A stretch of 64,000 nt of DNA from Kordia zhangzhouensis (GTDB lineage Bacteria > Bacteroidota > Bacteroidia > Flavobacteriales > Flavobacteriaceae). This document shows, in pieces, positions 1 to 64,000 of this stretch. The number at the start of each line of letters is the position of its first letter. The stretch's first letter is position 1. The notes beneath the pieces were generated by a model that searched no databases, was not told where the DNA came from, and worked only from the letters and a program-made list of their open reading frames with translations. The stretch spans positions 310,001-374,000 of the forward strand of contig NZ_LBMH01000005.1 in NCBI RefSeq assembly GCF_001005305.1, given 5' to 3'. A program made the position numbers and the translations under genes.

Positions 1-391
1 TACAAAGCGAGATTAAAACACCTTCTTCATCTTCTACTCTAATTTCCCACAAATGTGTTGTTCTCCCTTTATGAATTGGTCTAGCTGTGGCAAAAACTTC
101 TCCTTCACTTTTACTTTTTAGGTGATTCGCAGAAATTTCCAATCCTTTTACTTTATATTTTGAAGCATCAATAAATAGATGAGAAGCTGTACTTCCTACG
201 GTTTCTGCTAAAGCAATTGTAGCTCCTCCGTGTAATAATCCTTGCGGTTGATGTACTCGAGGACTCACAGGCATTTTAGCTGTTAAATAATCTTCTCCCA
301 CATCTGTATACGAAATTTGCAGTGTGTCCAATAACGTGTTCGGAATAATAGCATTGAGTTTTTGTAAAAGAGCTTCTTTATTAAAATTCAT
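1..391 (-). CDS. PaaI-family hotdog thioesterase (partial, 3' end outside window)
   Basis: The reverse complement from an ATG at 391 reads open to the window edge, so about 130 codons are visible and the C-terminus is missing. The visible part has the hotdog-fold acyl-CoA thioesterase pattern: an N-terminal helix, then a VHQPQGLLHGGATIALAE segment holding the HGG turn and the following helix, and later a KGRTTHLWEIRV strand. PaaI-type enzymes hydrolyse aryl- or acyl-CoA thioesters in the cytoplasm. In related flavobacteria such a gene often lies near isochorismate synthase, which would make it a menaquinone-pathway thioesterase, but that neighbour is not in view. It is divergent from the hydrolase at 465. 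Family assignment is good; substrate is unknown. Confidence 0.8.
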   Translation of the reverse strand, partial: MNFNKEALLQKLNAIIPNTLLDTLQISYTDVGEDYLTAKMPVSPRVHQPQGLLHGGATIALAETVGSTASHLFIDASKYKVKGLEISANHLKSKSEGEVFATARPIHKGRTTHLWEIRVEDEEGVLISLC

Positions 392-464
392 TTGTTTTAT
401 TTACAGTGATAGAATGTATTGTATTTTTGAAAGCATAAAAATACGAAACAGGAACACAAATTAT

Positions 465-1112
465 ATGATGAACGAAAAAGAAATCTCTTATCAAGTTACA
501 AATACCTATTCAACCCTAAATAAATTAACTCCTAAAACAAAGAATGTGTGGTGGGTTTGTCATGGAATTGGGTATTTAAGTCGCTACTTTATTACTTATT
601 TTAGTTCGTTGAACGCAGATGAAAATTATATCATTGCGCCACAAGCTTCTTCTAAATATTATTTAAAGAATGAATACAAATATGTTGGCGCAAGTTGGTT
701 AACTAAAGAGAATACAGCCCAAGAAATTGAAAACGTACTAAGAAACTTTGATGCAATATATCAAGCAGAGCAAGTTCCTGCACATGTTAATTTTTATGTA
801 TTGGGGTTTTCTCAAGGAGTTTCTGTCGCTATGCGATGGATTGCTCGAAGAAAAATTGTCTGTGATCAATTGATTATTTACGCAGGAAGTATTCCCACAG
901 AGTTAAAGAAAGAAGATTTCAGTCATATTGATACCAATGAAACTAAAATAATCCTGATTGTAGGGAATAGAGATGAATACCTTACAGAAGAACGTATGCA
1001 ACTCGAACATAAAAAAGTACAAACCTTATTTGGTAATGAATATATATTTGACATCTTTGATGGGGCACATATAATGTCTAGAAAAGTGATTGAAACACTT
1101 GATAAAAAGTAA
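465..1112 (+). CDS. Alpha/beta hydrolase, phospholipase/carboxylesterase type
   Basis: A 215-residue cytoplasmic alpha/beta hydrolase. The nucleophile elbow GFSQG is near residue 116, a candidate acid lies in GNRDEYLT, and the catalytic histidine is in DGAHIMS near the C-terminus, all in the expected order. The HGIG segment near residue 33 would form the oxyanion loop. The reading frame stays open upstream to 324, but that part overlaps the divergent thioesterase and looks non-coding, so I chose the ATG pair at 465/468. It probably cleaves small carboxylic esters; the true substrate cannot be read from sequence. It ends in its own terminator before recQ. Confidence 0.8.
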   Translation: MMNEKEISYQVTNTYSTLNKLTPKTKNVWWVCHGIGYLSRYFITYFSSLNADENYIIAPQASSKYYLKNEYKYVGASWLTKENTAQEIENVLRNFDAIYQAEQVPAHVNFYVLGFSQGVSVAMRWIARRKIVCDQLIIYAGSIPTELKKEDFSHIDTNETKIILIVGNRDEYLTEERMQLEHKKVQTLFGNEYIFDIFDGAHIMSRKVIETLDKK

Positions 1113-1276
1113 ATCGTATTGTTGATACCTACATTAAGTACGGATATCACGTAATTTATAATTGTAGTTTATCATTACATTTGAATATAGAAAATATTAC
1201 TGAGCATCTATCATAGTGTTCCTAAAAAACCTAAGATAACTCAGGCTTACTATAATAACCAATCAACCAATCCATA

Positions 1277-1310
1277 AAAAACGCATATTAGTAATAGTAT
1301 GCGTTTTTTT
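1277..1310 (+). terminator. Rho-independent terminator after the alpha/beta hydrolase
   Basis: Stem aaaaacgcata (1277-1287) pairs with tatgcgttttt (1298-1308) and is followed by a T run. It lies 165 bases past the hydrolase stop and just before recQ, separating the two transcription units. Confidence 0.75.
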
Positions 1311-1326
1311 ATTTTCTTTGTAAGCT

Positions 1327-3432
1327 ATGATTGCTCACACTACTCTTACAAGTACTTTAAAAGAATATTTTGGTTATGATAGTTTCAGACCTTTACAAAA
1401 AGAGATTATACAATCAATTTTTGAAGGAAATGACAATCTGGTAATTATGCCCACCGGTGGTGGAAAATCGATTTGTTATCAACTGCCTGCATTATTATTA
1501 GAAGGTATTACAATTGTTGTTTCTCCTTTGATTGCTTTAATGAAAGATCAGGTAGACGGACTGACCACTAATGGCATTTCGGCTGCTTTTCTTAATAGTA
1601 GTCAATCTGAAACGGAACAACAAGATATTTTTGCAAAAATCGATGAAGGCACAATTCACTTATTGTATACTGCTCCAGAAAGTTTATCTTATTTAGAACC
1701 TATTTTTAATCGCCAAAAAATAAGCTTAATAGCAATTGATGAAGCACATTGTATTTCTTCATGGGGACATGATTTTAGACCTGCCTATACAAATCTAGGG
1801 TATTTGAAAAATCGTTTTCCTACAGTTCCTATGATTGCTCTTACCGCTACAGCAGATAAGGCTACTCGTGAGGATATTGTGAATCAGTTGAATATTCCGA
1901 ATGCCATACAACATATTGCTTCTTTTGATCGAAAAAATTTAAAGTTGGAAGTGCGTCCTGCCAATAATCGCATTCAACAAATTACTAATTTCATTACAAA
2001 GCGTTCTGCTGAAAGTGGGATTATATATTGTTTGAGCAGAAAAACCACTGAGCAAGTTGCAGAAAAACTACAAAACGTGGGGTTTAATGCAATAGCATAC
2101 CATGCTGGAATTTCTCATGAACAACGTTCGCAAATTCAAGAAGATTTTATCAATGATACTTGCCAGATAATTTGTGCCACCATTGCTTTTGGTATGGGTA
2201 TTGACAAATCGAATGTACGTTGGGTAATTCATTATAATTTACCAAAAAATATTGAAGGATATTATCAAGAAATTGGTAGAGCTGGTCGTGATGGACTACC
2301 ATCTGATACATTACTATTTCACAGCTACGGAGATGTGATTCAATTACAAAAATTTGCTGAAAATTCTGGAAATGTAGATGTACAGCTTGCCAAGTTAAAC
2401 CGTATGAAAGAATACGCAGACGCTTTGAGTTGTCGTCGAAAAATCTTGCTCAACTATTTTGGCGAACTCATTAGTGAAGACTGTGGTAATTGTGATGTCT
2501 GTTTGAATCCTCCTCAATTTTTCGATGGAACAGTCATTGCGCAAAAAGCATTGTCTGCTGTGGCTCGTGTAAAAGAGCAAGAACCTATTGGTACTGTAAT
2601 TGATGTGTTGCGTGGTGCACAAAATGCAACGATTTTGAATAAAGGCTATCAAGAATTAAAAACCTACGGAATCGCTAAAAATATTGCTTGGCTTGATTGG
2701 AAACAATACATCACACAATTAGTCAACCAAGGTTTTTTAGAAATTGCATTTCACGATAGCAACAAACTAAAGTTAACAACTTTTGCTAAAGACGTTTTAT
2801 TTAAAGGAAAAAAAGTTGCGTTGGCTAATTTAATTGAAATCAAAGAAATTACAGAAGCACAGCAAACAAAAAAGACAAAAGCAAAAAAAGATTCATTATT
2901 TGAACGCCTGCGAAAATTACGTTTGCAAATTGCCCAAGAAGAAGATGTTCCTGCGTATCAAATTTTTAACGATGCGACTTTGCGAGAAATGGAAGCTGAG
3001 CGACCAATGTCTGACGAAGAATTTATCCGAATTAATGGTGTTGGACGTGCAAAAATGATGAATTATGGATATGATTTCATCAAAGAAATTATAGCATTCT
3101 CCAAAGAAAAAAAGAAAAAGACACGCAAAGTAGATACGACTCTGAAAACCTACGAATTGTACCAAAAAGGGATGTCTATTGAAGAAATTGCCATCGAGCG
3201 AAAGTTAGCAGAAACCACGATTTATTCACATCTTTCTAAATTATATGCACAAGGAAAAGACATTGACATGATGCAATTTATTGACATACAAGATTTAGAA
3301 AGTATTCGCAAAGCGAAAAAAGAGCTTGATAGTCCAGATGCATTAAAACCTTATTACGATTATTTTGAAGAAGCGATTCCATATGCTACGATTCGTATAG
3401 CATTAACAATTTTAGAAAAAGAAGAAACTTGA
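1327..3432 (+). CDS. recQ: ATP-dependent DNA helicase RecQ
   Basis: A 701-residue superfamily 2 3'-5' DNA helicase for recombination and fork repair. Walker A MPTGGGKS is at residues 41-48, the DEAH box in AIDEAHCISSWGHDF near 136, and motif VI in YYQEIGRAGRDG near 320. The RQC region carries the four zinc-binding cysteines (CRRKILLNYFGE and CGNCDVC). An HRDC domain follows around residues 530-600, and a C-terminal helix-turn-helix segment (HTH_40 type) ends the protein, the usual long flavobacterial architecture. The ATG at 1327 comes directly after the preceding terminator. It converges with dnaK on a shared terminator. Confidence 0.96.
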   Translation: MIAHTTLTSTLKEYFGYDSFRPLQKEIIQSIFEGNDNLVIMPTGGGKSICYQLPALLLEGITIVVSPLIALMKDQVDGLTTNGISAAFLNSSQSETEQQDIFAKIDEGTIHLLYTAPESLSYLEPIFNRQKISLIAIDEAHCISSWGHDFRPAYTNLGYLKNRFPTVPMIALTATADKATREDIVNQLNIPNAIQHIASFDRKNLKLEVRPANNRIQQITNFITKRSAESGIIYCLSRKTTEQVAEKLQNVGFNAIAYHAGISHEQRSQIQEDFINDTCQIICATIAFGMGIDKSNVRWVIHYNLPKNIEGYYQEIGRAGRDGLPSDTLLFHSYGDVIQLQKFAENSGNVDVQLAKLNRMKEYADALSCRRKILLNYFGELISEDCGNCDVCLNPPQFFDGTVIAQKALSAVARVKEQEPIGTVIDVLRGAQNATILNKGYQELKTYGIAKNIAWLDWKQYITQLVNQGFLEIAFHDSNKLKLTTFAKDVLFKGKKVALANLIEIKEITEAQQTKKTKAKKDSLFERLRKLRLQIAQEEDVPAYQIFNDATLREMEAERPMSDEEFIRINGVGRAKMMNYGYDFIKEIIAFSKEKKKKTRKVDTTLKTYELYQKGMSIEEIAIERKLAETTIYSHLSKLYAQGKDIDMMQFIDIQDLESIRKAKKELDSPDALKPYYDYFEEAIPYATIRIALTILEKEET

Positions 3433-3439
3433 TATAAAA

Positions 3440-3465
3440 AAACCGCTCAGTGAGCGGTTTTTTTA
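3440..3465. terminator. Bidirectional terminator between recQ and dnaK
   Basis: An inverted repeat aaccgctca/tgagcggtt at 3441-3459 is flanked by an A run on the left and a T run on the right, so it can end both convergent transcripts, recQ (+) and dnaK (-). Confidence 0.85.
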
Positions 3466-3482
3466 TAAATGAATATGTAAGA

Positions 3483-5390
3483 TTATTTTACTTCTTCGAA
3501 GTCTACATCTTGTACATCTTCTCCATCTTTATTATCTGCTGTTGCAGAAGAAACTTCTTGTCCTGCTTCGCCAGCTTGTTGCGCTTCCGCTTGTGCTTTG
3601 TACATTTCTTCACTAGCTATTTTCCAAGCTTCATTAATCTTCTCCAATGCAGGATCGATTACTGCAACATCTTTCGTTTCGTAAGCTTTCTTCAATTCTT
3701 CCAATGCAGCTTCGATTGGCTTTTTCTTATCATCTGATAATTTATCACCAAACTCTTTTAATTGTTTTTCTGTTTGGAAAATCATAGAATCTGCACTATT
3801 CAATTTATCTGCAGTTTCTTTTGCTTTCTTATCCGCTTCCGCATTTGCTTCTGCTTCTTGCTTCATTTTCGCAATCTCTTCTTCTGTTAACCCTGAAGAA
3901 GCTTCGATACGAATATTTTGCTCTTTGTTTGTTCCTTTGTCTTTGGCAGATACATTGATAATTCCGTTTGCATCAATATCAAAAGTTACTTCAATTTGAG
4001 GAACTCCTCGTTGCGCTGGTGGAATTCCGTCTAAGTGGAAACGGCCAATCGTTTTGTTATCTGCAGCCATTGGACGCTCACCTTGTAATACGTGAATCTC
4101 TACCGAAGGTTGATTATCTGCCGCTGTTGAGAATACTTGTGATTTCTTAGTTGGAATCGTTGTATTTGCTTCAATCAACTTTGTCATCACATTCCCCATT
4201 GTTTCAATTCCTAACGAAAGTGGTGTTACATCAAGTAATAATACATCTTTGACATCTCCTGTTAAAACTCCACCTTGAATAGCTGCTCCGACTGCAACTA
4301 CCTCATCAGGGTTTACCCCTTTGCTTGGTTTCTTTCCAAAGAATTTTTCAACAGCTTCTTGTACTGCAGGAATACGTGTTGATCCACCTACTAAGATAAT
4401 CTCATCAATATCTCCAGTTGATAATCCAGCATTCTTTAATGCTGTTTGACATGGCTCAATAGTTCTTTTCACCAAATCATCAATCAATTGCTCAAATTTA
4501 GCTCTTGATAATGAACGTACCAAGTGTTTTGGACCACTTGCCGTAGCTGTGATGTATGGTAAGTTAATCTCAGTAGCTGTTGAACTAGACAATTCAATCT
4601 TAGCTTTCTCAGCAGCCTCTTTCAAACGTTGCAACGCCATAGCGTCTTTACGAAGATCAATTCCTTCTTCATTATTGAATTCTTCTGCTAACCAATTGAT
4701 GATTTTTTCGTCTACATCGTCTCCACCTAAGTGCGTATCTCCATCTGTTGATAATACTTCAAATACACCATCACCAAGTTCTAAAATAGACACGTCGTGT
4801 GTTCCTCCACCAAAGTCAAAAACAACAATTTTTTGATCCTGACCTTTTTTATCTAAACCATACGCTAACGCGGCAGCTGTTGGTTCGTTGATAATTCTTC
4901 TAACTTTTAAACCTGCAATTTCTCCAGCTTCTTTCGTTGCTTGACGCTGTGCATCGTTAAAATATGCTGGCACTGTAATTACCGCTTCTGACACATCTTG
5001 TCCTAAGAACTCTTCTGCAGTTTTCTTCATTTTTTGAAGAATCATTGCCGATAATTCTTGAGGTGTGTACAAACGACCATCAATATCAACTCTTGGTGTA
5101 TCATTATCACCTTTTACTACTTTATATGGTACGCGTCCAGCTTCTTTTGTAGATTCTGAATACTTATTCCCCATAAAACGCTTGATAGAATATACCGTTT
5201 TTGTAGGGTTTGTTACTGCTTGTCTTTTTGCTGGATCTCCAACTTTAATTTCGCCACCATCTACAAAAGCAATCACAGAAGGCGTTGTACGTCTTCCCTC
5301 AGCATTTGCAATTACCACTGGCTCGTTTCCTTCCATTACAGAAACACATGAGTTGGTTGTTCCTAAATCAATTCCGATAATTTTACTCAT
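3483..5390 (-). CDS. dnaK: Molecular chaperone DnaK (Hsp70)
   Basis: A 635-residue Hsp70 that binds exposed hydrophobic peptides in cycles driven by ATP, DnaJ and GrpE. The N-terminal phosphate-binding motif [13 protein letters not shown] starts at residue 5, and the other Hsp70 signatures [13 protein letters not shown] and [13 protein letters not shown] follow. The substrate-binding domain starts near residue 390 and a helical lid follows. The C-terminus [10 protein letters not shown] keeps the EEV-like tail of bacterial DnaK. Length is normal. grpE and dnaJ are not adjacent, so this appears to be a single-gene unit; no obvious CIRCE element was seen upstream. Confidence 0.98.
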
Positions 5391-5491
5391 AACTTTATTT
5401 ATACTTTTATCTATTGTGTTGTGTTATACTTTTATTTTAATCGTTACTTTTTCAAGTCAACACGTATAAGTCAATGATTATGCCAACAAAA

Positions 5492-5516
5492 AAATGCTGA
5501 CATGATGTCAGCATTT
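5492..5516 (-). terminator. Rho-independent terminator after the small peptide at 5538-5714
   Basis: A perfect 11-bp stem (5492-5502 with 5506-5516, loop tga) is followed on the minus strand by a T run. It lies just past the stop of the GG-leader peptide and isolates that gene from dnaK. Confidence 0.85.
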
Positions 5517-5537
5517 CTAAAAAATCTCTAGTTCGGT

Positions 5538-5714
5538 TTAACAGAAACATGTATTTCCTCGTATGGTTTCACATTCATCTGCCGAATTCGGGCAATGGTC
5601 GGAAGTACAACAATAGCAAGTAAATAATGATCCGCCTCCTTTAATGTCAATTGTTCTCAATTCAGAAACTTTAATTTTTTTAAAGCTTAGTTTTCTGTTC
5701 GTTTTATTTTTCAT
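5538..5714 (-). CDS. Small GG-leader, Cys-rich RiPP-like precursor peptide (A)
   Basis: A 58-residue peptide read directly from the reverse strand, ATG at 5714 to TAA at 5538. The first ~28 residues form a Lys-rich leader with the pattern KLSFKKIKVSELRTI ending in GGG. This resembles leaders of Bacteroidota class I lanthipeptide-like and other double-glycine precursors (LxLxKxxIxxL). The core of about 30 residues holds seven cysteines (CYCC, HC, EC, TC, FC) and several Ser/Thr, suitable for thioether or disulfide formation. It has its own terminator and a strong hairpin just upstream. No LanB/LanC, radical SAM or peptidase-transporter gene is nearby, so any processing enzyme must be elsewhere. 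Function unknown; coding status is supported by leader similarity to two other peptides in the window. Confidence 0.75.
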   Translation of the reverse strand: MKNKTNRKLSFKKIKVSELRTIDIKGGGSLFTCYCCTSDHCPNSADECETIRGNTCFC

Positions 5715-5726
5715 AATAAATTGATT

Positions 5727-5755
5727 TTAATGAACTTTTAGTAAAAGTTCGTTAA
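5727..5755 (-). promoter_or_regulatory. 5' hairpin / inverted repeat upstream of peptide A
   Basis: Thirteen base pairs (5727-5739 with 5743-5755, one G-T wobble, loop agt) lie 13 bases before the start codon of the peptide gene. No U run follows, so it is more likely an operator or mRNA-stabilising hairpin than a terminator. Confidence 0.5.
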
Positions 5756-6080
5756 TATAGAATGATTGATGAATTCACCTAAAAAGATTTTCTTCTTTTA
5801 ATTACAAGAGAAATCTTTCTTAATATAGCTATACATAAAACTATGAATATCAGGTGTAGATTCCTACAACTTTATAAAAAATTTAACTCATTGATTCTCT
5901 GAATCATAACTTACACAAAACATTCCTTTCGCATGTCGTCTTTGTATTGTTTGGAAATTACCATTTTGGTATTTTTTATTTCTAAACTGACTTTTCATAA
6001 AGATATTATAAGGGCAAAAAAAGACGTATATATTCAAACTTTCCCTTTATATTTACACTTCTAAAAAGAATGTTCACGTT
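5756..6080. other. Intergenic region upstream of sdaA
   Basis: No intact gene is seen. It contains a 28-codon minus-strand fragment resembling the end of a LytTR domain (5911-5994), an imperfect hairpin tacca/tggta at 5959-5971 followed by a T run on the plus strand, and presumably the sdaA promoter in its last 80 bases. Confidence 0.6.
5911..5994 (-). pseudogene. Possible remnant of a LytTR-domain regulator (C-terminal end only)
   Basis: Between two in-frame stops the minus strand encodes 27 residues including IKNTKMVISKQYKDDMR. This resembles the last strand and helix of LytTR DNA-binding domains, where a basic S-R/K-x-Y/F-K motif ends the domain. Nothing upstream continues the domain in any frame I could follow. 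A short match in AT-rich DNA may be chance, so confidence is low. Confidence 0.25.
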
Positions 6081-7499
6081 ATGGAATACATTAGTGTTTT
6101 TGACATGCTCAAAATTGGTATAGGTCCTTCAAGTTCACACACATTAGGTCCGTGGCGAGCTGCAGAAAGTTGGATTAAAGAATTGAAGGCTGCCCATCTT
6201 TTTGACAAAGTTACTTCTGTAAAAGTTGATTTGTATGGCTCTTTGTCACTTACTGGGAAAGGACATGCTACCGATTTGGCAGTTTTACTAGGTCTCTATG
6301 GAGCAGATCCAGAAACTATTCCTACACAAGATATTCCTGTAATAGTGAATGCAATCAAAACGAAAAACATTTTACCTCTTAATCAAGAAAAAGAAATTGT
6401 TTTTACTCCTAGCAAAGATGTAGTATTCAACAACGATTTTTTACCATTTCATCCCAACGGAATTACGTTTCATGCAATTGTTGATCATAAAGTTTATTCT
6501 TCAACTTTTTATTCTATCGGTGGCGGTTTTGTAGTAAAGGAACATGAAACACATGCTGATACAGACCATCCTATTCGAATTTTCCCGTACTCTATTAACA
6601 AAGCAACAGATCTTATCAATTTTTGTACAAAAGAGAAAAAGAAAATTTCTGAAATTGTTTTATTAAATGAAACGTTGTTGCGCTTCCCAGAAGAGATTGA
6701 TGCTGAATTGCGTCGTGTTTGGAAAACCATGTTAGAATGTATGTATATTGGTTGCCATACTGAAGGAGTATTGCCTGGAGGTCTTAATGTAAGACGAAGA
6801 GCCTACGATATCCATCAAAAGTTAAAAAGTGATTTACCATATAGTTCTCCCGAAGAATGGCTGGAAACAATTCGCAAAACAGAAGTAAAATTCAGACAGA
6901 TTTTTAAATGGGTAAGTTGTTTTGCTCTTGCTGTAAATGAAGTAAATGCTTCTTTAGGGCGTGTCGTAACAGCTCCTACCAATGGAAGTGCAGGTGTTAT
7001 TCCTGCAGTTTTAATGTATTATATGGTTATAGAAAATCATAAAGCAGATTTTAAACATATTAAACGTTTTTTGCTAGTTGCTGGCGAAATTGGAAGTATT
7101 TTCAAAAAAGGAGCAACTATTTCTGCTGCAATGGGTGGTTGCCAAGCCGAGATTGGTGTATCTTCTGCTATGGCAGCTGGCGCACTTACAGAATTATTTG
7201 GCGGTTCGCCTGAACAAGTGATGATTGCCGCTGAGATAGCGATGGAACATCATTTAGGAATGACTTGTGATCCTATTGGTGGTTTGGTACAAGTTCCGTG
7301 TATTGAACGAAATTCCATGGGTGCTATTAAAGCTATCAATGCTGCCGAATTGGCCATGGAAACAGATCCTAAAGATGTTAAAGTTCCATTAGATAAAGTA
7401 ATTAGTACCATGTGGGAAACGGCAAAAGATATGAATTCTAAATATAAAGAAACATCTGAAGGTGGATTGGCCGTTGGTGTACATTTGGCAGATTGTTAG
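6081..7499 (+). CDS. sdaA: L-serine ammonia-lyase (iron-sulfur L-serine dehydratase), single chain
   Basis: A 472-residue enzyme converting L-serine to pyruvate and ammonia with a 4Fe-4S cluster. The N-terminal beta domain opens with [17 protein letters not shown], the family signature. The C-terminal alpha domain has [18 protein letters not shown], the cysteine in [16 protein letters not shown], and [18 protein letters not shown] with two further cluster cysteines. Length fits the E. coli-type fused alpha+beta form rather than the split Bacillus form. It stands alone, with convergent small gene 7569-8027 downstream. Confidence 0.95.
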
Positions 7500-7568
7500 T
7501 CTGAAAATGTGTATATTTTATTTTTTGCCCCTTTTTACTGAACAGCATTAGGATAGAGATATCAATAA

Positions 7569-8027
7569 CTAACTCTGACAGCCTTTTTTATGTCTAGTAT
7601 CTATTAAGTAAATTATTTTCCATTGTCCATTGTCTTTGAATAGTTGAAACGAATTGACTCCACAATGGAGAAACTTTCCATCCAACCAAAATTCGTAAGG
7701 AGTCCATACATTTGCCATTGTGCCATCTACTTGGACATTGTACGAAAGGATTTTTTCTTCCCAAATAGGATTTTCAGCTCTGCTTACAACTGCAGTTATA
7801 AAACCGTCTGCTTTTTGATTCCGAAGTATGGCTTTTCCCTCTTGATTAATAAAAGTAGTTTGTAGTATGATATCTTTATGAACAACCCGTTGCATCAAAG
7901 TTGAATCTTTTTGATGAAAACCTTCAAAAAACTGAATAACAGCTTGTTTAGCTGCTTTTTCATCGTCAGTTTGTGCTTGTGTATAAAAACTAACTAAAAA
8001 AAATACGAAGTAGAGATATTGTTTCAT
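7569..8027 (-). CDS. Secreted NTF2-like (SnoaL/DUF4440-type) protein
   Basis: A 152-residue protein with a signal peptide (MKQYLYFVFFLVSFYTQAQ) and then a small NTF2-like domain: an N-terminal helix KQAVIQFFEGFHQKD, the VVHKDIILQT strand region, and a C-terminal FQLFKDNGQWKIIYLIDTR, typical of SnoaL/DUF4440 folds. I chose the ATG at 8027 because it places the signal peptide at the N-terminus; ten extra codons are open upstream. Probably periplasmic or exported. Such domains bind small ligands or act as enzymes, and the specific role is unknown. Confidence 0.75.
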   Translation of the reverse strand: MKQYLYFVFFLVSFYTQAQTDDEKAAKQAVIQFFEGFHQKDSTLMQRVVHKDIILQTTFINQEGKAILRNQKADGFITAVVSRAENPIWEEKILSYNVQVDGTMANVWTPYEFWLDGKFLHCGVNSFQLFKDNGQWKIIYLIDTRHKKGCQS

Positions 8028-8125
8028 GATTGGTGATTTTTTTGAAAAATAATTCAAAAATTTAAAAAACTACTTAGTTTTACGATAGTTTTAAGAAATA
8101 AAAGCAAATCCTAATTATACATTTA

Positions 8126-8605
8126 ATGTTGTCTACTCCTAGCGTACAAATTTTAGCAGAAAAGAAACTCATCGGGAAATCTGCTCAGATGTCACTTTTA
8201 CAAAACACAACTCCCCTACTTTGGAAAAACTTCATGCAAGAACGAAAATCCATTCAAAATACAATTGGGAACCACTTGTATTCGCTTCAAGTATATGATA
8301 AAATGTACTTTACAGATTTTAATCCGCAAACAAAATTCACAAAGTACGCATTGACTGAAGTTTCTGATTTTGAATCTGTTCCAAAAAACATGGAATGCTT
8401 TACACTTAAAAGCGGATTGTATGTAGTGTTTCGTTACAAAGGCCTTCCTCAAAATTTTGCAGAAGCATTTCAATTTATTTTTCATGAATGGTTACCAAAT
8501 TCAGAATATGAATTAGATCATCGACCTCATTTTGAAGTTTTAGGAGAAAAATACAATCCTACGAGTGAAGAATCTGAAGAAGAAATTTGGATTCCTATCA
8601 AATAA
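8126..8605 (+). CDS. GyrI-like / AraC effector-binding-type domain protein
   Basis: A 159-residue cytoplasmic protein with the GyrI-like small-molecule-binding fold alone, without a helix-turn-helix. It starts with VQILAEKKLIGKSAQMSLLQNT, has a central YALTEVSDFESVPKNMECF, then GLYVVFRYKG, and ends with the diagnostic FIFHEWLPNSEYELDHRPHF and EIWIPIK. Stand-alone relatives bind cationic drugs or act on small hydrophobic ligands. No regulatory partner lies next to it. Family call is good; function is open. Confidence 0.8.
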   Translation: MLSTPSVQILAEKKLIGKSAQMSLLQNTTPLLWKNFMQERKSIQNTIGNHLYSLQVYDKMYFTDFNPQTKFTKYALTEVSDFESVPKNMECFTLKSGLYVVFRYKGLPQNFAEAFQFIFHEWLPNSEYELDHRPHFEVLGEKYNPTSEESEEEIWIPIK

Positions 8606-8703
8606 CCCAATCTTTTTCTTCCTAACTAAGCTAAAAAAACAAACAGTTCTCCTGCCAGCTTATATTTTTATTATTATTTTTACGTCCATAGAAAAATTAA
8701 CGT

Positions 8704-9522
8704 ATGTCTGTCGCAAAAAAACAATACAAGAGAGTTACTACAAAGTCGGTAGTTGAAATGAAGAATAATGGAGAAAAAATCTCCATGCTAACCGCATACG
8801 ATTACACCATGGCAAAGATTGTTGATGGTGCTGGAATTGACGTAATTCTTGTTGGTGATTCTGCAAGTAATGTTATGGCAGGACATGAAACGACACTCCC
8901 AATTACCCTTGATCAGATGATTTATCATGCATCCTCTGTTGTTAGGGCAATCACGCGAGCATTAGTAGTAGTTGATTTGCCTTTTGGAACGTATCAATCA
9001 GATCCGAAAGAAGCGTTGCGTTCTGCAATTCGCATCATGAAAGAATCTGGAGGACATGCTGTAAAAGTTGAAGGTGGAAAAGAAATTAAAGAATCTATTA
9101 AACGTATTTTAAACGCAGGAATTCCTGTAATGGGGCATTTAGGATTAACTCCACAATCCATTTACAAATTTGGAACATATACAGTTCGCGCTAAAGAAGA
9201 AGAGGAAGCTGATCAACTAAAAGAGGATGCTAAAATGCTAGAAAAAGCAGGTTGTTTTGCAATTGTATTAGAAAAAGTTCCTGCCAAATTAGCCAAAGAA
9301 GTTGCTGAAAGTTTAACCATTCCTGTTATTGGAATCGGAGCTGGAAATGGAGTTGACGGACAAGTACTTGTAACACATGACATGTTAGGGATGACACACG
9401 AATTTAATCCTCGTTTTTTACGACGTTACTTGAACATGTATGAAGAAATGACAAATGCTATCAAACAATATTCCGCTGATGTCAAGTCACATGATTTTCC
9501 GAATGAGAAAGAGCAGTATTAA
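8704..9522 (+). CDS. panB: 3-methyl-2-oxobutanoate hydroxymethyltransferase (ketopantoate hydroxymethyltransferase)
   Basis: A 272-residue enzyme that transfers a hydroxymethyl group from 5,10-methylene-tetrahydrofolate to 2-oxoisovalerate, the first committed step of pantothenate and CoA synthesis. Seen are the N-terminal [20 protein letters not shown], the metal-site aspartate in [38 protein letters not shown] and [15 protein letters not shown]. It is a cytoplasmic decamer in known relatives. It precedes an RluA-type pseudouridine synthase on the same strand; the other pan genes are not in the window. Confidence 0.97.
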
Positions 9523-9675
9523 AAATTTTGACTGTTGAATTATTGTTTTGACAAATATTTTTACCCACACATTATCCAATTTCGAGTGATTTTTTGCTGC
9601 ATTGAGTTCAATCGAGTTGACAAAAGATTGTATCAAGAAATACTTTGAAATTTTATAAAAACCTTCGAAAATCCA

Positions 9676-10368
9676 TTGAAAACCGTTTCCAACAAACACA
9701 ATCTCCAAGTACTATATGAAGACAATCATATCATTATTGTCAATAAACGTGCGGGTGATATTGTGCAAGGAGACAAAACCGGTGACAAACCTTTAAGCGA
9801 AGTTGTAAAAGAATATATTGCAGAAAAATATCAGAAACCAGGCAATGTGTTTCTTGGTGTTGTACATAGACTTGACAGACCTACTACTGGAATTGTTGTT
9901 TTTGCTAGAACTTCGAAAGCCTTACCACGATTAAATTCTCTTTTTGCAGAAAAAAAAGCCAAAAAAACGTATTGGGCAATTGTAAAAAATGAGCCGCAAA
10001 AAAAACAAGATACGCTAATCCATTGGCTTCGAAAAAATCCAAAAAATAACAAATCTTCTGCTTTTCAGACTGAAGTAAAAGATAGCAAAAAAGCAATCTT
10101 AGAGTACACAGTTAAGAAAAAGCTAGATCGATATGTATGGTTAGAAGTTTTACTCCACACAGGTCGTCATCATCAAATCAGAGCGCAATTAGCAAGTATA
10201 GGTTGTCCTATAAAAGGCGACTTAAAGTATGGCTTTGATCGAAGTAATAAAGACGGTAGTATTCATTTGCATGCACGAAAATTAGTATTTACACATCCTG
10301 TAAAAAAAGAACCCTTAGAAATTATAGCGCCTTTACCTAACGATTCAATATGGAATGCGTGTATTTAA
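9676..10368 (+). CDS. RluA-family RNA pseudouridine synthase
   Basis: A 230-residue pseudouridine synthase of the RluA/RluC/RluD family, here without an S4 domain. The catalytic aspartate is in VVHRLDRPTTGIVVFARTSKAL near residue 64, followed by KTYWAIVKN and LHTGRHHQIRAQLASIGCPI. The start is TTG at 9676: no in-frame ATG exists before the conserved NLQVLYEDNHIIIVNK, so a TTG start is the best fit. Target RNA and position cannot be deduced from sequence. It sits 153 bases after panB, possibly co-transcribed. Confidence 0.88.
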   Translation: MKTVSNKHNLQVLYEDNHIIIVNKRAGDIVQGDKTGDKPLSEVVKEYIAEKYQKPGNVFLGVVHRLDRPTTGIVVFARTSKALPRLNSLFAEKKAKKTYWAIVKNEPQKKQDTLIHWLRKNPKNNKSSAFQTEVKDSKKAILEYTVKKKLDRYVWLEVLLHTGRHHQIRAQLASIGCPIKGDLKYGFDRSNKDGSIHLHARKLVFTHPVKKEPLEIIAPLPNDSIWNACI

Positions 10369-10464
10369 TATACTGTTGATAACCTTGCTCAAAAGTCATT
10401 TATAGACAGCTCCCATTTTTAAAGATAAATTTCTACTTTTAATCATAATCAAACTATTTTTAAC

Positions 10465-11502
10465 ATGCGTATTGAAAGTGGATTAAAGTTAGGTTTTAAA
10501 GATGTCATGATTCGACCAAAGCGATCTACCTTAAAAAGTCGTTCGCAAGTTTCTTTAGAGCGTACTTATAAATTTTTACATAGTTCCTACGAATGGGCAG
10601 GAATTCCTATTATGGCTGCCAATATGGACACTGTAGGCACCTTTGACATGGCAAAAGCATTAGCCTCTAAAAATTTATTCACTGCAATCCATAAGCACTA
10701 TTCATTAGATCAATGGAATGATTTTATGGCTTCTATACCGCAACATTACATTCCACATATCGCTGTTAGCACTGGAACTGGAGAAAATGACAATGAGAAA
10801 CTACGAACAATTTTTGGTGTATATCCACAGCTCAAATTTATTTGCATAGATGTTGCGAATGGATATTCACAACACTTCGTTGATTTTGTAAAAAATGCAC
10901 GTACTCAATTTCCTGATAAGGTTATCATTGCCGGAAATGTGGTTACTGGCGAAATGGTAGAAGAATTAATCCTATCTGGAGCAGATATCGTAAAAGTAGG
11001 TATTGGTCCTGGTTCAGTTTGCACCACACGTGTAAAAACAGGTGTTGGTTATCCGCAACTTTCTGCTATTATTGAATGTGCCGATGCTGCGCATGGTTTA
11101 GGTGGACATATTATTTCAGATGGCGGATGTACTACTCCAGGTGATGTTGCCAAAGCTTTTGGCGCTGGTGCAGACTTTGTCATGCTTGGTGGAATGCTTT
11201 CTGGACATGACGAAAGTGGAGGTGAATTGATTGAACGAAATGGCCAAAAGTACAAACAATTTTATGGAATGAGTTCTGCAACGGCAATGGAAAAACATGT
11301 TGGTGGTGTAGCAGATTACCGAGCTTCTGAAGGAAAAACTGTCGAAATACCATTGAAAGGTCCTGTATCTGCTACTGTTCAGGATATTTTAGGAGGTATT
11401 CGAAGTACATGTACTTATGTAGGTGCTTCTCGTTTAAAAGAATTGACAAAACGCACCACTTTTATACGTGTATCAGAACAAGAGAATAGAGTTTATTCTT
11501 AA
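10465..11502 (+). CDS. guaC: GMP reductase
   Basis: A 345-residue NADPH-dependent enzyme converting GMP to IMP, balancing purine nucleotide pools. It shows the IMPDH/GMPR barrel with the catalytic cysteine in [20 protein letters not shown], the phosphate-binding [20 protein letters not shown], and the GMPR-type KFYG-like active loop ([15 protein letters not shown]). There is no CBS pair, which separates it from IMP dehydrogenase. The N-terminus [17 protein letters not shown] is also GMPR-like. It converges with mgsA. Confidence 0.95.
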
Positions 11503-11514
11503 CAACTTACTATT

Positions 11515-11886
11515 TTATTGCACTGAAATTGCTTTCATCAATAATTCAGCTGCAGCTGGATTAGTGGCTAACGGAACATTATGCACATCGCACAAACGCA
11601 TTAACATTAATACATCTGGCTCATGTGGATGTTTTTCTAGCGGATCACGAAAAAACAATACCAAATTACAAGTTCCTTCGGCCACACGCGCAGCTATTTG
11701 AGCATCACCTCCATGTGGCCCAGAAAGTAGTTTTAAAACTTCAAAACCTGCTTTCTCAACTTTTCCACCGGTAGTACCAGTTGCTATTAATTTAATTTTC
11801 TTGCTATGTAATATTTCCGCATGTTCGTTAAGAAATTGAACCATTTCTGCTTTTTTCCCATCATGCGCAATAATTGCAATTTCCAT
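11515..11886 (-). CDS. mgsA: Methylglyoxal synthase
   Basis: A 123-residue cytoplasmic enzyme converting dihydroxyacetone phosphate to methylglyoxal and phosphate, an overflow branch of glycolysis. The family signature is clear: IAHDGKKAEMVQF, TGTTGGKVEKAG, then SGPHGGDAQIAARVAEG with the catalytic aspartate of GGD, and FFRDPLEKHPHEPDV. It is shorter than the E. coli enzyme at both ends but the core is complete. Its start lies three bases after the stop of the BadF-type kinase, so the two are one transcript. The nearby pfkA and gapA make a glycolysis-related context. Confidence 0.93.
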   Translation of the reverse strand: MEIAIIAHDGKKAEMVQFLNEHAEILHSKKIKLIATGTTGGKVEKAGFEVLKLLSGPHGGDAQIAARVAEGTCNLVLFFRDPLEKHPHEPDVLMLMRLCDVHNVPLATNPAAAELLMKAISVQ

Positions 11887-11889
11887 TAA

Positions 11890-12759
11890 CTAACTTTTTC
11901 TTAATTGTTTCGTATGAAAAGCTACTAAACCTTCAATTGGTCTGCGAATAAAATTACCAACGGTAAATCCAAACTCTTGAGCTACTTCTCTGATTTCAGC
12001 TTCTGAAAAGAACGCTATTGAACCTGCAAAATGAACAGGAACTGTTTTGATTTCTTCTTTAAATTGCATAATCATATTTTCTGCGAAGAGACGAAATCCT
12101 TTTTTTATCAATTCAACTACATAATCGGAGTCTTTATTCAGAAACATGAATTCTGCAAAGTTGGCTAAATATGCATTAGGATTGGGTTGTTTATAGAGAT
12201 TGTATTTAATGTAATCACTATCTAAATTGTAGCGTTCTTCAAAAGCAACTCGGATAGCTGTTGGCATTTTATGGAAATAGTAATCACGAATTAATTGTTT
12301 TCCGTAGTAATTTCCGCTTGCATCGTCCATTAAGGTATATCCCAACGAATTTACCCGTTGATGCAATTGATTTCCATCATAATAGCTACAATTAGAACCA
12401 GTACCTTGAATACAAACTACTGCTGCTTCATCGGCATGATTAATCGTAGCATATACAGCTGCTAATGTATCTTCGTTGACCTCTACCAATGCATTTGGAA
12501 AAAAGTCTTCCAAAACACCTTTTAGTAATAGGCGCGGATTTTCTGTTCCACATCCAGCTCCATAGAAAAAGATATGTGTCACAGTATGACGATGTGCAGA
12601 GAGTTCTTTACTTTTTTTAATGGTTTTTTTTAGCTTTTTCTCCGTAAGAATAGCAGGATTTAATCCTTTGGTTCGAAGTTTGTCTAATAATTGATTCCCT
12701 TCTTTGTCTACTGCAATCCAATCACATTTGGTGGAGCCGCTATCTACTACTAAAATCAT
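11890..12759 (-). CDS. BadF/BadG-family N-acetylglucosamine-kinase-like ATPase
   Basis: A 289-residue member of the ASKHA fold. Phosphate-1 loop VVDSGSTKCDWI is at the N-terminus, and VVCIQGTGSNCSYYDG plus VHFAGSIAFFSEAE give phosphate-2 and adenosine motifs. Eukaryote-like N-acetylglucosamine kinases belong here, and flavobacterial copies are annotated so, but the substrate has not been shown. It is translationally close to mgsA (3-base gap) and downstream of gapA across a terminator. A role in amino-sugar or peptidoglycan recycling is an inference. Confidence 0.8.
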   Translation of the reverse strand: MILVVDSGSTKCDWIAVDKEGNQLLDKLRTKGLNPAILTEKKLKKTIKKSKELSAHRHTVTHIFFYGAGCGTENPRLLLKGVLEDFFPNALVEVNEDTLAAVYATINHADEAAVVCIQGTGSNCSYYDGNQLHQRVNSLGYTLMDDASGNYYGKQLIRDYYFHKMPTAIRVAFEERYNLDSDYIKYNLYKQPNPNAYLANFAEFMFLNKDSDYVVELIKKGFRLFAENMIMQFKEEIKTVPVHFAGSIAFFSEAEIREVAQEFGFTVGNFIRRPIEGLVAFHTKQLRKS

Positions 12760-12795
12760 AGAGTGAGTGTATAATGATGTCTTTTTTTATAAAAT

Positions 12796-12835
12796 AAAAA
12801 AGCGTAGTCAAAAATTAGCATGACTACGCTTTTAA
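12796..12835 (-). terminator. Terminator after gapA
   Basis: The 10-bp perfect stem agcgtagtca/tgactacgct (12801-12810, 12821-12830) is followed on the minus strand by a T run. It separates gapA from the downstream sugar kinase and mgsA. Confidence 0.85.
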
Positions 12836-12842
12836 AGGTTTC

Positions 12843-13862
<1,020 letters not shown>

Positions 13863-13868
13863 TTAGTA

Positions 13869-14855
13869 TTACACTGATAGAATATCAGAGATTTTAAGTA
13901 ATTCTTTATTAATGGTATGTTTTCCTTTTACAGCTTTTTCTATACTAGTTACCACTACTTTATTATCTGCAAGACCTACCATCACGTTTGATTGTCCGTC
14001 AAGCACCAATTCTACTGCCTTTACTCCTAGTCTACTCGCCAAAACTCTATCAAAACACGTTGGTTTTCCTCCTCTTTGCATGTGTCCTAACACAGATACG
14101 CGGGCTTCATAATCAGGCAAATTTTCAGTTACATATTCTGCTAATTCGAAGACATTTTTTCCTATTTTATCACCTTCTGAAACCACTACAATACTCGAGG
14201 ATTTTCCGCTACGACGGCTACGTTGAAGAGATTCTAATAGACGATCTAATCCTAAATCTTCTTCAGGAATTAATATTTCTTCTGCTCCTGCTCCAATTCC
14301 TGCATTTAATGCAATAAAACCAGCATCTCTTCCCATTACTTCTACAAAGAATAATCGGTTGTGAGAACTAGCTGTATCACGAATTTTATCTATGGCTTCA
14401 ACTACCGTATTTAATGCAGTATCATATCCAATGGTAAAGTTTGTTCCAAAAATGTCATTATCTATGGTCCCTGGAACTCCGATTACTGGAATATCATATT
14501 CGGAGCTAAAAATCATTCCGCCTGTAAAAGTTCCATCTCCACCTATTAAAATCATAGCATCAACACCTTGTTCTTTAAGGTTGTCGTATGCTTTTTTTCG
14601 TCCTTCTTTGGTTTTAAATTCCATAGAACGAGCCGATTTTAATATGGTTCCTCCTTTACTAACTATATTTTTTACACTACGTGCAGACAATTCAACAGTA
14701 TCACCTTCTATCATGCCTTGATAACCACGATAATATCCAACACATTGTATGTTGTAATACGCACAAGCACGTGCCACTGCTCTGATCGCAGCATTCATTC
14801 CTGGAGCATCGCCTCCAGAGGTCATTACGCCTATTTTTTTGATGTTATGTTGCAT
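13869..14855 (-). CDS. pfkA: ATP-dependent 6-phosphofructokinase
   Basis: A 328-residue phosphofructokinase that commits fructose 6-phosphate to glycolysis. It shows the ATP loop GVMTSGGDAPGMNAAIRA, GGDGTFTGG, the catalytic TIDND in GVPGTIDNDIFGTNF, and EVMGRDAGFIALNAGI. The glycine after GGD (GGDGT) points to ATP rather than pyrophosphate as donor. Length matches the short bacterial PfkA. It is the first gene of pfkA-gapA. The following 270 bases toward tamB hold no gene I can see. Confidence 0.97.
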   Translation of the reverse strand: MQHNIKKIGVMTSGGDAPGMNAAIRAVARACAYYNIQCVGYYRGYQGMIEGDTVELSARSVKNIVSKGGTILKSARSMEFKTKEGRKKAYDNLKEQGVDAMILIGGDGTFTGGMIFSSEYDIPVIGVPGTIDNDIFGTNFTIGYDTALNTVVEAIDKIRDTASSHNRLFFVEVMGRDAGFIALNAGIGAGAEEILIPEEDLGLDRLLESLQRSRRSGKSSSIVVVSEGDKIGKNVFELAEYVTENLPDYEARVSVLGHMQRGGKPTCFDRVLASRLGVKAVELVLDGQSNVMVGLADNKVVVTSIEKAVKGKHTINKELLKISDILSV

Positions 14856-15125
14856 GCAATTTTTTGTTTAGAGTAGTAAAGCTAGGAAACTTATTTTGAT
14901 TTTGTAGCACGCTTTACGCGAATTTTAAATTGTTGAGAAATTTCAAACGTTTTCGTTAATAAGTTCTCAGAATTTTAACGTTTTGCTTAGGTTTTTTTTC
15001 ACTTTTATCAATGTTTGCATTATTGAAAATGAGCGATTTTACACTGAGCTACTTGTTTATTTTTGCTTTGGAAAGATTGGATTTTATGTAAAAAAACTGC
15101 GTAAAGAATATAGTGAAAAACGTAT

Positions 15126-18100
15126 TTATTTTTCTTTGTCTGATTTTTTCTCAGACTTTTTTTCTGTTGCTTTTTTAGCTTCTTTTTTTACGTCTTTTTT
15201 ACTGGAAAAGTTTACGACTTGATCGCCGACTTGGTTGGTTTCTTCCTTTGACTCTTGGGTTTCTTCGGCACGTTTCTTTTTTCCTTTGAATACTTTATCA
15301 ACTAATTCTTTTAAGGTATCAAAATCTACCTGATAAGAGAGCCCAATTCCTTGTGTAAAACCTTCTACTTCACCTACGTATTGTATTTGATTTTGTCGAT
15401 TGAAAATTTTTGCTGTCAGTGTACGATCTTCGTTTAGTGAAATTTCTATCTGCGCATCTCCTACAATAGCAGTTTGAGTTACACCTCCTACAGGAACTCC
15501 TATTTGTCCATTGAACGTAATTTTATCACTAATCTGACTTGAAACCGTAAGTCCTAATTGATCAGACGTTTCAAGATTTAAGGAACGATCAGCTTGACTA
15601 TAATTAAGATTCACGTCCAATTTACCATTTCCTTCTCCTGATAAAGCCTCATTAAAGAGTCCGGTAGCAGTTTCTATTAAGTTTCCAGTTACTGCTGTTT
15701 GATTGATATTGACCTCATTTACAAAACGCCCTTGCGAAAGCAATGAAAGTGCTTGCAATCTACGTTTATCATCATCATTTAATAAGAAATCCGTCAATTC
15801 AGATTCTGCCACACCTTGCGTTGTTGGGAAAGAAATATTAAATACAGGATCAGGTTTCATAAGATCTCCTGTAAGTTTGATACCAACTTCTACTGGTATT
15901 TTTCTATTATACGTAGGTGTGTCTAATAAGACATCTGGATTGGCTTGCAAATTGTAAACAGCTTCAACATTTAATTGTGCCTTAAATGGATCGCCTTCCC
16001 AAGTTATCGTTCCATCAGGTTTTAGGGTGAATTTTTTGTTGATAATTCCTCTGTACTTGAAATTATATTCTCCTTTATACGTAATAAAGTCACCATACAT
16101 ATTGAATTTACCATTGGTGTTGATTTCCATCAACAAACTTCCAAACCCACTTCCTTTAATAGAGCTCCCTGCTTTTCGATCTATTTCTATTTCTATTTCA
16201 GCCTCAGGCGTTACATCCAGTTCAAATGCTAGTTCTACACCTTTAAAATCATCAATTATATTTTCTTCTTGTCTTTCTGGATCATAAAACTCTTCTTTGG
16301 TCACAAATTTTATAAAAGATGCATCTCCAACAGAAGCAACATCACTGATTGGAATTTTAAGAGATGTTCCTTTTTCTGTTGTGCCTTCTACTTTGATTGT
16401 GAGTTGATCTGTTGGTCCTGTAAGCCAAGCTTCACCACTTATATAGCCTGTTCCATAATATAAGGTTTCTTCTTCATCATCAAGTGTTGTATTGAGTACT
16501 AACAAACGATCTGTAATGAGATGCAACCCTAATCGCCAATCGCCAAAAGCTGTATGTGAAATTGTTCCATCCAATTGAGCTTTTGTATAATCTTGTGTAT
16601 CTAGTACTGTTACATCAACAAATTCAAATGTTTGATTGTACAATTTGACTACAGAACTATTTGCCATATCCAAATCGACATTGAGATACGGAATGTATAA
16701 ACCTCCTCCCAAAATACTTAATTCTCCATTTACAGCAGGATTCCTCAGATTTCCTTGTATTTGCGCTTTTCCTGATATTAATCCCCGAATGTCTTGGATG
16801 ACATCTTCGCCCAAAGGACTAAATGGTGAAATATCAAATTTATCAATCGTAGTTGCTACATTAATAGTGTTTTGATCTCCAGAAAAGTTTATTGTTCCTT
16901 CAGCTAGAAGTGATTCAACATTTTTATTGACAAGTTTGGCATTTACATCAAATTGTTCTAATAAATCATCGCCTGTAATGTCAATATTTAAGTTTCCTAG
17001 CTTTTTATCATTTACTTCTAAATTTGCAATATTTAGTTTTGATTTTGGAATATAACCACCATTAATTTGCTTGATATCAAGTTTTCCATTCACAATACCT
17101 CCTAGACGAATACTATCAATAGAAGGAGTAATTTTCTCTAAACCTACGTCGATGAATTGTAGATTGATATTTTTGTTATTTTCTCCAAACAATTGTCCTT
17201 CAAGTTGAATTTCTTCTTTTTGATGGTTCATGACAAATTTTTCAATATAGATAGAATCTAATTCTTTGTCAAAAATGAAACGATTTTTCCGATTGTTATT
17301 TGCGTTAATATACCAAGTATTCCCTCTAAAAGATACATCTGATTTTTTGATTCCTACTACAGATTTGTTAGTATTATCAATAGTATGGTAGAAGCTTAAA
17401 TTATAGTTATCTGCAAAATCTTTTCCGCCCTTAAACTCTGTCTTAAAGAATAAAGTGTCATTCAATGTTGTGTTAATCAAACGAAACTCTTTCGCATCAT
17501 ACCATTTAGTTTTTAAACCTGCTATTTCAAGATAGGTATTAAATAATGGATTTTTATTGTCAATTTGTAATTCCACATCATCAATCGTGTTATCATACGC
17601 TATAATTTGTGGTGTTTTGAAGGTGAGTTTGAATTTATTTTCGTTTCCAATAATACTTCCTTTAAGTGTTGTATTTTGAGCCAAACTCACCTCAGGGAAA
17701 AATACATCTACAATTTTATTATAGATTTTAAAGTTAAACGTTAAATATTGATTCGGTTGTACATCAATTGGTCTGTAATTAGCATAAATACTACCCACAG
17801 AATTTTGAACAAGGTCAATAACTTCTTCAAAGTAAAAGCGACCTGTTACCGTTCCTTGAATGATATCTGGTGAATCAACAGTTATTTTTCGTATGTCGTC
17901 TTCAAACTCTGAATTGATTGTGAAATTTTCGAATGCATACGTTCCATTTTGATTGGTATATGCTATTTTTTTAAAGAAAACATCTCCTGCCATGTCATCA
18001 ATAGTGTTTCCTATCACATCAATAACAACATCACCTTTGAGTACAGATATTTTATCGCGTTTGATAAAATTCAATTTGTTTAAGTTTAACAAATCTATAG

Positions 18101-19601
18101 AAGCTTGAAAGCGAAATTCATTTTCAGTCCCTGATAAGTCTGCCAATCCTTGAAAGTTGAATTTGGCATTAGGATCATTGGAGGTTAAATTTCCATCAAA
18201 CAATTGATCTTTTAATACTCCTGAAATGTTTAAGTTCTTATAACTGTAATTATTGTAATTAATAGAATTGATTTTCCCTATTATTTCAGTGTTAAGATTT
18301 TCTTTTTTAAATCCCTTTCCATCAACAAACGCATCTAAGGTTACTTTTCCTATAGTAGGATCATCAATATATACACCTAAATCAAAATCTTTCAACGTAA
18401 TGTTTCCTTCATAGGAAGCATTGTCAATGTCATCAATGTTTGTTAAAGTAAGATCTGATATAGAGCTTCCTATTTCAGTCTGAATTGTTAATTGTGCATC
18501 GATTTCTTCTTCTGTAATTTCTGAAACTCCTTGAATATTAAATTGCCCAAACTTTTGAAAAGATGAAGGCAATGTTCTTCCAAGTATATTTGGCAAAAAT
18601 GTGCGCAATTGATAGTAATTAGAAGATAATCGATCAAAATCACCTTTCATATAAAAAGGTGCAGAAGATTTGAACAAGTTTTTATAGCGAATATCTCCTT
18701 TAATAACTGTACTAGGAGAAGTAAATTCGAAATTTTTAGTGGTAAAATCATTCAAAACACCGGTTAATTCGGTACTGAAAGAACCTTTTTTATTTCCGAA
18801 TTCATCGTAAAAATAATTGAGTTCACTAAAATCGATTTCAGAATCTTCAAATTTTGCGGTTACTTGAACTTTGTCCAAAAAGTTTGCAAAATCTTTTCGA
18901 TCGTAATCAAAAACAACTACTCCTTTTAAATGAGAACCCTTAGTTTTTACGGTCAATTCATCAAAACGCATTTGGTTAAGTGTATAATCAAACGCGGTGT
19001 TCATTTCTTCAATTCGCAACCCATTACTATCTAAAAATGTAAGTCCTTGCACATTTCCATGCACATTTGGCCCTTGTACTTTAAATTGATTGACCGTTCC
19101 GCCTAACTCAGAAAAATTGAGCATTTCTGGCGAACTATTGTTGGCATCTGTATAACGAAATTTACTATTGCTTAGATTCATTTTAGAACTTGTCAGTAAA
19201 AAGTTCGATGGTGTGCTATCTATAGGTTCAGAATCTAGCTTGGCAATAAAAACATCTAAAGTTGTGTCGGTAGAATCTTTTTCTGTGTAAATATTTAAAG
19301 TAAGTCCTTCAATATTAACCGTTCCAAATTGCAATTTGTTATTTACTAAGTTTCTAAAGCTTAGAATAGATGTTTCTAACCGATTTACATGAATTAACGT
19401 ATCTTTCAGATAATCTTCAATATATATATTTCGAAGAGATATATCGCCGTTCCATTTTAATCCGATACGATCAATATTTATATTTGTCTTATAAGTATCA
19501 TTCAACCAATTGGTCGCTTTTTTTCCAAGAGAAGTTTGTACAGCTGGTATTGAAAATAAAATAAGCAATAGCATAAACAGCAGCAAAATTGCTACCAACA
19601 C
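15126..19601 (-). CDS. TamB-like translocation/assembly module protein (DUF490)
   Basis: A very large protein, 1491 residues from the first usable start. It has an N-terminal hydrophobic anchor (LLLFMLLLILFSIPAVQTS), a long stretch of repetitive beta strands, and the C-terminal DUF490/TamB region from about residue 1050 (TLYYGTGYISGEAWLTGP, YGDFITYKGEYNFKYRGII, VSSQISDKITFNGQIGVPVG). The last 60 residues are Lys/Glu-rich. TamB proteins bridge the inner and outer membranes and aid lipid transport or outer-membrane protein assembly. The start shown is a GTG at 19601; the frame stays open to an ATT at 19631 that would add KKVWKIVKR, the positive stretch usual before the anchor. It is divergent from tsaD, as is common in flavobacteria. 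Confidence 0.88.
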   Translation of the reverse strand: MLVAILLLFMLLLILFSIPAVQTSLGKKATNWLNDTYKTNINIDRIGLKWNGDISLRNIYIEDYLKDTLIHVNRLETSILSFRNLVNNKLQFGTVNIEGLTLNIYTEKDSTDTTLDVFIAKLDSEPIDSTPSNFLLTSSKMNLSNSKFRYTDANNSSPEMLNFSELGGTVNQFKVQGPNVHGNVQGLTFLDSNGLRIEEMNTAFDYTLNQMRFDELTVKTKGSHLKGVVVFDYDRKDFANFLDKVQVTAKFEDSEIDFSELNYFYDEFGNKKGSFSTELTGVLNDFTTKNFEFTSPSTVIKGDIRYKNLFKSSAPFYMKGDFDRLSSNYYQLRTFLPNILGRTLPSSFQKFGQFNIQGVSEITEEEIDAQLTIQTEIGSSISDLTLTNIDDIDNASYEGNITLKDFDLGVYIDDPTIGKVTLDAFVDGKGFKKENLNTEIIGKINSINYNNYSYKNLNISGVLKDQLFDGNLTSNDPNAKFNFQGLADLSGTENEFRFQASIDLLNLNKLNFIKRDKISVLKGDVVIDVIGNTIDDMAGDVFFKKIAYTNQNGTYAFENFTINSEFEDDIRKITVDSPDIIQGTVTGRFYFEEVIDLVQNSVGSIYANYRPIDVQPNQYLTFNFKIYNKIVDVFFPEVSLAQNTTLKGSIIGNENKFKLTFKTPQIIAYDNTIDDVELQIDNKNPLFNTYLEIAGLKTKWYDAKEFRLINTTLNDTLFFKTEFKGGKDFADNYNLSFYHTIDNTNKSVVGIKKSDVSFRGNTWYINANNNRKNRFIFDKELDSIYIEKFVMNHQKEEIQLEGQLFGENNKNINLQFIDVGLEKITPSIDSIRLGGIVNGKLDIKQINGGYIPKSKLNIANLEVNDKKLGNLNIDITGDDLLEQFDVNAKLVNKNVESLLAEGTINFSGDQNTINVATTIDKFDISPFSPLGEDVIQDIRGLISGKAQIQGNLRNPAVNGELSILGGGLYIPYLNVDLDMANSSVVKLYNQTFEFVDVTVLDTQDYTKAQLDGTISHTAFGDWRLGLHLITDRLLVLNTTLDDEEETLYYGTGYISGEAWLTGPTDQLTIKVEGTTEKGTSLKIPISDVASVGDASFIKFVTKEEFYDPERQEENIIDDFKGVELAFELDVTPEAEIEIEIDRKAGSSIKGSGFGSLLMEINTNGKFNMYGDFITYKGEYNFKYRGIINKKFTLKPDGTITWEGDPFKAQLNVEAVYNLQANPDVLLDTPTYNRKIPVEVGIKLTGDLMKPDPVFNISFPTTQGVAESELTDFLLNDDDKRRLQALSLLSQGRFVNEVNINQTAVTGNLIETATGLFNEALSGEGNGKLDVNLNYSQADRSLNLETSDQLGLTVSSQISDKITFNGQIGVPVGGVTQTAIVGDAQIEISLNEDRTLTAKIFNRQNQIQYVGEVEGFTQGIGLSYQVDFDTLKELVDKVFKGKKKRAEETQESKEETNQVGDQVVNFSSKKDVKKEAKKATEKKSEKKSDKEK

Positions 19602-19705
19602 ACGTTTGACTATTTTCCAGACTTTTTTAATGACAGTTCAGTTTATATATCTGTTTTGATACTGCAAATTCATAAAAAAAATAATACAAAACACGATGTT
19701 TAGCA

Positions 19706-19713
19706 TATCTTTG
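19706..19713 (+). promoter_or_regulatory. Candidate Bacteroidota -7 box upstream of tsaD
   Basis: TATCTTTG fits the TAnnTTTG consensus of Bacteroidota housekeeping promoters and lies 36 bases before the tsaD start. A matching upstream TTG at the usual spacing was not found, so support is only partial. Confidence 0.35.
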
Positions 19714-19749
19714 TGAAACTATATCAATTTTTATGCCTTTACAATACAT

Positions 19750-20772
19750 ATGAGCACAAAAGATGTATATATTTTAGCTATTGAATCATCTTGTGATGAT
19801 ACGTCTGCTGCTGTATTGCGAAACGACACTGTTTTGTCAAATGTAGTTGCCAATCAAAAAATACATGAAGCGTATGGTGGTGTTGTTCCTGAATTGGCTT
19901 CACGAGCACATCAACAAAATATTGTTCCTGTTGTACATCAAGCGTTAGCTACAGCAAATATCGACAAAAAACAGCTAACAGCCATAGCTTTTACGCGTGG
20001 ACCTGGCTTAATGGGTTCGTTATTAGTAGGAACTTCTTTTGCCAAATCGTTAGCTTTAGGGTTGAATATTCCTCTGATTGAAGTAAACCATATGCAAGCG
20101 CACATATTAGCTCATTTCATTCAAGATGAAGCACAAACAATCCCGAAGTTTCCTTTTATTGCGATGACTATTTCTGGTGGACATACACAAATTGTCGTGG
20201 TAAAAAATCATTTTGACATGGAAGTGATTGGAGAAACGATTGATGATGCCGTTGGAGAAGCGTATGATAAAAGCGGTAAAATTCTTGGTTTGTCGTATCC
20301 TGCAGGTCCCATTATTGATAAATTGGCTCGTGAAGGAAATCCAAAAGCATTTTCTTTTCCAAAACCTAAAGTACCTGGATTAAATTTTAGTTTTTCAGGA
20401 TTGAAAACTGCAATTTTATATTTTGTACAAAAACAAACTCAGGAAAATCCAGACTTTGTGAAAGAGAATTTGAAAGATATTTGCGCTTCTATTCAACATA
20501 CTATTGTGAATATCATTATTGATAAGCTTAAAAAAGCATCTAAACAAACAGGTATTAAAACCATAGCAATTGGCGGTGGTGTTTCAGCTAATTCTGCCAT
20601 TCGCCAAGCATTGAAAGATGGTGAACGAAAGTATGGCTGGATAGCGCATATTCCAAAGTTTGCATACACGACAGATAATGCTGCAATGATTGGAATTGTA
20701 GGTTATTTAAAATATTTACAAAAAGATTTTACAAATCAAGCAGTAACAGCGAGTTCGCGAATTAAAATTTGA
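19750..20772 (+). CDS. tsaD: tRNA N6-adenosine threonylcarbamoyltransferase TsaD
   Basis: A 340-residue Kae1/Qri7-family enzyme that transfers threonylcarbamoyl to A37 of ANN-decoding tRNAs, with TsaB and TsaE. Seen are AIESSCDDTSAAVLRN at the N-terminus, the metal-binding HMQAH in NHMQAHILAH, MTISGGHTQIV, DDAVGEAYDKSGKILG, and IAIGGGVSANSAIR. Length is normal. It is divergent from tamB and followed by rsmE on the same strand with a 100-base gap. Confidence 0.97.
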   Translation: MSTKDVYILAIESSCDDTSAAVLRNDTVLSNVVANQKIHEAYGGVVPELASRAHQQNIVPVVHQALATANIDKKQLTAIAFTRGPGLMGSLLVGTSFAKSLALGLNIPLIEVNHMQAHILAHFIQDEAQTIPKFPFIAMTISGGHTQIVVVKNHFDMEVIGETIDDAVGEAYDKSGKILGLSYPAGPIIDKLAREGNPKAFSFPKPKVPGLNFSFSGLKTAILYFVQKQTQENPDFVKENLKDICASIQHTIVNIIIDKLKKASKQTGIKTIAIGGGVSANSAIRQALKDGERKYGWIAHIPKFAYTTDNAAMIGIVGYLKYLQKDFTNQAVTASSRIKI

Positions 20773-20871
20773 TTTTTAAATAATTAATGGTACTTGATGT
20801 GACCTGTTATGCATTTCAAATATTTTTTTATGCACCTCTCAACATTCTCAATCCAAAATTCATAATTAAAA

Positions 20872-21579
20872 ATGCAACTTTTTTACACTCCTGAAATTAC
20901 AGCAACTACAAAACATTATACGTTTTCCAAAGAAGAGAGTAAACATATTGTGCGAGTGTTGCGTAAAAAAGAAGATGATCTATTGCATACTACCAACGGA
21001 AAAGGTTATTTTTTCAAGGTAAAAATCTTAATTAGCGATCAACGCAATTGCACGGTTGAAATAATTTCTTGTGAGTTTCAAGAGCCTAAAAACTACCGTT
21101 TGCATTTGGCAGTAGCACCTACAAAAATGAACGATCGTTATGAATGGTTTTTGGAAAAAGCAACAGAGATTGGTATTGATACAATTACACCTATTATTTG
21201 CGATCATTCGGAACGAAAAGTTATTAAGGAAGAACGCTATACTAAAATTTTGCAATCAGCCACCAAGCAGTCATTAAGTGCGTATTTTCCAGAATTAAAA
21301 CCTGCAATTTCTTTTGTTGATTTTTTAAAAGAACATACCGACGAGCAATTATTTATTGCACATTGTGAAGAAACCCATAAGAAATCGCTCAAACAAGTAC
21401 TGCAACCTAATAAAGATGTTACGATTTTAATTGGTCCTGAAGGCGATTTTTCTCCAACCGAAATCGAATCTGCAATTGCAAAAAATTATATTCCTGTTAC
21501 CTTAGGCGATACAAGATTACGCACTGAAACAGCTGCAATTGTTGCATGTCATTCTGTTGCATTTATGAATCAGAAATAA
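20872..21579 (+). CDS. rsmE: 16S rRNA (uracil1498-N3)-methyltransferase RsmE
   Basis: A 235-residue SPOUT methyltransferase with an N-terminal PUA-like domain (YTFSKEESKHIVRVLRKKEDD) and the knot domain bearing WFLEKATEIGIDTITPI, CDHSERKV, LIGPEGDFSPTEIESA and the C-terminal LGDTRLRTETAAIVA, all RsmE hallmarks. It modifies U1498 at the ribosomal decoding centre. It converges with the DUF1223 gene. Confidence 0.95.
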   Translation: MQLFYTPEITATTKHYTFSKEESKHIVRVLRKKEDDLLHTTNGKGYFFKVKILISDQRNCTVEIISCEFQEPKNYRLHLAVAPTKMNDRYEWFLEKATEIGIDTITPIICDHSERKVIKEERYTKILQSATKQSLSAYFPELKPAISFVDFLKEHTDEQLFIAHCEETHKKSLKQVLQPNKDVTILIGPEGDFSPTEIESAIAKNYIPVTLGDTRLRTETAAIVACHSVAFMNQK

Positions 21580-21631
21580 TACGCATTTGCAATATAATTG
21601 GTTCAATGCTCATTTAAGAAATAAAATCTAT

Positions 21632-22375
21632 TTACAACTGTAACTTAGTTCCGCCTAAAATATCTTTTTGATTGTTCTCCAAAATCAAAAAAGCGATTAA
21701 CTTATCTTTATCATTCACTATTTCTGGAATTTGAACAACAACCTTTCCCTTTTTTAACACTTCTGCAATATTACTTTCAAGCACAACAATATGATGATTC
21801 GAAAGTGTTTTATGAGCATTTTCACCACGAGTTACTTTTGTCAATCTTTCTTTGATTGCTAATACTATTCTTGCGTTTAAATCAGAAATATCTCCTTCTA
21901 TTTCATATTGAAAAACAACTGAATTAGTCGTTTCTTTTTTTGCCTGAAGCGCTACAAAATATGGGGACATTTTTTGTTGATATTCTTTAATTTTTGACAT
22001 CATTTTAGAACGATTCGAACCTACAAAATGTTCTTGTCCGTTAATGACAACTGCAGGAGTATATATACTGTTATCATTAAACTTTAATGCATATTCGCGC
22101 TGTTTCTGGGTAAATTCTTTTTTGCTAAATGGATCTTTCCAGCCTATATAGTTCCAATAATCCACATGATATGACAATACAAGTATATCTTTACTGGTAT
22201 AATCATTCGCTATCGCACCTAACAATGCATCTGCTTTGGGACAACTAGAACATCCTTGCGATGTGAATAGTTCTAAAACTACTGTAGATGGATTCTTTTT
22301 TTCATTGTCCTCAATAAAAGAAGTCAAAAAAAGAAGTGTAAAAAGTGAAAGTGTTATTAAATATTTTCGTTTCAT
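21632..22375 (-). CDS. DUF1223 (thioredoxin-like) exported protein
   Basis: A 247-residue protein with an N-terminal hydrophobic segment (YLITLSLFTLLFLTSFIED) and the DUF1223 domain. The segment VVLELFTSQGCSSCPKADALLG carries a CSSC thioredoxin-like motif, followed by VLSYHVDYWNYIGWKDPFS and PAVVINGQEHFVGSNR, both highly diagnostic. The ATG at 22375 was chosen since it starts the signal; the upstream extension overlaps the divergent gene. The domain has a thioredoxin fold with a CxxC pair, but its substrates are uncharacterised. It is divergent from the DUF4159 gene with a 40-base gap. Confidence 0.85.
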   Translation of the reverse strand: MKRKYLITLSLFTLLFLTSFIEDNEKKNPSTVVLELFTSQGCSSCPKADALLGAIANDYTSKDILVLSYHVDYWNYIGWKDPFSKKEFTQKQREYALKFNDNSIYTPAVVINGQEHFVGSNRSKMMSKIKEYQQKMSPYFVALQAKKETTNSVVFQYEIEGDISDLNARIVLAIKERLTKVTRGENAHKTLSNHHIVVLESNIAEVLKKGKVVVQIPEIVNDKDKLIAFLILENNQKDILGGTKLQL

Positions 22376-22415
22376 CGTTTGAAAGTTTACCTTGCAATAC
22401 ATAAGACGATTAAAA

Positions 22416-23057
22416 ATGAAGAAGCTTACTATTTTACTTCTACTACTAAGTTGTTCACTTGCAACATCACAAGAGATTGCTATTTTAAAATATGCTGGTG
22501 GTGGCGATTGGTATTCTAATCCTACAGCATTGCCAAACTTGATTAAGTTTTGTAATGAAAATATTCGTACTACAATCAAAACAACACCGCAAACAGTAGA
22601 AGTTGGCAGTACAGATTTGTTTCAATATCCATTTGTTCATATGACAGGACATGGAAATGTATTCTTTTCAGATGAAGACGCAACTAACTTACGCAACTAT
22701 TTGACTTCTGGTGGTTTTTTACATATTGATGATAACTATGGCATGAACCAGTACATTCGAAAAGAATTAAAAAAAGTATTTCCCAATCAAGAATTGAGAG
22801 AGATTCCTGCAGATCATCCAATTTTCAAGCAACCCTATTCATTTCCAAAAGGGTTACCTAAAATTCATGAACACGACGGATTACGTCCACAAGCCTTTGG
22901 TTTGTTTTATGAAAACCGATTGGTATTATTATTTACTTTTGAAAGTGATTTAGGTGATGGTTGGGAAAATAAAGAAATTCACAACGATTCTGATGAAGTT
23001 CGTTTGAAAGCTTTGCAAATGGGGGCAAATATTATCAATTATGCGTTTAAACACTAA
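22416..23057 (+). CDS. DUF4159 exported protein
   Basis: A 213-residue protein with signal peptide MKKLTILLLLLSCSLATSQ then the DUF4159 domain: IAILKYAGGGDWYSNPTAL, the YPFVHMTGHGNVFFSDED segment, and GGFLHIDDNYGMNQ near the middle. DUF4159 has a glutamine-amidotransferase-like fold in gliding/aerotolerance-type proteins, but the function is unknown. I took the ATG at 22416 because it begins the signal peptide. It is followed after two bases by the cREC gene, so they should be co-transcribed. Confidence 0.82.
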   Translation: MKKLTILLLLLSCSLATSQEIAILKYAGGGDWYSNPTALPNLIKFCNENIRTTIKTTPQTVEVGSTDLFQYPFVHMTGHGNVFFSDEDATNLRNYLTSGGFLHIDDNYGMNQYIRKELKKVFPNQELREIPADHPIFKQPYSFPKGLPKIHEHDGLRPQAFGLFYENRLVLLFTFESDLGDGWENKEIHNDSDEVRLKALQMGANIINYAFKH

Positions 23058-23059
23058 AT

Positions 23060-23404
23060 ATGAGTTATAATCTTTTTTTGGATGATATTCGTGTGCCCGA
23101 AATGGTATATAAAAACCCTGATAATTTTGACTTCGTGGTGGTTCGTACGTATGAAAAATTTATTAGTTATATACAAGAAAATGGGCTTCCAAATTATATA
23201 AGTTTTGATAATGACTTGGGATTAAATGCTAAAGGAGAACTAGCTGAAGACGGCTACGCAGCTGCAAAATGGCTAGTGTATCATTCTGGTATAGATTTAA
23301 GAAATCTCGAATTTTATGTTCATTCTGCAAACCCAGTAGCTGCTAAGCAAATAGAAGGTTTGTTAACAAATTACATCAATCATTTAAAATATACTTCTCG
23401 CTGA
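23060..23404 (+). CDS. Cyclic-phosphate-processing receiver-domain (cREC) protein
   Basis: A 114-residue single-domain protein. It starts with YNLFLDDIRVPEM, contains the central YISFDNDLGL acidic motif, then EDGYAAAKWLVYH and FYVHSANPVAAKQIEGLL. This is the pattern of the cyclic-phosphate-processing receiver family, which is a receiver-like fold with altered acidic residues predicted by comparative genomics to act on cyclic phosphates. It is not a typical phosphoacceptor partner: no kinase or output domain is nearby. It lies 2 bases after DUF4159 and 5 bases before a TrmH methyltransferase, which suggests an RNA-related context. Confidence 0.8.
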   Translation: MSYNLFLDDIRVPEMVYKNPDNFDFVVVRTYEKFISYIQENGLPNYISFDNDLGLNAKGELAEDGYAAAKWLVYHSGIDLRNLEFYVHSANPVAAKQIEGLLTNYINHLKYTSR

Positions 23405-23408
23405 TTTC

Positions 23409-23924
23409 ATGTCGCAACTTACCCATTACACAACACATTTTGAAAAACGTTCGTTTCCAATTGTTTTGGTTTCCGATCAAGTTTCCAATGCACCGAATAT
23501 AGGTTCGTTATTCCGCATTGCTGATGCTTTTGGCATAGAAAAAATCTTTTTTTGCGGAGAAAATATTCCTGTATTTGGTAGAAGAATGACAAAAACTTCA
23601 CGCGCAACAGAAAAAGTAGTTCCTTTTGAAATTACTGAAGATATTCATTCAGTCATTAAACAATTACAAAACAACGGTTACACAATTATTTCATTAGAAA
23701 TTACCGAAAAGAGTCAATCTATTCACACAATTGATTTTTCTCAATATGAAAAAATTGCTTTGGTCATTGGCGATGAAAACTTTGGCATAAATCCTGAAAC
23801 TCTATACGAATCAAATGTAATTGTACACATTGATATGTTTGGACAAAATAGCAGTATGAATGTAGTACAAGCTACAAATATTGTTTTTTATGAAATTACG
23901 CGTCAATATCTAATGGCTAAATAA
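23409..23924 (+). CDS. TrmH/SpoU-family RNA 2'-O-methyltransferase
   Basis: A 171-residue SPOUT methyltransferase. Motif 1 is in NAPNIGSLFRIADAFGIEKI, motif 2 in ALVIGDENFGINPE, and motif 3 in QNSSMNVVQATNIVFYEI with the conserved SMNV. The short length and absence of an N-terminal extension fit tRNA- or rRNA-acting flavobacterial copies; the exact substrate is not readable. It follows the cREC gene by four bases. Confidence 0.85.
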   Translation: MSQLTHYTTHFEKRSFPIVLVSDQVSNAPNIGSLFRIADAFGIEKIFFCGENIPVFGRRMTKTSRATEKVVPFEITEDIHSVIKQLQNNGYTIISLEITEKSQSIHTIDFSQYEKIALVIGDENFGINPETLYESNVIVHIDMFGQNSSMNVVQATNIVFYEITRQYLMAK

Positions 23925-23959
23925 ATTTTTATGTTAATTTTAGCTTTAAACCTATTAAA

Positions 23960-25048
23960 ATGACATCAAATACTATTGCTAACGGAATTTTAAAAGCCCT
24001 TGGGGTTATTTTAGGCGTTTTTTTATTGCTCTATTTTTTATACAAAATTCAAATTGTTATAGTGTATGTTGCTATTGCGGCAGTCATTTCATTGATTGGA
24101 CGGCCTATCGTAATTTTCCTTAGAAGACGCTTAAAATTTTCAAATACATTAGCCGTAATTTTTACAATGACCTTGTTAATTGGACTCTTTGTTGGATTGA
24201 TTTCAATGTTTGTTCCTCTCATTGTAGAACAAGGGCATAATCTATCTTTGCTAAATATTGAAGCTTTACAGGAAAATGTAGAAAGTTTGTATATGCAAAT
24301 TTCAGAATACTTATCAACCAAAAATATTGATTTAGAACAGTCTATAAAAGATTCAAAAATATTCGCAAACTTTGATTATTCCATTATTCCTAACTTTTTC
24401 AATTCCCTTATCAGCGGATTAGGAAGCTTTAGTATTGGCTTGCTATCTGTACTTTTTATTTCATTCTTTTTACTAAAAGACAGTAAACTGTTAGAAAGTG
24501 GGATTTTGGTATTTGTACCTCATCGCAACGAAACAAGAGTTAATAATTCAATTTATAAAATCAAAGATTTACTATCGCGCTACTTTGTTGGATTGGTTTT
24601 CCAAATCTTAATTCTATTTGTAATTTATACTATAGCATTGCTTATTTTCGGAATCAAAAACGCCATTGTAATTGCTTTTTTAGGAGCTTTATTGAATTTA
24701 ATTCCATATATAGGACCTTTATTTAGTGGTGTACTTATCTTATTGTTATGTATGACGAGCAACTTAGAAGCTGATTTTAGTTCTGTTATTCTACCTAATA
24801 CTATTGGCGTAATGATCTTTTTTATAGCAGGACAATTGATTGATAACTTTTTGAGTCAGCCACTTATTTTTTCTAATTCTGTAAAATCACATCCGTTAGA
24901 AATTTTCCTAGTTATTATAATATGGGGAATTTTATTTGGTATTATAGGTATGGTCGTTGCTGTACCTTCTTATACAGCAATCAAAGTGATTTTGAAAGAA
25001 TTCTTATCTGAAAATAAATTTGTAAAATCCATTACCAAAGACTTATAA
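23960..25048 (+). CDS. AI-2E family transporter (YdiK/PerM type)
   Basis: A 362-residue inner-membrane protein with about eight predicted transmembrane segments, including ILKALGVILGVFLLLYFLYK and AVIFTMTLLIGLFVGLISMF. The central cytosolic helix-rich loop and the conserved FLGALLNLIPYIGPLFSGV segment are typical of the AI-2E/PerM family. Members export quorum molecules or act in sodium/proton exchange, so substrate is not assigned. It lies 35 bases after the TrmH gene and 3 bases before the next gene. Confidence 0.85.
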   Translation: MTSNTIANGILKALGVILGVFLLLYFLYKIQIVIVYVAIAAVISLIGRPIVIFLRRRLKFSNTLAVIFTMTLLIGLFVGLISMFVPLIVEQGHNLSLLNIEALQENVESLYMQISEYLSTKNIDLEQSIKDSKIFANFDYSIIPNFFNSLISGLGSFSIGLLSVLFISFFLLKDSKLLESGILVFVPHRNETRVNNSIYKIKDLLSRYFVGLVFQILILFVIYTIALLIFGIKNAIVIAFLGALLNLIPYIGPLFSGVLILLLCMTSNLEADFSSVILPNTIGVMIFFIAGQLIDNFLSQPLIFSNSVKSHPLEIFLVIIIWGILFGIIGMVVAVPSYTAIKVILKEFLSENKFVKSITKDL

Positions 25049-25051
25049 CTT

Positions 25052-26236
25052 TTGAACGAAGCAATTCTGACACCTGAGATTCAACAATTCATTGAAGAAC
25101 ATTTGTACGACAATCCGACCAAACTTCTCTTAAAGTACAAAGAACTAAATGGTATTGCTTTTACAGAAATCTTAGAGCAAATTGAAGCCAAAGTTCGTTG
25201 TAAAAAAAAGCTGCCTACATGGTTTTCTACTAAAAATATTTACTACCCAAACAAATTAAATATTGAACAGACTTCCTCTGAAAAAACGGCTGCTTACAAA
25301 GCGAGCTTGGTTCAAGGAAGCCAATTCATTGATATTACTGGTGGTTTTGGTGTAGATTGTTTGGCTTTCTCAAAACATTTTGACCATGTAACGCACTGCG
25401 AAATCTCTTTACAGTTATCGCAAATTGTTGCTCATAATTATAAGGTACTAGGAGTTTCTAATATAAAAACGGTACATTCAGACGGAATTGAATATATACA
25501 AAAAAACAAACAGACTTATGATTGTTTGTATGTTGATCCGTCACGTAGAAACGAAGCTAAAGGAAAAGTATTCCTTTTAGAAGATTGTTTGCCAGACGTA
25601 GTAACATATCAAAACCTATTACTCGAAAAAGCAACTACCCTACTTATTAAAACATCTCCTCTATTAGATATTACTAATGGATTACGTGCCTTATCAAATG
25701 TTAATGAAGTTCACGTTGTAGCATTGCAAAATGAAGTAAAAGAATTGATTTGGGTAGTAAATAAAAACAAACAAACCACAGATGTACGAATTCAGACTGT
25801 AAACTTAATACAAGACAAACAGGAAGAATTTAGTTTTCACTTTTCAGAAGAAAGCAATACTGAAGTTACATACAATTTTCCGCAACAATATCTATACGAG
25901 CCCAATGCAGCTATAATGAAAGCTGGAGGGTTTTCAAGTGTTGCAAAAAAATACTCTTTAAAAAAACTGCACCAGCATTCACATTTATACACTTCTCAAA
26001 CACTAATTTCTTTTCCAGGAAGGCGCTTTGAAATAGTAAAAATACTTCCTTACTCAAAAAAAGTAATCAAAAAGGAACTGGGTATAAGTAAAGCAAATAT
26101 TACGACTCGAAATTTTCCAGAATCTGTAGCGACGATTAGAAAAAAATTGTCCATTGCGGATGGAAGTGATAACTTCTTGTTTTTCACAACCTTACATACA
26201 AATCAAAAAGTCGTGATCTACTGTAAAAAAGTGTAA
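25052..26236 (+). CDS. Class I SAM-dependent methyltransferase, THUMP-like (PG_1098 family)
   Basis: A 394-residue protein. The N-terminal helical part (TPEIQQFIEEHLYDNPTKLL, KVRCKKKLPTWF) is followed by a Rossmann methyltransferase core with FIDITGGFGVDCLAFSKHF (SAM motif I) and YDCLYVDPSRRNEAKGKVF, where DPSRR is diagnostic. A THUMP-like C-terminal domain ends the protein (LHQHSHLYTSQ, FPGRRFEIV, NITTRNFPESVA). The start is TTG at 25052, three bases after the permease stop; no upstream ATG exists. Such proteins are predicted RNA modifiers. The last of a run of co-directional RNA-related genes. Confidence 0.82.
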   Translation: MNEAILTPEIQQFIEEHLYDNPTKLLLKYKELNGIAFTEILEQIEAKVRCKKKLPTWFSTKNIYYPNKLNIEQTSSEKTAAYKASLVQGSQFIDITGGFGVDCLAFSKHFDHVTHCEISLQLSQIVAHNYKVLGVSNIKTVHSDGIEYIQKNKQTYDCLYVDPSRRNEAKGKVFLLEDCLPDVVTYQNLLLEKATTLLIKTSPLLDITNGLRALSNVNEVHVVALQNEVKELIWVVNKNKQTTDVRIQTVNLIQDKQEEFSFHFSEESNTEVTYNFPQQYLYEPNAAIMKAGGFSSVAKKYSLKKLHQHSHLYTSQTLISFPGRRFEIVKILPYSKKVIKKELGISKANITTRNFPESVATIRKKLSIADGSDNFLFFTTLHTNQKVVIYCKKV

Positions 26237-26247
26237 GAAAACGCTTT

Positions 26248-26275
26248 TACGGTTTTACCGTAGCTTTTATAATAT
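26248..26275 (+). terminator. Possible terminator after the THUMP-like methyltransferase
   Basis: Stem tacggt/accgta (26248-26253, 26257-26262, 3-base loop) begins 12 bases after the stop codon and is followed by gcttttataata. The U run is interrupted, so confidence is moderate. Confidence 0.4.
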
Positions 26276-26570
26276 GTCACCTTATCACATAATAGAGAGT
26301 TCTGCATACTTTTGGTACATGCAATACAGTTTTAGGGATTTAGGGGAATCCACTATACTTTGGGGAACTTGATAAAAGTTCCCCTTACTTCTTTTATAAA
26401 GACCGCTTTTCTATTACTATTTCGATTTTTCTCTCATTATCTGTTTTCTGTCGGCAAATTTGACGTTTCAACGATTCTCTTATTTTTTCTTTTTCGCCAG
26501 ATACAGAACTACAACACATTTCCTAAGTTTGAATATCCTTTTAGGTAACTAGTAATTAACGATACTTAAA

Positions 26571-26605
26571 GCCGTATCACCTATTATGGATGATACGGCC
26601 TTTTT
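26571..26605 (+). terminator. Orphan rho-independent terminator
   Basis: Stem gccgtatca/tgatacggc (26571-26579, 26591-26599, loop of 11) is followed by cttttt. It sits 335 bases past the nearest upstream stop codon, so it probably ends an unannotated transcript. Confidence 0.7.
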
Positions 26606-26917
26606 GTCTTTTAACACATGCTTTTTTACAGCTTTATAAACAAATTAAATAGTTTTTATATAAAGAAAAAACCTACAATAAAGAACGTTGAACGATGAAA
26701 TGGGGAGTTTATAGAATGGCGTTAAAATTTGACTTTTTTATATAAAGGATTCAATAGTTTTATAGGCTCAATCACCAAGTATAGTCAGACTTACATCATA
26801 GAAAACAATATATTTTTACTCAGTATTATTTAGTAAGCCATAATAATACACGTTAACTAAGCAGTAAGTTTAAAAATTCGATGTCGAATTTTTATAGTTG
26901 TATGCAAATACAACACA

Positions 26918-26955
26918 GAAGGGAGGTTTATGGTAGGGCCTCCCTTTCTTTTTCT
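26918..26955 (+). terminator. Orphan rho-independent terminator, preceded by two inverted repeats
   Basis: Stem gaagggagg/cctccctttc (26918-26926, 26939-26948) is followed by a T-rich tract. Directly before it lie aaaattcga/tcgaatttt (26874-26892) and ttgtat/atacaa (26898-26914). Together they could form the structured 3' end of a small RNA. Confidence 0.6.
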
Positions 26956-27021
26956 ACATTTTCTCCCTTTTTTATTAAATTTTAACATTAAAAAGAATTA
27001 AAAATTAAATAATATATTCTA

Positions 27022-27033
27022 ATATTGCAATAT
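27022..27033 (+). promoter_or_regulatory. Candidate ArsR operator
   Basis: The perfect 12-bp palindrome atattgcaatat overlaps the arsR start codon, and an AT-rich partial copy (atattctaatatt) is just upstream. ArsR/SmtB repressors bind AT-rich dyads over their own promoters, so this is a likely autoregulatory site. Confidence 0.45.
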
Positions 27034-27358
27034 GGGAATAACAAAAACAATAGGATTTTCAGAAGAAATCAATTCTATGGCAGAAATTTTAAAGGCATTA
27101 GGACATCCTGCACGTTTGTCTATTATGGCATTTTTAGCCAAAAGTCCATCATGTATTTGTAACGACATTGTGATGGAACTGCCTTTAGCACAACCTACTA
27201 TTTCGAGACATTTATCAGAACTTAAAAAAGTAGGTCTAATACAAGGAGAAATAACAGGTAAGAATATTTGCTATTGTATCAACTTAAAAAAATGGAACGA
27301 AGTACTAGAGCATTTACGTACAATTACACATTCAATAACAACCTCTAAAAAGTGTTAG
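27032..27358 (+). CDS. ArsR/SmtB-family metalloregulatory repressor
   Basis: A 108-residue winged-helix regulator. The recognition region is LPLAQPTISRHLSELKKVGLI (about residues 52-72), preceded by a CIC motif in SPSCICNDIV; two cysteines there plus a C-terminal KKC can bind arsenite or another soft metal. Typical function is repression until metal binds. It is followed 20 bases later by a DUF6428 gene, its usual flavobacterial partner. No ACR3 pump or arsenate reductase is adjacent, unlike complete ars operons. Confidence 0.88.
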   Translation: MGITKTIGFSEEINSMAEILKALGHPARLSIMAFLAKSPSCICNDIVMELPLAQPTISRHLSELKKVGLIQGEITGKNICYCINLKKWNEVLEHLRTITHSITTSKKC

Positions 27359-27378
27359 TCACTATAAAATAAACAATT

Positions 27379-27852
27379 ATGAAATTATCAGAAGTAAAAA
27401 AACAGTTAGCACATCTAGAAACTTTAGATTTTTATTTACCTAACTCACAAAAAGTTGAAAGTCATTTTCATGTTACTGAAGTTGGAAAAGTTTCTAAACA
27501 TTTTATTGATTGTGGTGGAACTGTTCGTACTGAACGATTGGTTAATTTTCAGTTATGGTCTGCAGATGATATAGATCACCACTTGGAACCTGCTAAACTA
27601 TTGAATATCATTAAACTTTCTGAGGAAGTTTTAGGTATTGAAGATTTGGAAGTTGAAGTAGAATATCAAGCAGAAACTATTGGAAAATATGGTCTTGATT
27701 TTAAAAATGGGCATTTTGTACTCACTCAAAAGCAAACGGATTGCTTAGCGAAAGATGCCTGCGGAATTCCAACCCAAAAGCCTAAAATGAAACTTTCAGA
27801 CTTGCAAGCAAATATGAACGCTTGTTGTAATCCTGATTCGGGTTGTTGCTAA
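27379..27852 (+). CDS. DUF6428 family protein
   Basis: A 157-residue protein of a family found next to arsR in Bacteroidota. Seen are an N-terminal helix (MKLSEVKKQLAHLETLDFYL), SHFHVTEVGKVSKHFIDCGG in the middle, and a C-terminal tail with CCNPDSGCC, which could bind metal. Not a membrane protein and no known catalytic motif. It is probably co-expressed with the upstream ArsR regulator and may sense or buffer arsenic. The role is unproven. Confidence 0.8.
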   Translation: MKLSEVKKQLAHLETLDFYLPNSQKVESHFHVTEVGKVSKHFIDCGGTVRTERLVNFQLWSADDIDHHLEPAKLLNIIKLSEEVLGIEDLEVEVEYQAETIGKYGLDFKNGHFVLTQKQTDCLAKDACGIPTQKPKMKLSDLQANMNACCNPDSGCC

Positions 27853-27949
27853 GTAGTTGTTATTAAATTCTTTTCTGTAGAGTCGATATTACAAAAAAAC
27901 TATACCTTTGGCGCAAATTATATGCTATAAAGCCACAAAGTTTTTTCAA

Positions 27950-28663
27950 ATGGACAAAGCACTTACTATCGTCGTTCCTGTATATAACGAAGAAGATAAT
28001 TTAGAAAGAGTTGAAAAAGAGCTTACTGCTTACGCTCAATCGGCTCCTATCCCTGTACAAGTACTTTTTGTGAACGATGGATCAAAGGATAAAAGTCAAG
28101 AAATGATTGAAAAAATCTGTTTAGACAGTCCTATTTTTAATTATGTTTCTTTTGCTGAAAACCGTGGATTAAGTGCTGCTATTAAAGCTGGTTTTGACGA
28201 GACACAAACCAGTCTGGTTGGCTATATTGATTCGGATTTACAAACGACTCCTAGCGATTTTAACTTGTTGCTAGAACATATTGATGCATACGATTTAGTT
28301 ACAGGTGTTCGAGCTAATAGGAAGGATTCATTTGTAAAAAATATGTCATCAAAGATAGCAAATGGTATTCGCCGTGCATTTACTAGTGACGGTATGGACG
28401 ACACAGGCTGTCCGTTGAAAATTATAAAAACTGACTATGCTAAACGAATTCCTATGTTTAAAGGATTGCATCGTTTTTTACCTGCTATGATTCTTCTTCA
28501 AGAAGGAAAAGTAAAGCAAGTGCCTGTACAACATTTTCCTCGAATTGCTGGGCAAGCCAAATACGGATTATGGAATCGTTTATTAGGTCCTTTAATGGAC
28601 TGTTTTGCGTATGTTTGGATGAAAAAGAAGTACATCAACTATTCGATAGCTAAAAAAGGATGA
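27950..28663 (+). CDS. Family 2 glycosyltransferase (polyprenyl-phosphate sugar synthase type)
   Basis: A 237-residue GT2 enzyme without C-terminal membrane helices. The N-terminal VVPVYNEEDNLERVEKEL and FVNDGSKDKSQEMIEKI are classical, and the metal-binding acid pair is in GYIDSDLQTTPSDF. It resembles dolichol-phosphate mannose synthase and ArnC, so it likely makes a polyprenyl-phosphate-linked sugar at the inner face of the membrane. I chose the ATG at 27950; a TTG-started extension to 27908 lacks family similarity. Its stop overlaps the start of the LAB_N gene. Confidence 0.85.
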   Translation: MDKALTIVVPVYNEEDNLERVEKELTAYAQSAPIPVQVLFVNDGSKDKSQEMIEKICLDSPIFNYVSFAENRGLSAAIKAGFDETQTSLVGYIDSDLQTTPSDFNLLLEHIDAYDLVTGVRANRKDSFVKNMSSKIANGIRRAFTSDGMDDTGCPLKIIKTDYAKRIPMFKGLHRFLPAMILLQEGKVKQVPVQHFPRIAGQAKYGLWNRLLGPLMDCFAYVWMKKKYINYSIAKKG

Positions 28664-29280
28664 TGACTTGGCTCATTTACGGAATTGGCGCTATTGCTCA
28701 ACTATTATTTTCAGCCAGAACACTGTTACAATGGATCATTTCTGAACGAAATAAAAAGGTATTGACACCTTCTCTGTTTTGGAAACTTAGTTTAATTGCT
28801 TCCTTTTTACTCTTTGTTTACGGTTATCTTCGAAACGACTTTGCTATTATGCTTGGTCAAATGCTTACTTATTTCATTTATGTGAGAAATATGCAATTAC
28901 AAGGAGAATGGCGAAGGATGCATCGATTTGTTCGCAATTTTATATTGATTTTTCCTTTAATCATAATTATCATTGGGTATAACAATAACAAACAAGATTT
29001 ATACAACTTATTCAATAATGAAGCTATTGCAGATTGGTTGTTTGTGTTGGGAATTGTTGGGCAAATTATTTTTACCTTACGTTTTATTTATCAATGGATT
29101 TATTCTGAAAAACAAAAACAATCTAGTTTACCTTTAGGGTTTTGGATGTTAAGCTTACTTGGAGCAAGTTTAATTTTTACGTATGCTGTTTTTAGGAAAG
29201 ATCCAATACTAATTGCAGGTCATATTTTTGGAATAATTACGTATGTTCGAAATATGATGCTTTTAAGAAATCAATCATGA
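28660..29280 (+). CDS. LAB_N-domain membrane protein with duplicated domain
   Basis: A 206-residue inner-membrane protein with about six transmembrane segments. Two copies of the lipid-A-disaccharide-synthase N-terminal (LAB_N) domain are visible: first around residues 5-80 (AQLLFSARTLLQWIISER, MLTYFIYVRNMQL), second around 128-203 (GQIIFTLRFIYQWIYSEK, IFGIITYVRNMML). The repeated FxxRxxxQWIxSE and YVRNM motifs show internal duplication. It overlaps the GT2 gene by four bases and the GT39 gene by four, so all three are translationally coupled. A flippase-like role for the polyprenyl-sugar is an inference. Confidence 0.82.
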   Translation: MMTWLIYGIGAIAQLLFSARTLLQWIISERNKKVLTPSLFWKLSLIASFLLFVYGYLRNDFAIMLGQMLTYFIYVRNMQLQGEWRRMHRFVRNFILIFPLIIIIIGYNNNKQDLYNLFNNEAIADWLFVLGIVGQIIFTLRFIYQWIYSEKQKQSSLPLGFWMLSLLGASLIFTYAVFRKDPILIAGHIFGIITYVRNMMLLRNQS

Positions 29281-30908
29281 ACTTACTACACGAAAAAAAT
29301 TACGTCTGGATATTAATCATTGTCTGTTTCTTTATTTTTTTCATGAACTTGGATGTATTATATCCCAACATCATGGAAGCTCGAAATTTTATTACTGCGC
29401 GTGAAATGGTTACAGATGATCATTGGTTATTAACCACTATGAACGGCGAACCTCGCTACGAGAAACCTCCACTTCCTACTTGGTTAGCTGCAATTGCTGG
29501 GATGTTGGTAAGTTTCAAAAGTTTGGCTGCTTTACGAATTCCTTCTGCAATTATTACATTGGTGCTTGTATTTTTTTCCTATCGATTTGGTATTTACTTT
29601 TTAAAAGATAAAAAACAAGCTTTTATTAATGCGCTTGTGTTAGCAACATCATTTTACCTCATATTTGCTGGTCGAAATGGTACGTGGGATATTTTTGCGC
29701 ACGGCTTTATGATTATTGGAATTTATTATATTTTTCAATTCTTTTCTAGCAATGAAACGATTTGGCGTAATGCGCTTCTGGCAGGAACATTTATCGGTTT
29801 ATCTTTTATGAGTAAAGGTCCCGTTTCTCACTTTGCTTTATTTTTACCATTCATTATTTCGTATAGCATAGTATATCACTATTCTAATTTTAAGCAAAAA
29901 TGGGTTCCATTGATTGTATTAGTACTTATTGCTATTATTTTGTCTGTTTGGTGGCCATTGTACATTAATACTTTTGATGGAGAAACAGCCAAAGCAATTG
30001 CAGAAAAGGAAACGACAGCTTGGAAAGATCGTAATGTGCGGCCATTTTATTATTATTGGAGTTTCTTTGTACAGTCAGGAGTTTGGACAGTCGTAGCCTT
30101 TGTAAGTTTGTTATATCCGTACTTAAAATCACGTGTAAAGAACTTAAAAGCGTATAAATTTAGCCTGTTCTGGACACTTTTTGCTGTAATCTTATTGTCT
30201 ATTATACCAGAAAAAAAATCGCGATATTTACTGCCTGTTCTCATACCATTAGCATACACGACAAGCTTTTATATTACATATGTTTTTGAAAGTTTCAAAA
30301 CAACTATGAAAAATGTAGAACGTATTCCAGTATATCTCAATTTTGGATTGATTGGAATCGTAGGTATTGCGTTTCCTATTGCTGGCTATGTATTTTTAAA
30401 AGAAAAGCTTACAGGTTTTTACACACCGTTCTTTTTGACTTCATTCGTTTTGTTTTTGATTGGTATTTTTATCCTTAAATATTTGATTCAACGAAAAATA
30501 CAATTGGTTTTTTATCTAATTATTGCCTTTTTAATGTCTGCCATTACTTTTGGTTTTCCATTGGCAAATTCTTTTTTAGACAATCCTGCATATAAATCAT
30601 TGGCTACAATTCCACAAGAAACTATTGAAGAAAACATTCCTGTATATATGTTTAATATTCAGTCCCCTGAATTGGTATGGGATTATGGACAAAAAATTCC
30701 GCTGCTACATAGTCATGATTTAAAAACTCCAGAAGAAACAAAATTTAAAGCTCTCATTATGATTGGTGCTAAGAAAAGTTTGCAGAAAGCTTTTCCTAAC
30801 GCAAAGATTATGTACATGCGAACCTACGATTTGAATCCGGTAAATGCTGAAAATAGTGGATATAAAGATCGTTTACGAACTGAAATGTATTTAATTGAAC
30901 AAAATTAA
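29277..30908 (+). CDS. ArnT-like family 39 glycosyltransferase
   Basis: A 543-residue integral membrane glycosyltransferase of the ArnT/PMT (GT39/GT83) superfamily with roughly eleven transmembrane helices. The first periplasmic loop has LDVLYPNIMEARNFITAREM, then the conserved RYEKPPLPTWLAAIAG, and the SFMSKGPVS segment. These enzymes transfer a sugar from a polyprenyl-phosphate donor to lipid A or another envelope acceptor on the periplasmic side. Together with the upstream GT2 and LAB_N genes this makes a donor-synthesis, translocation and transfer module. Confidence 0.85.
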   Translation: MNLLHEKNYVWILIIVCFFIFFMNLDVLYPNIMEARNFITAREMVTDDHWLLTTMNGEPRYEKPPLPTWLAAIAGMLVSFKSLAALRIPSAIITLVLVFFSYRFGIYFLKDKKQAFINALVLATSFYLIFAGRNGTWDIFAHGFMIIGIYYIFQFFSSNETIWRNALLAGTFIGLSFMSKGPVSHFALFLPFIISYSIVYHYSNFKQKWVPLIVLVLIAIILSVWWPLYINTFDGETAKAIAEKETTAWKDRNVRPFYYYWSFFVQSGVWTVVAFVSLLYPYLKSRVKNLKAYKFSLFWTLFAVILLSIIPEKKSRYLLPVLIPLAYTTSFYITYVFESFKTTMKNVERIPVYLNFGLIGIVGIAFPIAGYVFLKEKLTGFYTPFFLTSFVLFLIGIFILKYLIQRKIQLVFYLIIAFLMSAITFGFPLANSFLDNPAYKSLATIPQETIEENIPVYMFNIQSPELVWDYGQKIPLLHSHDLKTPEETKFKALIMIGAKKSLQKAFPNAKIMYMRTYDLNPVNAENSGYKDRLRTEMYLIEQN

Positions 30909-30943
30909 TGTCGTATTGTTTTTAAATTCGCAATTGAATTCAG

Positions 30944-31882
30944 CTATTTAAGAGATTGAAACCAAGTAAGTTGCTCAGCAACACCTTCTTCAAGCGATAC
31001 TGTCGGATTGTAATTTAGAAGTCTTCTTGCTTTGTCAATATTGGCTTTGGTTCGTTGTTGATCTCCTGAACGCGGTGGCAAATGTTCAAATTCAATGGTA
31101 GTGTTTACTAATTTCTCTACAGCATCAACACCTTGTTGTGTAGTATATTCTGCTTCAGTCCCAATATTGAAAATTTCTCCATTACAAATAGATTCCTTTC
31201 CAATAACGCTTACAATTCCTTTTACAATATCACTCACATGAGTAAAACTTCGTAAATGAGATAAACTTCCTTCAAATAATGGAAATTTTTTACCATTCAA
31301 TCCGCAATCTAATAATTTGGTAAACAGCTTGTCTGGTCGCTCCCGTGAACCATATACCGAATACAATCGTAAAGAACACGATTTCAACTGATTAAGCCTA
31401 GAACTACATAAAACCAATTGCTCTGCTGCCAATTTGGTTACCCCATAATGTGAAGCAGGTTTTGGCGCTACTGTTTCGGGAAAAGTGGCATTGAGTCCGT
31501 AAATAGACGAAGTTCCAATATTTACAAACATCCGAAGTGAATTTTGAGCTAAAGCATAAGAGAGCAAATGCTGTGTTGCAATTACATTATTAGTTAAGTA
31601 ATCATGAAAAGTAGAAGTTGCCGCAATACCAGGTTGTGCTGCAAAGTGAAATATATATTCAACATCATTTGGCAACTCATACGTAGCAGAACTTTCGCGT
31701 AAATCAGCCTTTATAATTTGAATTCCTTTAGTAGTTAGTACTTTTGCATTTTCCGTTTTTAAAGCTATTGGATAATAATCTGAGAAGTTATCTATTCCGA
31801 CTACTTCGTGTCCTAATTCATGTAAATGTTCTGCAACATGCGAACCGATAAATCCGGCGATTCCTGTGATAAGTATCTTCAT
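30944..31882 (-). CDS. NAD-dependent sugar-nucleotide epimerase/dehydratase (extended SDR)
   Basis: A 312-residue extended SDR enzyme. NAD-binding GIAGFIGSHVAEHL is at residue 7, the serine of the active site in NIGTSSIYGLN, and the catalytic YxxxK in SHYGVTKLAAEQL. It resembles UDP-glucuronate or UDP-glucose 4-epimerases, acting on nucleotide sugars. It converges on the GT39 gene and could feed that glycosylation module, but its exact substrate is not determined. Confidence 0.85.
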   Translation of the reverse strand: MKILITGIAGFIGSHVAEHLHELGHEVVGIDNFSDYYPIALKTENAKVLTTKGIQIIKADLRESSATYELPNDVEYIFHFAAQPGIAATSTFHDYLTNNVIATQHLLSYALAQNSLRMFVNIGTSSIYGLNATFPETVAPKPASHYGVTKLAAEQLVLCSSRLNQLKSCSLRLYSVYGSRERPDKLFTKLLDCGLNGKKFPLFEGSLSHLRSFTHVSDIVKGIVSVIGKESICNGEIFNIGTEAEYTTQQGVDAVEKLVNTTIEFEHLPPRSGDQQRTKANIDKARRLLNYNPTVSLEEGVAEQLTWFQSLK

Positions 31883-31968
31883 TAATAGCTTGGGTAATGT
31901 ATTTGATGCATAAAAGTATAAATAATTTATGGAATGCCTTGTTTATTTTTTTAATCATCAGTAGTTTT

Positions 31969-32529
31969 ATGGAAGATAGTGAAAGATTTATTACAGGTCT
32001 TATAACTGGAAATGAAAAAGTTACACTAGAAATTTACACCAAATTATTTCCTAAAGTGCAAGCGTATGTATTAAAAAACAGAGGCGATTCTCAAGATGCT
32101 TCGGATGTTTTTCACGACGGATTACTGTATATTATTGTGACACAAAAAGAAAAAAGAACGGAAATTAAATCGTTTGAAGCGTATCTTTTTGTGGTTTGCA
32201 AAAATATCTGGAAAAGAAGTTTAAAAAATCAGGTAATAAAAAACGATTCAATTACCCTTACAGATAAAGAAGAAGAATTAAGTACGTTTATACTTGAACA
32301 ACAAATGCACGATTTTTATATAAAAAAATTCGACGAACTTTCTGAAAATTGCAAAGAAATTTTAAGTAGTTATTTTAACGGATTGAGTTATGAAGAATTG
32401 GCTGCAGAATACGCCTATGCCTCGATAAATACGGTACGACAGCGCGTATTTAAGTGTCGAGCAAAACTAATTAAATTAATTAAAGAAGATCAAACATATC
32501 AAAAAATAAAGCAATGGCTTCAAAACTAA
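31969..32529 (+). CDS. RNA polymerase sigma-70 factor, ECF-like
   Basis: A 186-residue sigma factor with regions 2 and 4 only. Region 2 covers SQDASDVFHDGLLYIIVTQ and SFEAYLFVVCKNIWKRSLK; region 4 is the helix-turn-helix near LSYEELAAEYAYASINTVRQ. I chose the ATG at 31969; an upstream extension to 31897 is hydrophobic and overlaps the divergent epimerase promoter. It overlaps the downstream TPR gene by 16 bases, so the pair is translationally coupled and the partner may be its membrane-bound anti-sigma or accessory factor. Confidence 0.85.
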   Translation: MEDSERFITGLITGNEKVTLEIYTKLFPKVQAYVLKNRGDSQDASDVFHDGLLYIIVTQKEKRTEIKSFEAYLFVVCKNIWKRSLKNQVIKNDSITLTDKEEELSTFILEQQMHDFYIKKFDELSENCKEILSSYFNGLSYEELAAEYAYASINTVRQRVFKCRAKLIKLIKEDQTYQKIKQWLQN

Positions 32530-33335
32530 CCGAAAAACTTTTAGAAGATCTAGAACGCTATTTAAAAGGCAAAATGACTGGTATCGAACGCCAACAATTT
32601 GAAGAAAATTTAGCTTCTGATGAAGAATTACGAAATGAATTGCGCTTACAAATAGGATTATATGAAACATTTGATAATTCGGAAGATTATTCGCTATTTA
32701 AAGACAATTTGAACCGTTCTGAAATCAATGTATTGAAAGCTAAATTGCGTAGTAAAGAATATCAAGATTTATCTATAAATATCCGAAAAGCAGAAAAAGT
32801 ATATTTTAATCAAAAAACGAAAGTAAAACCTATTCAAAAGTATTATCGTTACTTTGGCATTGCCGGAATGATTATATTATTTGTGACAATCTATTTTTTT
32901 CAAAGTGTTAATTCATATGCTACGTATTATAATCAATATGTAAACTGGGAAGAATTGCCTTCTTTTATAGAAAAAAGTCAGCCAAAAAATACTTTCTCTA
33001 ATGCAGAAATAGCTTTTAAACGAGGTAATTATACAGAAGCGGTGGCACTTTTTAGCACAATTGAAGCCACTGATGAACTGTATCCGTATAGTGTATTGTA
33101 TTTAGGTGCGTGTTATGATAAACTAGATGAAAACAAAAAAGCAATCGCTACATTTCAACAATTGGCAAACTTGGAAAATTCTCTGATTAGTTCTCAAGGG
33201 ACTTGGTACGAAGCCATGATATATCTCAAAATGAACGACAAAGAAAATGCCATCAAAGCGCTACAAAAAAACACGGATAACCCTGACGATTTCAACTATC
33301 AAAAAGCTAAAATATTAGTACGTAAACTAGATTAG
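32514..33335 (+). CDS. TPR membrane protein partner of the sigma factor
   Basis: A 273-residue single-pass membrane protein. An N-terminal cytosolic part (residues 1-110) starts KLTEKLLEDLERYLKGKMTG, an anti-sigma-like opening, and is followed by one transmembrane helix (YFGIAGMIILFVTIYFFQSV near 118). The periplasmic part holds TPR-type helices (AEIAFKRGNYTEAVALFST, PYSVLYLGACYDKLDENKK). It lacks the zinc-binding ZAS motif. Overlap with the sigma gene supports a joint regulatory role; target genes are unknown. Confidence 0.75.
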   Translation: MASKLTEKLLEDLERYLKGKMTGIERQQFEENLASDEELRNELRLQIGLYETFDNSEDYSLFKDNLNRSEINVLKAKLRSKEYQDLSINIRKAEKVYFNQKTKVKPIQKYYRYFGIAGMIILFVTIYFFQSVNSYATYYNQYVNWEELPSFIEKSQPKNTFSNAEIAFKRGNYTEAVALFSTIEATDELYPYSVLYLGACYDKLDENKKAIATFQQLANLENSLISSQGTWYEAMIYLKMNDKENAIKALQKNTDNPDDFNYQKAKILVRKLD

Positions 33336-33405
33336 CAAAGAGGTTTAAAGTACAGTTTTATCTAACTTTACTGCTTTCGTTTTTTAAAATTTCAAACACA
33401 AATAT

Positions 33406-35832
33406 TTAAAACTTTACCTGCAAGGTTGCATAAAAGTTCCGGTTGTTGGACGGAATGATTCCGGGACCTGGATATCCTGTAGCACGACGCGTAAAATATT
33501 CATTATCCAACACATTATTAATTCCAGTTTCAAGTTTGAAATTTTTATACGTATATGACAGCGAAATATCTAAAATATCGTAGGCTGGAATTTCCCCAAT
33601 TACACCACTCAAGTTACTTTCTACCGCATTGGACGCATCTGTAAATTGTTGTGAGATATATGTATACTGAATGTTTGATAGTAAGTTTTTATACCCAAAT
33701 AGCAACCCTGTTTTTAAATTCACATTGGGTACAAATTCTACCTTGTTCCCTTCTACGCCATTTTCTTGCGAATCAGTATACTTTGAATCGGTCAAAGCAA
33801 CATTGATAAAATAATTAAAGCTATATTCTTCATTTTTGAGAAACAATTCGTTCAGGTTGAAATCTACCAAAGACTCAATTCCATACATGACTGCGTTTCC
33901 AATATTGCCACGTTCGCTCTTCACACTTCCATCGGCAAATGCACGTTGAATAAAACCAATTCGGTCATTGTAAAACAATCCAAAAGCACCAATATCATAC
34001 GAGATTTTATTGTTGTAATTTCCACGCAAACCTAAGTCAATTGTCATTCCTTTTTCGTCGTCAATGGTTGGGCTAATTGCAAACGCAGGATTGATAATAC
34101 TAATATCTGTAAACGTTACCGAACGATAGTTTTGTGATACATTTCCATAGATTTCTATTGATTTTGTCGGTTTGTAACTCGCTCCTAACCCGAGAAGCAC
34201 AAAAGAACGTTCACGCACTTCACTATTGTCTACTGTTTCATTCAATATTACGTTTCCGGCTGCATCTGTATTGATTCGTTTAAAAAACCCATCACTTTCA
34301 GTTTTAATGTGTTCAAAACGAAAACCTGGTGTAATTGATAATTTATCATTTACATAAAAAATATTCTCTCCAAAAACTGCAATATTCAAATTTGGATAAT
34401 CGTAAGCCGATTGATTTGGGTAATTGGGATAATCGTCTAATTGGAATTCAAAATTAGGATCACTTCCCGCAGAACCTGGACCTTGTTGTCCCGTATTGTC
34501 TGCCTTATAGAATTTTGACCCGACTAAGAATGTCGCTTCTTTTCCAAAAACTTCATATTTACTTACAAGACGAGTTTCAAATCCAAAATTATTAAAATCT
34601 CCTTTAATCAAATCACGTTCAACACCTGGATCAACTTGATTCACACGATTGCTACGGAATCCAAGAGCATTTCTAGAGGCATTTAGTCCAAAAAAGTTAA
34701 ATGTAAAGTTGGTGTCATCCGAAAATTGATGTGCAAATTTCACGTTATACAACAACCAATCAATTTGAAACCAATTGCGTTCACGATTGCTTTGAAAAGG
34801 ATTGTCTGCAAACATAGCATCAGTCAATCCGCCTCCTTGTTTTGCTAGATAACGCAAATAGGTTACTTCTGCTTCTACTTTGGTTTGATCACTTAATTGA
34901 TATCCTAAATGAACATACGCATTTTTAGATTCAAATTCGGAGTTAGGACGAAATCCATCTCCTTTTTTGTAATTAAAAAATGAATAGTAACTAAATTTTC
35001 CACTTGTTCCACTAACACTCGTAAAATTTGTAAACAAGTTATTGCTACCAATGGTATTTCTAGTAATGAATTCGAAAGGTTTGGCTTGATTTGGTTTTTT
35101 CATCACAAAATTGACCAGTCCGCCAAATTGTGTTCCGTATTGCAAAGATGCTGCACCACGGATAATTTGAATTTCTTGTAATCCTTCTGCTGGTGGCGAA
35201 TAATAACTTTCTGGATATCCCAACACATCTGCACTGATATCATAACCATTTTGACGTGTATTAAAATTTGCTGTTCTATTAGGATCTAATCCTCTACCGC
35301 CTATATTTAATTGCAAACCAGCATCATCATTTTGATATATATTCAATCCAACTACTTGACTATAAATTTGTCGCGCATTGTTTGACGCCAAATTTGCCAT
35401 TGACTGCTCTACTAAAACAACTTCTGTTTTTTTTCCTGCATAGATGGCAGTTTCTTCCACATCTTTTAAACGTTTGAGAGCAAATACTTTCTTTTTACGT
35501 ACATTCAATTGCACTTCAGAGAGTTGTTCTCCTAGCGGATTTAATGTTACGTTAAGCAGCATGTCTTGTGCAACTGTGAGTTGTTTTTCAAAAACTTCAA
35601 ATTCATAAGAAAAGAAAATTACTGTCAACTTTTTTTCTTCTGTCACAAATTCGTAATAACCCGATTCATTTGTTGCTGCTAATTTTCCAGAACCTGCATC
35701 ATAAATTGCTACATCTGCAATTGGTTGATTTGTTGTAGCAGAAATTACTGTTCCAGAAATTTTTTGTTGTGCAGCAAGGGAAATACTGAACAAACAAAGT
35801 ATACTAAGTATGCTAAAATCCTTTAATTTCAT
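33406..35832 (-). CDS. TonB-dependent outer-membrane receptor, FecA-like
   Basis: An 808-residue TonB receptor with a signal peptide (KDFSILSILCLFSISLAAQQ). A carboxypeptidase-regulatory-like domain at residues 22-95 (KISGTVISATTNQPIADVAI) is followed by the plug with IQIIRGAASLQYGTQFGGLV, and a 22-strand barrel ending in FYATLQVKF. Likely imports a ferric complex; citrate is suggested by family resemblance but not shown. It is the last gene of a DUF4856-imelysin-HTTM-receptor cluster and overlaps the HTTM gene by 20 bases. Confidence 0.9.
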   Translation of the reverse strand: MKLKDFSILSILCLFSISLAAQQKISGTVISATTNQPIADVAIYDAGSGKLAATNESGYYEFVTEEKKLTVIFFSYEFEVFEKQLTVAQDMLLNVTLNPLGEQLSEVQLNVRKKKVFALKRLKDVEETAIYAGKKTEVVLVEQSMANLASNNARQIYSQVVGLNIYQNDDAGLQLNIGGRGLDPNRTANFNTRQNGYDISADVLGYPESYYSPPAEGLQEIQIIRGAASLQYGTQFGGLVNFVMKKPNQAKPFEFITRNTIGSNNLFTNFTSVSGTSGKFSYYSFFNYKKGDGFRPNSEFESKNAYVHLGYQLSDQTKVEAEVTYLRYLAKQGGGLTDAMFADNPFQSNRERNWFQIDWLLYNVKFAHQFSDDTNFTFNFFGLNASRNALGFRSNRVNQVDPGVERDLIKGDFNNFGFETRLVSKYEVFGKEATFLVGSKFYKADNTGQQGPGSAGSDPNFEFQLDDYPNYPNQSAYDYPNLNIAVFGENIFYVNDKLSITPGFRFEHIKTESDGFFKRINTDAAGNVILNETVDNSEVRERSFVLLGLGASYKPTKSIEIYGNVSQNYRSVTFTDISIINPAFAISPTIDDEKGMTIDLGLRGNYNNKISYDIGAFGLFYNDRIGFIQRAFADGSVKSERGNIGNAVMYGIESLVDFNLNELFLKNEEYSFNYFINVALTDSKYTDSQENGVEGNKVEFVPNVNLKTGLLFGYKNLLSNIQYTYISQQFTDASNAVESNLSGVIGEIPAYDILDISLSYTYKNFKLETGINNVLDNEYFTRRATGYPGPGIIPSNNRNFYATLQVKF

Positions 35833-37180
35833 CGTTAAATGGTAAAATCCAATGTTTATGTTTGAATGATTCTTTTTGTTGATATAAATCGACGTTTTTA
35901 TCGATAAATGGCTGACTCAAACGTCCGTTTAGTGCCACGTAACTTTCTACATATACTCCTACATTTTCATGTCCTTGACTCGTAAAATGATTTCCCAAAT
36001 AATGTGCATATTCGAGAATAAAATCGGGTTGAAAGCTCATTTGCTTTTCTTGTAACGGTGTGAGAAAGTCTCCATTATTTACATAGAAAAAAGCACCAGT
36101 CTTTTTGTCTATAATTTTAAATGTTGTATTCCCCATTTTTTCCATTAGCATAACACGCCATGAGAAACGATAGCCTTGTTCGGTCCAGAATAATTCACCA
36201 GGATATAACAAATATCTAAACGGAAATAGGAGTTGAATGGTAAAAAACGTAACCACTAATGGAATTATAAAATTAGTATAGGCAATTTTATAAGTAGAAA
36301 TTGTATCAATAACTGTTGTATTGATGTTTAAAAAACGATGTAAAATCGTTTTAATAAAAGCGATTACTTTTTCGTGAAAACCAGCATCAAAAAAGATCAA
36401 TGTTCCAACAATCATTACAAAAGGAAACATTCCAATAGGAAATAATACACGTGTGAAAACATGAAAAAATACGACGAGTGCAAAGGCAAATAATCGTGTT
36501 TTTCTATAAAGTAATAAAAACGGAATGCACAAATCATATAACATTCCTGACCAACTCATGGCGTAATGAAACCAATCTTGTTGCATTAAAGTATTTCCTA
36601 TAAACGGTAGATCATATTTAGAAGGCAGCCAAATTTTTAATGGTTGCGCTTTGAATAACCAATCAGAGTTTATTTTTGCCAAACCTGCGTAAAAATAGAC
36701 AATTCCTAAAAGGAGCTTAATTGCATCAATCGTCCAACGTGGAATGTGTTGATAGCGTTTTTTTCGTATCAAATTATCAACTGAAAACGTTGCATTTGCT
36801 GGAAGAAAAATCATCAAGAAACTCAAAATACTGATAAAATAGTAATGATTGAGATAGGTTGTTTTTTCCATCAGTTCGATATATGTAAAACTGAGAAAAA
36901 ATGTGACGATTGCTAAGCGATATTTTAATCCTAGCGCAACAAATAATGCAGACAACCCACATATAGCAAAAATTAGATAGGTATACTCCCCGATAGGTTG
37001 TACCCATTCAAAGCCATAATATGAAAAATGGAATTTTGGATCTAAATAAATGCTTTCTATCCAACCATGTACCCAAAAACGAATGATTCCATAACACATC
37101 ATTACTCCAAAACCAACACGAAAAACAGCCAAAGGAGCTGCATTGGTTTGTTGTTGAATATATGTTAGGAAACGATTCAT
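35813..37180 (-). CDS. HTTM-domain (vitamin K-dependent carboxylase-like) membrane protein
   Basis: A 455-residue protein with several transmembrane helices in the N-terminal 300 residues (AVFRVGFGVMMCYGIIRFWV, YIELMEKTTYLNHYYFISIL) and a periplasmic C-terminal domain. The region YLNHYYFISILSFLMIFLPA matches the HTTM/gamma-glutamyl carboxylase family. In flavobacteria it is regularly found beside imelysin and iron receptor genes; function is unproven. I chose ATG 37180; another in-frame ATG is at 37189. A terminator lies only 11 bases upstream of 37180, so it must be translated from readthrough transcript. Confidence 0.82.
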   Translation of the reverse strand: MNRFLTYIQQQTNAAPLAVFRVGFGVMMCYGIIRFWVHGWIESIYLDPKFHFSYYGFEWVQPIGEYTYLIFAICGLSALFVALGLKYRLAIVTFFLSFTYIELMEKTTYLNHYYFISILSFLMIFLPANATFSVDNLIRKKRYQHIPRWTIDAIKLLLGIVYFYAGLAKINSDWLFKAQPLKIWLPSKYDLPFIGNTLMQQDWFHYAMSWSGMLYDLCIPFLLLYRKTRLFAFALVVFFHVFTRVLFPIGMFPFVMIVGTLIFFDAGFHEKVIAFIKTILHRFLNINTTVIDTISTYKIAYTNFIIPLVVTFFTIQLLFPFRYLLYPGELFWTEQGYRFSWRVMLMEKMGNTTFKIIDKKTGAFFYVNNGDFLTPLQEKQMSFQPDFILEYAHYLGNHFTSQGHENVGVYVESYVALNGRLSQPFIDKNVDLYQQKESFKHKHWILPFNDEIKGF

Positions 37181-37190
37181 GCAATACATA

Positions 37191-37217
37191 AAAAAAGGTT
37201 GTCAACATACGACAACC
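37191..37217 (-). terminator. Intra-operon terminator after imelysin, directly before HTTM
   Basis: Stem ggttgtc/gacaacc (37197-37203, 37211-37217) is followed on the minus strand by a T run ending at 37191, ten bases before the HTTM start. It looks like a real but leaky terminator that lowers expression of HTTM and the receptor. Confidence 0.75.
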
Positions 37218-37241
37218 TGTATTTTTTATTGTTTCAAATTT

Positions 37242-38351
37242 TTAGTCACCATCTGCATCTACATAATCAACACTTATGTTGAACGCTTGTAGCATGTCTA
37301 CTTTTAACAGAATAACCCCCGCTTGTAACGCATCGTATGCTTGTGTCATTTTCGTGTTATCTGTATTGACCTGAGTATAAAAATTGGCGTTTAATTCTTG
37401 AATTTTTCCCCGAGCTGTGTTGAACTGGTTATTAATCATTGTAGCCAATTCTACTCTGTCCAAAAATGTTAAGTATGTTTTAAAGCTTTCTCCAGTGGCA
37501 CTTCCTCCAAATTGTGTTCCATTGAAAACATTTTGTACAGCATTTAATGCTTCTATAGCTAACTCTTTAGATACTTCTTGATTGTAAAATGCTTCTACTT
37601 TTTCTGGCAATGGTGTTGTAGAAAAGTTTCCTGCTGGAATTCCAATTTTGTTTGCTCGCAATCCTTTTTCATAATAGAAAATAAAGTCATTTACGAATTT
37701 ATTAGCTGCGCTAGTCGCAGTGTTTGAAGTTCCTGCCACAAAAATATCTCTATACACAGTAGTCCAATCGCTTACAACTTCTTGTGTAAGCAATTTCATT
37801 TGGTCTATAAGGTCAGATAAGTAGTTTTTATATTTACTCGCATCTGCATTAGTATCATATTTTTCAATAATATCGACATCTGTAGCTGCGATTCCGTATA
37901 ACATATAATCTAATGCAGGAAAACCTACTGCATCATTATTATTAGGATGTGTAAGATCGTAGTTTCCATTAGCAATATTGTTTTCAACATCTGTTGTACT
38001 TACAGGATAGATATTCATCTGAAAGTGATATAGAATTTCTTCTGCTTTTCCAATATTGAACATTTCTACATGTTGCCATGCCTTGTATGCTGTTAACCAA
38101 TCTGACCGTAATGCATCAAGATTTGTTTGATTAGGTGTTGCAACAAAATTGTCTTTAGAAGTTCCCAATGCATTTAATTTTGTGCTGAGATCTTGATAAG
38201 CAGGAATTATAAGATTGTCTGCTAAGTTTCGAAGCATGCCTGCTCTGTCAAAAGACTCACCGCCATTAGGTGTTGTAGGTGTATCATCACTAGAACTACA
38301 AGCTACAATAAATAAAGTCAATACTAATACTGAAAAAATTTTCTTCATCAT
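37242..38351 (-). CDS. Imelysin family lipoprotein (periplasmic iron uptake)
   Basis: A 369-residue lipoprotein: signal MKKIFSVLVLTLFIVACSSS with a lipobox VAC. An imelysin-like helical domain follows, with WLTAYKAWQHVEMFNIG, a central GFPALDYMLYGIAATD, and long C-terminal helices. The usual imelysin GxHxxE motif is replaced here by GFPALD, so any metal binding may differ. The ATG at 38351/38348 was chosen to start the signal peptide. Clustered with DUF4856, HTTM and a TonB receptor, a known flavobacterial iron-related arrangement. Confidence 0.87.
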   Translation of the reverse strand: MMKKIFSVLVLTLFIVACSSSDDTPTTPNGGESFDRAGMLRNLADNLIIPAYQDLSTKLNALGTSKDNFVATPNQTNLDALRSDWLTAYKAWQHVEMFNIGKAEEILYHFQMNIYPVSTTDVENNIANGNYDLTHPNNNDAVGFPALDYMLYGIAATDVDIIEKYDTNADASKYKNYLSDLIDQMKLLTQEVVSDWTTVYRDIFVAGTSNTATSAANKFVNDFIFYYEKGLRANKIGIPAGNFSTTPLPEKVEAFYNQEVSKELAIEALNAVQNVFNGTQFGGSATGESFKTYLTFLDRVELATMINNQFNTARGKIQELNANFYTQVNTDNTKMTQAYDALQAGVILLKVDMLQAFNISVDYVDADGD

Positions 38352-38391
38352 CTTCTTATTTCTATTTATTCTAAATAAACGTTGCAAAAAT

Positions 38392-38434
38392 AAAAAAGTA
38401 GTCAATGCCATCCTAATACATTGACTACTTTTTT
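38392..38434 (-). terminator. Terminator after the DUF4856 gene
   Basis: A 16-bp perfect stem (38392-38407 with 38419-38434) lies 24 bases after the DUF4856 stop and ends in a T run on the minus strand. It separates DUF4856 from imelysin. Confidence 0.85.
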
Positions 38435-38457
38435 AAACTAATTCTAAATAATTTTTT

Positions 38458-39657
38458 CTAGTTTGAAGCTTGTGCAATTGTAAAGTTAAATTCTACAGCT
38501 ATTGCTTCAGAAATTTCGTCTAATGTGGCCGGTGTAACATCCCAAAATCCATTTCCTTCCATTAATTGTGCAATGAATCCGTCAACCTCAGTTTTGGTAA
38601 AGTAAGGTTCATTAGTACCTGGTTTACGTGTGAATTGTAAGCTATAAATAAATCCAAATCCTTCTGAAAGATCATGAAATGCAGCAGCTCTATCAGTAGT
38701 CAATACAGCTTTTCCTCTTTGCAAATAGTATACCGCACGAATTCCTATAACTTCAGATATTTTTTCCCTGATGATGTTGGCTTGCGCGTCACGAACTTCA
38801 TAATTTTTAGCTACGATCGCTGCACGACCCAATTTGAATGCTTCGTAAACGTCAGAAGCAATTCCAGCAAAATCTGCATCATTTTCAACTCTTGATAAGT
38901 ATTTATTCAAAAAATTATCTTCATTTAATAATGGAGCCGTTGCATTGTCTGTTCCGTACAAATATCCAAATGCTTCGTCCCATTTGTGCTCCATATTTGT
39001 GTATGGTTTGCCCTCTGCAAGTATTCCTGCATCATTATCAGCTCTATTTGTACCAGCATCTAATACAGAAATACTTAAATAGTTGTTTAACATTTGGTCA
39101 ACCATTAAAGCTCCAATTAGAGATTTATTGACCGCTTGATTGTATTCCAATCCTTTTCCACTAATATAACGTGTAGATCCACCACCAGCTTCTTGTAAAT
39201 TTCCAGGATTACCTGCTGTTGCTGTTGTTGCCCAAGCTGGAAACACTTCAGAAACTTGAGCCGAAATCCAAGTATCAAAGTCAGCTTTGATTGCATTGGC
39301 ATCGGTAGTATTCGCCGAAAAATAGTCAGTTGAAGCTGCTGTTTTACTGCGAATATTTTTGTCAGAAGCATTCAAGTTGGCAGCGCTAAAATCGTTATCC
39401 CCTTCTACATGCGCAAACATTCCATCAAGGTCAGCTTCTGTTTTTGTATTGTCTTTTAAAGCCGTAATGAATTCTTCGCCCATTAGGATTCGAGTTGTTT
39501 GTCCATTGTAATCTACAGTAGAATTTCCATTTCTACTAAACGCATATGTAGCAGGAGCCGTTACTTCATTAATGTTAATAATTCTAGTGTCATCGTCTGA
39601 ACAAGCTGTGAAAGCTATACTTGAAACCGCTAGTAAACCTACGAATATCTTTTTCAT
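38458..39657 (-). CDS. DUF4856 lipoprotein
   Basis: A 399-residue lipoprotein with signal MKKIFVGLLAVSSIAFTACS and lipobox TAC. The DUF4856 features are the APATYAFSRNGNSTVDYNGQ start and the EFITALKDNTKTEADLDGMF segment, followed by a helical imelysin-like body (YNQAVNKSLIGALMVDQMLN, HKWDEAFGYLYG). The first gene of the iron cluster; a possible Fur-like dyad lies about 70-90 bases upstream. It is presumed to work with imelysin at the outer membrane or periplasm. Biochemical function unknown. Confidence 0.85.
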   Translation of the reverse strand: MKKIFVGLLAVSSIAFTACSDDDTRIININEVTAPATYAFSRNGNSTVDYNGQTTRILMGEEFITALKDNTKTEADLDGMFAHVEGDNDFSAANLNASDKNIRSKTAASTDYFSANTTDANAIKADFDTWISAQVSEVFPAWATTATAGNPGNLQEAGGGSTRYISGKGLEYNQAVNKSLIGALMVDQMLNNYLSISVLDAGTNRADNDAGILAEGKPYTNMEHKWDEAFGYLYGTDNATAPLLNEDNFLNKYLSRVENDADFAGIASDVYEAFKLGRAAIVAKNYEVRDAQANIIREKISEVIGIRAVYYLQRGKAVLTTDRAAAFHDLSEGFGFIYSLQFTRKPGTNEPYFTKTEVDGFIAQLMEGNGFWDVTPATLDEISEAIAVEFNFTIAQASN

Positions 39658-39734
39658 TTTTTGATAGTTTGTTTTTTGTATTGTTATTTAACGGTGCAAA
39701 TATATTATTGGATTCTGAAATTACAAATTTTATT

Positions 39735-39750
39735 TAGACTTAATCTTAAT
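39735..39750 (-). promoter_or_regulatory. Possible Fur-like dyad upstream of the iron cluster
   Basis: TTAGACTTAATCTTAA is an imperfect inverted repeat with TTA/TAA outer ends and a TTAA centre. Its position about 80 bases ahead of DUF4856 fits iron regulation, but sequence support is weak. Confidence 0.25.
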
Positions 39751-39976
39751 TAAAATGATAAAAAAATATCCAATGAATTAATTTTCAACGTTTTAAATAG
39801 TAACATCTTTATTTATAGTTAATTTGAAAAGATAATTGATTGAAAATCAATTTATGAAGCAGCATTATTCTTGTATCTCTTACACATACAATCATTCATC
39901 AATCAAAATGATGTAACAATGAAAAAAGCTATAGAAACCGCTCAAAAATTGACCCGATATTATAGTAACATCATAA

Positions 39977-40013
39977 AAAAATCCCTGTAACGCAATTGGT
40001 TACAGGGATTTTT
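39977..40013. terminator. Terminator after the alpha-oxoamine synthase
   Basis: Stem aaaatccctgtaac/gttacagggatttt on both sides of a short loop is followed by T runs in both directions. It lies just past the 40039 stop on the minus strand and can also end plus-strand transcripts. Confidence 0.85.
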
Positions 40014-40038
40014 TATTTATATCTTTTTTTGAATAAAT

Positions 40039-41301
40039 CTATGATTCACCCATTGCGGCCATCAATTTAGCAGATAATCTTTTGTAGGTTCCATCTTCTA
40101 AACGAGAACGAATGGCTGAAAAGGCTTCCAAAGTTTCTTCAACATCTTGTAAGGTATGTGATGCGGTTGGAATCATTCTTAATAGAATTAATCCTTTTGG
40201 AATTACAGGGTATACTACGATTGAACAAAAGATTCCATGATTTTCACGTAAATCTTTTACCAAAGCCATTGCTTCTGGGATACTTCCTTTTAAGTATACA
40301 GGTGTAACACAACTTTGGGTTGTACCTATATCAAATCCGCGTTCTTTAAGTCCGCTTTGTAAAGCGTTTACAATCTTCCAAAGGTTTTGTTTTAATTCTG
40401 GCATGGTGCGCAACATATCCAAACGCTTTAGAGCACCAACCACCAATTGCATTTGTAATGATTTGGCAAACATTTGTGAACGCAAGTTGTATTTTAAGTA
40501 GTCAATAATTTCTTTGTCTGCCGCGATGAATGCTCCTGTACTAGCCATTGATTTGGCGAATGTAGCAAAATACACATCAATCTCATCTTGCACTCCTTGT
40601 TCTTGTCCTGCTCCTGCTCCTGTTTCTCCTAATGTTCCAAAACCGTGTGCATCATCTACAAATAAGCGGAAATTGAATTTTTTCTTAAGGGCTACTATTT
40701 CTTTCAGCTTTCCTTGTTCTCCACGCATACCAAAAACACCTTCGGAGATTACTAAAATTCCACCTCCAGTTTGCTCTGCCATTTTAGTGGCTCTTTCAAG
40801 ATTTTTTTCTAAACTTTCAATGTCATTGTGTTTAAACGTAAAACGTTTTCCCATGTGTAAACGCACACCATCAATAATACATGCGTGTGAATCTACATCA
40901 TATACAATAATATCATCTTTAGAAACTAATGCATCCACTGTAGAAACCATTCCTTGATACCCGAAATTTAATAAGTAGGAAGCTTCTTTTCCTACGAATG
41001 CAGCCAATTCATTTTGCAATTGTTCGTGTAAATCAGTGTGTCCAGACATCATTCGTGCTCCCATAGGGTAAGCAGAACCATATTGTGCTGCTGCTTCTGC
41101 ATCAACTTTACGAACTTCAGGATGATTGGCTAAGCCTAGATAGTCATTGATACTCCACGTAATGACATCTTTTCCTTGAAACTTCATACGGTTTGAAATT
41201 TCGCCTTCTAATTTTGGAAAAACAAAATATCCTTCTGCTTGTGATGCCCATTTTCCTAGTGGTCCTTTATCCTTGTATATTTTAGCAAATAAATCCTTCA
41301 T
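40039..41301 (-). CDS. Alpha-oxoamine synthase: cysteate acyltransferase or serine palmitoyltransferase
   Basis: A 420-residue PLP enzyme of the 2-amino-3-ketobutyrate CoA ligase family. Seen are a glycine-rich SYLLNFGYQGMVST, the PLP-binding aspartate and histidine in LFVDDAHGFGTLG, and the catalytic lysine in YFATFAKSMASTGAF. Relatives condense an amino acid with an acyl thioester: serine to make 3-ketosphinganine, or cysteate to make the base of sulfonolipids. A cysteine-synthase-like gene upstream on the same strand favours the cysteate version. The single sequence cannot separate the two activities. Confidence 0.8.
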   Translation of the reverse strand: MKDLFAKIYKDKGPLGKWASQAEGYFVFPKLEGEISNRMKFQGKDVITWSINDYLGLANHPEVRKVDAEAAAQYGSAYPMGARMMSGHTDLHEQLQNELAAFVGKEASYLLNFGYQGMVSTVDALVSKDDIIVYDVDSHACIIDGVRLHMGKRFTFKHNDIESLEKNLERATKMAEQTGGGILVISEGVFGMRGEQGKLKEIVALKKKFNFRLFVDDAHGFGTLGETGAGAGQEQGVQDEIDVYFATFAKSMASTGAFIAADKEIIDYLKYNLRSQMFAKSLQMQLVVGALKRLDMLRTMPELKQNLWKIVNALQSGLKERGFDIGTTQSCVTPVYLKGSIPEAMALVKDLRENHGIFCSIVVYPVIPKGLILLRMIPTASHTLQDVEETLEAFSAIRSRLEDGTYKRLSAKLMAAMGES

Positions 41302-41473
41302 CTATCTAAGTTTATCTATTGTATCAATTCGGGTTTTTGTAATATAGGAAGTTTTTTTAGAAAACTTCAACCGCAAAAATAAATATTTTTACGAGCCAAT
41401 CATAATAATTATTCTTTTATGTTGTTTTACCAATTTTTTTAAGAATTTGTTGCGGTATTTTTTATGTATTATA

Positions 41474-41511
41474 AAAAAAGCAGCATACTTATTAGTATAC
41501 TGCTTTTTAGC
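41474..41511 (-). terminator. Terminator after the cysteine-synthase-like gene
   Basis: Stem agcag-c-atac/gtat-a-ctgct with one internal mismatch (41480-41503) ends in a T run on the minus strand and lies between this gene and the alpha-oxoamine synthase, so the two have separate 3' ends. Confidence 0.75.
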
Positions 41512-41529
41512 ATGTTATATTAAAATTGT

Positions 41530-42570
41530 TTATTTAATATATTCTATTTTTTGAGCTTCTTCAATATTTTTACTATCAAAAAATCCTTGTGCACTCATCC
41601 ATTCATCACTGTATACTTTGCTCATATATCGTGAACCATGATCTGGGAAAATCACAATAACATTGCTGTTTTCATCAAATTCTCCTTCTTCGGCTAATTG
41701 TTCGATGGCTTGCATTGCAGCTCCGCTAGTATATCCAACAAAAAGACCTTCTGTTTTAGATATTTCACGAGCTTTATGGGCGCTTTCTTCGTCTTTAACT
41801 TTTACAAATTTATCGATAACGTCAAAGTCAGTTGCCGTAGGAATTAGGTTTTTTCCTAAACCTTCAATTCGGTACGGGTAAATTTCTTCAGCATCAAACT
41901 CTCTAGTTTCGTGATATTTTTTCAAGACGGAACCATATGCATCAACTCCTAATACTCGAATGTTAGGATTTTGTTCTTTTAAATATTTTGCGGTTCCTGA
42001 AATAGTTCCTCCTGTTCCACTACAAGCTACAAAGTGGGTAATTGCTCCATTTGTTTGTTTCCAAATTTCTGGTCCCGTACTGTTGTAATGTGCATCAATA
42101 TTCAGTTCATTGAAATACTGATTGATATACACAGATCCTTTAGTTTCTTCATGAATTCGTTTGGCTACTTGATAGTATGATCGTGGATCATCGGCGCTAA
42201 CATGTGCTGGACATACATATACTTTTGCTCCCATTGAACGCAACATATCAATTTTATCTTTGGAAGATTTAGAACTTACTGCTAATATACATTCGTATCC
42301 TTTAATGATACTTACCATTGCAATACTAAAGCCTGTGTTTCCAGAAGTAGTTTCTATTATTGTATCACCAGGTTTGATGATTCCTTTTTTTTCTGCTTCT
42401 TCAATGATATATAAAGCGATTCTATCTTTTGTTGAATGTCCTGGATTGAATGCCTCAACTTTTGCATAGAAATTTCCTTTGATATTTTTAGTTATATGAT
42501 TTAACTTGATTAAAGGTGTATTTCCGATAAGTTCGAGTACATTATCAAAAGCATTAATTTGTTGTTCCAT
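41530..42570 (-). CDS. Cysteine-synthase-like PLP enzyme, possible cysteate synthase
   Basis: A 346-residue member of the fold II PLP family. The lysine motif is [16 protein letters not shown], the substrate loop [11 protein letters not shown], and the phosphate-binding loop [14 protein letters not shown]. Standard O-acetylserine sulfhydrylases have NPGGSVKDR at the first site; the change to GHSTKDR suggests altered donor or acceptor. Flavobacterial cysteate synthases that use O-phosphoserine and sulfite come from this family. The adjacent alpha-oxoamine synthase supports that reading, but ordinary cysteine synthesis remains possible. Confidence 0.72.
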
Positions 42571-42654
42571 AAAAACTATTAAGTTGGTACAGGGTTATTT
42601 TTTGTAAGTTTTGAAATTACGCAAAACCTTGCAAATTTAAGTTAAATTTTTTAA

Positions 42655-44787
42655 TTACTCTTTTATATTTTCTAAGTCCAGTAAAAACGCGTATTCTTCA
42701 GCCACTTCTTTTAGGGCTTCAAAACGTCCAGACGCGCCTCCGTGACCTGCATCCATATTGGTGTGCAATAGTAAAATATTATTATCTGTTTTCATTTCTC
42801 GTAGCTTTGCAACCCACTTCGCTGGCTCCCAATATTGTACTTGCGAATCATGTAATCCTGTTGTCACTAACATGTTCGGATACGCTTTTGCTTCTACATT
42901 GTCATAAGGTGAATACGACTTCATGTACTCATAATATTCTTTATTGTTAGGATTTCCCCACTCATCATATTCTCCTGTCGTTAAAGGAATACTATCATCT
43001 AACATAGTGGTTACAACATCTACAAAAGGAACCGCAGCTATAACTCCATTGTACAATTCTGGATTCATATTAACAATTGCTCCCATTAGTAATCCGCCGG
43101 CACTTCCTCCCGAAGCATATAAATGTTCTGGAGAGGTATATTTTTGCTCAATAAGGTATTTGGAACAGTCTATAAAATCGGTAAACGTATTTTTCTTATC
43201 CATTAATTTTCCTTCATCATACCAATTTCTTCCAAGATATTCTCCTCCACGCACATGCGCAATTACATAAATAAAACCTCTATCTAAAAGACTTAATCGA
43301 ACAGAGGAAAAATATGGATCAATTGTAGAACCATACGAACCATACGCATATTGTAAAAGTGGATTTGTTCCATCTTTTTTAATTCCTTTTCGGTAAACAA
43401 CTGACATTGGAATTTTAGTCCCATCTCTTGAAGTTGCCCAAAGTCGTTCAGAAATGTAATTGTTTTTATCAAACGTTCCTCCCAAAACCTCTTGCTCTTT
43501 TTTTACTTCTTTTTCTTTTGTTTTCATATTGAAATCAATCACAGAAGCTGGCGTAGTCATTGAATTGTAGGAATAACGCAATATATCCGTATCAAAATCT
43601 ACATTTGAAGTTGTATTGGCTGTGTACGTTTCGTTATCAAATGGCAAGTAATAATCTTCGGTTCCATCCCAACGAATTATTCGCAATTTATTAAGACCAT
43701 TACTTCGTTCACTTAATACTAAATAGTTTTTAAAGATATCTGTATCTTCCAACAATACATCTGGACGGTGTGGGATGATGTCTTCCCAATGTTCCATTTG
43801 TGTCTTGTTTTCTGGTGTTTTAGATAACTTAAAATTAATTGAAGCATCTTTATTATTCAATACGTAAAAATGATCATCGTAATGAGAAATACCATATTCG
43901 AGACCTCGAACACGCTCTTGGAAAACTCGAAACTCTCCATCAGGATTATCTGCTTCTAAGATTCTGTATTCTGAAGTTAATGTACTGTATGATCCAATTA
44001 CAATATATTTTCGTGATTTGGTTTTATAAACAAAAGTGACAAAAGTTTCATCTTCTTCATGAAAAATTTCTTGATCGTTGTTTACATCATCTCCAAGTTT
44101 GTGTTTGTATATTTTTTCAGATCGCAGTGTTTGCTCATCTTTATTGGCATAAAATAATGTTTTATTATCCGCAGCCCAAGTTGCACTACCTGTTGTATTT
44201 GCAATTGCTTCTTGATAAATTTCTCCTGTTTCTAGATTTTTAATATGTATAGTGTATTGCCTTCTACTAACTGTATCTACACCAAAAGCAACGAGTTTGT
44301 TATCTGGGCTAACGCTTATTCCTGTTAGTCGATAATACGGATGTCCTTCTGCCATTTTATTGACATCAAACATGATTTCTTCAGGCGCATCTAAGCTTCC
44401 TTTTTTTCTGGAATAAATTGGATATCCTTTTCCTTCTTCATAACGACGAATGTACCAGTATCCATTCAATTTGTATGGAACAGAAGAATCATCTTCTTTG
44501 ATTCTTCCTTTCATTTCTTCAAATAAATCTTTTTGAAAATTTTCCGTATGTGCTGTCATTGCTTCATTATAAGCGTTTTCAGCTTCTAAATATGAGATTA
44601 CCTCAGGGTTTTCTCTGTCGTTTAGCCAGTAATAGTTATCAATTCTGACATCACCATGTTTTTCAAGCTTGGTAGCCTTTTTAGCAGCAGTAGGTGCTGT
44701 AATCGTTTCTTTCATGTTAGTAGTATGCGTATTACAAGAATTTAAAAGTGCGAAACCAATCAGAGCTATTACAACTCTTTTTTTCAT
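42655..44787 (-). CDS. S9 family peptidase, oligopeptidase B-like
   Basis: A 710-residue prolyl-oligopeptidase-family serine peptidase. The N-terminus has a lipoprotein-like signal (VVIALIGFALLNSC) so it is probably exported or membrane-attached. A seven-bladed propeller spans about residues 90-420. The catalytic domain has GSYGSTIDPYFSSVRLSLLD, the nucleophile in YASGGSAGGLLMGAI, and the histidine in NMDAGHGGASGRF. It cleaves short peptides after basic residues in typical relatives. It is divergent from ybaB. Confidence 0.9.
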   Translation of the reverse strand: MKKRVVIALIGFALLNSCNTHTTNMKETITAPTAAKKATKLEKHGDVRIDNYYWLNDRENPEVISYLEAENAYNEAMTAHTENFQKDLFEEMKGRIKEDDSSVPYKLNGYWYIRRYEEGKGYPIYSRKKGSLDAPEEIMFDVNKMAEGHPYYRLTGISVSPDNKLVAFGVDTVSRRQYTIHIKNLETGEIYQEAIANTTGSATWAADNKTLFYANKDEQTLRSEKIYKHKLGDDVNNDQEIFHEEDETFVTFVYKTKSRKYIVIGSYSTLTSEYRILEADNPDGEFRVFQERVRGLEYGISHYDDHFYVLNNKDASINFKLSKTPENKTQMEHWEDIIPHRPDVLLEDTDIFKNYLVLSERSNGLNKLRIIRWDGTEDYYLPFDNETYTANTTSNVDFDTDILRYSYNSMTTPASVIDFNMKTKEKEVKKEQEVLGGTFDKNNYISERLWATSRDGTKIPMSVVYRKGIKKDGTNPLLQYAYGSYGSTIDPYFSSVRLSLLDRGFIYVIAHVRGGEYLGRNWYDEGKLMDKKNTFTDFIDCSKYLIEQKYTSPEHLYASGGSAGGLLMGAIVNMNPELYNGVIAAVPFVDVVTTMLDDSIPLTTGEYDEWGNPNNKEYYEYMKSYSPYDNVEAKAYPNMLVTTGLHDSQVQYWEPAKWVAKLREMKTDNNILLLHTNMDAGHGGASGRFEALKEVAEEYAFLLDLENIKE

Positions 44788-44854
44788 ATAAAAGATATTT
44801 TAAAAGCTCACAATTTAATAATTTTGTAAATAGTAACCTTTAATTATATACATA

Positions 44855-45178
44855 ATGTTTGGAGATTTAATGGGAATGATGGGTAAATTGAAAGAAACCC
44901 AGCAAAAAGTAGAAGAAACGAAGCAGCGTTTACATACAGTGTTAATTGATGAAAATAGTTCTGACAACTTACTAAAAGTAACCGTTACAGCAAACCGAGA
45001 AATCAAATCGATTGTAGTCGCTGATGAGTTATTGGAAGATAAAGAACAATTGGAAGACTATTTAATTTTAACACTAAATAAAGCCCTTAAACGCGCAGGC
45101 GAAGTTCATGAAACTGAAGTAGCTGCAGTTGCTAAAGATGGCATGCCTACTATTCCTGGCATGGATTTATTTTCTTAA
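44855..45178 (+). CDS. YbaB/EbfC family nucleoid-associated protein
   Basis: A 107-residue small DNA-binding protein of the YbaB fold. It opens [20 protein letters not shown], then has [20 protein letters not shown] and the C-terminal [20 protein letters not shown]. The family forms dimers that bind DNA without strict specificity. It stands alone, with a strong terminator 20 bases later. Often found near dnaX-recR in other bacteria, not here. Confidence 0.9.
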
Positions 45179-45198
45179 AGAGTACATTCCGACTATAA

Positions 45199-45228
45199 AA
45201 AAAGCCATCTACATGATGGCTTTTTTTT
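45199..45228 (+). terminator. Terminator after ybaB
   Basis: Stem agccatc/gatggct (45203-45209, 45215-45221) followed by eight T residues, 24 bases after the stop codon. Confidence 0.88.
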
Positions 45229-45292
45229 GTTTTAGCAATTGAGAAAGTGTTTTCAGAAATCTGTTGAGAATTATTGTTATAAATGATGCTAA

Positions 45293-45314
45293 GTTTAGTC
45301 TGTCGACACTAAAC
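45293..45314 (+). promoter_or_regulatory. Inverted repeat upstream of peptide B
   Basis: gtttagt/actaaac (45293-45299, 45308-45314) around a gtcgac core lies 27 bases before the peptide start. No U run follows, so an operator or 5' hairpin is more likely than a terminator. Confidence 0.45.
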
Positions 45315-45341
45315 ATATTTTAACATTAACAACATTTTAGT

Positions 45342-45602
45342 ATGAAAAAAAGAAATTTAAAAAATCTAAAACTTACCAAACAATCTATTTCAAATCTTAC
45401 GAATCAAATTAACGGAGGAGCTGAAACTGGTGGATATTGTGAGACTATATTAAGATCTTTTCTTTATGGTAATTGCCCTATAGATGATCCAGGTGAACCA
45501 CTCCCTTTAACAGCAGATGTATTAGATTGTCCAGACAACAGCCTTTATGGATCTTGTTCTTTAGGATATTGTGTAGAAACTTTTTGGTGTAAGCCTAGTT
45601 AA
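45342..45602 (+). CDS. GG-leader, Cys-rich RiPP-like precursor peptide (B)
   Basis: An 86-residue peptide. Leader residues 1-26 are Lys-rich with LKNLKLTKQSISNL and end in NGG. The core of 60 residues has six cysteines, no long hydrophobic segment, and repeated Gly/Ser/Tyr (LYGSCSLGYC). The leader is nearly the same as that of the peptide at 57146-57313. It has its own terminator and an upstream inverted repeat, with no modification or export genes alongside. Likely a bacteriocin-like or signalling RiPP precursor; processing partner unknown. Bacteroidota GG-leader families exist, but none matches exactly by eye. Confidence 0.78.
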   Translation: MKKRNLKNLKLTKQSISNLTNQINGGAETGGYCETILRSFLYGNCPIDDPGEPLPLTADVLDCPDNSLYGSCSLGYCVETFWCKPS

Positions 45603-45621
45603 TCCTTATCAATGCATAAAA

Positions 45622-45652
45622 AAATGGCAGCCTTTGGCTGCCATTTTTCTTT
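45622..45652. terminator. Terminator after peptide B, bidirectional with OmpA gene
   Basis: Stem aaatggcagcc/ggctgccattt (45622-45647) with ttt loop and T run, 20 bases after the peptide stop. It also lies about 30 bases after the convergent OmpA gene stop and could serve both. Confidence 0.88.
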
Positions 45653-45678
45653 ATTTATATATTATTGGTTTTTGAGTC

Positions 45679-47361
45679 TTAGTTTTTTTGGTCTAATACT
45701 CTGAACTGTGTTCTTCTGTTTTGTAAGTGCTCTCTTTCTGTACAAGAAACACCATCTTTACATCTGTTTAATAATCTTCTTTCTCCGTATCCATTAGAAA
45801 CAATCTTACTAGCATTAATTCCTTTAGAAATTAAGTAGTTAGTAACTGCTTGCGCTCTTCTTTGCGATAAAGCTTCGTTACTTTCTGCTGTTCCTCTAGA
45901 ATCTGTATGAGAAGCAATTTCTACAGATACTCCAGTTTGTAATACTGGCAATAACTTTTCATCAATCTCACGCTTAGCTGCAGGAGTTAAAGTAGCACTC
46001 CCTAAATTCCAATTGATGTTCAAATCATTATAGGTTAAGAATTTACAATCAACTTCTGTCCAAGTAGTTAAACCTCCTTTTTTGGTCAATACTTCTTTTG
46101 TAACTGTTTTGTATACTGCAGGCACTTCTGTTTCAACAACACGAGCATCTTCAACTAATTTTGTAGTCTTTAAAGTTGTTTCTTTTTGTGCAATTGGAAT
46201 TGTACGAGTACTTGGAGCAGCTGTCATTACAGTTTTTGTAAAAGTTTTACTTACTGCTGGAATTTCTTCTGAACGTGTAGATTCACTAGAAATAATCGTT
46301 TTCTTTACAGTTTCTGTTACTGCTGGAATTTCAACTCTTTCTGTTGTTGGTGGAGTTACCATTACTGTACGTTTCATTGTTTTTCTTTCTTCAGGAACAT
46401 CAATTAAACGAGTTGAAGGAGGCGTTACCATTACCGTTTTCTTTACCGTTTTTGTAACTGCAGGAATAGTAATTACACGCGTTGATGGTGGTTTTACCAT
46501 AATTGTACGTGTATACGTTCCTTCTCCACATGGTTTTCCTCCATTATTGTTAGGATCACAATCAGGAGTTCTTACCGATGAAGCGTCTGCTGCTAAACGT
46601 TGAATCGGAATACTAACATTTTGAGCTGGAATCGCTTTGTAACACCAATATCTACAGTCATCTGGGTTTGAAGAGTTACAATCTGCAGGAGGGATTTCGC
46701 TCATTTGCCATTCTGCTGCAGCTGGTTTAACCTCAACTGTTTCAAAATCACTTGTAAAAGATGCAGGAACTACGCTTACAGATGAACCGTATTCACGTTT
46801 TTTGTAAGTAATTGTTTCAGTTCCCCATTCAGCAGGTATTACTTCTAAACGCTGAGAAGCTTCTTTTACTGTAATAACTACATCGCGAGTTTCATATACT
46901 GCTGGTACAATTTCTACTTTTTGATATGCAGGTCTTGTTACCACTTCAAATGTTCTTGTTTCATATACCGCAGGAACTACTTTTAATCGGTAGCTTGCTT
47001 CTTTAACCACAACAGTTTCAGTATCACTACTTACTTCTGAAGGAACTTTTACCAAACGTTGTGAAGCTTCTTTTGTTACTACTTCAAACGTTTCAGTACC
47101 ATACTCTGCTGGTACCACTGTCAATTCTTCTCCTGCTACTTTAGAAACTACAGTTTCGTTTTCTGTAGTATACTTTGCTGGTACTACTTTCAATGTCTTG
47201 TACGCTGGAGATACCATAACTTGTACTTCCTGATTTTCATATACATCAGGCGTTACACATCGGACATAACATTTTCCAGGTTCGGGATTTGTTGGTAAGT
47301 CTTGAGCTAAGGCAAAAGATCCTGTGATCAAGGCCAAACCAAATACTAGTTTTTTTCTCAT
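45679..47361 (-). CDS. OmpA-family protein with VPA-type tandem repeats
   Basis: A 560-residue outer-membrane-associated protein. A signal peptide (KKLVFGLALITGSFALAQ) is followed by two repeat blocks: residues 50-215 hold about six units of 22-24 residues with VVPAxYxTxTFEVVTKEAS, and residues 285-425 about six units of xxPPSTRxxxIPAVTKTVKKTVMV. The OmpA domain at residues 440-555 has LNINWNLGSATLTPAAKREI and the peptidoglycan-binding HTDSRGTAESNEALSQRRAQ. It probably anchors the repeats to peptidoglycan in the periplasm or at the surface. No partner gene is adjacent. Confidence 0.85.
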   Translation of the reverse strand: MRKKLVFGLALITGSFALAQDLPTNPEPGKCYVRCVTPDVYENQEVQVMVSPAYKTLKVVPAKYTTENETVVSKVAGEELTVVPAEYGTETFEVVTKEASQRLVKVPSEVSSDTETVVVKEASYRLKVVPAVYETRTFEVVTRPAYQKVEIVPAVYETRDVVITVKEASQRLEVIPAEWGTETITYKKREYGSSVSVVPASFTSDFETVEVKPAAAEWQMSEIPPADCNSSNPDDCRYWCYKAIPAQNVSIPIQRLAADASSVRTPDCDPNNNGGKPCGEGTYTRTIMVKPPSTRVITIPAVTKTVKKTVMVTPPSTRLIDVPEERKTMKRTVMVTPPTTERVEIPAVTETVKKTIISSESTRSEEIPAVSKTFTKTVMTAAPSTRTIPIAQKETTLKTTKLVEDARVVETEVPAVYKTVTKEVLTKKGGLTTWTEVDCKFLTYNDLNINWNLGSATLTPAAKREIDEKLLPVLQTGVSVEIASHTDSRGTAESNEALSQRRAQAVTNYLISKGINASKIVSNGYGERRLLNRCKDGVSCTEREHLQNRRTQFRVLDQKN

Positions 47362-47612
47362 GTCTTAAATGATTAATTATTTAATTGTTCTTATTAGTGT
47401 TTATTAAGATACGAAATTATTCTTTTGCAAATCAATTCGTGTAAACAAAGTATTATGCAAGCATATTATTTAGTTTAAGTTCAATTTTTTTCGTTAAAAT
47501 GTATTTTGAGGGGAAAAATCCTGTAAAAACTTTTAAAAATTGCCCGGTCACCCATTTCTTTTACGATATATTTTTGATATATTTACTACAACTAATTAAA
47601 TCTCTATTACCT

Positions 47613-47942
47613 ATGTTTGAAATTTCTAGAAGTGAAAAAAACAATGAGTTTTACTTTAATTTAAAGGCAAAAAACGGACAAGTTATCTTATCCAGTGAAG
47701 GATATAAGGACAAAAGCGGTGCTAAGAATGGTATTGAATCTTGTAAAAAGAATTCATCTGATGATAGTAAGTTTGAACGTAAAACCGCTAAGAACGGAAA
47801 GTTTCATTTCAATTTAAAAGCAGGAAACGGACAAGTGATTGGAAGTAGCCAAATGTACGCTAGTGAAGCAGGAATGGAAAACGGTATTGAATCTGTAAAG
47901 AAAAATGCAGCAAATGCAGAAGTAAAAGACTTAACAGAATAA
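47613..47942 (+). CDS. YegP family (DUF1508) protein
   Basis: A 109-residue protein with two tandem DUF1508 repeats: residues 3-48 (FYFNLKAKNGQVILSSEGYK) and 54-98 (FHFNLKAGNGQVIGSSQMYA). Each has the FxFNLKAxNGQ motif with SAKNGIESCKKN-type helix. Small, cytoplasmic, often stress related. I chose ATG 47613, because the upstream extension to 47499 looks unrelated. It converges with ltaE on a shared terminator. Confidence 0.9.
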   Translation: MFEISRSEKNNEFYFNLKAKNGQVILSSEGYKDKSGAKNGIESCKKNSSDDSKFERKTAKNGKFHFNLKAGNGQVIGSSQMYASEAGMENGIESVKKNAANAEVKDLTE

Positions 47943-47961
47943 ACCCAAAAATATGTATAAA

Positions 47962-47989
47962 AAAAGCAGCTTAAAGAAGCTGCTTTTTT
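47962..47989. terminator. Shared terminator of the YegP gene and ltaE
   Basis: Stem agcagctt/aagctgct (47965-47972, 47977-47984) with A run before and T run after. The stop codon of ltaE lies directly at its right edge, so both convergent genes use it. Confidence 0.85.
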
Positions 47990-49012
47990 TTATATCACTT
48001 TTTGAATGTTTTTTAAGAATTGTTGGTGCATTTCTGCTGTATAATCCAAATGAGTAACTATTCGGAGTTTCCCGCTTCCCATTCCAATTAAATCAATTCC
48101 CATCTTTTCAAGTTTCTTCAAAAACATTTGTTCGTCTATATCATCTTGTAAATAAAAAATGATAATGTTTGTTTCAATCGGTTCTACTTTTTTAATAAAA
48201 GGTAAACTCTCAAGTATTTTACCAATCTCTTTTGCTTTTTCATGATCTTCTGTCAAACGATTCATATGATGATCTAATGCATATGTTCCAGCAGCTGCTA
48301 AATAACCTGCTTGGCGCATTCCGCCTCCCAAAATTTTACGAATACGTAGTGCTTTATGGATAGTTTCTTCATCTCCCAACAATACAGATCCTACAGGACA
48401 ACCCAGCCCTTTTGATAAACATACCGAGATAGTATCAAACAGTTTTCCATACTGTGCCGGTGTTTCTCCTTTTGCCACCAATGCGTTCCACAATCGTGCG
48501 CCATCCAAATGAAAACCTAATCCATGTGCTCGAGCAACCGCATGAATTTTTTCTATTTCGTGAAAATCCCAGCATGCGCCTCCTCCTCGATTGGCTGTGT
48601 TTTCTATAGCAATCAGGGCTGTGAGTGGACTGTGATAAAAGTCTGGCGGATTGATTGCCGCTTTGGCTTGTTCTGCTGTAAACATCCCACGATGACCATC
48701 AATCAATTTGCAAGAAGCCCCACTATTAAAACTTACGCCGCCACCTTCGTAATTATATATATGAGCATCTTTATCGCAAATCACTTGATCGCCTGGATTG
48801 GTATGAATTTTAATCGCAGTTTGATTGGCCATTGTCCCACTAGGAAAAAATAGTGCCGCTTCTTTGCCAAACATTTCTGCTACTTTTTGCTCTAAATGAT
48901 TGATAGATTCGTCTTTTTTAAATACATCATCACCTACTTTTGCTGCAAACATCGCTTCTAACATTTTTGAAGTAGGTCGAGTAACAGTATCGCTTATTAA
49001 ATTAATTCGCAT
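47990..49012 (-). CDS. ltaE: Low-specificity L-threonine aldolase
   Basis: A 340-residue PLP enzyme cleaving L-threonine or allo-threonine to glycine and acetaldehyde. The N-terminus is INLISDTVTRPTSKMLEAMF, the glycine-rich loop AALFFPSGTMANQTAI, and the lysine-bearing SVCLSKGLGCPVGSVL. GLGFHLDGARLWNA gives the PLP-pocket aspartate. ATG 49012 was chosen; an extension to 49090 has no family similarity. The metalloprotease gene is 40 bases upstream on the same strand. Confidence 0.92.
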   Translation of the reverse strand: MRINLISDTVTRPTSKMLEAMFAAKVGDDVFKKDESINHLEQKVAEMFGKEAALFFPSGTMANQTAIKIHTNPGDQVICDKDAHIYNYEGGGVSFNSGASCKLIDGHRGMFTAEQAKAAINPPDFYHSPLTALIAIENTANRGGGACWDFHEIEKIHAVARAHGLGFHLDGARLWNALVAKGETPAQYGKLFDTISVCLSKGLGCPVGSVLLGDEETIHKALRIRKILGGGMRQAGYLAAAGTYALDHHMNRLTEDHEKAKEIGKILESLPFIKKVEPIETNIIIFYLQDDIDEQMFLKKLEKMGIDLIGMGSGKLRIVTHLDYTAEMHQQFLKNIQKVI

Positions 49013-49052
49013 TCTTTGCTTTTTGGGTTTTTGGTAAATATAAATTGTAAAT

Positions 49053-51467
49053 CTAAAATCCGCAACTATCAGTTCCAATTGGCGAACCATCTGGAATTTT
49101 TGGAGATGTTTCTAAAACAAACTTTTCAGGATTTTTTTTAAATCTAGCTATAGTTTCTAAATAATAATCTTGATATGGCTTCTCTGTTTCCAAAAAATTC
49201 CTTGACTTGATTGTTTTCTCTATCTTATTTAATGCATAAATACTTTGCGCCTTAACTGCTGGAGAAGAAGCCTCATGTTGAACTAAATTCATTAAGTGTT
49301 TTAGCACATTTGTATTTATTGCAAATCCAATCTGACTTTCGTATGAATTAGCATATGTTTTATATATAGTGTTTTGCAATACTTCTTGAAGCATTTCGTC
49401 AAAACCTAGCTGATTAGGACTTAAGCTTTTTTGCTGAAGTAATCGTGCAATGCGCTCAGGATGAAATAAAAATCGTAAAGTCATATCGCTTGCTGTTGTT
49501 GCTGGAGCTAAAGCATCAAAAGCGACTCCTGTATTTCCTTTAAACGATTCGCGAGAACGACCATACCCAAAAGCTCTTGGTGGAAATAAAGCCAGTTTAT
49601 CTTCAGGAATTTTTAAGGTTTTGGCATCTATCGTTTTTAATATTGCCTTCAACGCTTCCCGTTGCATCTTCGCATCAACCGTTTGCACTATTAATTGTCC
49701 ATCATTTTTGGTTGCGTAATTATATTCTAATCCTCCAATCAACTTAGACGTAGCTTCTGTTTGGTATCGATGAAAAAAATACAACGGCACAAACACGTCT
49801 TCCAACACCGTATACGGTTCATAACTGCGAATATTTTCTTTCGAGAAATTCTTAATCGCCAATTCACGTACTCTCAATACATTTTCCAATTCTTCTGAAG
49901 CACTCTTTCCATTATCCCACAAATGTGCTTTGGCATGCGCACCACCAGCAGGCCGTGCATCTGCATCTGAAATAAAACGATGTCCCGCTTTGTATGCATC
50001 ACTTAATATTTTTTGCAATTCTTCTTTTTCAGCTTCCGCAGAAGGAAATTCTGCATAAGAATAGGCTACAGTTACTTTATCCCACAAACCAATTCCGGTA
50101 GCATATGCCTCCGACAAATCAATTTTTCCATTTGTAATTTTTACTGTAGGATGCGGATAATCCATTACAGAACTTCTATTGTTGGTACTCGCTACAAAAT
50201 TATGCGCAAAACCAATCGTGTGACCTACTTCATGTGCCGATAATTGCCGAATTCTTGCCAGCGCCATTTGCAACATAGGTTCATAATTAGCATCATTGGT
50301 CGCGAAGGGCTGATTCATCAGAGCTTGAGCGATCAAAAAATCTTGACGAATACGTAAACTTCCCAAACTCACATGTCCTTTGATAATTTCTCCTGTTCGA
50401 GGATCTACTACACTTGCTCCATAACTCCAACCTCTTGTAGAACGGTGTACCCATTGAATAACATTATAACGCACATCCATTGGATCGGCGTCTTTAGGTA
50501 GCATTTTTACTTGAAAAGCATTGGAATAACCTATTTCCTCATATGCTTCATTCCACCAACGTGCGCCATCTAATAAAGCAGAACGTACAGGCTCAGGCGT
50601 TCCAGGGTCGAGGTAATAAATAATAGGTTTTTTTGCTTCACTTTTTTTAGCTCTAGGATTTTTCTTTTCTAACCGATGACGTGTTACAAAACGCTTCAAC
50701 ATAGGTTCTTGAATAGGAGAAGCATAATCATAGTAAGAAATACTAATGGCGCCACTACGAGGATCAAAAACTCTTGACTGGTATTGATTATCAGGCAACT
50801 CTACAAACGAATGATGCTGTATAACAGATACTAATGATGCATTTGGCGTCACACTTTTTATATAATTTCCTTTTGGTTCTCCGTTAAAAGTTAATAGTGC
50901 TTCAAACTCTACATTTTTAGGAAATGCTTTTACACGTTCTAAAGCAATAGCGCTTTTAGTAGTATCTAATTTGTATTTTCCTTGTTTCGATTTGGCTAAA
51001 CTTTCAATCACTCCATGAGTATCTTGTAATAAAAAAGGGGTCAAATCAATCGTATATTTTTGATCTTTTTCTGAAACAATTGGAAATCCAAATAAAACCG
51101 ATCTTGCAAATGCTTGTTCTACACTTTTACGTTCAAGATCATTCGTTGTATTAGCACGGTATTGTAAATTCGGCTGAATTAGTAGTAGCTTATTGCCCAT
51201 TTTTTGAAATTGTACTACCACTCCATCGCCTATTTGCCCTCTGTCCAATCCGATATCGTTAGAACCTATACCACTAGCTAGCGAATACACATACAAAAAA
51301 TCTTCATTCAGCTTTTCTACCTCTAGAAATATCTTGTCTGTTTTCTCTTCATAAGAAAAATTAAAAAATCCACTGTATTGCTGCCTAAAATGTTGCTTGC
51401 TTTTTTCTTGAGAAAAACACAACACACTGCTTAAAGAAATGAAAATGAAAAAAATATATGCTTTCAT
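49053..51467 (-). CDS. Secreted zinc-dependent metalloprotease (DUF5117/DUF5118)
   Basis: An 804-residue exported protease with signal MKAYIFFIFISLSSVLCFS. DUF5118 and DUF5117-type regions cover residues 30-300 (FLYVYSLASGIGSNDIGLDR), followed by the zinc site QLSAHEVGHTIGFAHNF near residue 415 and SVMDYPHP, the usual family sequence. The C-terminal region (residues 650-800) is helical. Presumably acts in the periplasm or outside the cell; substrate unknown. The next gene on the strand, ltaE, is unrelated. Confidence 0.88.
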   Translation of the reverse strand: MKAYIFFIFISLSSVLCFSQEKSKQHFRQQYSGFFNFSYEEKTDKIFLEVEKLNEDFLYVYSLASGIGSNDIGLDRGQIGDGVVVQFQKMGNKLLLIQPNLQYRANTTNDLERKSVEQAFARSVLFGFPIVSEKDQKYTIDLTPFLLQDTHGVIESLAKSKQGKYKLDTTKSAIALERVKAFPKNVEFEALLTFNGEPKGNYIKSVTPNASLVSVIQHHSFVELPDNQYQSRVFDPRSGAISISYYDYASPIQEPMLKRFVTRHRLEKKNPRAKKSEAKKPIIYYLDPGTPEPVRSALLDGARWWNEAYEEIGYSNAFQVKMLPKDADPMDVRYNVIQWVHRSTRGWSYGASVVDPRTGEIIKGHVSLGSLRIRQDFLIAQALMNQPFATNDANYEPMLQMALARIRQLSAHEVGHTIGFAHNFVASTNNRSSVMDYPHPTVKITNGKIDLSEAYATGIGLWDKVTVAYSYAEFPSAEAEKEELQKILSDAYKAGHRFISDADARPAGGAHAKAHLWDNGKSASEELENVLRVRELAIKNFSKENIRSYEPYTVLEDVFVPLYFFHRYQTEATSKLIGGLEYNYATKNDGQLIVQTVDAKMQREALKAILKTIDAKTLKIPEDKLALFPPRAFGYGRSRESFKGNTGVAFDALAPATTASDMTLRFLFHPERIARLLQQKSLSPNQLGFDEMLQEVLQNTIYKTYANSYESQIGFAINTNVLKHLMNLVQHEASSPAVKAQSIYALNKIEKTIKSRNFLETEKPYQDYYLETIARFKKNPEKFVLETSPKIPDGSPIGTDSCGF

Positions 51468-51577
51468 CTGAACTAGATTTTAAGGTTGCAAAAACCTAAG
51501 ACATATTACTTTTTGAAGTTATCGTTAGAATTGTCTTGGTTTTTCATTTTTGCGCTATGAATATACATAAAACATCT

Positions 51578-51585
51578 TATTTTTG
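51578..51585 (+). promoter_or_regulatory. Candidate -7 box of the prfB promoter
   Basis: TATTTTTG fits TAnnTTTG and is 20 bases before the prfB ATG. The -33 TTG is not found at ideal spacing, so confidence is limited. Confidence 0.35.
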
Positions 51586-51605
51586 TAGGAATAAAAACAA
51601 TAAAC

Positions 51606-52713
51606 ATGATAACTTCAGATCACGTAAAAGATCTTATTGATCGCCTTGGTGCGTTAAGGAGGTATCTTTGACATAGATGCCAAACGAATTGAGATTGCCA
51701 ACGAAGAAGAAAAAACATATGCGCCAGATTTTTGGGACACCCCAAGAGAAGCTGAGGCTATAATGAAAAGACTTCGAGGAGAAAAAAAATGGGTGGAAGA
51801 TTACAACTCAGTAGCTACACTTATTGGAGACCTTGAAGTATTGTATGATTTTTACAAAGAAGGAGATGCTACTGCTGCTGAAGTAGAAGCCCAGTTTGAA
51901 AAAACAATTGCCAAAGTTGAAGACTTGGAGTTCCGAAACATGTTATCTGACGAAGGCGATAATATGAGTGCTGTATTACAAATTACAGCTGGTGCTGGTG
52001 GAACAGAGAGCTGTGATTGGGCGAGCATGTTGATGCGTATGTACTTAATGTTTGCAGAAAAACAAGGGTACAAAATCAAAGAGCTCAACTATCAAGAAGG
52101 CGATGTAGCAGGAATAAAAACCGTAACACTTGAAATAGAAGGTGATTATGCCTTTGGTTGGTTAAAAGGTGAAAATGGCGTACATCGATTGGTGCGTATT
52201 TCTCCTTTTGACAGTAACGCCAAACGACATACGTCATTTGCTTCTGTATATGTGTATCCGTTGGTAGATGACACAATCGAAATTGAAATCAATCCTGCGG
52301 ATATTGAAATTACAACCGCGCGTTCTAGTGGTGCTGGTGGACAAAATGTAAACAAAGTTGAAACCAAAGTTCAGCTGACTCACAAGCCAACAGGAATTCA
52401 AATTTCATGCTCTGAAACAAGATCACAACATGATAATCGTACCAGAGCTATGCAAATGTTAAAATCACAGTTGTATGAAATTGAGCTTAAAAAGCAAATG
52501 GAAGCACGTGACGATATTGAAGCTGGCAAAATGAAGATTGAGTGGGGATCGCAAATCCGCAATTACGTAATGCACCCATATAAATTGGTAAAAGATGTTC
52601 GTACAGGACATGAAACCGGAAACGTAGATGCAGTAATGGATGGATATATTGATGAGTTCCTAAAATCGTATTTAATGTCGATGGGACAACAAAAAGAAAG
52701 CAACGAATTATAA
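51606..52713 (+). CDS. prfB: Peptide chain release factor 2, programmed +1 frameshift
   Basis: A 368-residue release factor read from ATG 51606. Codon 22 is an in-frame TGA at 51669-51671, and the conserved sequence continues in the +1 frame from 51670, giving the classical RF2 autoregulatory frameshift. The protein has the RF2 stop-recognition SPF in [10 protein letters not shown] and the GGQ in [13 protein letters not shown], which catalyses release of the peptide. It decodes UAA and UGA. Total length is close to the E. coli protein. The first 21 codons are a separate short frame that is easily missed. Confidence 0.97.
51657..51671 (+). promoter_or_regulatory. RF2 frameshift site (AGGAGG-TAT-CTT-TGA)
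   Basis: aggaggtat ctt tga: a Shine-Dalgarno-like AGGAGG stretch at 51657-51662, slippery CTT at 51666-51668, and a TGA stop followed by C, identical in layout to the E. coli RF2 site. Low RF2 favours slipping and continued translation. Confidence 0.95.
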
Positions 52714-52772
52714 ACAAAGAGTGTGTTCTATAATTTTACTATACTTGTAACAGCTAACTTAATTCAGAAAAA

Positions 52773-53390
52773 ATGATTATTTATGGAACTGGTTCCAAAG
52801 ATTTAGGAACTCGAAAATTACAAGGAGCCAAATGTCCAAATTGTGAAGCGAATGAGATTCACGTTCAAGCAGTTTCCAAGTATTTTGATGTGTTTTGGAT
52901 TCCTATTTTACCTTATTCAAAAAAATACTTTTCCATTTGTGGACACTGTAAACAAGTCTTGAAAAAGAAGGAAATGCCGCAACAAATAAAGGACAAATTA
53001 GAAGTTGAAAAACATCATTTTAAAACGCCTATCTATTTATTTACGGGTATAGTACTTATAGCATTTTTGATTGCTTATTTATTTTATGATGCGAGCAAAG
53101 ATAGAGAACAACTTATGGTACATGTCAAAAATTTAGAACCAAAAGATGTGATTGTTTTTGATGTATTATCTAAAGAATATTCCTTTGCGGAAGTTGTGCA
53201 ACATTCCAACGACACTATTTATATGTACTATGGAAATTATACGGTTGATAAAGCTCCATCTCAACACGAAGTTGATGAAAAACGTAAAGAATTAGCTGAT
53301 TTTTTCTCGGAAGATGTTTTCTATTTTACCCAAAAGCAAATTGATTCTTTACATGAAAAAGGTGAAATCAAAACTATTTTTAAATACTAA
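52773..53390 (+). CDS. Zinc-ribbon single-pass membrane protein
   Basis: A 205-residue protein. An N-terminal zinc ribbon uses two CxxC pairs (AKCPNCEANEI and SICGHCKQVL, about residues 25 and 63), with FDVFWIPILPYSKKYF between them. One transmembrane helix follows (PIYLFTGIVLIAFLIAYLFY near 88-107), and a C-terminal soluble domain ends it. The family is seen across flavobacteria but its function is unknown. It is 6 bases ahead of arsC and likely shares its transcript. Confidence 0.72.
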   Translation: MIIYGTGSKDLGTRKLQGAKCPNCEANEIHVQAVSKYFDVFWIPILPYSKKYFSICGHCKQVLKKKEMPQQIKDKLEVEKHHFKTPIYLFTGIVLIAFLIAYLFYDASKDREQLMVHVKNLEPKDVIVFDVLSKEYSFAEVVQHSNDTIYMYYGNYTVDKAPSQHEVDEKRKELADFFSEDVFYFTQKQIDSLHEKGEIKTIFKY

Positions 53391-53396
53391 AAAATC

Positions 53397-53738
53397 ATGC
53401 TAAAAATATATCATAACCCAAGATGCCGAAAATCTAGAGAAGGTTTGGCAATTTTGGAAGCCTCAGGAAAAGATTTTGAAATTGTTAACTATCTTGACGC
53501 CCCTCTTTCTGTAGAAAATTTAACAGAAATCATTCAACTATTAAAAATTTCACCCATTGAATTAATTCGCACCAGCGAAAATATATGGAAAGAAAATTAT
53601 AAAGGAAAAGAACTTTCAAATGCTGAAATCATTCAAGCAATGGCTGAACATCCAAAACTCATTGAACGACCAATTGTTATTCACAATCAAAAAGCTGTAA
53701 TTGGTAGGCCTCCAGAAAAAATTAATGACATACTATAA
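53397..53738 (+). CDS. arsC: Arsenate reductase, glutaredoxin-type (ArsC/Spx family)
   Basis: A 113-residue protein with the active-site cysteine in IYHNPRCRKSREGLAIL and the arginine triad site in LIERPIVIHNQKAVIGRPP. Reduces arsenate to arsenite with glutaredoxin/glutathione-type donors in known enzymes; some relatives of this family have other substrates. It lies far from the arsR/DUF6428 pair at 27 kb. It follows the zinc-ribbon gene by 6 bases and ends in a strong terminator. Confidence 0.85.
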   Translation: MLKIYHNPRCRKSREGLAILEASGKDFEIVNYLDAPLSVENLTEIIQLLKISPIELIRTSENIWKENYKGKELSNAEIIQAMAEHPKLIERPIVIHNQKAVIGRPPEKINDIL

Positions 53739-53743
53739 AAAAG

Positions 53744-53776
53744 AAAAAACCAGTGAATTCACTGGTTTTTTCTTTT
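53744..53776 (+). terminator. Terminator after arsC
   Basis: Stem aaaaaaccagtga/tcactggtttttt (53744-53771) and T run immediately after the stop. Confidence 0.88.
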
Positions 53777-53873
53777 AACAGAACTTTAACCTTCATTGGT
53801 TAAACCATAGCTTTTCTTTGCAGTCAAAAAGTACAGTAAACCAAAAAGCTATACTAAGAAAACTACTCACTAC

Positions 53874-56318
53874 ATGAAAAAACTATTTCTATTCCTATGT
53901 TTAATAGGAACTGTTTCTACTGTATTCTCACAAAACAGAAATACTTCTAAAAAAGTAACTATTACTGGAACAGTTTATGAAAAAACAACCAAACAACCTT
54001 TAGAATTCGCTACAATTATTTTTCAAGATTCTGCAAAAAAAAGACCAATTACAGGTGGTATAACAAACAATAAAGGTACTTTTTCTATTGAAGTTGATGC
54101 TGACACGTATGACATTCGCTTCGAATTTATTTCTTTCGAAACCCAAGAGATAAAAAATAAACCTCTGTATGAAAATATGTCTATTGGAGAAATATATCTC
54201 TCGGAAGATTCCCAAAGTTTGCAAGCCGTAGAAATTATAGCAGAGAAAACAACTGTTGATATTAAACTTGATAAAAAAATATACAATGTTGGAAAAGATT
54301 TAACAGTACGTGGTGGAACTGTTAGTGACGTATTAGATAATGTTCCTTCTGTTTCTGTTGATGTAGAAGGAAATGTGTCGCTTCGTGGTAATGAAAATGT
54401 TCGTATCCTTATCAACGGAAAACCTTCTGGATTAGTTGGATTGAATTCTACAGATGCATTACGACAACTGCCTGCAGATGCAATAGAGAAAGTAGAAATC
54501 ATTACCTCTCCATCGGCACGATATGATGCTGAAGGAACGGCTGGAATTTTAAATATTATTCTTCGTCGTAGTAAATTGCAGGGAATTAATGGTGCAATCT
54601 CTACAAACGTTTCTTACCCATTAGGTTATGGTGTTTCTGGAAATATCAATTACCGTACGGGTGATTTCAATTTTTTCACAACTTCTGGTTACAATTATCG
54701 TGAAGTGCCTGGAAATTCAAATACTTTTACCGAATACTTCAATGGAGATAATCCCAATACTTTCTTGAATGAAGATCGTGATTTTGACCGTACCCAAAAA
54801 GGTATTAATACCAATCTTGGTGTAGAATGGTATATAAATGATAAAACTTCGTTAACCGCAACCGTTTTTTATCGTGACAGTAATGATGAGAGTGAAACAG
54901 CTAACATTTTAACACAATACGATGCCGATTTTAATGTCACAAATGTAAGTAGCCGTTTTGACCCTGAAACAGAAGATGATACTACACTTCAATATGCTGT
55001 GAATTTTGACAAAAATTTTGAAAAAAGCGGACATAAATTGACTGCTGATTTTCAATATGAAAATAGTCGTGAAGCGGAAAACTCTTTTATTTTAGTAGAC
55101 AATATTTTGTCTGAGCAAGTAGCTACTATTGAAGAGCAAGACCGTTTATTATTGCAAACAGACTATGTAGTTCCAACAAGTGAAACAGCTCAATTTGAAT
55201 TTGGCTACCGTGGAAACTTTTTAGATTTAACTACTGATTATTTAGTTGCTTTTCTTGAAAATGATGTGTTTGTTCCTGATGCCAACTTAAGTAATGTATT
55301 GAATTACCGTGAATATGTAAATGCTATTTACTCTCAATATGGTAATAAAATCAATGATAAATTTTCCTTTTTAGTAGGATTACGAATGGAAAGTACTCGT
55401 ATTACAATTGATCAATTAACAAGTAGTGATTTTGATCGAAAAAATTATATTGGTTTTTTCCCTACCATCAATTTAGGATATGAAATTAACGAAAATCAAA
55501 GCATTACTTTAGGATACAATCGAAGAATTAGACGACCACGCTCGCGATTTATCAACCCATTCCCTTCTCGTTCGAGTATTACGAACGTTTTTCAAGGAAA
55601 TCCAGATATTGACCCAAGCTATTCTAACGGAGTTGATCTTGGATATTTGAATCGTATAGGGAAATTTACGTTAAATACTTCTGTGTATTTTCAACGCTCA
55701 ACCGATGTCTTTAATTTCATCAGTGAAGATACCGGTCAAACGGTGCTTCTAAATGGTGAGGAAGTGCCAATTATACGACGAACTCCAATCAACTTAGCAA
55801 GAAATGATCGTTTTGGTTTCGAATTTACTGTAACATATAATCCTTCTAGAAAATGGCGGTTGAACGGAAACTTTAACCTTTTTCAATCTTACAATCGAGG
55901 AGAGTTTAACGGAACAAATTTTGATGCTGACAATTTAAGTTGGTTTGTTCGTGTAAATAATAAAGTAACGCTTCCTGGAAGTATCGATTGGCAAACCCGT
56001 TTATTTTATAGCGGTCCTAATGAAGATGCTCAAAATATTCGTAAAGGTTTGTTTTCAGCTAATTTAGCTTTTAGCAAAGACTTATTTGATGAAAACGCTT
56101 CAATTGCGTTCAATGTTAGTGATGTCTTCAATTCCAGAAAAAGACGTTCAGAATCTTTTACTGATACCTTCTTTAGTGAAGGAGAATTTCAATGGAGAGA
56201 GCGTACCTTCAACCTTTCCTTTACATATCGTTTTAATCAGAAAAAGAAAAATGAACGCAACAGAGGAAATAACAATGATGATGATGGAGATGATGGCGGA
56301 TTTAGAGCAACACCATAA
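53874..56318 (+). CDS. TonB-dependent receptor, OMP_b-brl_3 type
   Basis: An 814-residue outer-membrane protein with signal MKKLFLFLCLIGTVSTVFSQ. A carboxypeptidase-regulatory-like domain covers about residues 28-110 (ITGTVYEKTTKQPLEFATII), then the plug with RGNENVRILINGKPSGLVG and IEKVEIITSPSARYDAEGTA, and an outer-membrane beta-barrel (OMP_b-brl_3) to the end. The C-terminus is an unusual Asn/Asp tail (RGNNNDDDGDDGG). Ligand unknown; no SusD partner is present, so it is not a glycan PUL pair. Confidence 0.88.
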   Translation: MKKLFLFLCLIGTVSTVFSQNRNTSKKVTITGTVYEKTTKQPLEFATIIFQDSAKKRPITGGITNNKGTFSIEVDADTYDIRFEFISFETQEIKNKPLYENMSIGEIYLSEDSQSLQAVEIIAEKTTVDIKLDKKIYNVGKDLTVRGGTVSDVLDNVPSVSVDVEGNVSLRGNENVRILINGKPSGLVGLNSTDALRQLPADAIEKVEIITSPSARYDAEGTAGILNIILRRSKLQGINGAISTNVSYPLGYGVSGNINYRTGDFNFFTTSGYNYREVPGNSNTFTEYFNGDNPNTFLNEDRDFDRTQKGINTNLGVEWYINDKTSLTATVFYRDSNDESETANILTQYDADFNVTNVSSRFDPETEDDTTLQYAVNFDKNFEKSGHKLTADFQYENSREAENSFILVDNILSEQVATIEEQDRLLLQTDYVVPTSETAQFEFGYRGNFLDLTTDYLVAFLENDVFVPDANLSNVLNYREYVNAIYSQYGNKINDKFSFLVGLRMESTRITIDQLTSSDFDRKNYIGFFPTINLGYEINENQSITLGYNRRIRRPRSRFINPFPSRSSITNVFQGNPDIDPSYSNGVDLGYLNRIGKFTLNTSVYFQRSTDVFNFISEDTGQTVLLNGEEVPIIRRTPINLARNDRFGFEFTVTYNPSRKWRLNGNFNLFQSYNRGEFNGTNFDADNLSWFVRVNNKVTLPGSIDWQTRLFYSGPNEDAQNIRKGLFSANLAFSKDLFDENASIAFNVSDVFNSRKRRSESFTDTFFSEGEFQWRERTFNLSFTYRFNQKKKNERNRGNNNDDDGDDGGFRATP

Positions 56319-56326
56319 AATTACTC

Positions 56327-56359
56327 AAGCTGCAAATATTATTTTTGCAGCTTTTTTTA
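56327..56359 (+). terminator. Terminator after the TonB receptor
   Basis: Stem aagctgcaaa/tttgcagctt (56327-56336, 56344-56353) followed by a T run, directly downstream of the stop. Confidence 0.87.
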
Positions 56360-56467
56360 TACGATTTAACTTACGTAAAAATTGCCGAATTAATGTAAAA
56401 CATAGGTTTTTCCTCGTGTCATATATTACTTTTTTGTACTTTAGAATTTTATAAAATACATCATCTA

Positions 56468-57064
56468 ATGGCACACGCAGCACCTAAAACAGAAAGTACC
56501 GATCGTGTAAAATTACCTTTTACTTTTGATGCAGAAAAAATGGTAGCAGAATTTGAAGCATTAAAATTGAATAATTTTGAATATTACAATGTCATTCCGC
56601 TACGTGCGCCGGCACATACAGTGGATACTTCATTGCCTTTTCCTCCTCCTGCAGATGATTATGCGGATGGTTCTTGGTGTGATTGGATGGACACAAACTA
56701 TTTACAAAGTTCACCGTATTTGAATGAAGTTATTGATTTTTTTAAGGCCAATACTACCGTAACTCTTGTTCGGTTGTTACGCTTGGCTCCACATTCGATA
56801 GTGCAAGAACACACAGACCCAACTTTGGGCTTGGAAGTGCACAAATCAGTAATTCGTTTAACAGTTCCTATTCTAAATAAAGAAGGAATTCAATTTTTTC
56901 TAAATAATTCTGAAGTACGCATGCAACCTGGAGAATGTTGGTATTTACGTCTCACAGATCCGCATAGAGTTTTAAACAATGGTGATACTGAGCGTGTCAA
57001 TTTAACAATTGATATGATTCCAAATGAGTGGATTCGAAATATCATCAGAGAAAGTGACGTTTAA
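56468..57064 (+). CDS. Aspartyl/asparaginyl beta-hydroxylase-domain oxygenase
   Basis: A 198-residue non-haem iron, 2-oxoglutarate-type oxygenase. It has HTDPTLGLEVHKS near residue 117, holding the iron-binding His and Asp, followed by VIRLTVPI and a distal histidine in LTDPHRVLNNGD near residue 175 with the arginine for 2-oxoglutarate. It is cytoplasmic and resembles the AspH domain that hydroxylates Asp or Asn side chains. It converges on the GG-leader peptide 57146-57313, which may or may not be its target. Confidence 0.82.
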   Translation: MAHAAPKTESTDRVKLPFTFDAEKMVAEFEALKLNNFEYYNVIPLRAPAHTVDTSLPFPPPADDYADGSWCDWMDTNYLQSSPYLNEVIDFFKANTTVTLVRLLRLAPHSIVQEHTDPTLGLEVHKSVIRLTVPILNKEGIQFFLNNSEVRMQPGECWYLRLTDPHRVLNNGDTERVNLTIDMIPNEWIRNIIRESDV

Positions 57065-57085
57065 TTTTCAGAGTTAAAAAAAAGA

Positions 57086-57120
57086 ACCTGTTTTAAAAGT
57101 TAAACTTTTAAAACAAGCTC
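57086..57120. terminator. Terminator between the oxygenase and peptide C
   Basis: A long AT-rich stem around tgttttaaaagtt/aacttttaaaaca (57090-57116) with an A run on the left and T-rich tract on the right, so it can serve both convergent genes. Confidence 0.75.
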
Positions 57121-57145
57121 TTTTCTTGACAACTGTCGTTTTTTT

Positions 57146-57313
57146 TTATTCCCAACACCAAGATGCGTCTTGTTGTGTATAACAATTGATGATATCTGAA
57201 GCTTCAATAGGTCTTGCTGGCGGTTCAACAGTATTTTTTCCTCCTATTAGTTTTGCAAAATTTGAGATTGATTTTTTGTTCAATTTCAAATTTTTTAAAT
57301 GTTGTTTTTTCAT
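57146..57313 (-). CDS. GG-leader RiPP-like precursor peptide (C)
   Basis: A 55-residue peptide from ATG 57313 to TAA 57146. Leader residues 1-25 (LKNLKLNKKSISNFAKLIGG) are almost those of peptide B. The 30-residue core is short, with only two cysteines but two tryptophans at the end (SWCWE) and a Pro-rich PPARP stretch, unlike the Cys-rich peptides A and B. It therefore may be modified differently. An inverted repeat lies about 50 bases upstream. No maturation gene is adjacent apart from the convergent Asp/Asn-hydroxylase-type oxygenase. Function unknown. Confidence 0.72.
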   Translation of the reverse strand: MKKQHLKNLKLNKKSISNFAKLIGGKNTVEPPARPIEASDIINCYTQQDASWCWE

Positions 57314-57362
57314 GTGTTAATGTTTTAAATGAACAGGTAAATTAGAAAAATTTACAGCAACA

Positions 57363-57385
57363 AAAGTACGGTTAAACCATACTTT
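57363..57385 (-). promoter_or_regulatory. Imperfect palindrome upstream of peptide C
   Basis: aaagtacggtt/aaccatacttt (57363-57373, 57375-57385, one mismatch) lies about 50 bases before the peptide start on the minus strand. Candidate operator. Confidence 0.4.
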
Positions 57386-57408
57386 ACAATAAAACTTAAT
57401 TAAACAAC

Positions 57409-57436
57409 AAAAGGCTTGCATAATTGCAAACCTTTT
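57409..57436 (-). terminator. Terminator after sbtA
   Basis: Stem aaaagg-c-ttgca/tgcaa-a-cctttt with one mismatch (57409-57436), 30 bases past the sbtA stop on the minus strand, followed by a T-rich tract. Confidence 0.75.
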
Positions 57437-57465
57437 GAATACACCTATGAAAACGCATGTGATTT

Positions 57466-58428
57466 CTACGAATATTGTATAAACCACATGTATATTGGCA
57501 TTCCTAGTGTTATATTAAATGGAAAAGTAATTGCTAATGCCATCGGCAAGTACAAACTTGGGTTTGCTTTTGGAGCTGCAATTCGCATGGCTGCGGGAAC
57601 AGCAATATACGAGGCACTTGCTGCTAGAATTGACAGTAATAACCGATCGCCATCACTGTTTAATACATGGGAAGATAAGTACGCCACTGTAATTCCGTTG
57701 GCAAGAGGAATAAAGATTGCAAAAAGCAGAGCAAACCATCCTTTCTTGATTAATGCTCCGATTTTTTTCCCGCTTGTAATTCCCATATCTAATAGAAAAA
57801 CAGCTAGAAAACCTTTAAAAATATCAGTTGTGAAAGGCTTAATTCCTTCTGCTTGAGCATCACTTGCCATAAAACCTATTAGCAAACTTCCTAAAATTAA
57901 AACTACACTTCCATTGGTGACTGCATGTTTCACTAAGCTCAACATTTCCTTATGCGACTTTTTACCATTAGAGTGAATTCGCATTAGTAGAACTCCAACA
58001 ATTATGGAAGGAGCTTCCATCAATGCCATTACAGCAACCATGTGACCTCCAAATTCTATATTTTTCATTTCTAAAAAACTAATTGCAGTCACAAAAGTCA
58101 CAGCACTTACCGAACCATATGCCGCGGCAATAGCACCCGCATTTTCAACGGTAAATTTGAGTCGTAAAATATAGTATGTATATACAGGTACAACAATTGC
58201 CAATGTAATTCCTGTAATTAAAGACCAACCTATATCTGCCGTATAGCTACTATGAGCAAGCTCTTGCCCGCCTTTAAAACCAATAGCGAGCAAGAGATAC
58301 AGTGAAATAAATTTAGAGGAATTTTTAGGAATTTCGAGATCGCTCTTTATTTGTGAGGCAAGGATTCCTAAAGCGAAGAATAATAACGCTGGATTCGTTA
58401 AATTATCAAATACTAAATGTAAATCCAT
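57466..58428 (-). CDS. Sodium-dependent bicarbonate transport family permease (SbtA-like)
   Basis: A 320-residue membrane protein with about ten helices, matching the SbtA family. Seen are LFFALGILASQIKSDLEIPK at the first loop, LYLLLAIGFKGGQELAHS, AYGSVSAVTFVTAISFLE and the conserved ASYIAVPAAMRIAAPKANPS. In cyanobacteria SbtA imports bicarbonate with sodium. A role in anaplerotic carbon supply is inferred here, as no carboxysome gene is present. No PII-like SbtB neighbour is recognised; two small genes upstream precede it on the same strand and a LysR gene is divergent. Confidence 0.88.
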   Translation of the reverse strand: MDLHLVFDNLTNPALLFFALGILASQIKSDLEIPKNSSKFISLYLLLAIGFKGGQELAHSSYTADIGWSLITGITLAIVVPVYTYYILRLKFTVENAGAIAAAYGSVSAVTFVTAISFLEMKNIEFGGHMVAVMALMEAPSIIVGVLLMRIHSNGKKSHKEMLSLVKHAVTNGSVVLILGSLLIGFMASDAQAEGIKPFTTDIFKGFLAVFLLDMGITSGKKIGALIKKGWFALLFAIFIPLANGITVAYLSSHVLNSDGDRLLLSILAASASYIAVPAAMRIAAPKANPSLYLPMALAITFPFNITLGMPIYMWFIQYS

Positions 58429-58456
58429 TATTGGTTTTTAAAATGCTTATCATTTG

Positions 58457-58747
58457 TTAGTCTAGAATTTCAATCTCTAGAATGCCATTGATTCTAATTT
58501 GTTTTCCTTCTTTTTTTGCTGACTGATACACTTTTTTAAAACTTTCTTTTTCTCGCATTAATTGCCCTAATCGGCTATCATCAAAGTCTGTATTACTTTT
58601 TTCATTTCCTTCACAAATGGACAAACGGTGAATTTTATGAAAATTTATTTTTTCATCTAAAAGTGAGTTAATTACTTGCTTAGCTTCTACTGCTGTAAAC
58701 GTTCCGTTTACCAAGCTTACTTTGTGTGTTACTTCTGTAGTTGTCAT
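58457..58747 (-). CDS. Small conserved protein of unknown function beside sbtA
   Basis: A 96-residue cytoplasmic protein. It starts MTTTEVTHKVSLVNGTFTA, has an N-terminal helix (EAKQVINSLLDEKINFHKIH) and a C-terminal KQIRINGILEIEIL strand after a Lys-rich helix. I do not recognise a catalytic motif. It lies 28 bases before sbtA and 14 bases after the next small gene, so the three form one operon and it may regulate or assist the permease. ATG 58747 chosen; the upstream extension overlaps the previous gene. Confidence 0.65.
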   Translation of the reverse strand: MTTTEVTHKVSLVNGTFTAVEAKQVINSLLDEKINFHKIHRLSICEGNEKSNTDFDDSRLGQLMREKESFKKVYQSAKKEGKQIRINGILEIEILD

Positions 58748-58761
58748 AATGTTTGTTATTG

Positions 58762-59031
58762 TTACTGTTTTTGTATTAATGCTATAATTGAAATGAATAT
58801 TAAAATCATTCCTACTTTTAAAAGTGTCCAAAATTGCTCTGAATTGGATTGATAGCTTATAAATATTGTACTACCATAAGCAACTAGTAGTAATGCTACT
58901 GCAACATATCTTATCCATTTAAAAAGCCATTTTTTATGAATTTTGATTGAAAAAAAAGTAGTATTGTTATAAATACGAATCGGTGTTATTTTTGATTCTA
59001 ACGAACTGCTAAGTGTAACTGTTTTTCCCAT
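58762..59031 (-). CDS. Small two-helix membrane protein at the head of the sbtA operon
   Basis: An 89-residue protein with a Lys-rich N-terminal part (SIKIHKKWLFKWIRY) and two hydrophobic helices (VAVALLLVAYGSTIFIS and LLKVGMILIFISIIALI). I do not recognise the family. ATG 59031 chosen rather than 59052 because of the divergent promoter. First gene of the sbtA operon, 84 bases from the divergent LysR gene. Could be a permease subunit. Confidence 0.6.
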   Translation of the reverse strand: MGKTVTLSSSLESKITPIRIYNNTTFFSIKIHKKWLFKWIRYVAVALLLVAYGSTIFISYQSNSEQFWTLLKVGMILIFISIIALIQKQ

Positions 59032-59062
59032 TACTTCTTTTTTACGATGCAAAGATTATATT

Positions 59063-59076
59063 TTATATTCATATAA
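59063..59076. promoter_or_regulatory. Candidate LysR-type operator in divergent promoter
   Basis: Perfect palindrome ttatat-tc-atataa lies midway between the LysR gene and the sbtA operon. LysR regulators bind such AT-rich dyads in divergent promoters, so it may be the operator; sequence alone is not decisive in AT-rich DNA. Confidence 0.35.
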
Positions 59077-59115
59077 TTTTATTTATATTTATTATGAAAA
59101 ACATAAGTAATATTT

Positions 59116-60036
59116 ATGAATTATACATTGCATCAACTCAAAGTTTTCGTAGAAATTGTTCGACAAGAAAGTATTACCAAAGCATCAGAAACCTTGTTCT
59201 TAACACAACCGGCTGTTTCTATTCAATTAAAAAAGTTTCAAGATCAATTTCCTCTTCCTCTTACGGAAGTCATCGGTAGAAAATTATACATCACCAACTT
59301 CGGGAAAGAAATTGCGATTACAGCGCAAAAAATTTTAGATGAAGTCTCAGCGATTGATCATAAAACAAAGCAATATCAAGGAAAACTAGCGGGTAAATTA
59401 ACCGTAAGTTCTGTATCTACAGGAAAATATGTTATGCCCTATTATTTATCTGGTTTTGTGAATCAACATACTGGAATTGATTTTACTATTGATGTGACCA
59501 ATAAACAAAAAGTAGTAAAAGATTTGGAAGAAAATAAAGTAGATTTTGCTTTGGTTTCTGTATTGCCCAATAATCTGTCCTTAGAAACATTGCCTTTGTT
59601 AAAAAATAGTTTGTATTTGGTTGGCGGGAAAGAGCGAGAAGCCAATCGAAAAGGGAAAGTTTCGGCTATTTTCCAACAACAACCTTTATTATATAGAGAA
59701 AAAGGTTCGGCTACCCGAAATGCTATGGAAGCTTTTATTGATGGAAAAAATGTTTCTGTTCAAAAAAAAATTGAGCTTACTTCAAATGAAGCTCTTAAGC
59801 AAGCTGTCATTGCAGGCTTAGGATATTCTATCATGCCTATTTTAGGTATAAAAAATGCTGTGGATAAAGGTGATATTAAGATTATTGAACACAAAGGACT
59901 TCCCATTCATACGCAGTGGAATATTGTTTGGCTCAAAAACAAGTCACTATCTCCCGTAGCCAAAGCTTTTATCGACTATTTACATGCAGAAAAACACAGT
60001 ATTAAAACTAAATATTTTGATTGGGTTGAAGAGTAA
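59116..60036 (+). CDS. LysR-family transcriptional regulator
   Basis: A 306-residue regulator with the N-terminal winged helix (LHQLKVFVEIVRQESITKAS, LFLTQPAVSIQLKKFQDQF) and a periplasmic-binding-protein-like effector domain (LTVSSVSTGKYVMPYYLSGF, GLGYSIMPILGIKNAV). It resembles CysB/CbbR/CmpR-type regulators. The divergent arrangement suggests it controls the sbtA operon, perhaps sensing carbon or related metabolites; the effector is unknown. Confidence 0.88.
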   Translation: MNYTLHQLKVFVEIVRQESITKASETLFLTQPAVSIQLKKFQDQFPLPLTEVIGRKLYITNFGKEIAITAQKILDEVSAIDHKTKQYQGKLAGKLTVSSVSTGKYVMPYYLSGFVNQHTGIDFTIDVTNKQKVVKDLEENKVDFALVSVLPNNLSLETLPLLKNSLYLVGGKEREANRKGKVSAIFQQQPLLYREKGSATRNAMEAFIDGKNVSVQKKIELTSNEALKQAVIAGLGYSIMPILGIKNAVDKGDIKIIEHKGLPIHTQWNIVWLKNKSLSPVAKAFIDYLHAEKHSIKTKYFDWVEE

Positions 60037-60151
60037 TTAATGATACTATTTTATAAAGACGACCCAATTAAAAAAGCTACTTATTAGATTTTGTTTCTAA
60101 AGAAAAGGAAATGTTAGTTGATGCAGTGAAATATTAGATACACAATTCTAA

Positions 60152-60793
60152 TTACTCTGCATACCCATTTTTAAGAGCATATACTGCTAGTCCGACTCTC
60201 GATTTCAATTCTAGTTTTTCAAAAAGACTATCGCGGTAGTTTTCTATCGTTCGAGGGCTACAAAACATGCATTCTGCAATTTCCTTGTATGTCATTTCTG
60301 AAACTGTGTATGTTAAAAATTCAATCTCTCGTTCAGAAAGATTTATTTTTAAGTTGGCATTAATTGTATCTTCACTAATGGATGTAAGTATTTTACTCGA
60401 TGCCCAATCAGGAAAGAAATATCCTTTCTCTACAAGCATTTCTAACCCTTTTTCTAACTCTAAAGGTTGTATATTTTTAAGCATATACCCTTTTGCTCCA
60501 TTTTTAATCATATTGATTAAACTTTGTTCATCACTTTGCATACTCAATGCCATAATGAGTACTTCTGGATATGTTGTTTTTAACCACTTAGCAGTTTCAA
60601 AACCATCCATCACTGGCATACTAATATCAAGCAGTACGATATTTGGCACAGGTTTGGACTTCAGCTTTTCTTGAAAATCTTTTCCATTTTCACAAATGAG
60701 TACTACTTCAAATTGCTCAAAATTTGCAATAATACTTTTTAAAGCATTTGCGATTAAAACATGATCGTCAACAACAGCTATGGTATATTTCAT
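60152..60793 (-). CDS. NarL/FixJ-type response regulator
   Basis: A 213-residue response regulator. The receiver has VVDDHVLIANALKS, phospho-Asp in VLLDISMPVMDGFE near residue 55, and KNGAKGYMLK with the conserved lysine. The C-terminal LuxR-type helix-turn-helix is LSEREIEFLTYTVSEMTYKE plus CSPRTIENYRDSLF. It overlaps the upstream histidine kinase by four bases (ATGA), so the two form a pair. Target genes unknown. Confidence 0.93.
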   Translation of the reverse strand: MKYTIAVVDDHVLIANALKSIIANFEQFEVVLICENGKDFQEKLKSKPVPNIVLLDISMPVMDGFETAKWLKTTYPEVLIMALSMQSDEQSLINMIKNGAKGYMLKNIQPLELEKGLEMLVEKGYFFPDWASSKILTSISEDTINANLKINLSEREIEFLTYTVSEMTYKEIAECMFCSPRTIENYRDSLFEKLELKSRVGLAVYALKNGYAE

Positions 60794-61566
60794 TTTGATG
60801 GAATTTTTACATTTAGTGACGTGCCTTCGGAATTACTTTTTACGTCAAAAGTACCTTTTAGCATTTCTATTCTTTTTTTCATATTTCTAAGTCCAATTCC
60901 TTTAGATTGTATTGCCTTTGTATCAAAACCTTTCCCGTCATCTTTTAAAAATACTACTAAATCACTTTTTATTATTGATAATTCAATTATTACTTGTTCA
61001 CATTTTGCATGTTTTATACTATTTTGTAAAAACTCTTGTACGACACGCAGTAAGATACTTTTTGTTTGATATGTAAAATCATCTTGTTTTACATTATTCT
61101 TCAATACAATTTTAAATGGCTTTAAGTCATTAATCTTAGAGATTTCATTTTCTATCAATTCAAATATAGTACTCTGTTCAATTACGTCATCTGTAAGCGA
61201 CTTAGAAAGACGCCGTAGGTCATTTAAAGATTCATTAATGATTTCGTTAATTGTATTGATATTTTCTTCAATATTTGGCGCTTTATTTTCATAATTTAGC
61301 TGTTGTAAATACAAACTAGATAAGGTTAGTTTTTGCCCTACATTATCATGGATTTCTCGTCCAATATGCTTCATTGTTTCTTTTTGAATTTCTGCTTGCA
61401 TTTGTAATAGTTCCTGCTTATGTAAAAGATCTATCATTTTCAATTCTTCTTCATGAATTTTCTTCTTGATGTGGTATTGACGAACAAAAACAATAATACC
61501 ACCAATAAAAGCGACAAAGAAAATATTGAATAAAATTAATGATGCTATGACTGTGCTTTCCCCCAT
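60790..61566 (-). CDS. Sensor histidine kinase, NarX-type (HisKA_3)
   Basis: A 258-residue kinase. One N-terminal transmembrane helix (SLILFNIFFVAFIGGIIVFV) is followed by a coiled linker, the HisKA_3 box in HIGREIHDNVGQKLTLSSLY with the phospho-His, and the HATPase domain: VQEFLQNSIKHAK (N box), LKDDGKGFD (G1) and GIGLRNMKKRIEMLKG (G2). It lacks a large sensor domain, so sensing is probably by the multi-TM protein encoded just upstream, which overlaps by 22 bases. It forms a two-component system with the RR. Confidence 0.92.
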   Translation of the reverse strand: MGESTVIASLILFNIFFVAFIGGIIVFVRQYHIKKKIHEEELKMIDLLHKQELLQMQAEIQKETMKHIGREIHDNVGQKLTLSSLYLQQLNYENKAPNIEENINTINEIINESLNDLRRLSKSLTDDVIEQSTIFELIENEISKINDLKPFKIVLKNNVKQDDFTYQTKSILLRVVQEFLQNSIKHAKCEQVIIELSIIKSDLVVFLKDDGKGFDTKAIQSKGIGLRNMKKRIEMLKGTFDVKSNSEGTSLNVKIPSK

Positions 61567-62192
61567 ATAAACGATGCTGTAAATAATACATACATAATAC
61601 AGTTAGATACATAAAAGTAAGTGTAATAGATACTCCAAACTTCGTAATGATTTTTATAAAGTTCAATACTAAAAACATGATACGGATAACTACCAACATA
61701 AAAAATTATTAAACCGAGATTGATATAAAACATTTTGTTCTCTTTAAAATTTAAAATGTCATCCGTTTTAATTTGTTTTATAAACTCTAAAATGAGTAGT
61801 AATATCAAAATAAGAGAGCCGTAATTCATTATTAATGAGGAGACTTCCATTTTCGGTTTAACAGAAATTAAGGCCATTAATACCATTATAAATGTAGATG
61901 TTGCCAGAAGAAATATTTTGCTATTGTGAAGAGACTTAACCGCATATAACCAATAGAAAAAGATAAACTCTAACGGAAGTATAAAAAAAATATAACAGCT
62001 TTGTCTATAACTCCTATGAATAAGAGTTGTTTTTGTTAGAAAAAATTCCAGTAAAAAAATGACAATCAAGTATATAGAAAACCACTTCCAATAACTATTT
62101 TTAAGTTCACGCAGATATAGTAACCCTACAAATGCAGCTATAAATTGAGTTATTAGAAGTGTATTTTTTAAGAAAGCATATAGTTCTTCCAT
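61545..62192 (-). CDS. Multi-TM protein, possible sensor for the kinase
   Basis: A 215-residue integral membrane protein with about six or seven helices, for example LLITQFIAAFVGLLYLRE, IFFILPLEFIFFYWLYAV and FYINLGLIIFYVGSYPYHVF. No enzymatic motif. It overlaps the histidine kinase by 22 bases, so coupling is strong. A sensory role for the adjacent kinase is an inference; the family is common beside such kinases in flavobacteria. Confidence 0.75.
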   Translation of the reverse strand: MEELYAFLKNTLLITQFIAAFVGLLYLRELKNSYWKWFSIYLIVIFLLEFFLTKTTLIHRSYRQSCYIFFILPLEFIFFYWLYAVKSLHNSKIFLLATSTFIMVLMALISVKPKMEVSSLIMNYGSLILILLLILEFIKQIKTDDILNFKENKMFYINLGLIIFYVGSYPYHVFSIELYKNHYEVWSIYYTYFYVSNCIMYVLFTASFIWGKAQS

Positions 62193-62194
62193 TT

Positions 62195-62902
62195 TTAATT
62201 TTTGAAAGCTAATTTTCTACTATTATGTGGCGGATAAAGACCTCCATGATTGATTGCTTCTAAGTTGTCAATAGAAGTCCCTGTAAGCGCCATTACTTCT
62301 GATTCTGCGAAGACACTTTGGTCAATTTCTTGAGTTCCTAAAAGCTCTTGTGGCCTTCTATACTTATTCAACCCATTTTCGTATGTATCAGGAAAATAAG
62401 GGTGAAAATCTACAACTTCTCCTTGTTCATTTTCTCGTATCGGAACAATCACCAATGTATGTTTATCTTCGTAGTTTTGAGTTATAGGACTCTCTAGTAA
62501 ATCTCCCAATTCTTCATATAAACCTTGTCCCCAAGTACTTTTTTTAGGATAAGCAGCATAGTAGAATCGCAGTCCTAATTTCTCTTTTTCTAAATTTTTA
62601 GAATGAATTTTCACTCCTTGCTTTATATGGTAAAGAAACTTTTGCACCTTATCTAAATCTAAAATAATTGACTCAGAGTCAATATGCTGAACAGTCTTAA
62701 TTGCATTTAATTGATAATTTTCATAAATAGAAATCATATCTCCTATTAATCCTGCTTTTAAAGTATCATACGGATATTGACTATAATCGCTACAAAAGGC
62801 TTTTGAATCATCAATGAGTTGCCTTTGTTCTTTAGTTAATGTATACACTAATGCTCCAAAGAGTAAAACTATAATGACGCTTAATATCATGATTGTTTCC
62901 AT
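62195..62902 (-). CDS. Single-pass protein of unknown function, first gene of the kinase operon
   Basis: A 235-residue protein with an N-terminal anchor (IMILSVIIVLLFGALVYTLT) and a soluble domain of unknown family. It contains LDLDKVQKFLYHIKQGVKIH, FYYAAYPKKSTWGQGLYEEL and a C-terminal NHGGLYPPHNSRKL. It is two bases before the multi-TM gene, so the four-gene minus-strand unit runs from it to the response regulator. It may be an accessory or signal-input component; no homologous enzyme is recognised. Confidence 0.7.
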   Translation of the reverse strand: METIMILSVIIVLLFGALVYTLTKEQRQLIDDSKAFCSDYSQYPYDTLKAGLIGDMISIYENYQLNAIKTVQHIDSESIILDLDKVQKFLYHIKQGVKIHSKNLEKEKLGLRFYYAAYPKKSTWGQGLYEELGDLLESPITQNYEDKHTLVIVPIRENEQGEVVDFHPYFPDTYENGLNKYRRPQELLGTQEIDQSVFAESEVMALTGTSIDNLEAINHGGLYPPHNSRKLAFKN

Positions 62903-63154
62903 AATTCTATTTTTTTTAAGTTACTAAATATTTTTGTAATTCACTGACAAAGAAACAACTAGAATTATTCATTTTATTAAGTAGGAAACCCCAATCTTAT
63001 AGGGTTAAATAACCTAAAAAAAATCGTTAGTTCCCCATATATATTTCCGCTAAATGCGCATCATTTGAGGCTTTACCTCTCAATAAATTTGTTACTGTAC
63101 ACAGGGAAACCGAAAACTGTAATTAGAGTAGGTATTTCATTAATCTTTTTAATT
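62903..63154. other. Divergent promoter region between the kinase operon and the terminal gene
   Basis: 252 bases without a gene. I see no strong hairpin with a U run or recognisable operator here; it must contain two outward promoters, but no clear TAnnTTTG box stands out. Confidence 0.5.
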
Positions 63155-64000
63155 ATGTCACACAAAGAGAAAATATGCAACACTGCATTGACAAGTCACG
63201 TAGAGTTTTGTCACGAACAACATAGTTATACGCCATTAGTCGTTTCAAAACATTTATGGGAAAAACTTCCTGAAAAAACAGGGATAAAAAATTTAATCAA
63301 AGAGGAATTGGATCAAAAAATAATTGATCGGCAAAATGTTCTTAAAGAAACCTCTCGAAAGGTTGAAATGGAACTTAAAGAAACTATAGACAATGCGCTA
63401 GACAAATCTTGTAAAAAAATAGACGCCTCTACTCAAAAAGGGTTAAATATATCTATGCAAGATTTTAAACATTCTACTTTTAGAGCTATTGATGAAGAGC
63501 TTGAACAAAAACTCAAACAGTCCTATAAAGAAGCTGTTCAAGAAATTATAAACGACTCAAAAGGAGTTTTGGACTTAAATAATCCTCAAAAAGCTATTGA
63601 ATTTAAAGAGAATGAAATTGCTAAAATGATTTCAGATGTTCCTGAAGAAAAAATGGTTTATCAACCTATTCCATTACACCAAACTTATGAATTGGAAGGG
63701 CTCGGATTGTTTTTTAAAGAATCTGTATGTTATAGACCAGAAGGATTTACATACGCTCCTTGCGGAAAAGAAGTGACCATTATGCCAGGAGAAGAAATTA
63801 AAGAAAGTAATGTACTCACAACTACAATTAAAGAAGAAGATTCAGAAAATACAACTATCACGCAAAGTATTACCTCAACAGATAAAGAAGAAGAAGTTAA
63901 TACGTTTACAGAATCGTATGAAAATACACTAGAAAAGGAAACAGATATCAAGTTGTCTAAAGAGTCTAGTTTTAAAATTAAAATTCCATTAAAAGTTGTG
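63155..64000 (+). CDS. Large protein of unknown function (partial, 3' end outside window)
   Basis: ATG 63155 opens a frame that continues to the window edge, 282 codons visible. There is no signal peptide. Residues 25-45 (YTPLVVSKHLWEKLPEKTG) are followed by a long charged, coiled-coil-like helix region (residues 45-150, ELDQKIIDRQNVLKETSRKV), a Cys-containing globular segment near 185-210 (GLFFKESVCYRPEGFTYAPC) and a Thr/Glu-rich stretch (ITSTDKEEEVNTFTESYENT). I do not recognise the family. Divergent from the kinase operon, which may control it. The product is probably long and cytoplasmic. Confidence 0.65.
   Translation, partial: MSHKEKICNTALTSHVEFCHEQHSYTPLVVSKHLWEKLPEKTGIKNLIKEELDQKIIDRQNVLKETSRKVEMELKETIDNALDKSCKKIDASTQKGLNISMQDFKHSTFRAIDEELEQKLKQSYKEAVQEIINDSKGVLDLNNPQKAIEFKENEIAKMISDVPEEKMVYQPIPLHQTYELEGLGLFFKESVCYRPEGFTYAPCGKEVTIMPGEEIKESNVLTTTIKEEDSENTTITQSITSTDKEEEVNTFTESYENTLEKETDIKLSKESSFKIKIPLKVV

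Follow-up and report, generated by a model that had tools for sequence, protein, structure and literature searches.

Three lone genes for small peptides lie in the window, by which we mean the whole 64,000-nt stretch of Kordia zhangzhouensis DNA that was analyzed, and each was found where the initial annotation had placed it. Precursor A (58 aa; 5538..5714, minus strand) has a leader encoded at 5634-5714, followed by a further G and a core with seven Cys; precursor B (86 aa; 45342..45602, plus strand) has a leader at 45342-45419 ending in GG and a core with six Cys; and precursor C (55 aa; 57146..57313, minus strand) has a leader at 57239-57313, again ending in GG, and a core with two Cys and two Trp. 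The leader ends (GGG, GG and GG) and core compositions are as had been described, as is the sequence LKNLKLxKxSISN common to the leaders of B and C, that of A being more distant (KLSFKKIKVSEL). Each gene had also been assigned its own terminator. This holds for B and C, which are followed by terminator-like hairpins of 13 pairs (45620..45648, plus strand) and 20 pairs (57080..57124, minus strand), whereas for A it holds by folding and not by scan: a hairpin with a T tail at 5490..5518 on the minus strand (13 pairs, -15.3 kcal/mol, z -4.0) is a probable terminator, and the consensus terminator scan called none after this gene. That no maturation enzyme adjoins A, B or C had been noted from the letters; a Pfam scan of ten neighboring ORFs was without LanB, LanC, radical SAM, ATP-grasp or C39 domains.

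The three leaders can be told apart from everything else in the window. With A, B and C excluded, an HMM was built from the leaders of 120 family members, which had originally been collected using a profile that contained all three; it picked exactly A (23.6 bits, E 2.5e-7), B (39.2 bits, E 3.2e-12) and C (31.4 bits, E 8.5e-10) among the 103 window ORFs of 40-140 aa, and the next-best ORF scored 2.4 bits (E 1.0). We therefore reject the notion that these are unrelated Lys-rich look-alikes, since the held-out profile sets them apart from the 100 other ORFs. With A, B and C as the only queries, matches to models were weak.

The dispersed family proposed in the initial annotation exists, but its size had been underestimated about 40-fold: across the 4.03 Mb genome the leader profile has at least 128 matches (E<=10; 150 of 214 candidates scored). 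Such counts are lower bounds: in the other Kordia genomes, too, 150 candidates each were scored, and one of these genomes, G000, gave 56 matches in one search and 78 in another. We read 126 of the 128 places, two lying outside the retrieved stretches, and left out three (a leader lacking GG, a member with an internal stop and a place that holds no precursor), which leaves 123 leader-plus-core precursors. A further member, at C22:217102-217326, lies outside the 128. The Lys-rich leader has the consensus MKKxxLKxLxLNKKxISNL...GG, with the GG end present in 113 of the 123. When 57 leaders (56 of the 58 members from an initial reading and one read later) were compared with NCBIfam at E<=0.1, only the class I lanthipeptide leader models were matched, NF038153 by 45 and NF038158 by six; judged by sequence, the leader type is probably NCBI's class I lanthipeptide leader. 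A DNA-pattern search for the leader gave 35 matches against 16 in a reversed control and was too loose, and a motif search upstream of the 123 genes, with the reverse complement as the only control, brought up words rich in A/T and, at -13 to -11, an A-rich stretch.

The cores share a composition and little else. Cys occurs together with Ser/Thr in all 123, including A, B and C, and 120 have two or more Cys. Cys makes up 11.7% of the letters in cores and 0.1% in leaders, compared with 3.4% in 1,050 other small ORFs of the retrieved loci, among which 32% have at least two Cys. The 123 cores nevertheless fall into 103 groups, and the 23 similar pairs (E<=1e-3) involve only 31 of them.

Candidate maturation genes are present in the genome as well, which excludes one outcome named in the initial annotation as refuting its proposal, a genome with no further leaders or maturation genes. 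LanB-N (PF04738) has a single match (E 1.4e-151 to 3.9e-151), on contig C12, where LanB is split into Lant_dehydr_N and Lant_dehydr_C (PF14028, E 9.5e-75) as neighboring ORFs. LanC (PF05147, E 4e-46) adjoins it, and LanB, LanC, HlyD and a C39-ABC exporter all lie within C12:15.6-26.3 kb. The peptidase domain of the exporter (E 1.8e-37), which is accompanied by ABC domains, is the one near-complete C39 match in the genome. NisB, NisC and a C39 bacteriocin transporter are among the solved relatives. The WCYG and CHG motifs of LanC constitute its metal site; in an alignment with the LanC-like protein 8byk, the AWCYG and VCHG found here fall on its AWCYG and FCHG. Of the features of a class I system, LanB glutamylation and elimination domains, a separate LanC, and cores with Ser/Thr and Cys were found. 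Contig C39, not C12, carries A, B and C, so they do not adjoin LanB/LanC; the suggestion that a dispersed family has its machinery elsewhere is supported by the genome-wide leader matches and by the LanB locus on another contig. A class I precursor usually lies beside LanB/LanC, although this is not strictly required. Two members, C12:21967 and C12:22389, do adjoin LanB; they differ somewhat in leader type, so the locus could be dedicated to them, which counts against a wider role.

The explanation that we favor, and regard as likely, is that class I lanthipeptide machinery acts in trans on a prochlorosin-like library of about 125 precursors, A, B and C among them. Each gene would yield a peptide in which the common Lys-rich leader precedes a core of its own, rich in Cys/Ser/Thr. 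The single split LanB would recognize the leader and dehydrate core Ser/Thr via glutamylation, the neighboring LanC would close (methyl)lanthionine rings with core Cys, and the C39-ABC/HlyD exporter of the same locus would cut after GG, as predicted from the leader ends, and secrete the core. The chemistry of LanB and LanC is known for these enzyme families, and we assign dehydration and ring formation by analogy. Given one LanB/LanC/C39-ABC locus with a leader-reading LanB, a single trans-acting set would serve a genome-wide library, and this LanB/LanC would act on most members, some of which would come and go as single-gene cassettes. Among the points that count against this explanation are these: with most cores unrelated, a very tolerant enzyme is needed, and NF038153 gave only 13.2 bits with A and 9.7 bits with C (cut-off 22) and no match with B.

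The distribution of leader and LanB among relatives bears on this coupling. All 11 Kordia genomes examined have the leader, with at least 78-146 matches each (E<=1e-5), and each has exactly one LanB-N gene. In a sample of 149 genomes of the bacterial family, leader matches (E<=1e-5) occur in four and LanB-N in 15, and all four are among the 15; the other 11 LanB genomes gave no leader match at this threshold, which argues against the favored explanation. Leader ORFs lie within 10 kb of LanB at 19 of 20 named LanB loci, and at 11 of the 12 outside Kordia.

A leader of this kind could also serve as an export signal only, with the C39 transporter cutting and secreting all of the peptides, LanB/LanC modifying the few that adjoin them, and the rest being unmodified or disulfide-rich, like class II bacteriocins or ComC-like pheromones. 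The prevalence of the GG end and the one near-complete C39 match, within an ABC exporter, fit such a role, as does a weak match of A to the ComC model (12.8 bits, below cut-off). Moreover, of the family ORFs sampled from other Kordia, six of 38 lack Cys, which makes lanthionine rings impossible for those and also counts against the favored explanation. Yet the leader is of the LxLxKx5L type, ending in GG, that excerpts of PMC7268733 give for Bacteroidetes class I LanAs; the leader models that it matches are those of class I lanthipeptides; it is found near LanB in relatives; and every core of this genome combines Cys with Ser/Thr. We consider a role in export alone improbable.

It is somewhat easier to imagine that maturation is mixed, with LanB/LanC, a grasp-with-spasm pair and a LanC-like protein with a nucleotidyltransferase each serving part of the family, a reading that overlaps the favored one and that we regard as possible but doubtful. 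The grasp-with-spasm pair (TIGR04192 and TIGR04193, both above cut-off; C33:525-527 kb) adjoins the precursor C33:527520-527702, so that more than one set of enzymes may use the leader, which weighs against a single trans-acting machinery. At C12:70-72 kb, genes for a LanC-like protein and NTP_transf_2 and the precursor C12:72241 are consecutive, but the LanC-like protein covers only positions 6-154 of the 350-position profile. Of the three SPASM matches in the genome, one falls below cut-off and belongs to the grasp-with-spasm pair, of which it is the SPASM component. Maturation by radical SAM enzymes of the SPASM type is not favored, as the two radical SAM/SPASM proteins have no family ORF in their 3 kb loci. 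The protein at C1:64234 was rejected as a second exporter: it exceeds the C39 cut-off but is a 518-aa VKOR-type protein that matches part of the profile and is no ABC exporter. Its gene lies 1.2 kb before a family precursor.

We examined synteny for the neighborhood of B and C. The neighbor of C is present in seven of ten other Kordia genomes, and no family ORF was found in 18 kb stretches of those seven, two matches (E 0.055 and 0.081) not being member-like. The gene adjoining C, at 56468-57064, encodes an Asp/Asn beta-hydroxylase-like protein (PF05118, 40.3 bits); its DNA is also present in six further Kordia stretches, in which no family member was found. The site of B is covered in one other Kordia genome, G152, and is empty there; a core related to that of B was found in G150. 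This empty site would fit decaying or selfish repeats, spread by duplication and mostly non-functional, as would an internal stop in the leader of C39:188486 and the flanks shared by some dispersed copies. When flanks were compared by BLAST, 32 pairs were similar upstream and 68 downstream, of which 9 and 40 are between non-neighbors (E<=1e-4). The shared downstream flanks are mostly a short terminator-like hairpin (AGCGAACTTCGGTTCGCT, then T's), which follows nine precursors, occurs in two other places in the 663 kb of retrieved sequence, and may be a common terminator. C39:188486 is the one visibly broken member among the 126 read, and the 103 core groups are not what such repeats would lead one to expect. 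Ten cross-species pairs that had been selected because their cores are similar, and whose dS exceeds 1, have dN/dS of 0.15-0.17 (0.15 for the cores) and keep 42 of 44 aligned Cys; these chosen pairs are under purifying selection. Selfish or decaying repeats are thus a very improbable account of the family.

Parts of this picture are already in print, namely the leader type and the RiPP richness of Kordia. The family resembles the Bacteroidota class I precursors (NF038153 lant_leader_L1a and NF038158 lant_leader_L1b) in leader motif, GG end, C39 exporter, LanB/LanC and Cys/Ser/Thr cores, although the search described in excerpts of PMC7268733 sought precursors within seven genes of LanC, whereas in Kordia more than 120 are remote from the single LanB-N. 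According to excerpts of an ocean RiPP census (PMC11118758), Kordia exemplifies richness in lanthipeptides and rSAM peptides, Bacteroidota genomes have up to 176 precursors, and LanC occurs with a nucleotidyltransferase; in those excerpts, precursors are not tied to one LanB or one leader. The excerpted account of the Kordia algicida OT-1 LanABC cluster (PMC3091789) has LanB, LanC and a single named LanA candidate, and no dispersed family. In prochlorosins and synechococsins (ProcM/SyncM), too, one enzyme has numerous scattered precursors, which share a leader type and a GG motif but differ in their cores, and 79 putative precursors are given for SyncM in excerpts of PMC10783134, compared with 123 in this Kordia genome, where the one LanB-N would serve them. 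Prochlorosins depend on class II LanM and Nif11 leaders, in contrast to the class I split LanB, LanC and short Lys-rich leader of Kordia, whose system works like theirs without being a member. Among the matches listed in our literature searches, none described a single LanB together with more than 120 dispersed class I precursors. To our knowledge, the cases of one enzyme with many substrates (ProcM, SyncM) rest on class II enzymes.

Searching near enzymes alone would miss nearly all precursors of such a genome. Tentatively, and with rather less assurance than for the explanation above, we suggest that every Kordia may carry a fast-turning library of 80-150 or more genes, many of them lone, served in trans by one split LanB/LanC: a class I counterpart of the prochlorosins, larger than the 79 of SyncM, with a subset having its own membrane TPR-AraC sensor and with combinatorial peptides secreted against or towards neighbors. 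The secreted-peptide network suggested in the initial annotation is hypothetical. The peptides probably serve to compete or interact with algae or with other microbes. If the favored explanation is true, Kordia would make small ringed peptides as a large library and be a natural test of LanB tolerance, with one dehydratase and one cyclase for over 120 mostly unrelated cores, and would provide a ready-made library together with the enzymes needed to make such peptides. It would also raise the testable question of why marine flavobacteria for which algicidal activity is reported in excerpts of PMC10734526 keep so many small predicted-secreted peptides.

The three peptides A (5538-5714, minus strand), B (45342-45602, plus strand) and C (57146-57313, minus strand) are open reading frames at the positions claimed in the initial annotation, and their leaders, GG ends and Cys counts all agree with it. 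A leader HMM trained on 120 family leaders, with A, B and C excluded, was run on the window's 103 ORFs of 40-140 aa and singled out these three (E = 2.5e-7, 3.2e-12, and 8.5e-10, respectively; next E = 1.0). Each had also been described as a single gene with its own terminator and no maturation enzyme nearby, and this was borne out: each stands alone and is followed by a hairpin with T's (that of A was overlooked by a consensus scan and detected by folding), and Pfam revealed no known RiPP maturase among the ten neighboring ORFs (Hsp70, serine dehydratase, prolyl oligopeptidase, YbaB, OmpA, DUF1508, a TonB-type outer-membrane protein, an Asp/Asn beta-hydroxylase-like protein, a bicarbonate transporter, and DUF6095).

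The window belongs to contig C39 of a 4.03 Mb genome (43 contigs, 99.97% complete) in which, at E≤10, peptide C as sole query finds 54 places and a profile of 57 leaders at least 128. Of 126 leader places read, 123 consist of a leader and, after it, a core (16-77 aa long, median 38); in 113 of them the two meet at GG. This classification was made without recourse to Cys content; Cys constitutes 11.7% of core letters versus 0.1% of leader letters and occurs in every core (at least two in 120; median four), as does Ser/Thr. Among 1,050 other small ORFs from the loci examined, used as a comparison set, Cys accounts for 3.4% of letters beyond residue 27, and 32% of these ORFs carry at least two. 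The 123 precursors form 103 groups by core similarity and 88 loci at 2 kb linkage (64 singles, 16 pairs, five triples, and three fours); at a density of one precursor every 33 kb, a 64 kb window with three of them is ordinary for this genome. We also note that the same short hairpin, AGCGAACTTCGGTTCGCT, followed by T's, lies 3' of nine dispersed precursors (downstream of C22:294771, C22:547138, C33:234928, C3:39070, C4:51729, C4:15289, C22:112634, C40:295837, and C8:47463). Nine of its 11 copies in the loci examined sit there, and it could be either a common terminator or a cassette end.

Lant_dehydr_N has one match in the whole genome, on contig C12. The surrounding locus (15.6-26.3 kb) encodes LanC, LanB-N, LanB-C, HlyD, a C39-ABC exporter, and a TPR-AraC regulator, along with two ORFs that bear the leader (C12:21967-22209 and C12:22389-22643). 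LanB is encoded as two separate ORFs, with a strong match to each domain; solved relatives include NisB and NisC, and the C39 bacteriocin transporter 4ry2 matches the exporter across almost its full length. Further LanC matches are found at C1:109394 (in a class V-like locus) and C12:70462 (partial), and one more is weak. The loci examined contain relatives of the TPR-AraC regulator, whose copy in the LanB locus has a membrane-like stretch, at 13 places, some of them matching in the DNA-binding part only. Ten, including one in the LanB locus, precede a same-strand precursor by 88-483 nt, a proximity enriched by design because the loci were picked around precursors; the relative at C22:215310-216992 stops 110 nt ahead of the member at C22:217102. 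The TPR-AraC/HTH_18 regulators (in stretches L068:4296-6017, L155, L148, L151, L055, L165, L166, L141, and L092/L093) are possible dedicated sensors.

The leader is associated with LanB across genomes. In an even sampling of 149 genomes of the family, leader matches (E≤1e-5) occur in four and LanB-N in 15, and all four are within those 15; leaving out the window's own genome, all three of 148 fall inside 14 (~7e-4 by hypergeometric arithmetic, ignoring kinship). However, 11 of the 15 LanB genomes lack a leader match at this threshold. The matches in G016 and G121 are ~4 kb or less from LanB. In G068, whose coordinates suggest that it is the Leptobacterium flavescens record of L105, the nine matches are spread over four contigs, indicating a small dispersed set outside Kordia too. 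A LanB scan gave 20 named loci, eight from Kordia and 12 from Lacinutrix, Leptobacterium, Aquimarina, Psychroserpens, uncultured Flavobacteriaceae, and one Aminicenantes; leader-family ORFs lie within 10 kb of LanB in 19, the exception being the short Aminicenantes locus. In the Lacinutrix locus, MMKKKNLKSLKLNKKSISNF, almost identical to the B/C leader, is 1.6 kb from LanB. Each of the 11 Kordia genomes carries a single LanB-N and at least 78-146 leader matches (E≤1e-5, among at most 150 candidates scored per genome). These three bodies of evidence are not independent, since some records are of the same organisms as the genomes compared. At E≤0.1, the NCBI class I lanthipeptide leader models L1a and L1b match 45 and six of 57 leaders, respectively.

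Other enzyme sets are also present. A grasp-with-spasm pair (TIGR04192 and TIGR04193, above cut-off) adjoins, and is convergent with, the family precursor at C33:527520-527702 (stretch L053:248-2478 and 2620-2802). At C12:70360-72447 (L095:8361-10448), a family precursor stands in a row with a nucleotidyltransferase and a LanC-like protein whose match is confined to positions 6-154 of the 350-position profile, an order resembling one noted in PMC11118758. A second lanthipeptide-like locus (C1:105569-110479; L094:3570-8480) encodes a kinase with a weak LxmK match (61.7 bits versus a cut-off of 315), a HopA1-domain protein, and LanC, and resembles class V; ahead of these genes is an ORF of 310 aa built from repeats (for example, GPTGTQGCTIVGPTGYQGC), an unusual long repeat protein that is a possible substrate. 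Separately, a VKOR-type protein of 518 aa with a partial C39-like N-terminal part (L071:3163-4719; C1:63.2-65.7 kb), possibly involved in disulfide chemistry, lies 1.2 kb ahead of a precursor.

Comparison within Kordia reveals differences in gene presence. In G152, the genes flanking B are conserved and ~50 bp apart, versus ~475 bp including B in the window: B is a one-gene cassette, present in one genome and absent from the other. No family member was found at C's place in any of the seven Kordia stretches examined; G152 has a different small ORF without the leader there, and five other genomes have 8 to 12 kb of other DNA between C's neighbors. In G150, a B-like core adjoins a relative of C39:295133, genes that are 60 kb apart in the window's genome. 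From the ten other Kordia genomes, 20 stretches picked among the best matches listed yielded 38 family ORFs; six of these lack Cys, and for 19 the window's genome has a relative of the core. Ten pairs, picked by core similarity and hence biased toward conserved pairs, kept 42 of 44 aligned Cys; their dN/dS is 0.15 across cores and 0.17 across leaders, at dS above 1. In other Kordia (stretches L169, L174, and L175), adjacent members have the same leader and Cys-free, in several cases Ala-rich, cores; these are perhaps unmodified bacteriocin-like peptides using the same export route. The sole broken member noted in this genome, cut by a TAG inside its leader (C39:188486-188563; L062), fits with gene turnover.

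Earlier papers already contain the leader type (PMC7268733), a K. algicida LanABC cluster (PMC3091789), an antiSMASH-predicted lanthipeptide cluster of K. antarctica (PMC7477175), and accounts of Kordia as RiPP-rich, with up to 176 precursors in a single Bacteroidota genome (PMC11118758), and rich in clusters (PMC10734526); the literature searched gave no description of a lone LanB combined with many scattered class I precursors. The analysis shows which genes are present and that they are associated and under constraint; the breadth of substrates accepted by LanB, the chemistry, the export, and the purpose are inferred. Most simply, the family would be explained by class I lanthipeptide synthesis acting in trans: LanB would bind the leader, core Ser/Thr would be dehydrated, LanC would close the rings, and C39-ABC/HlyD would cut at GG and export the core. 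The Kordia family would resemble the prochlorosins in its way of working, but is not a member of them because the enzyme class and leader differ.
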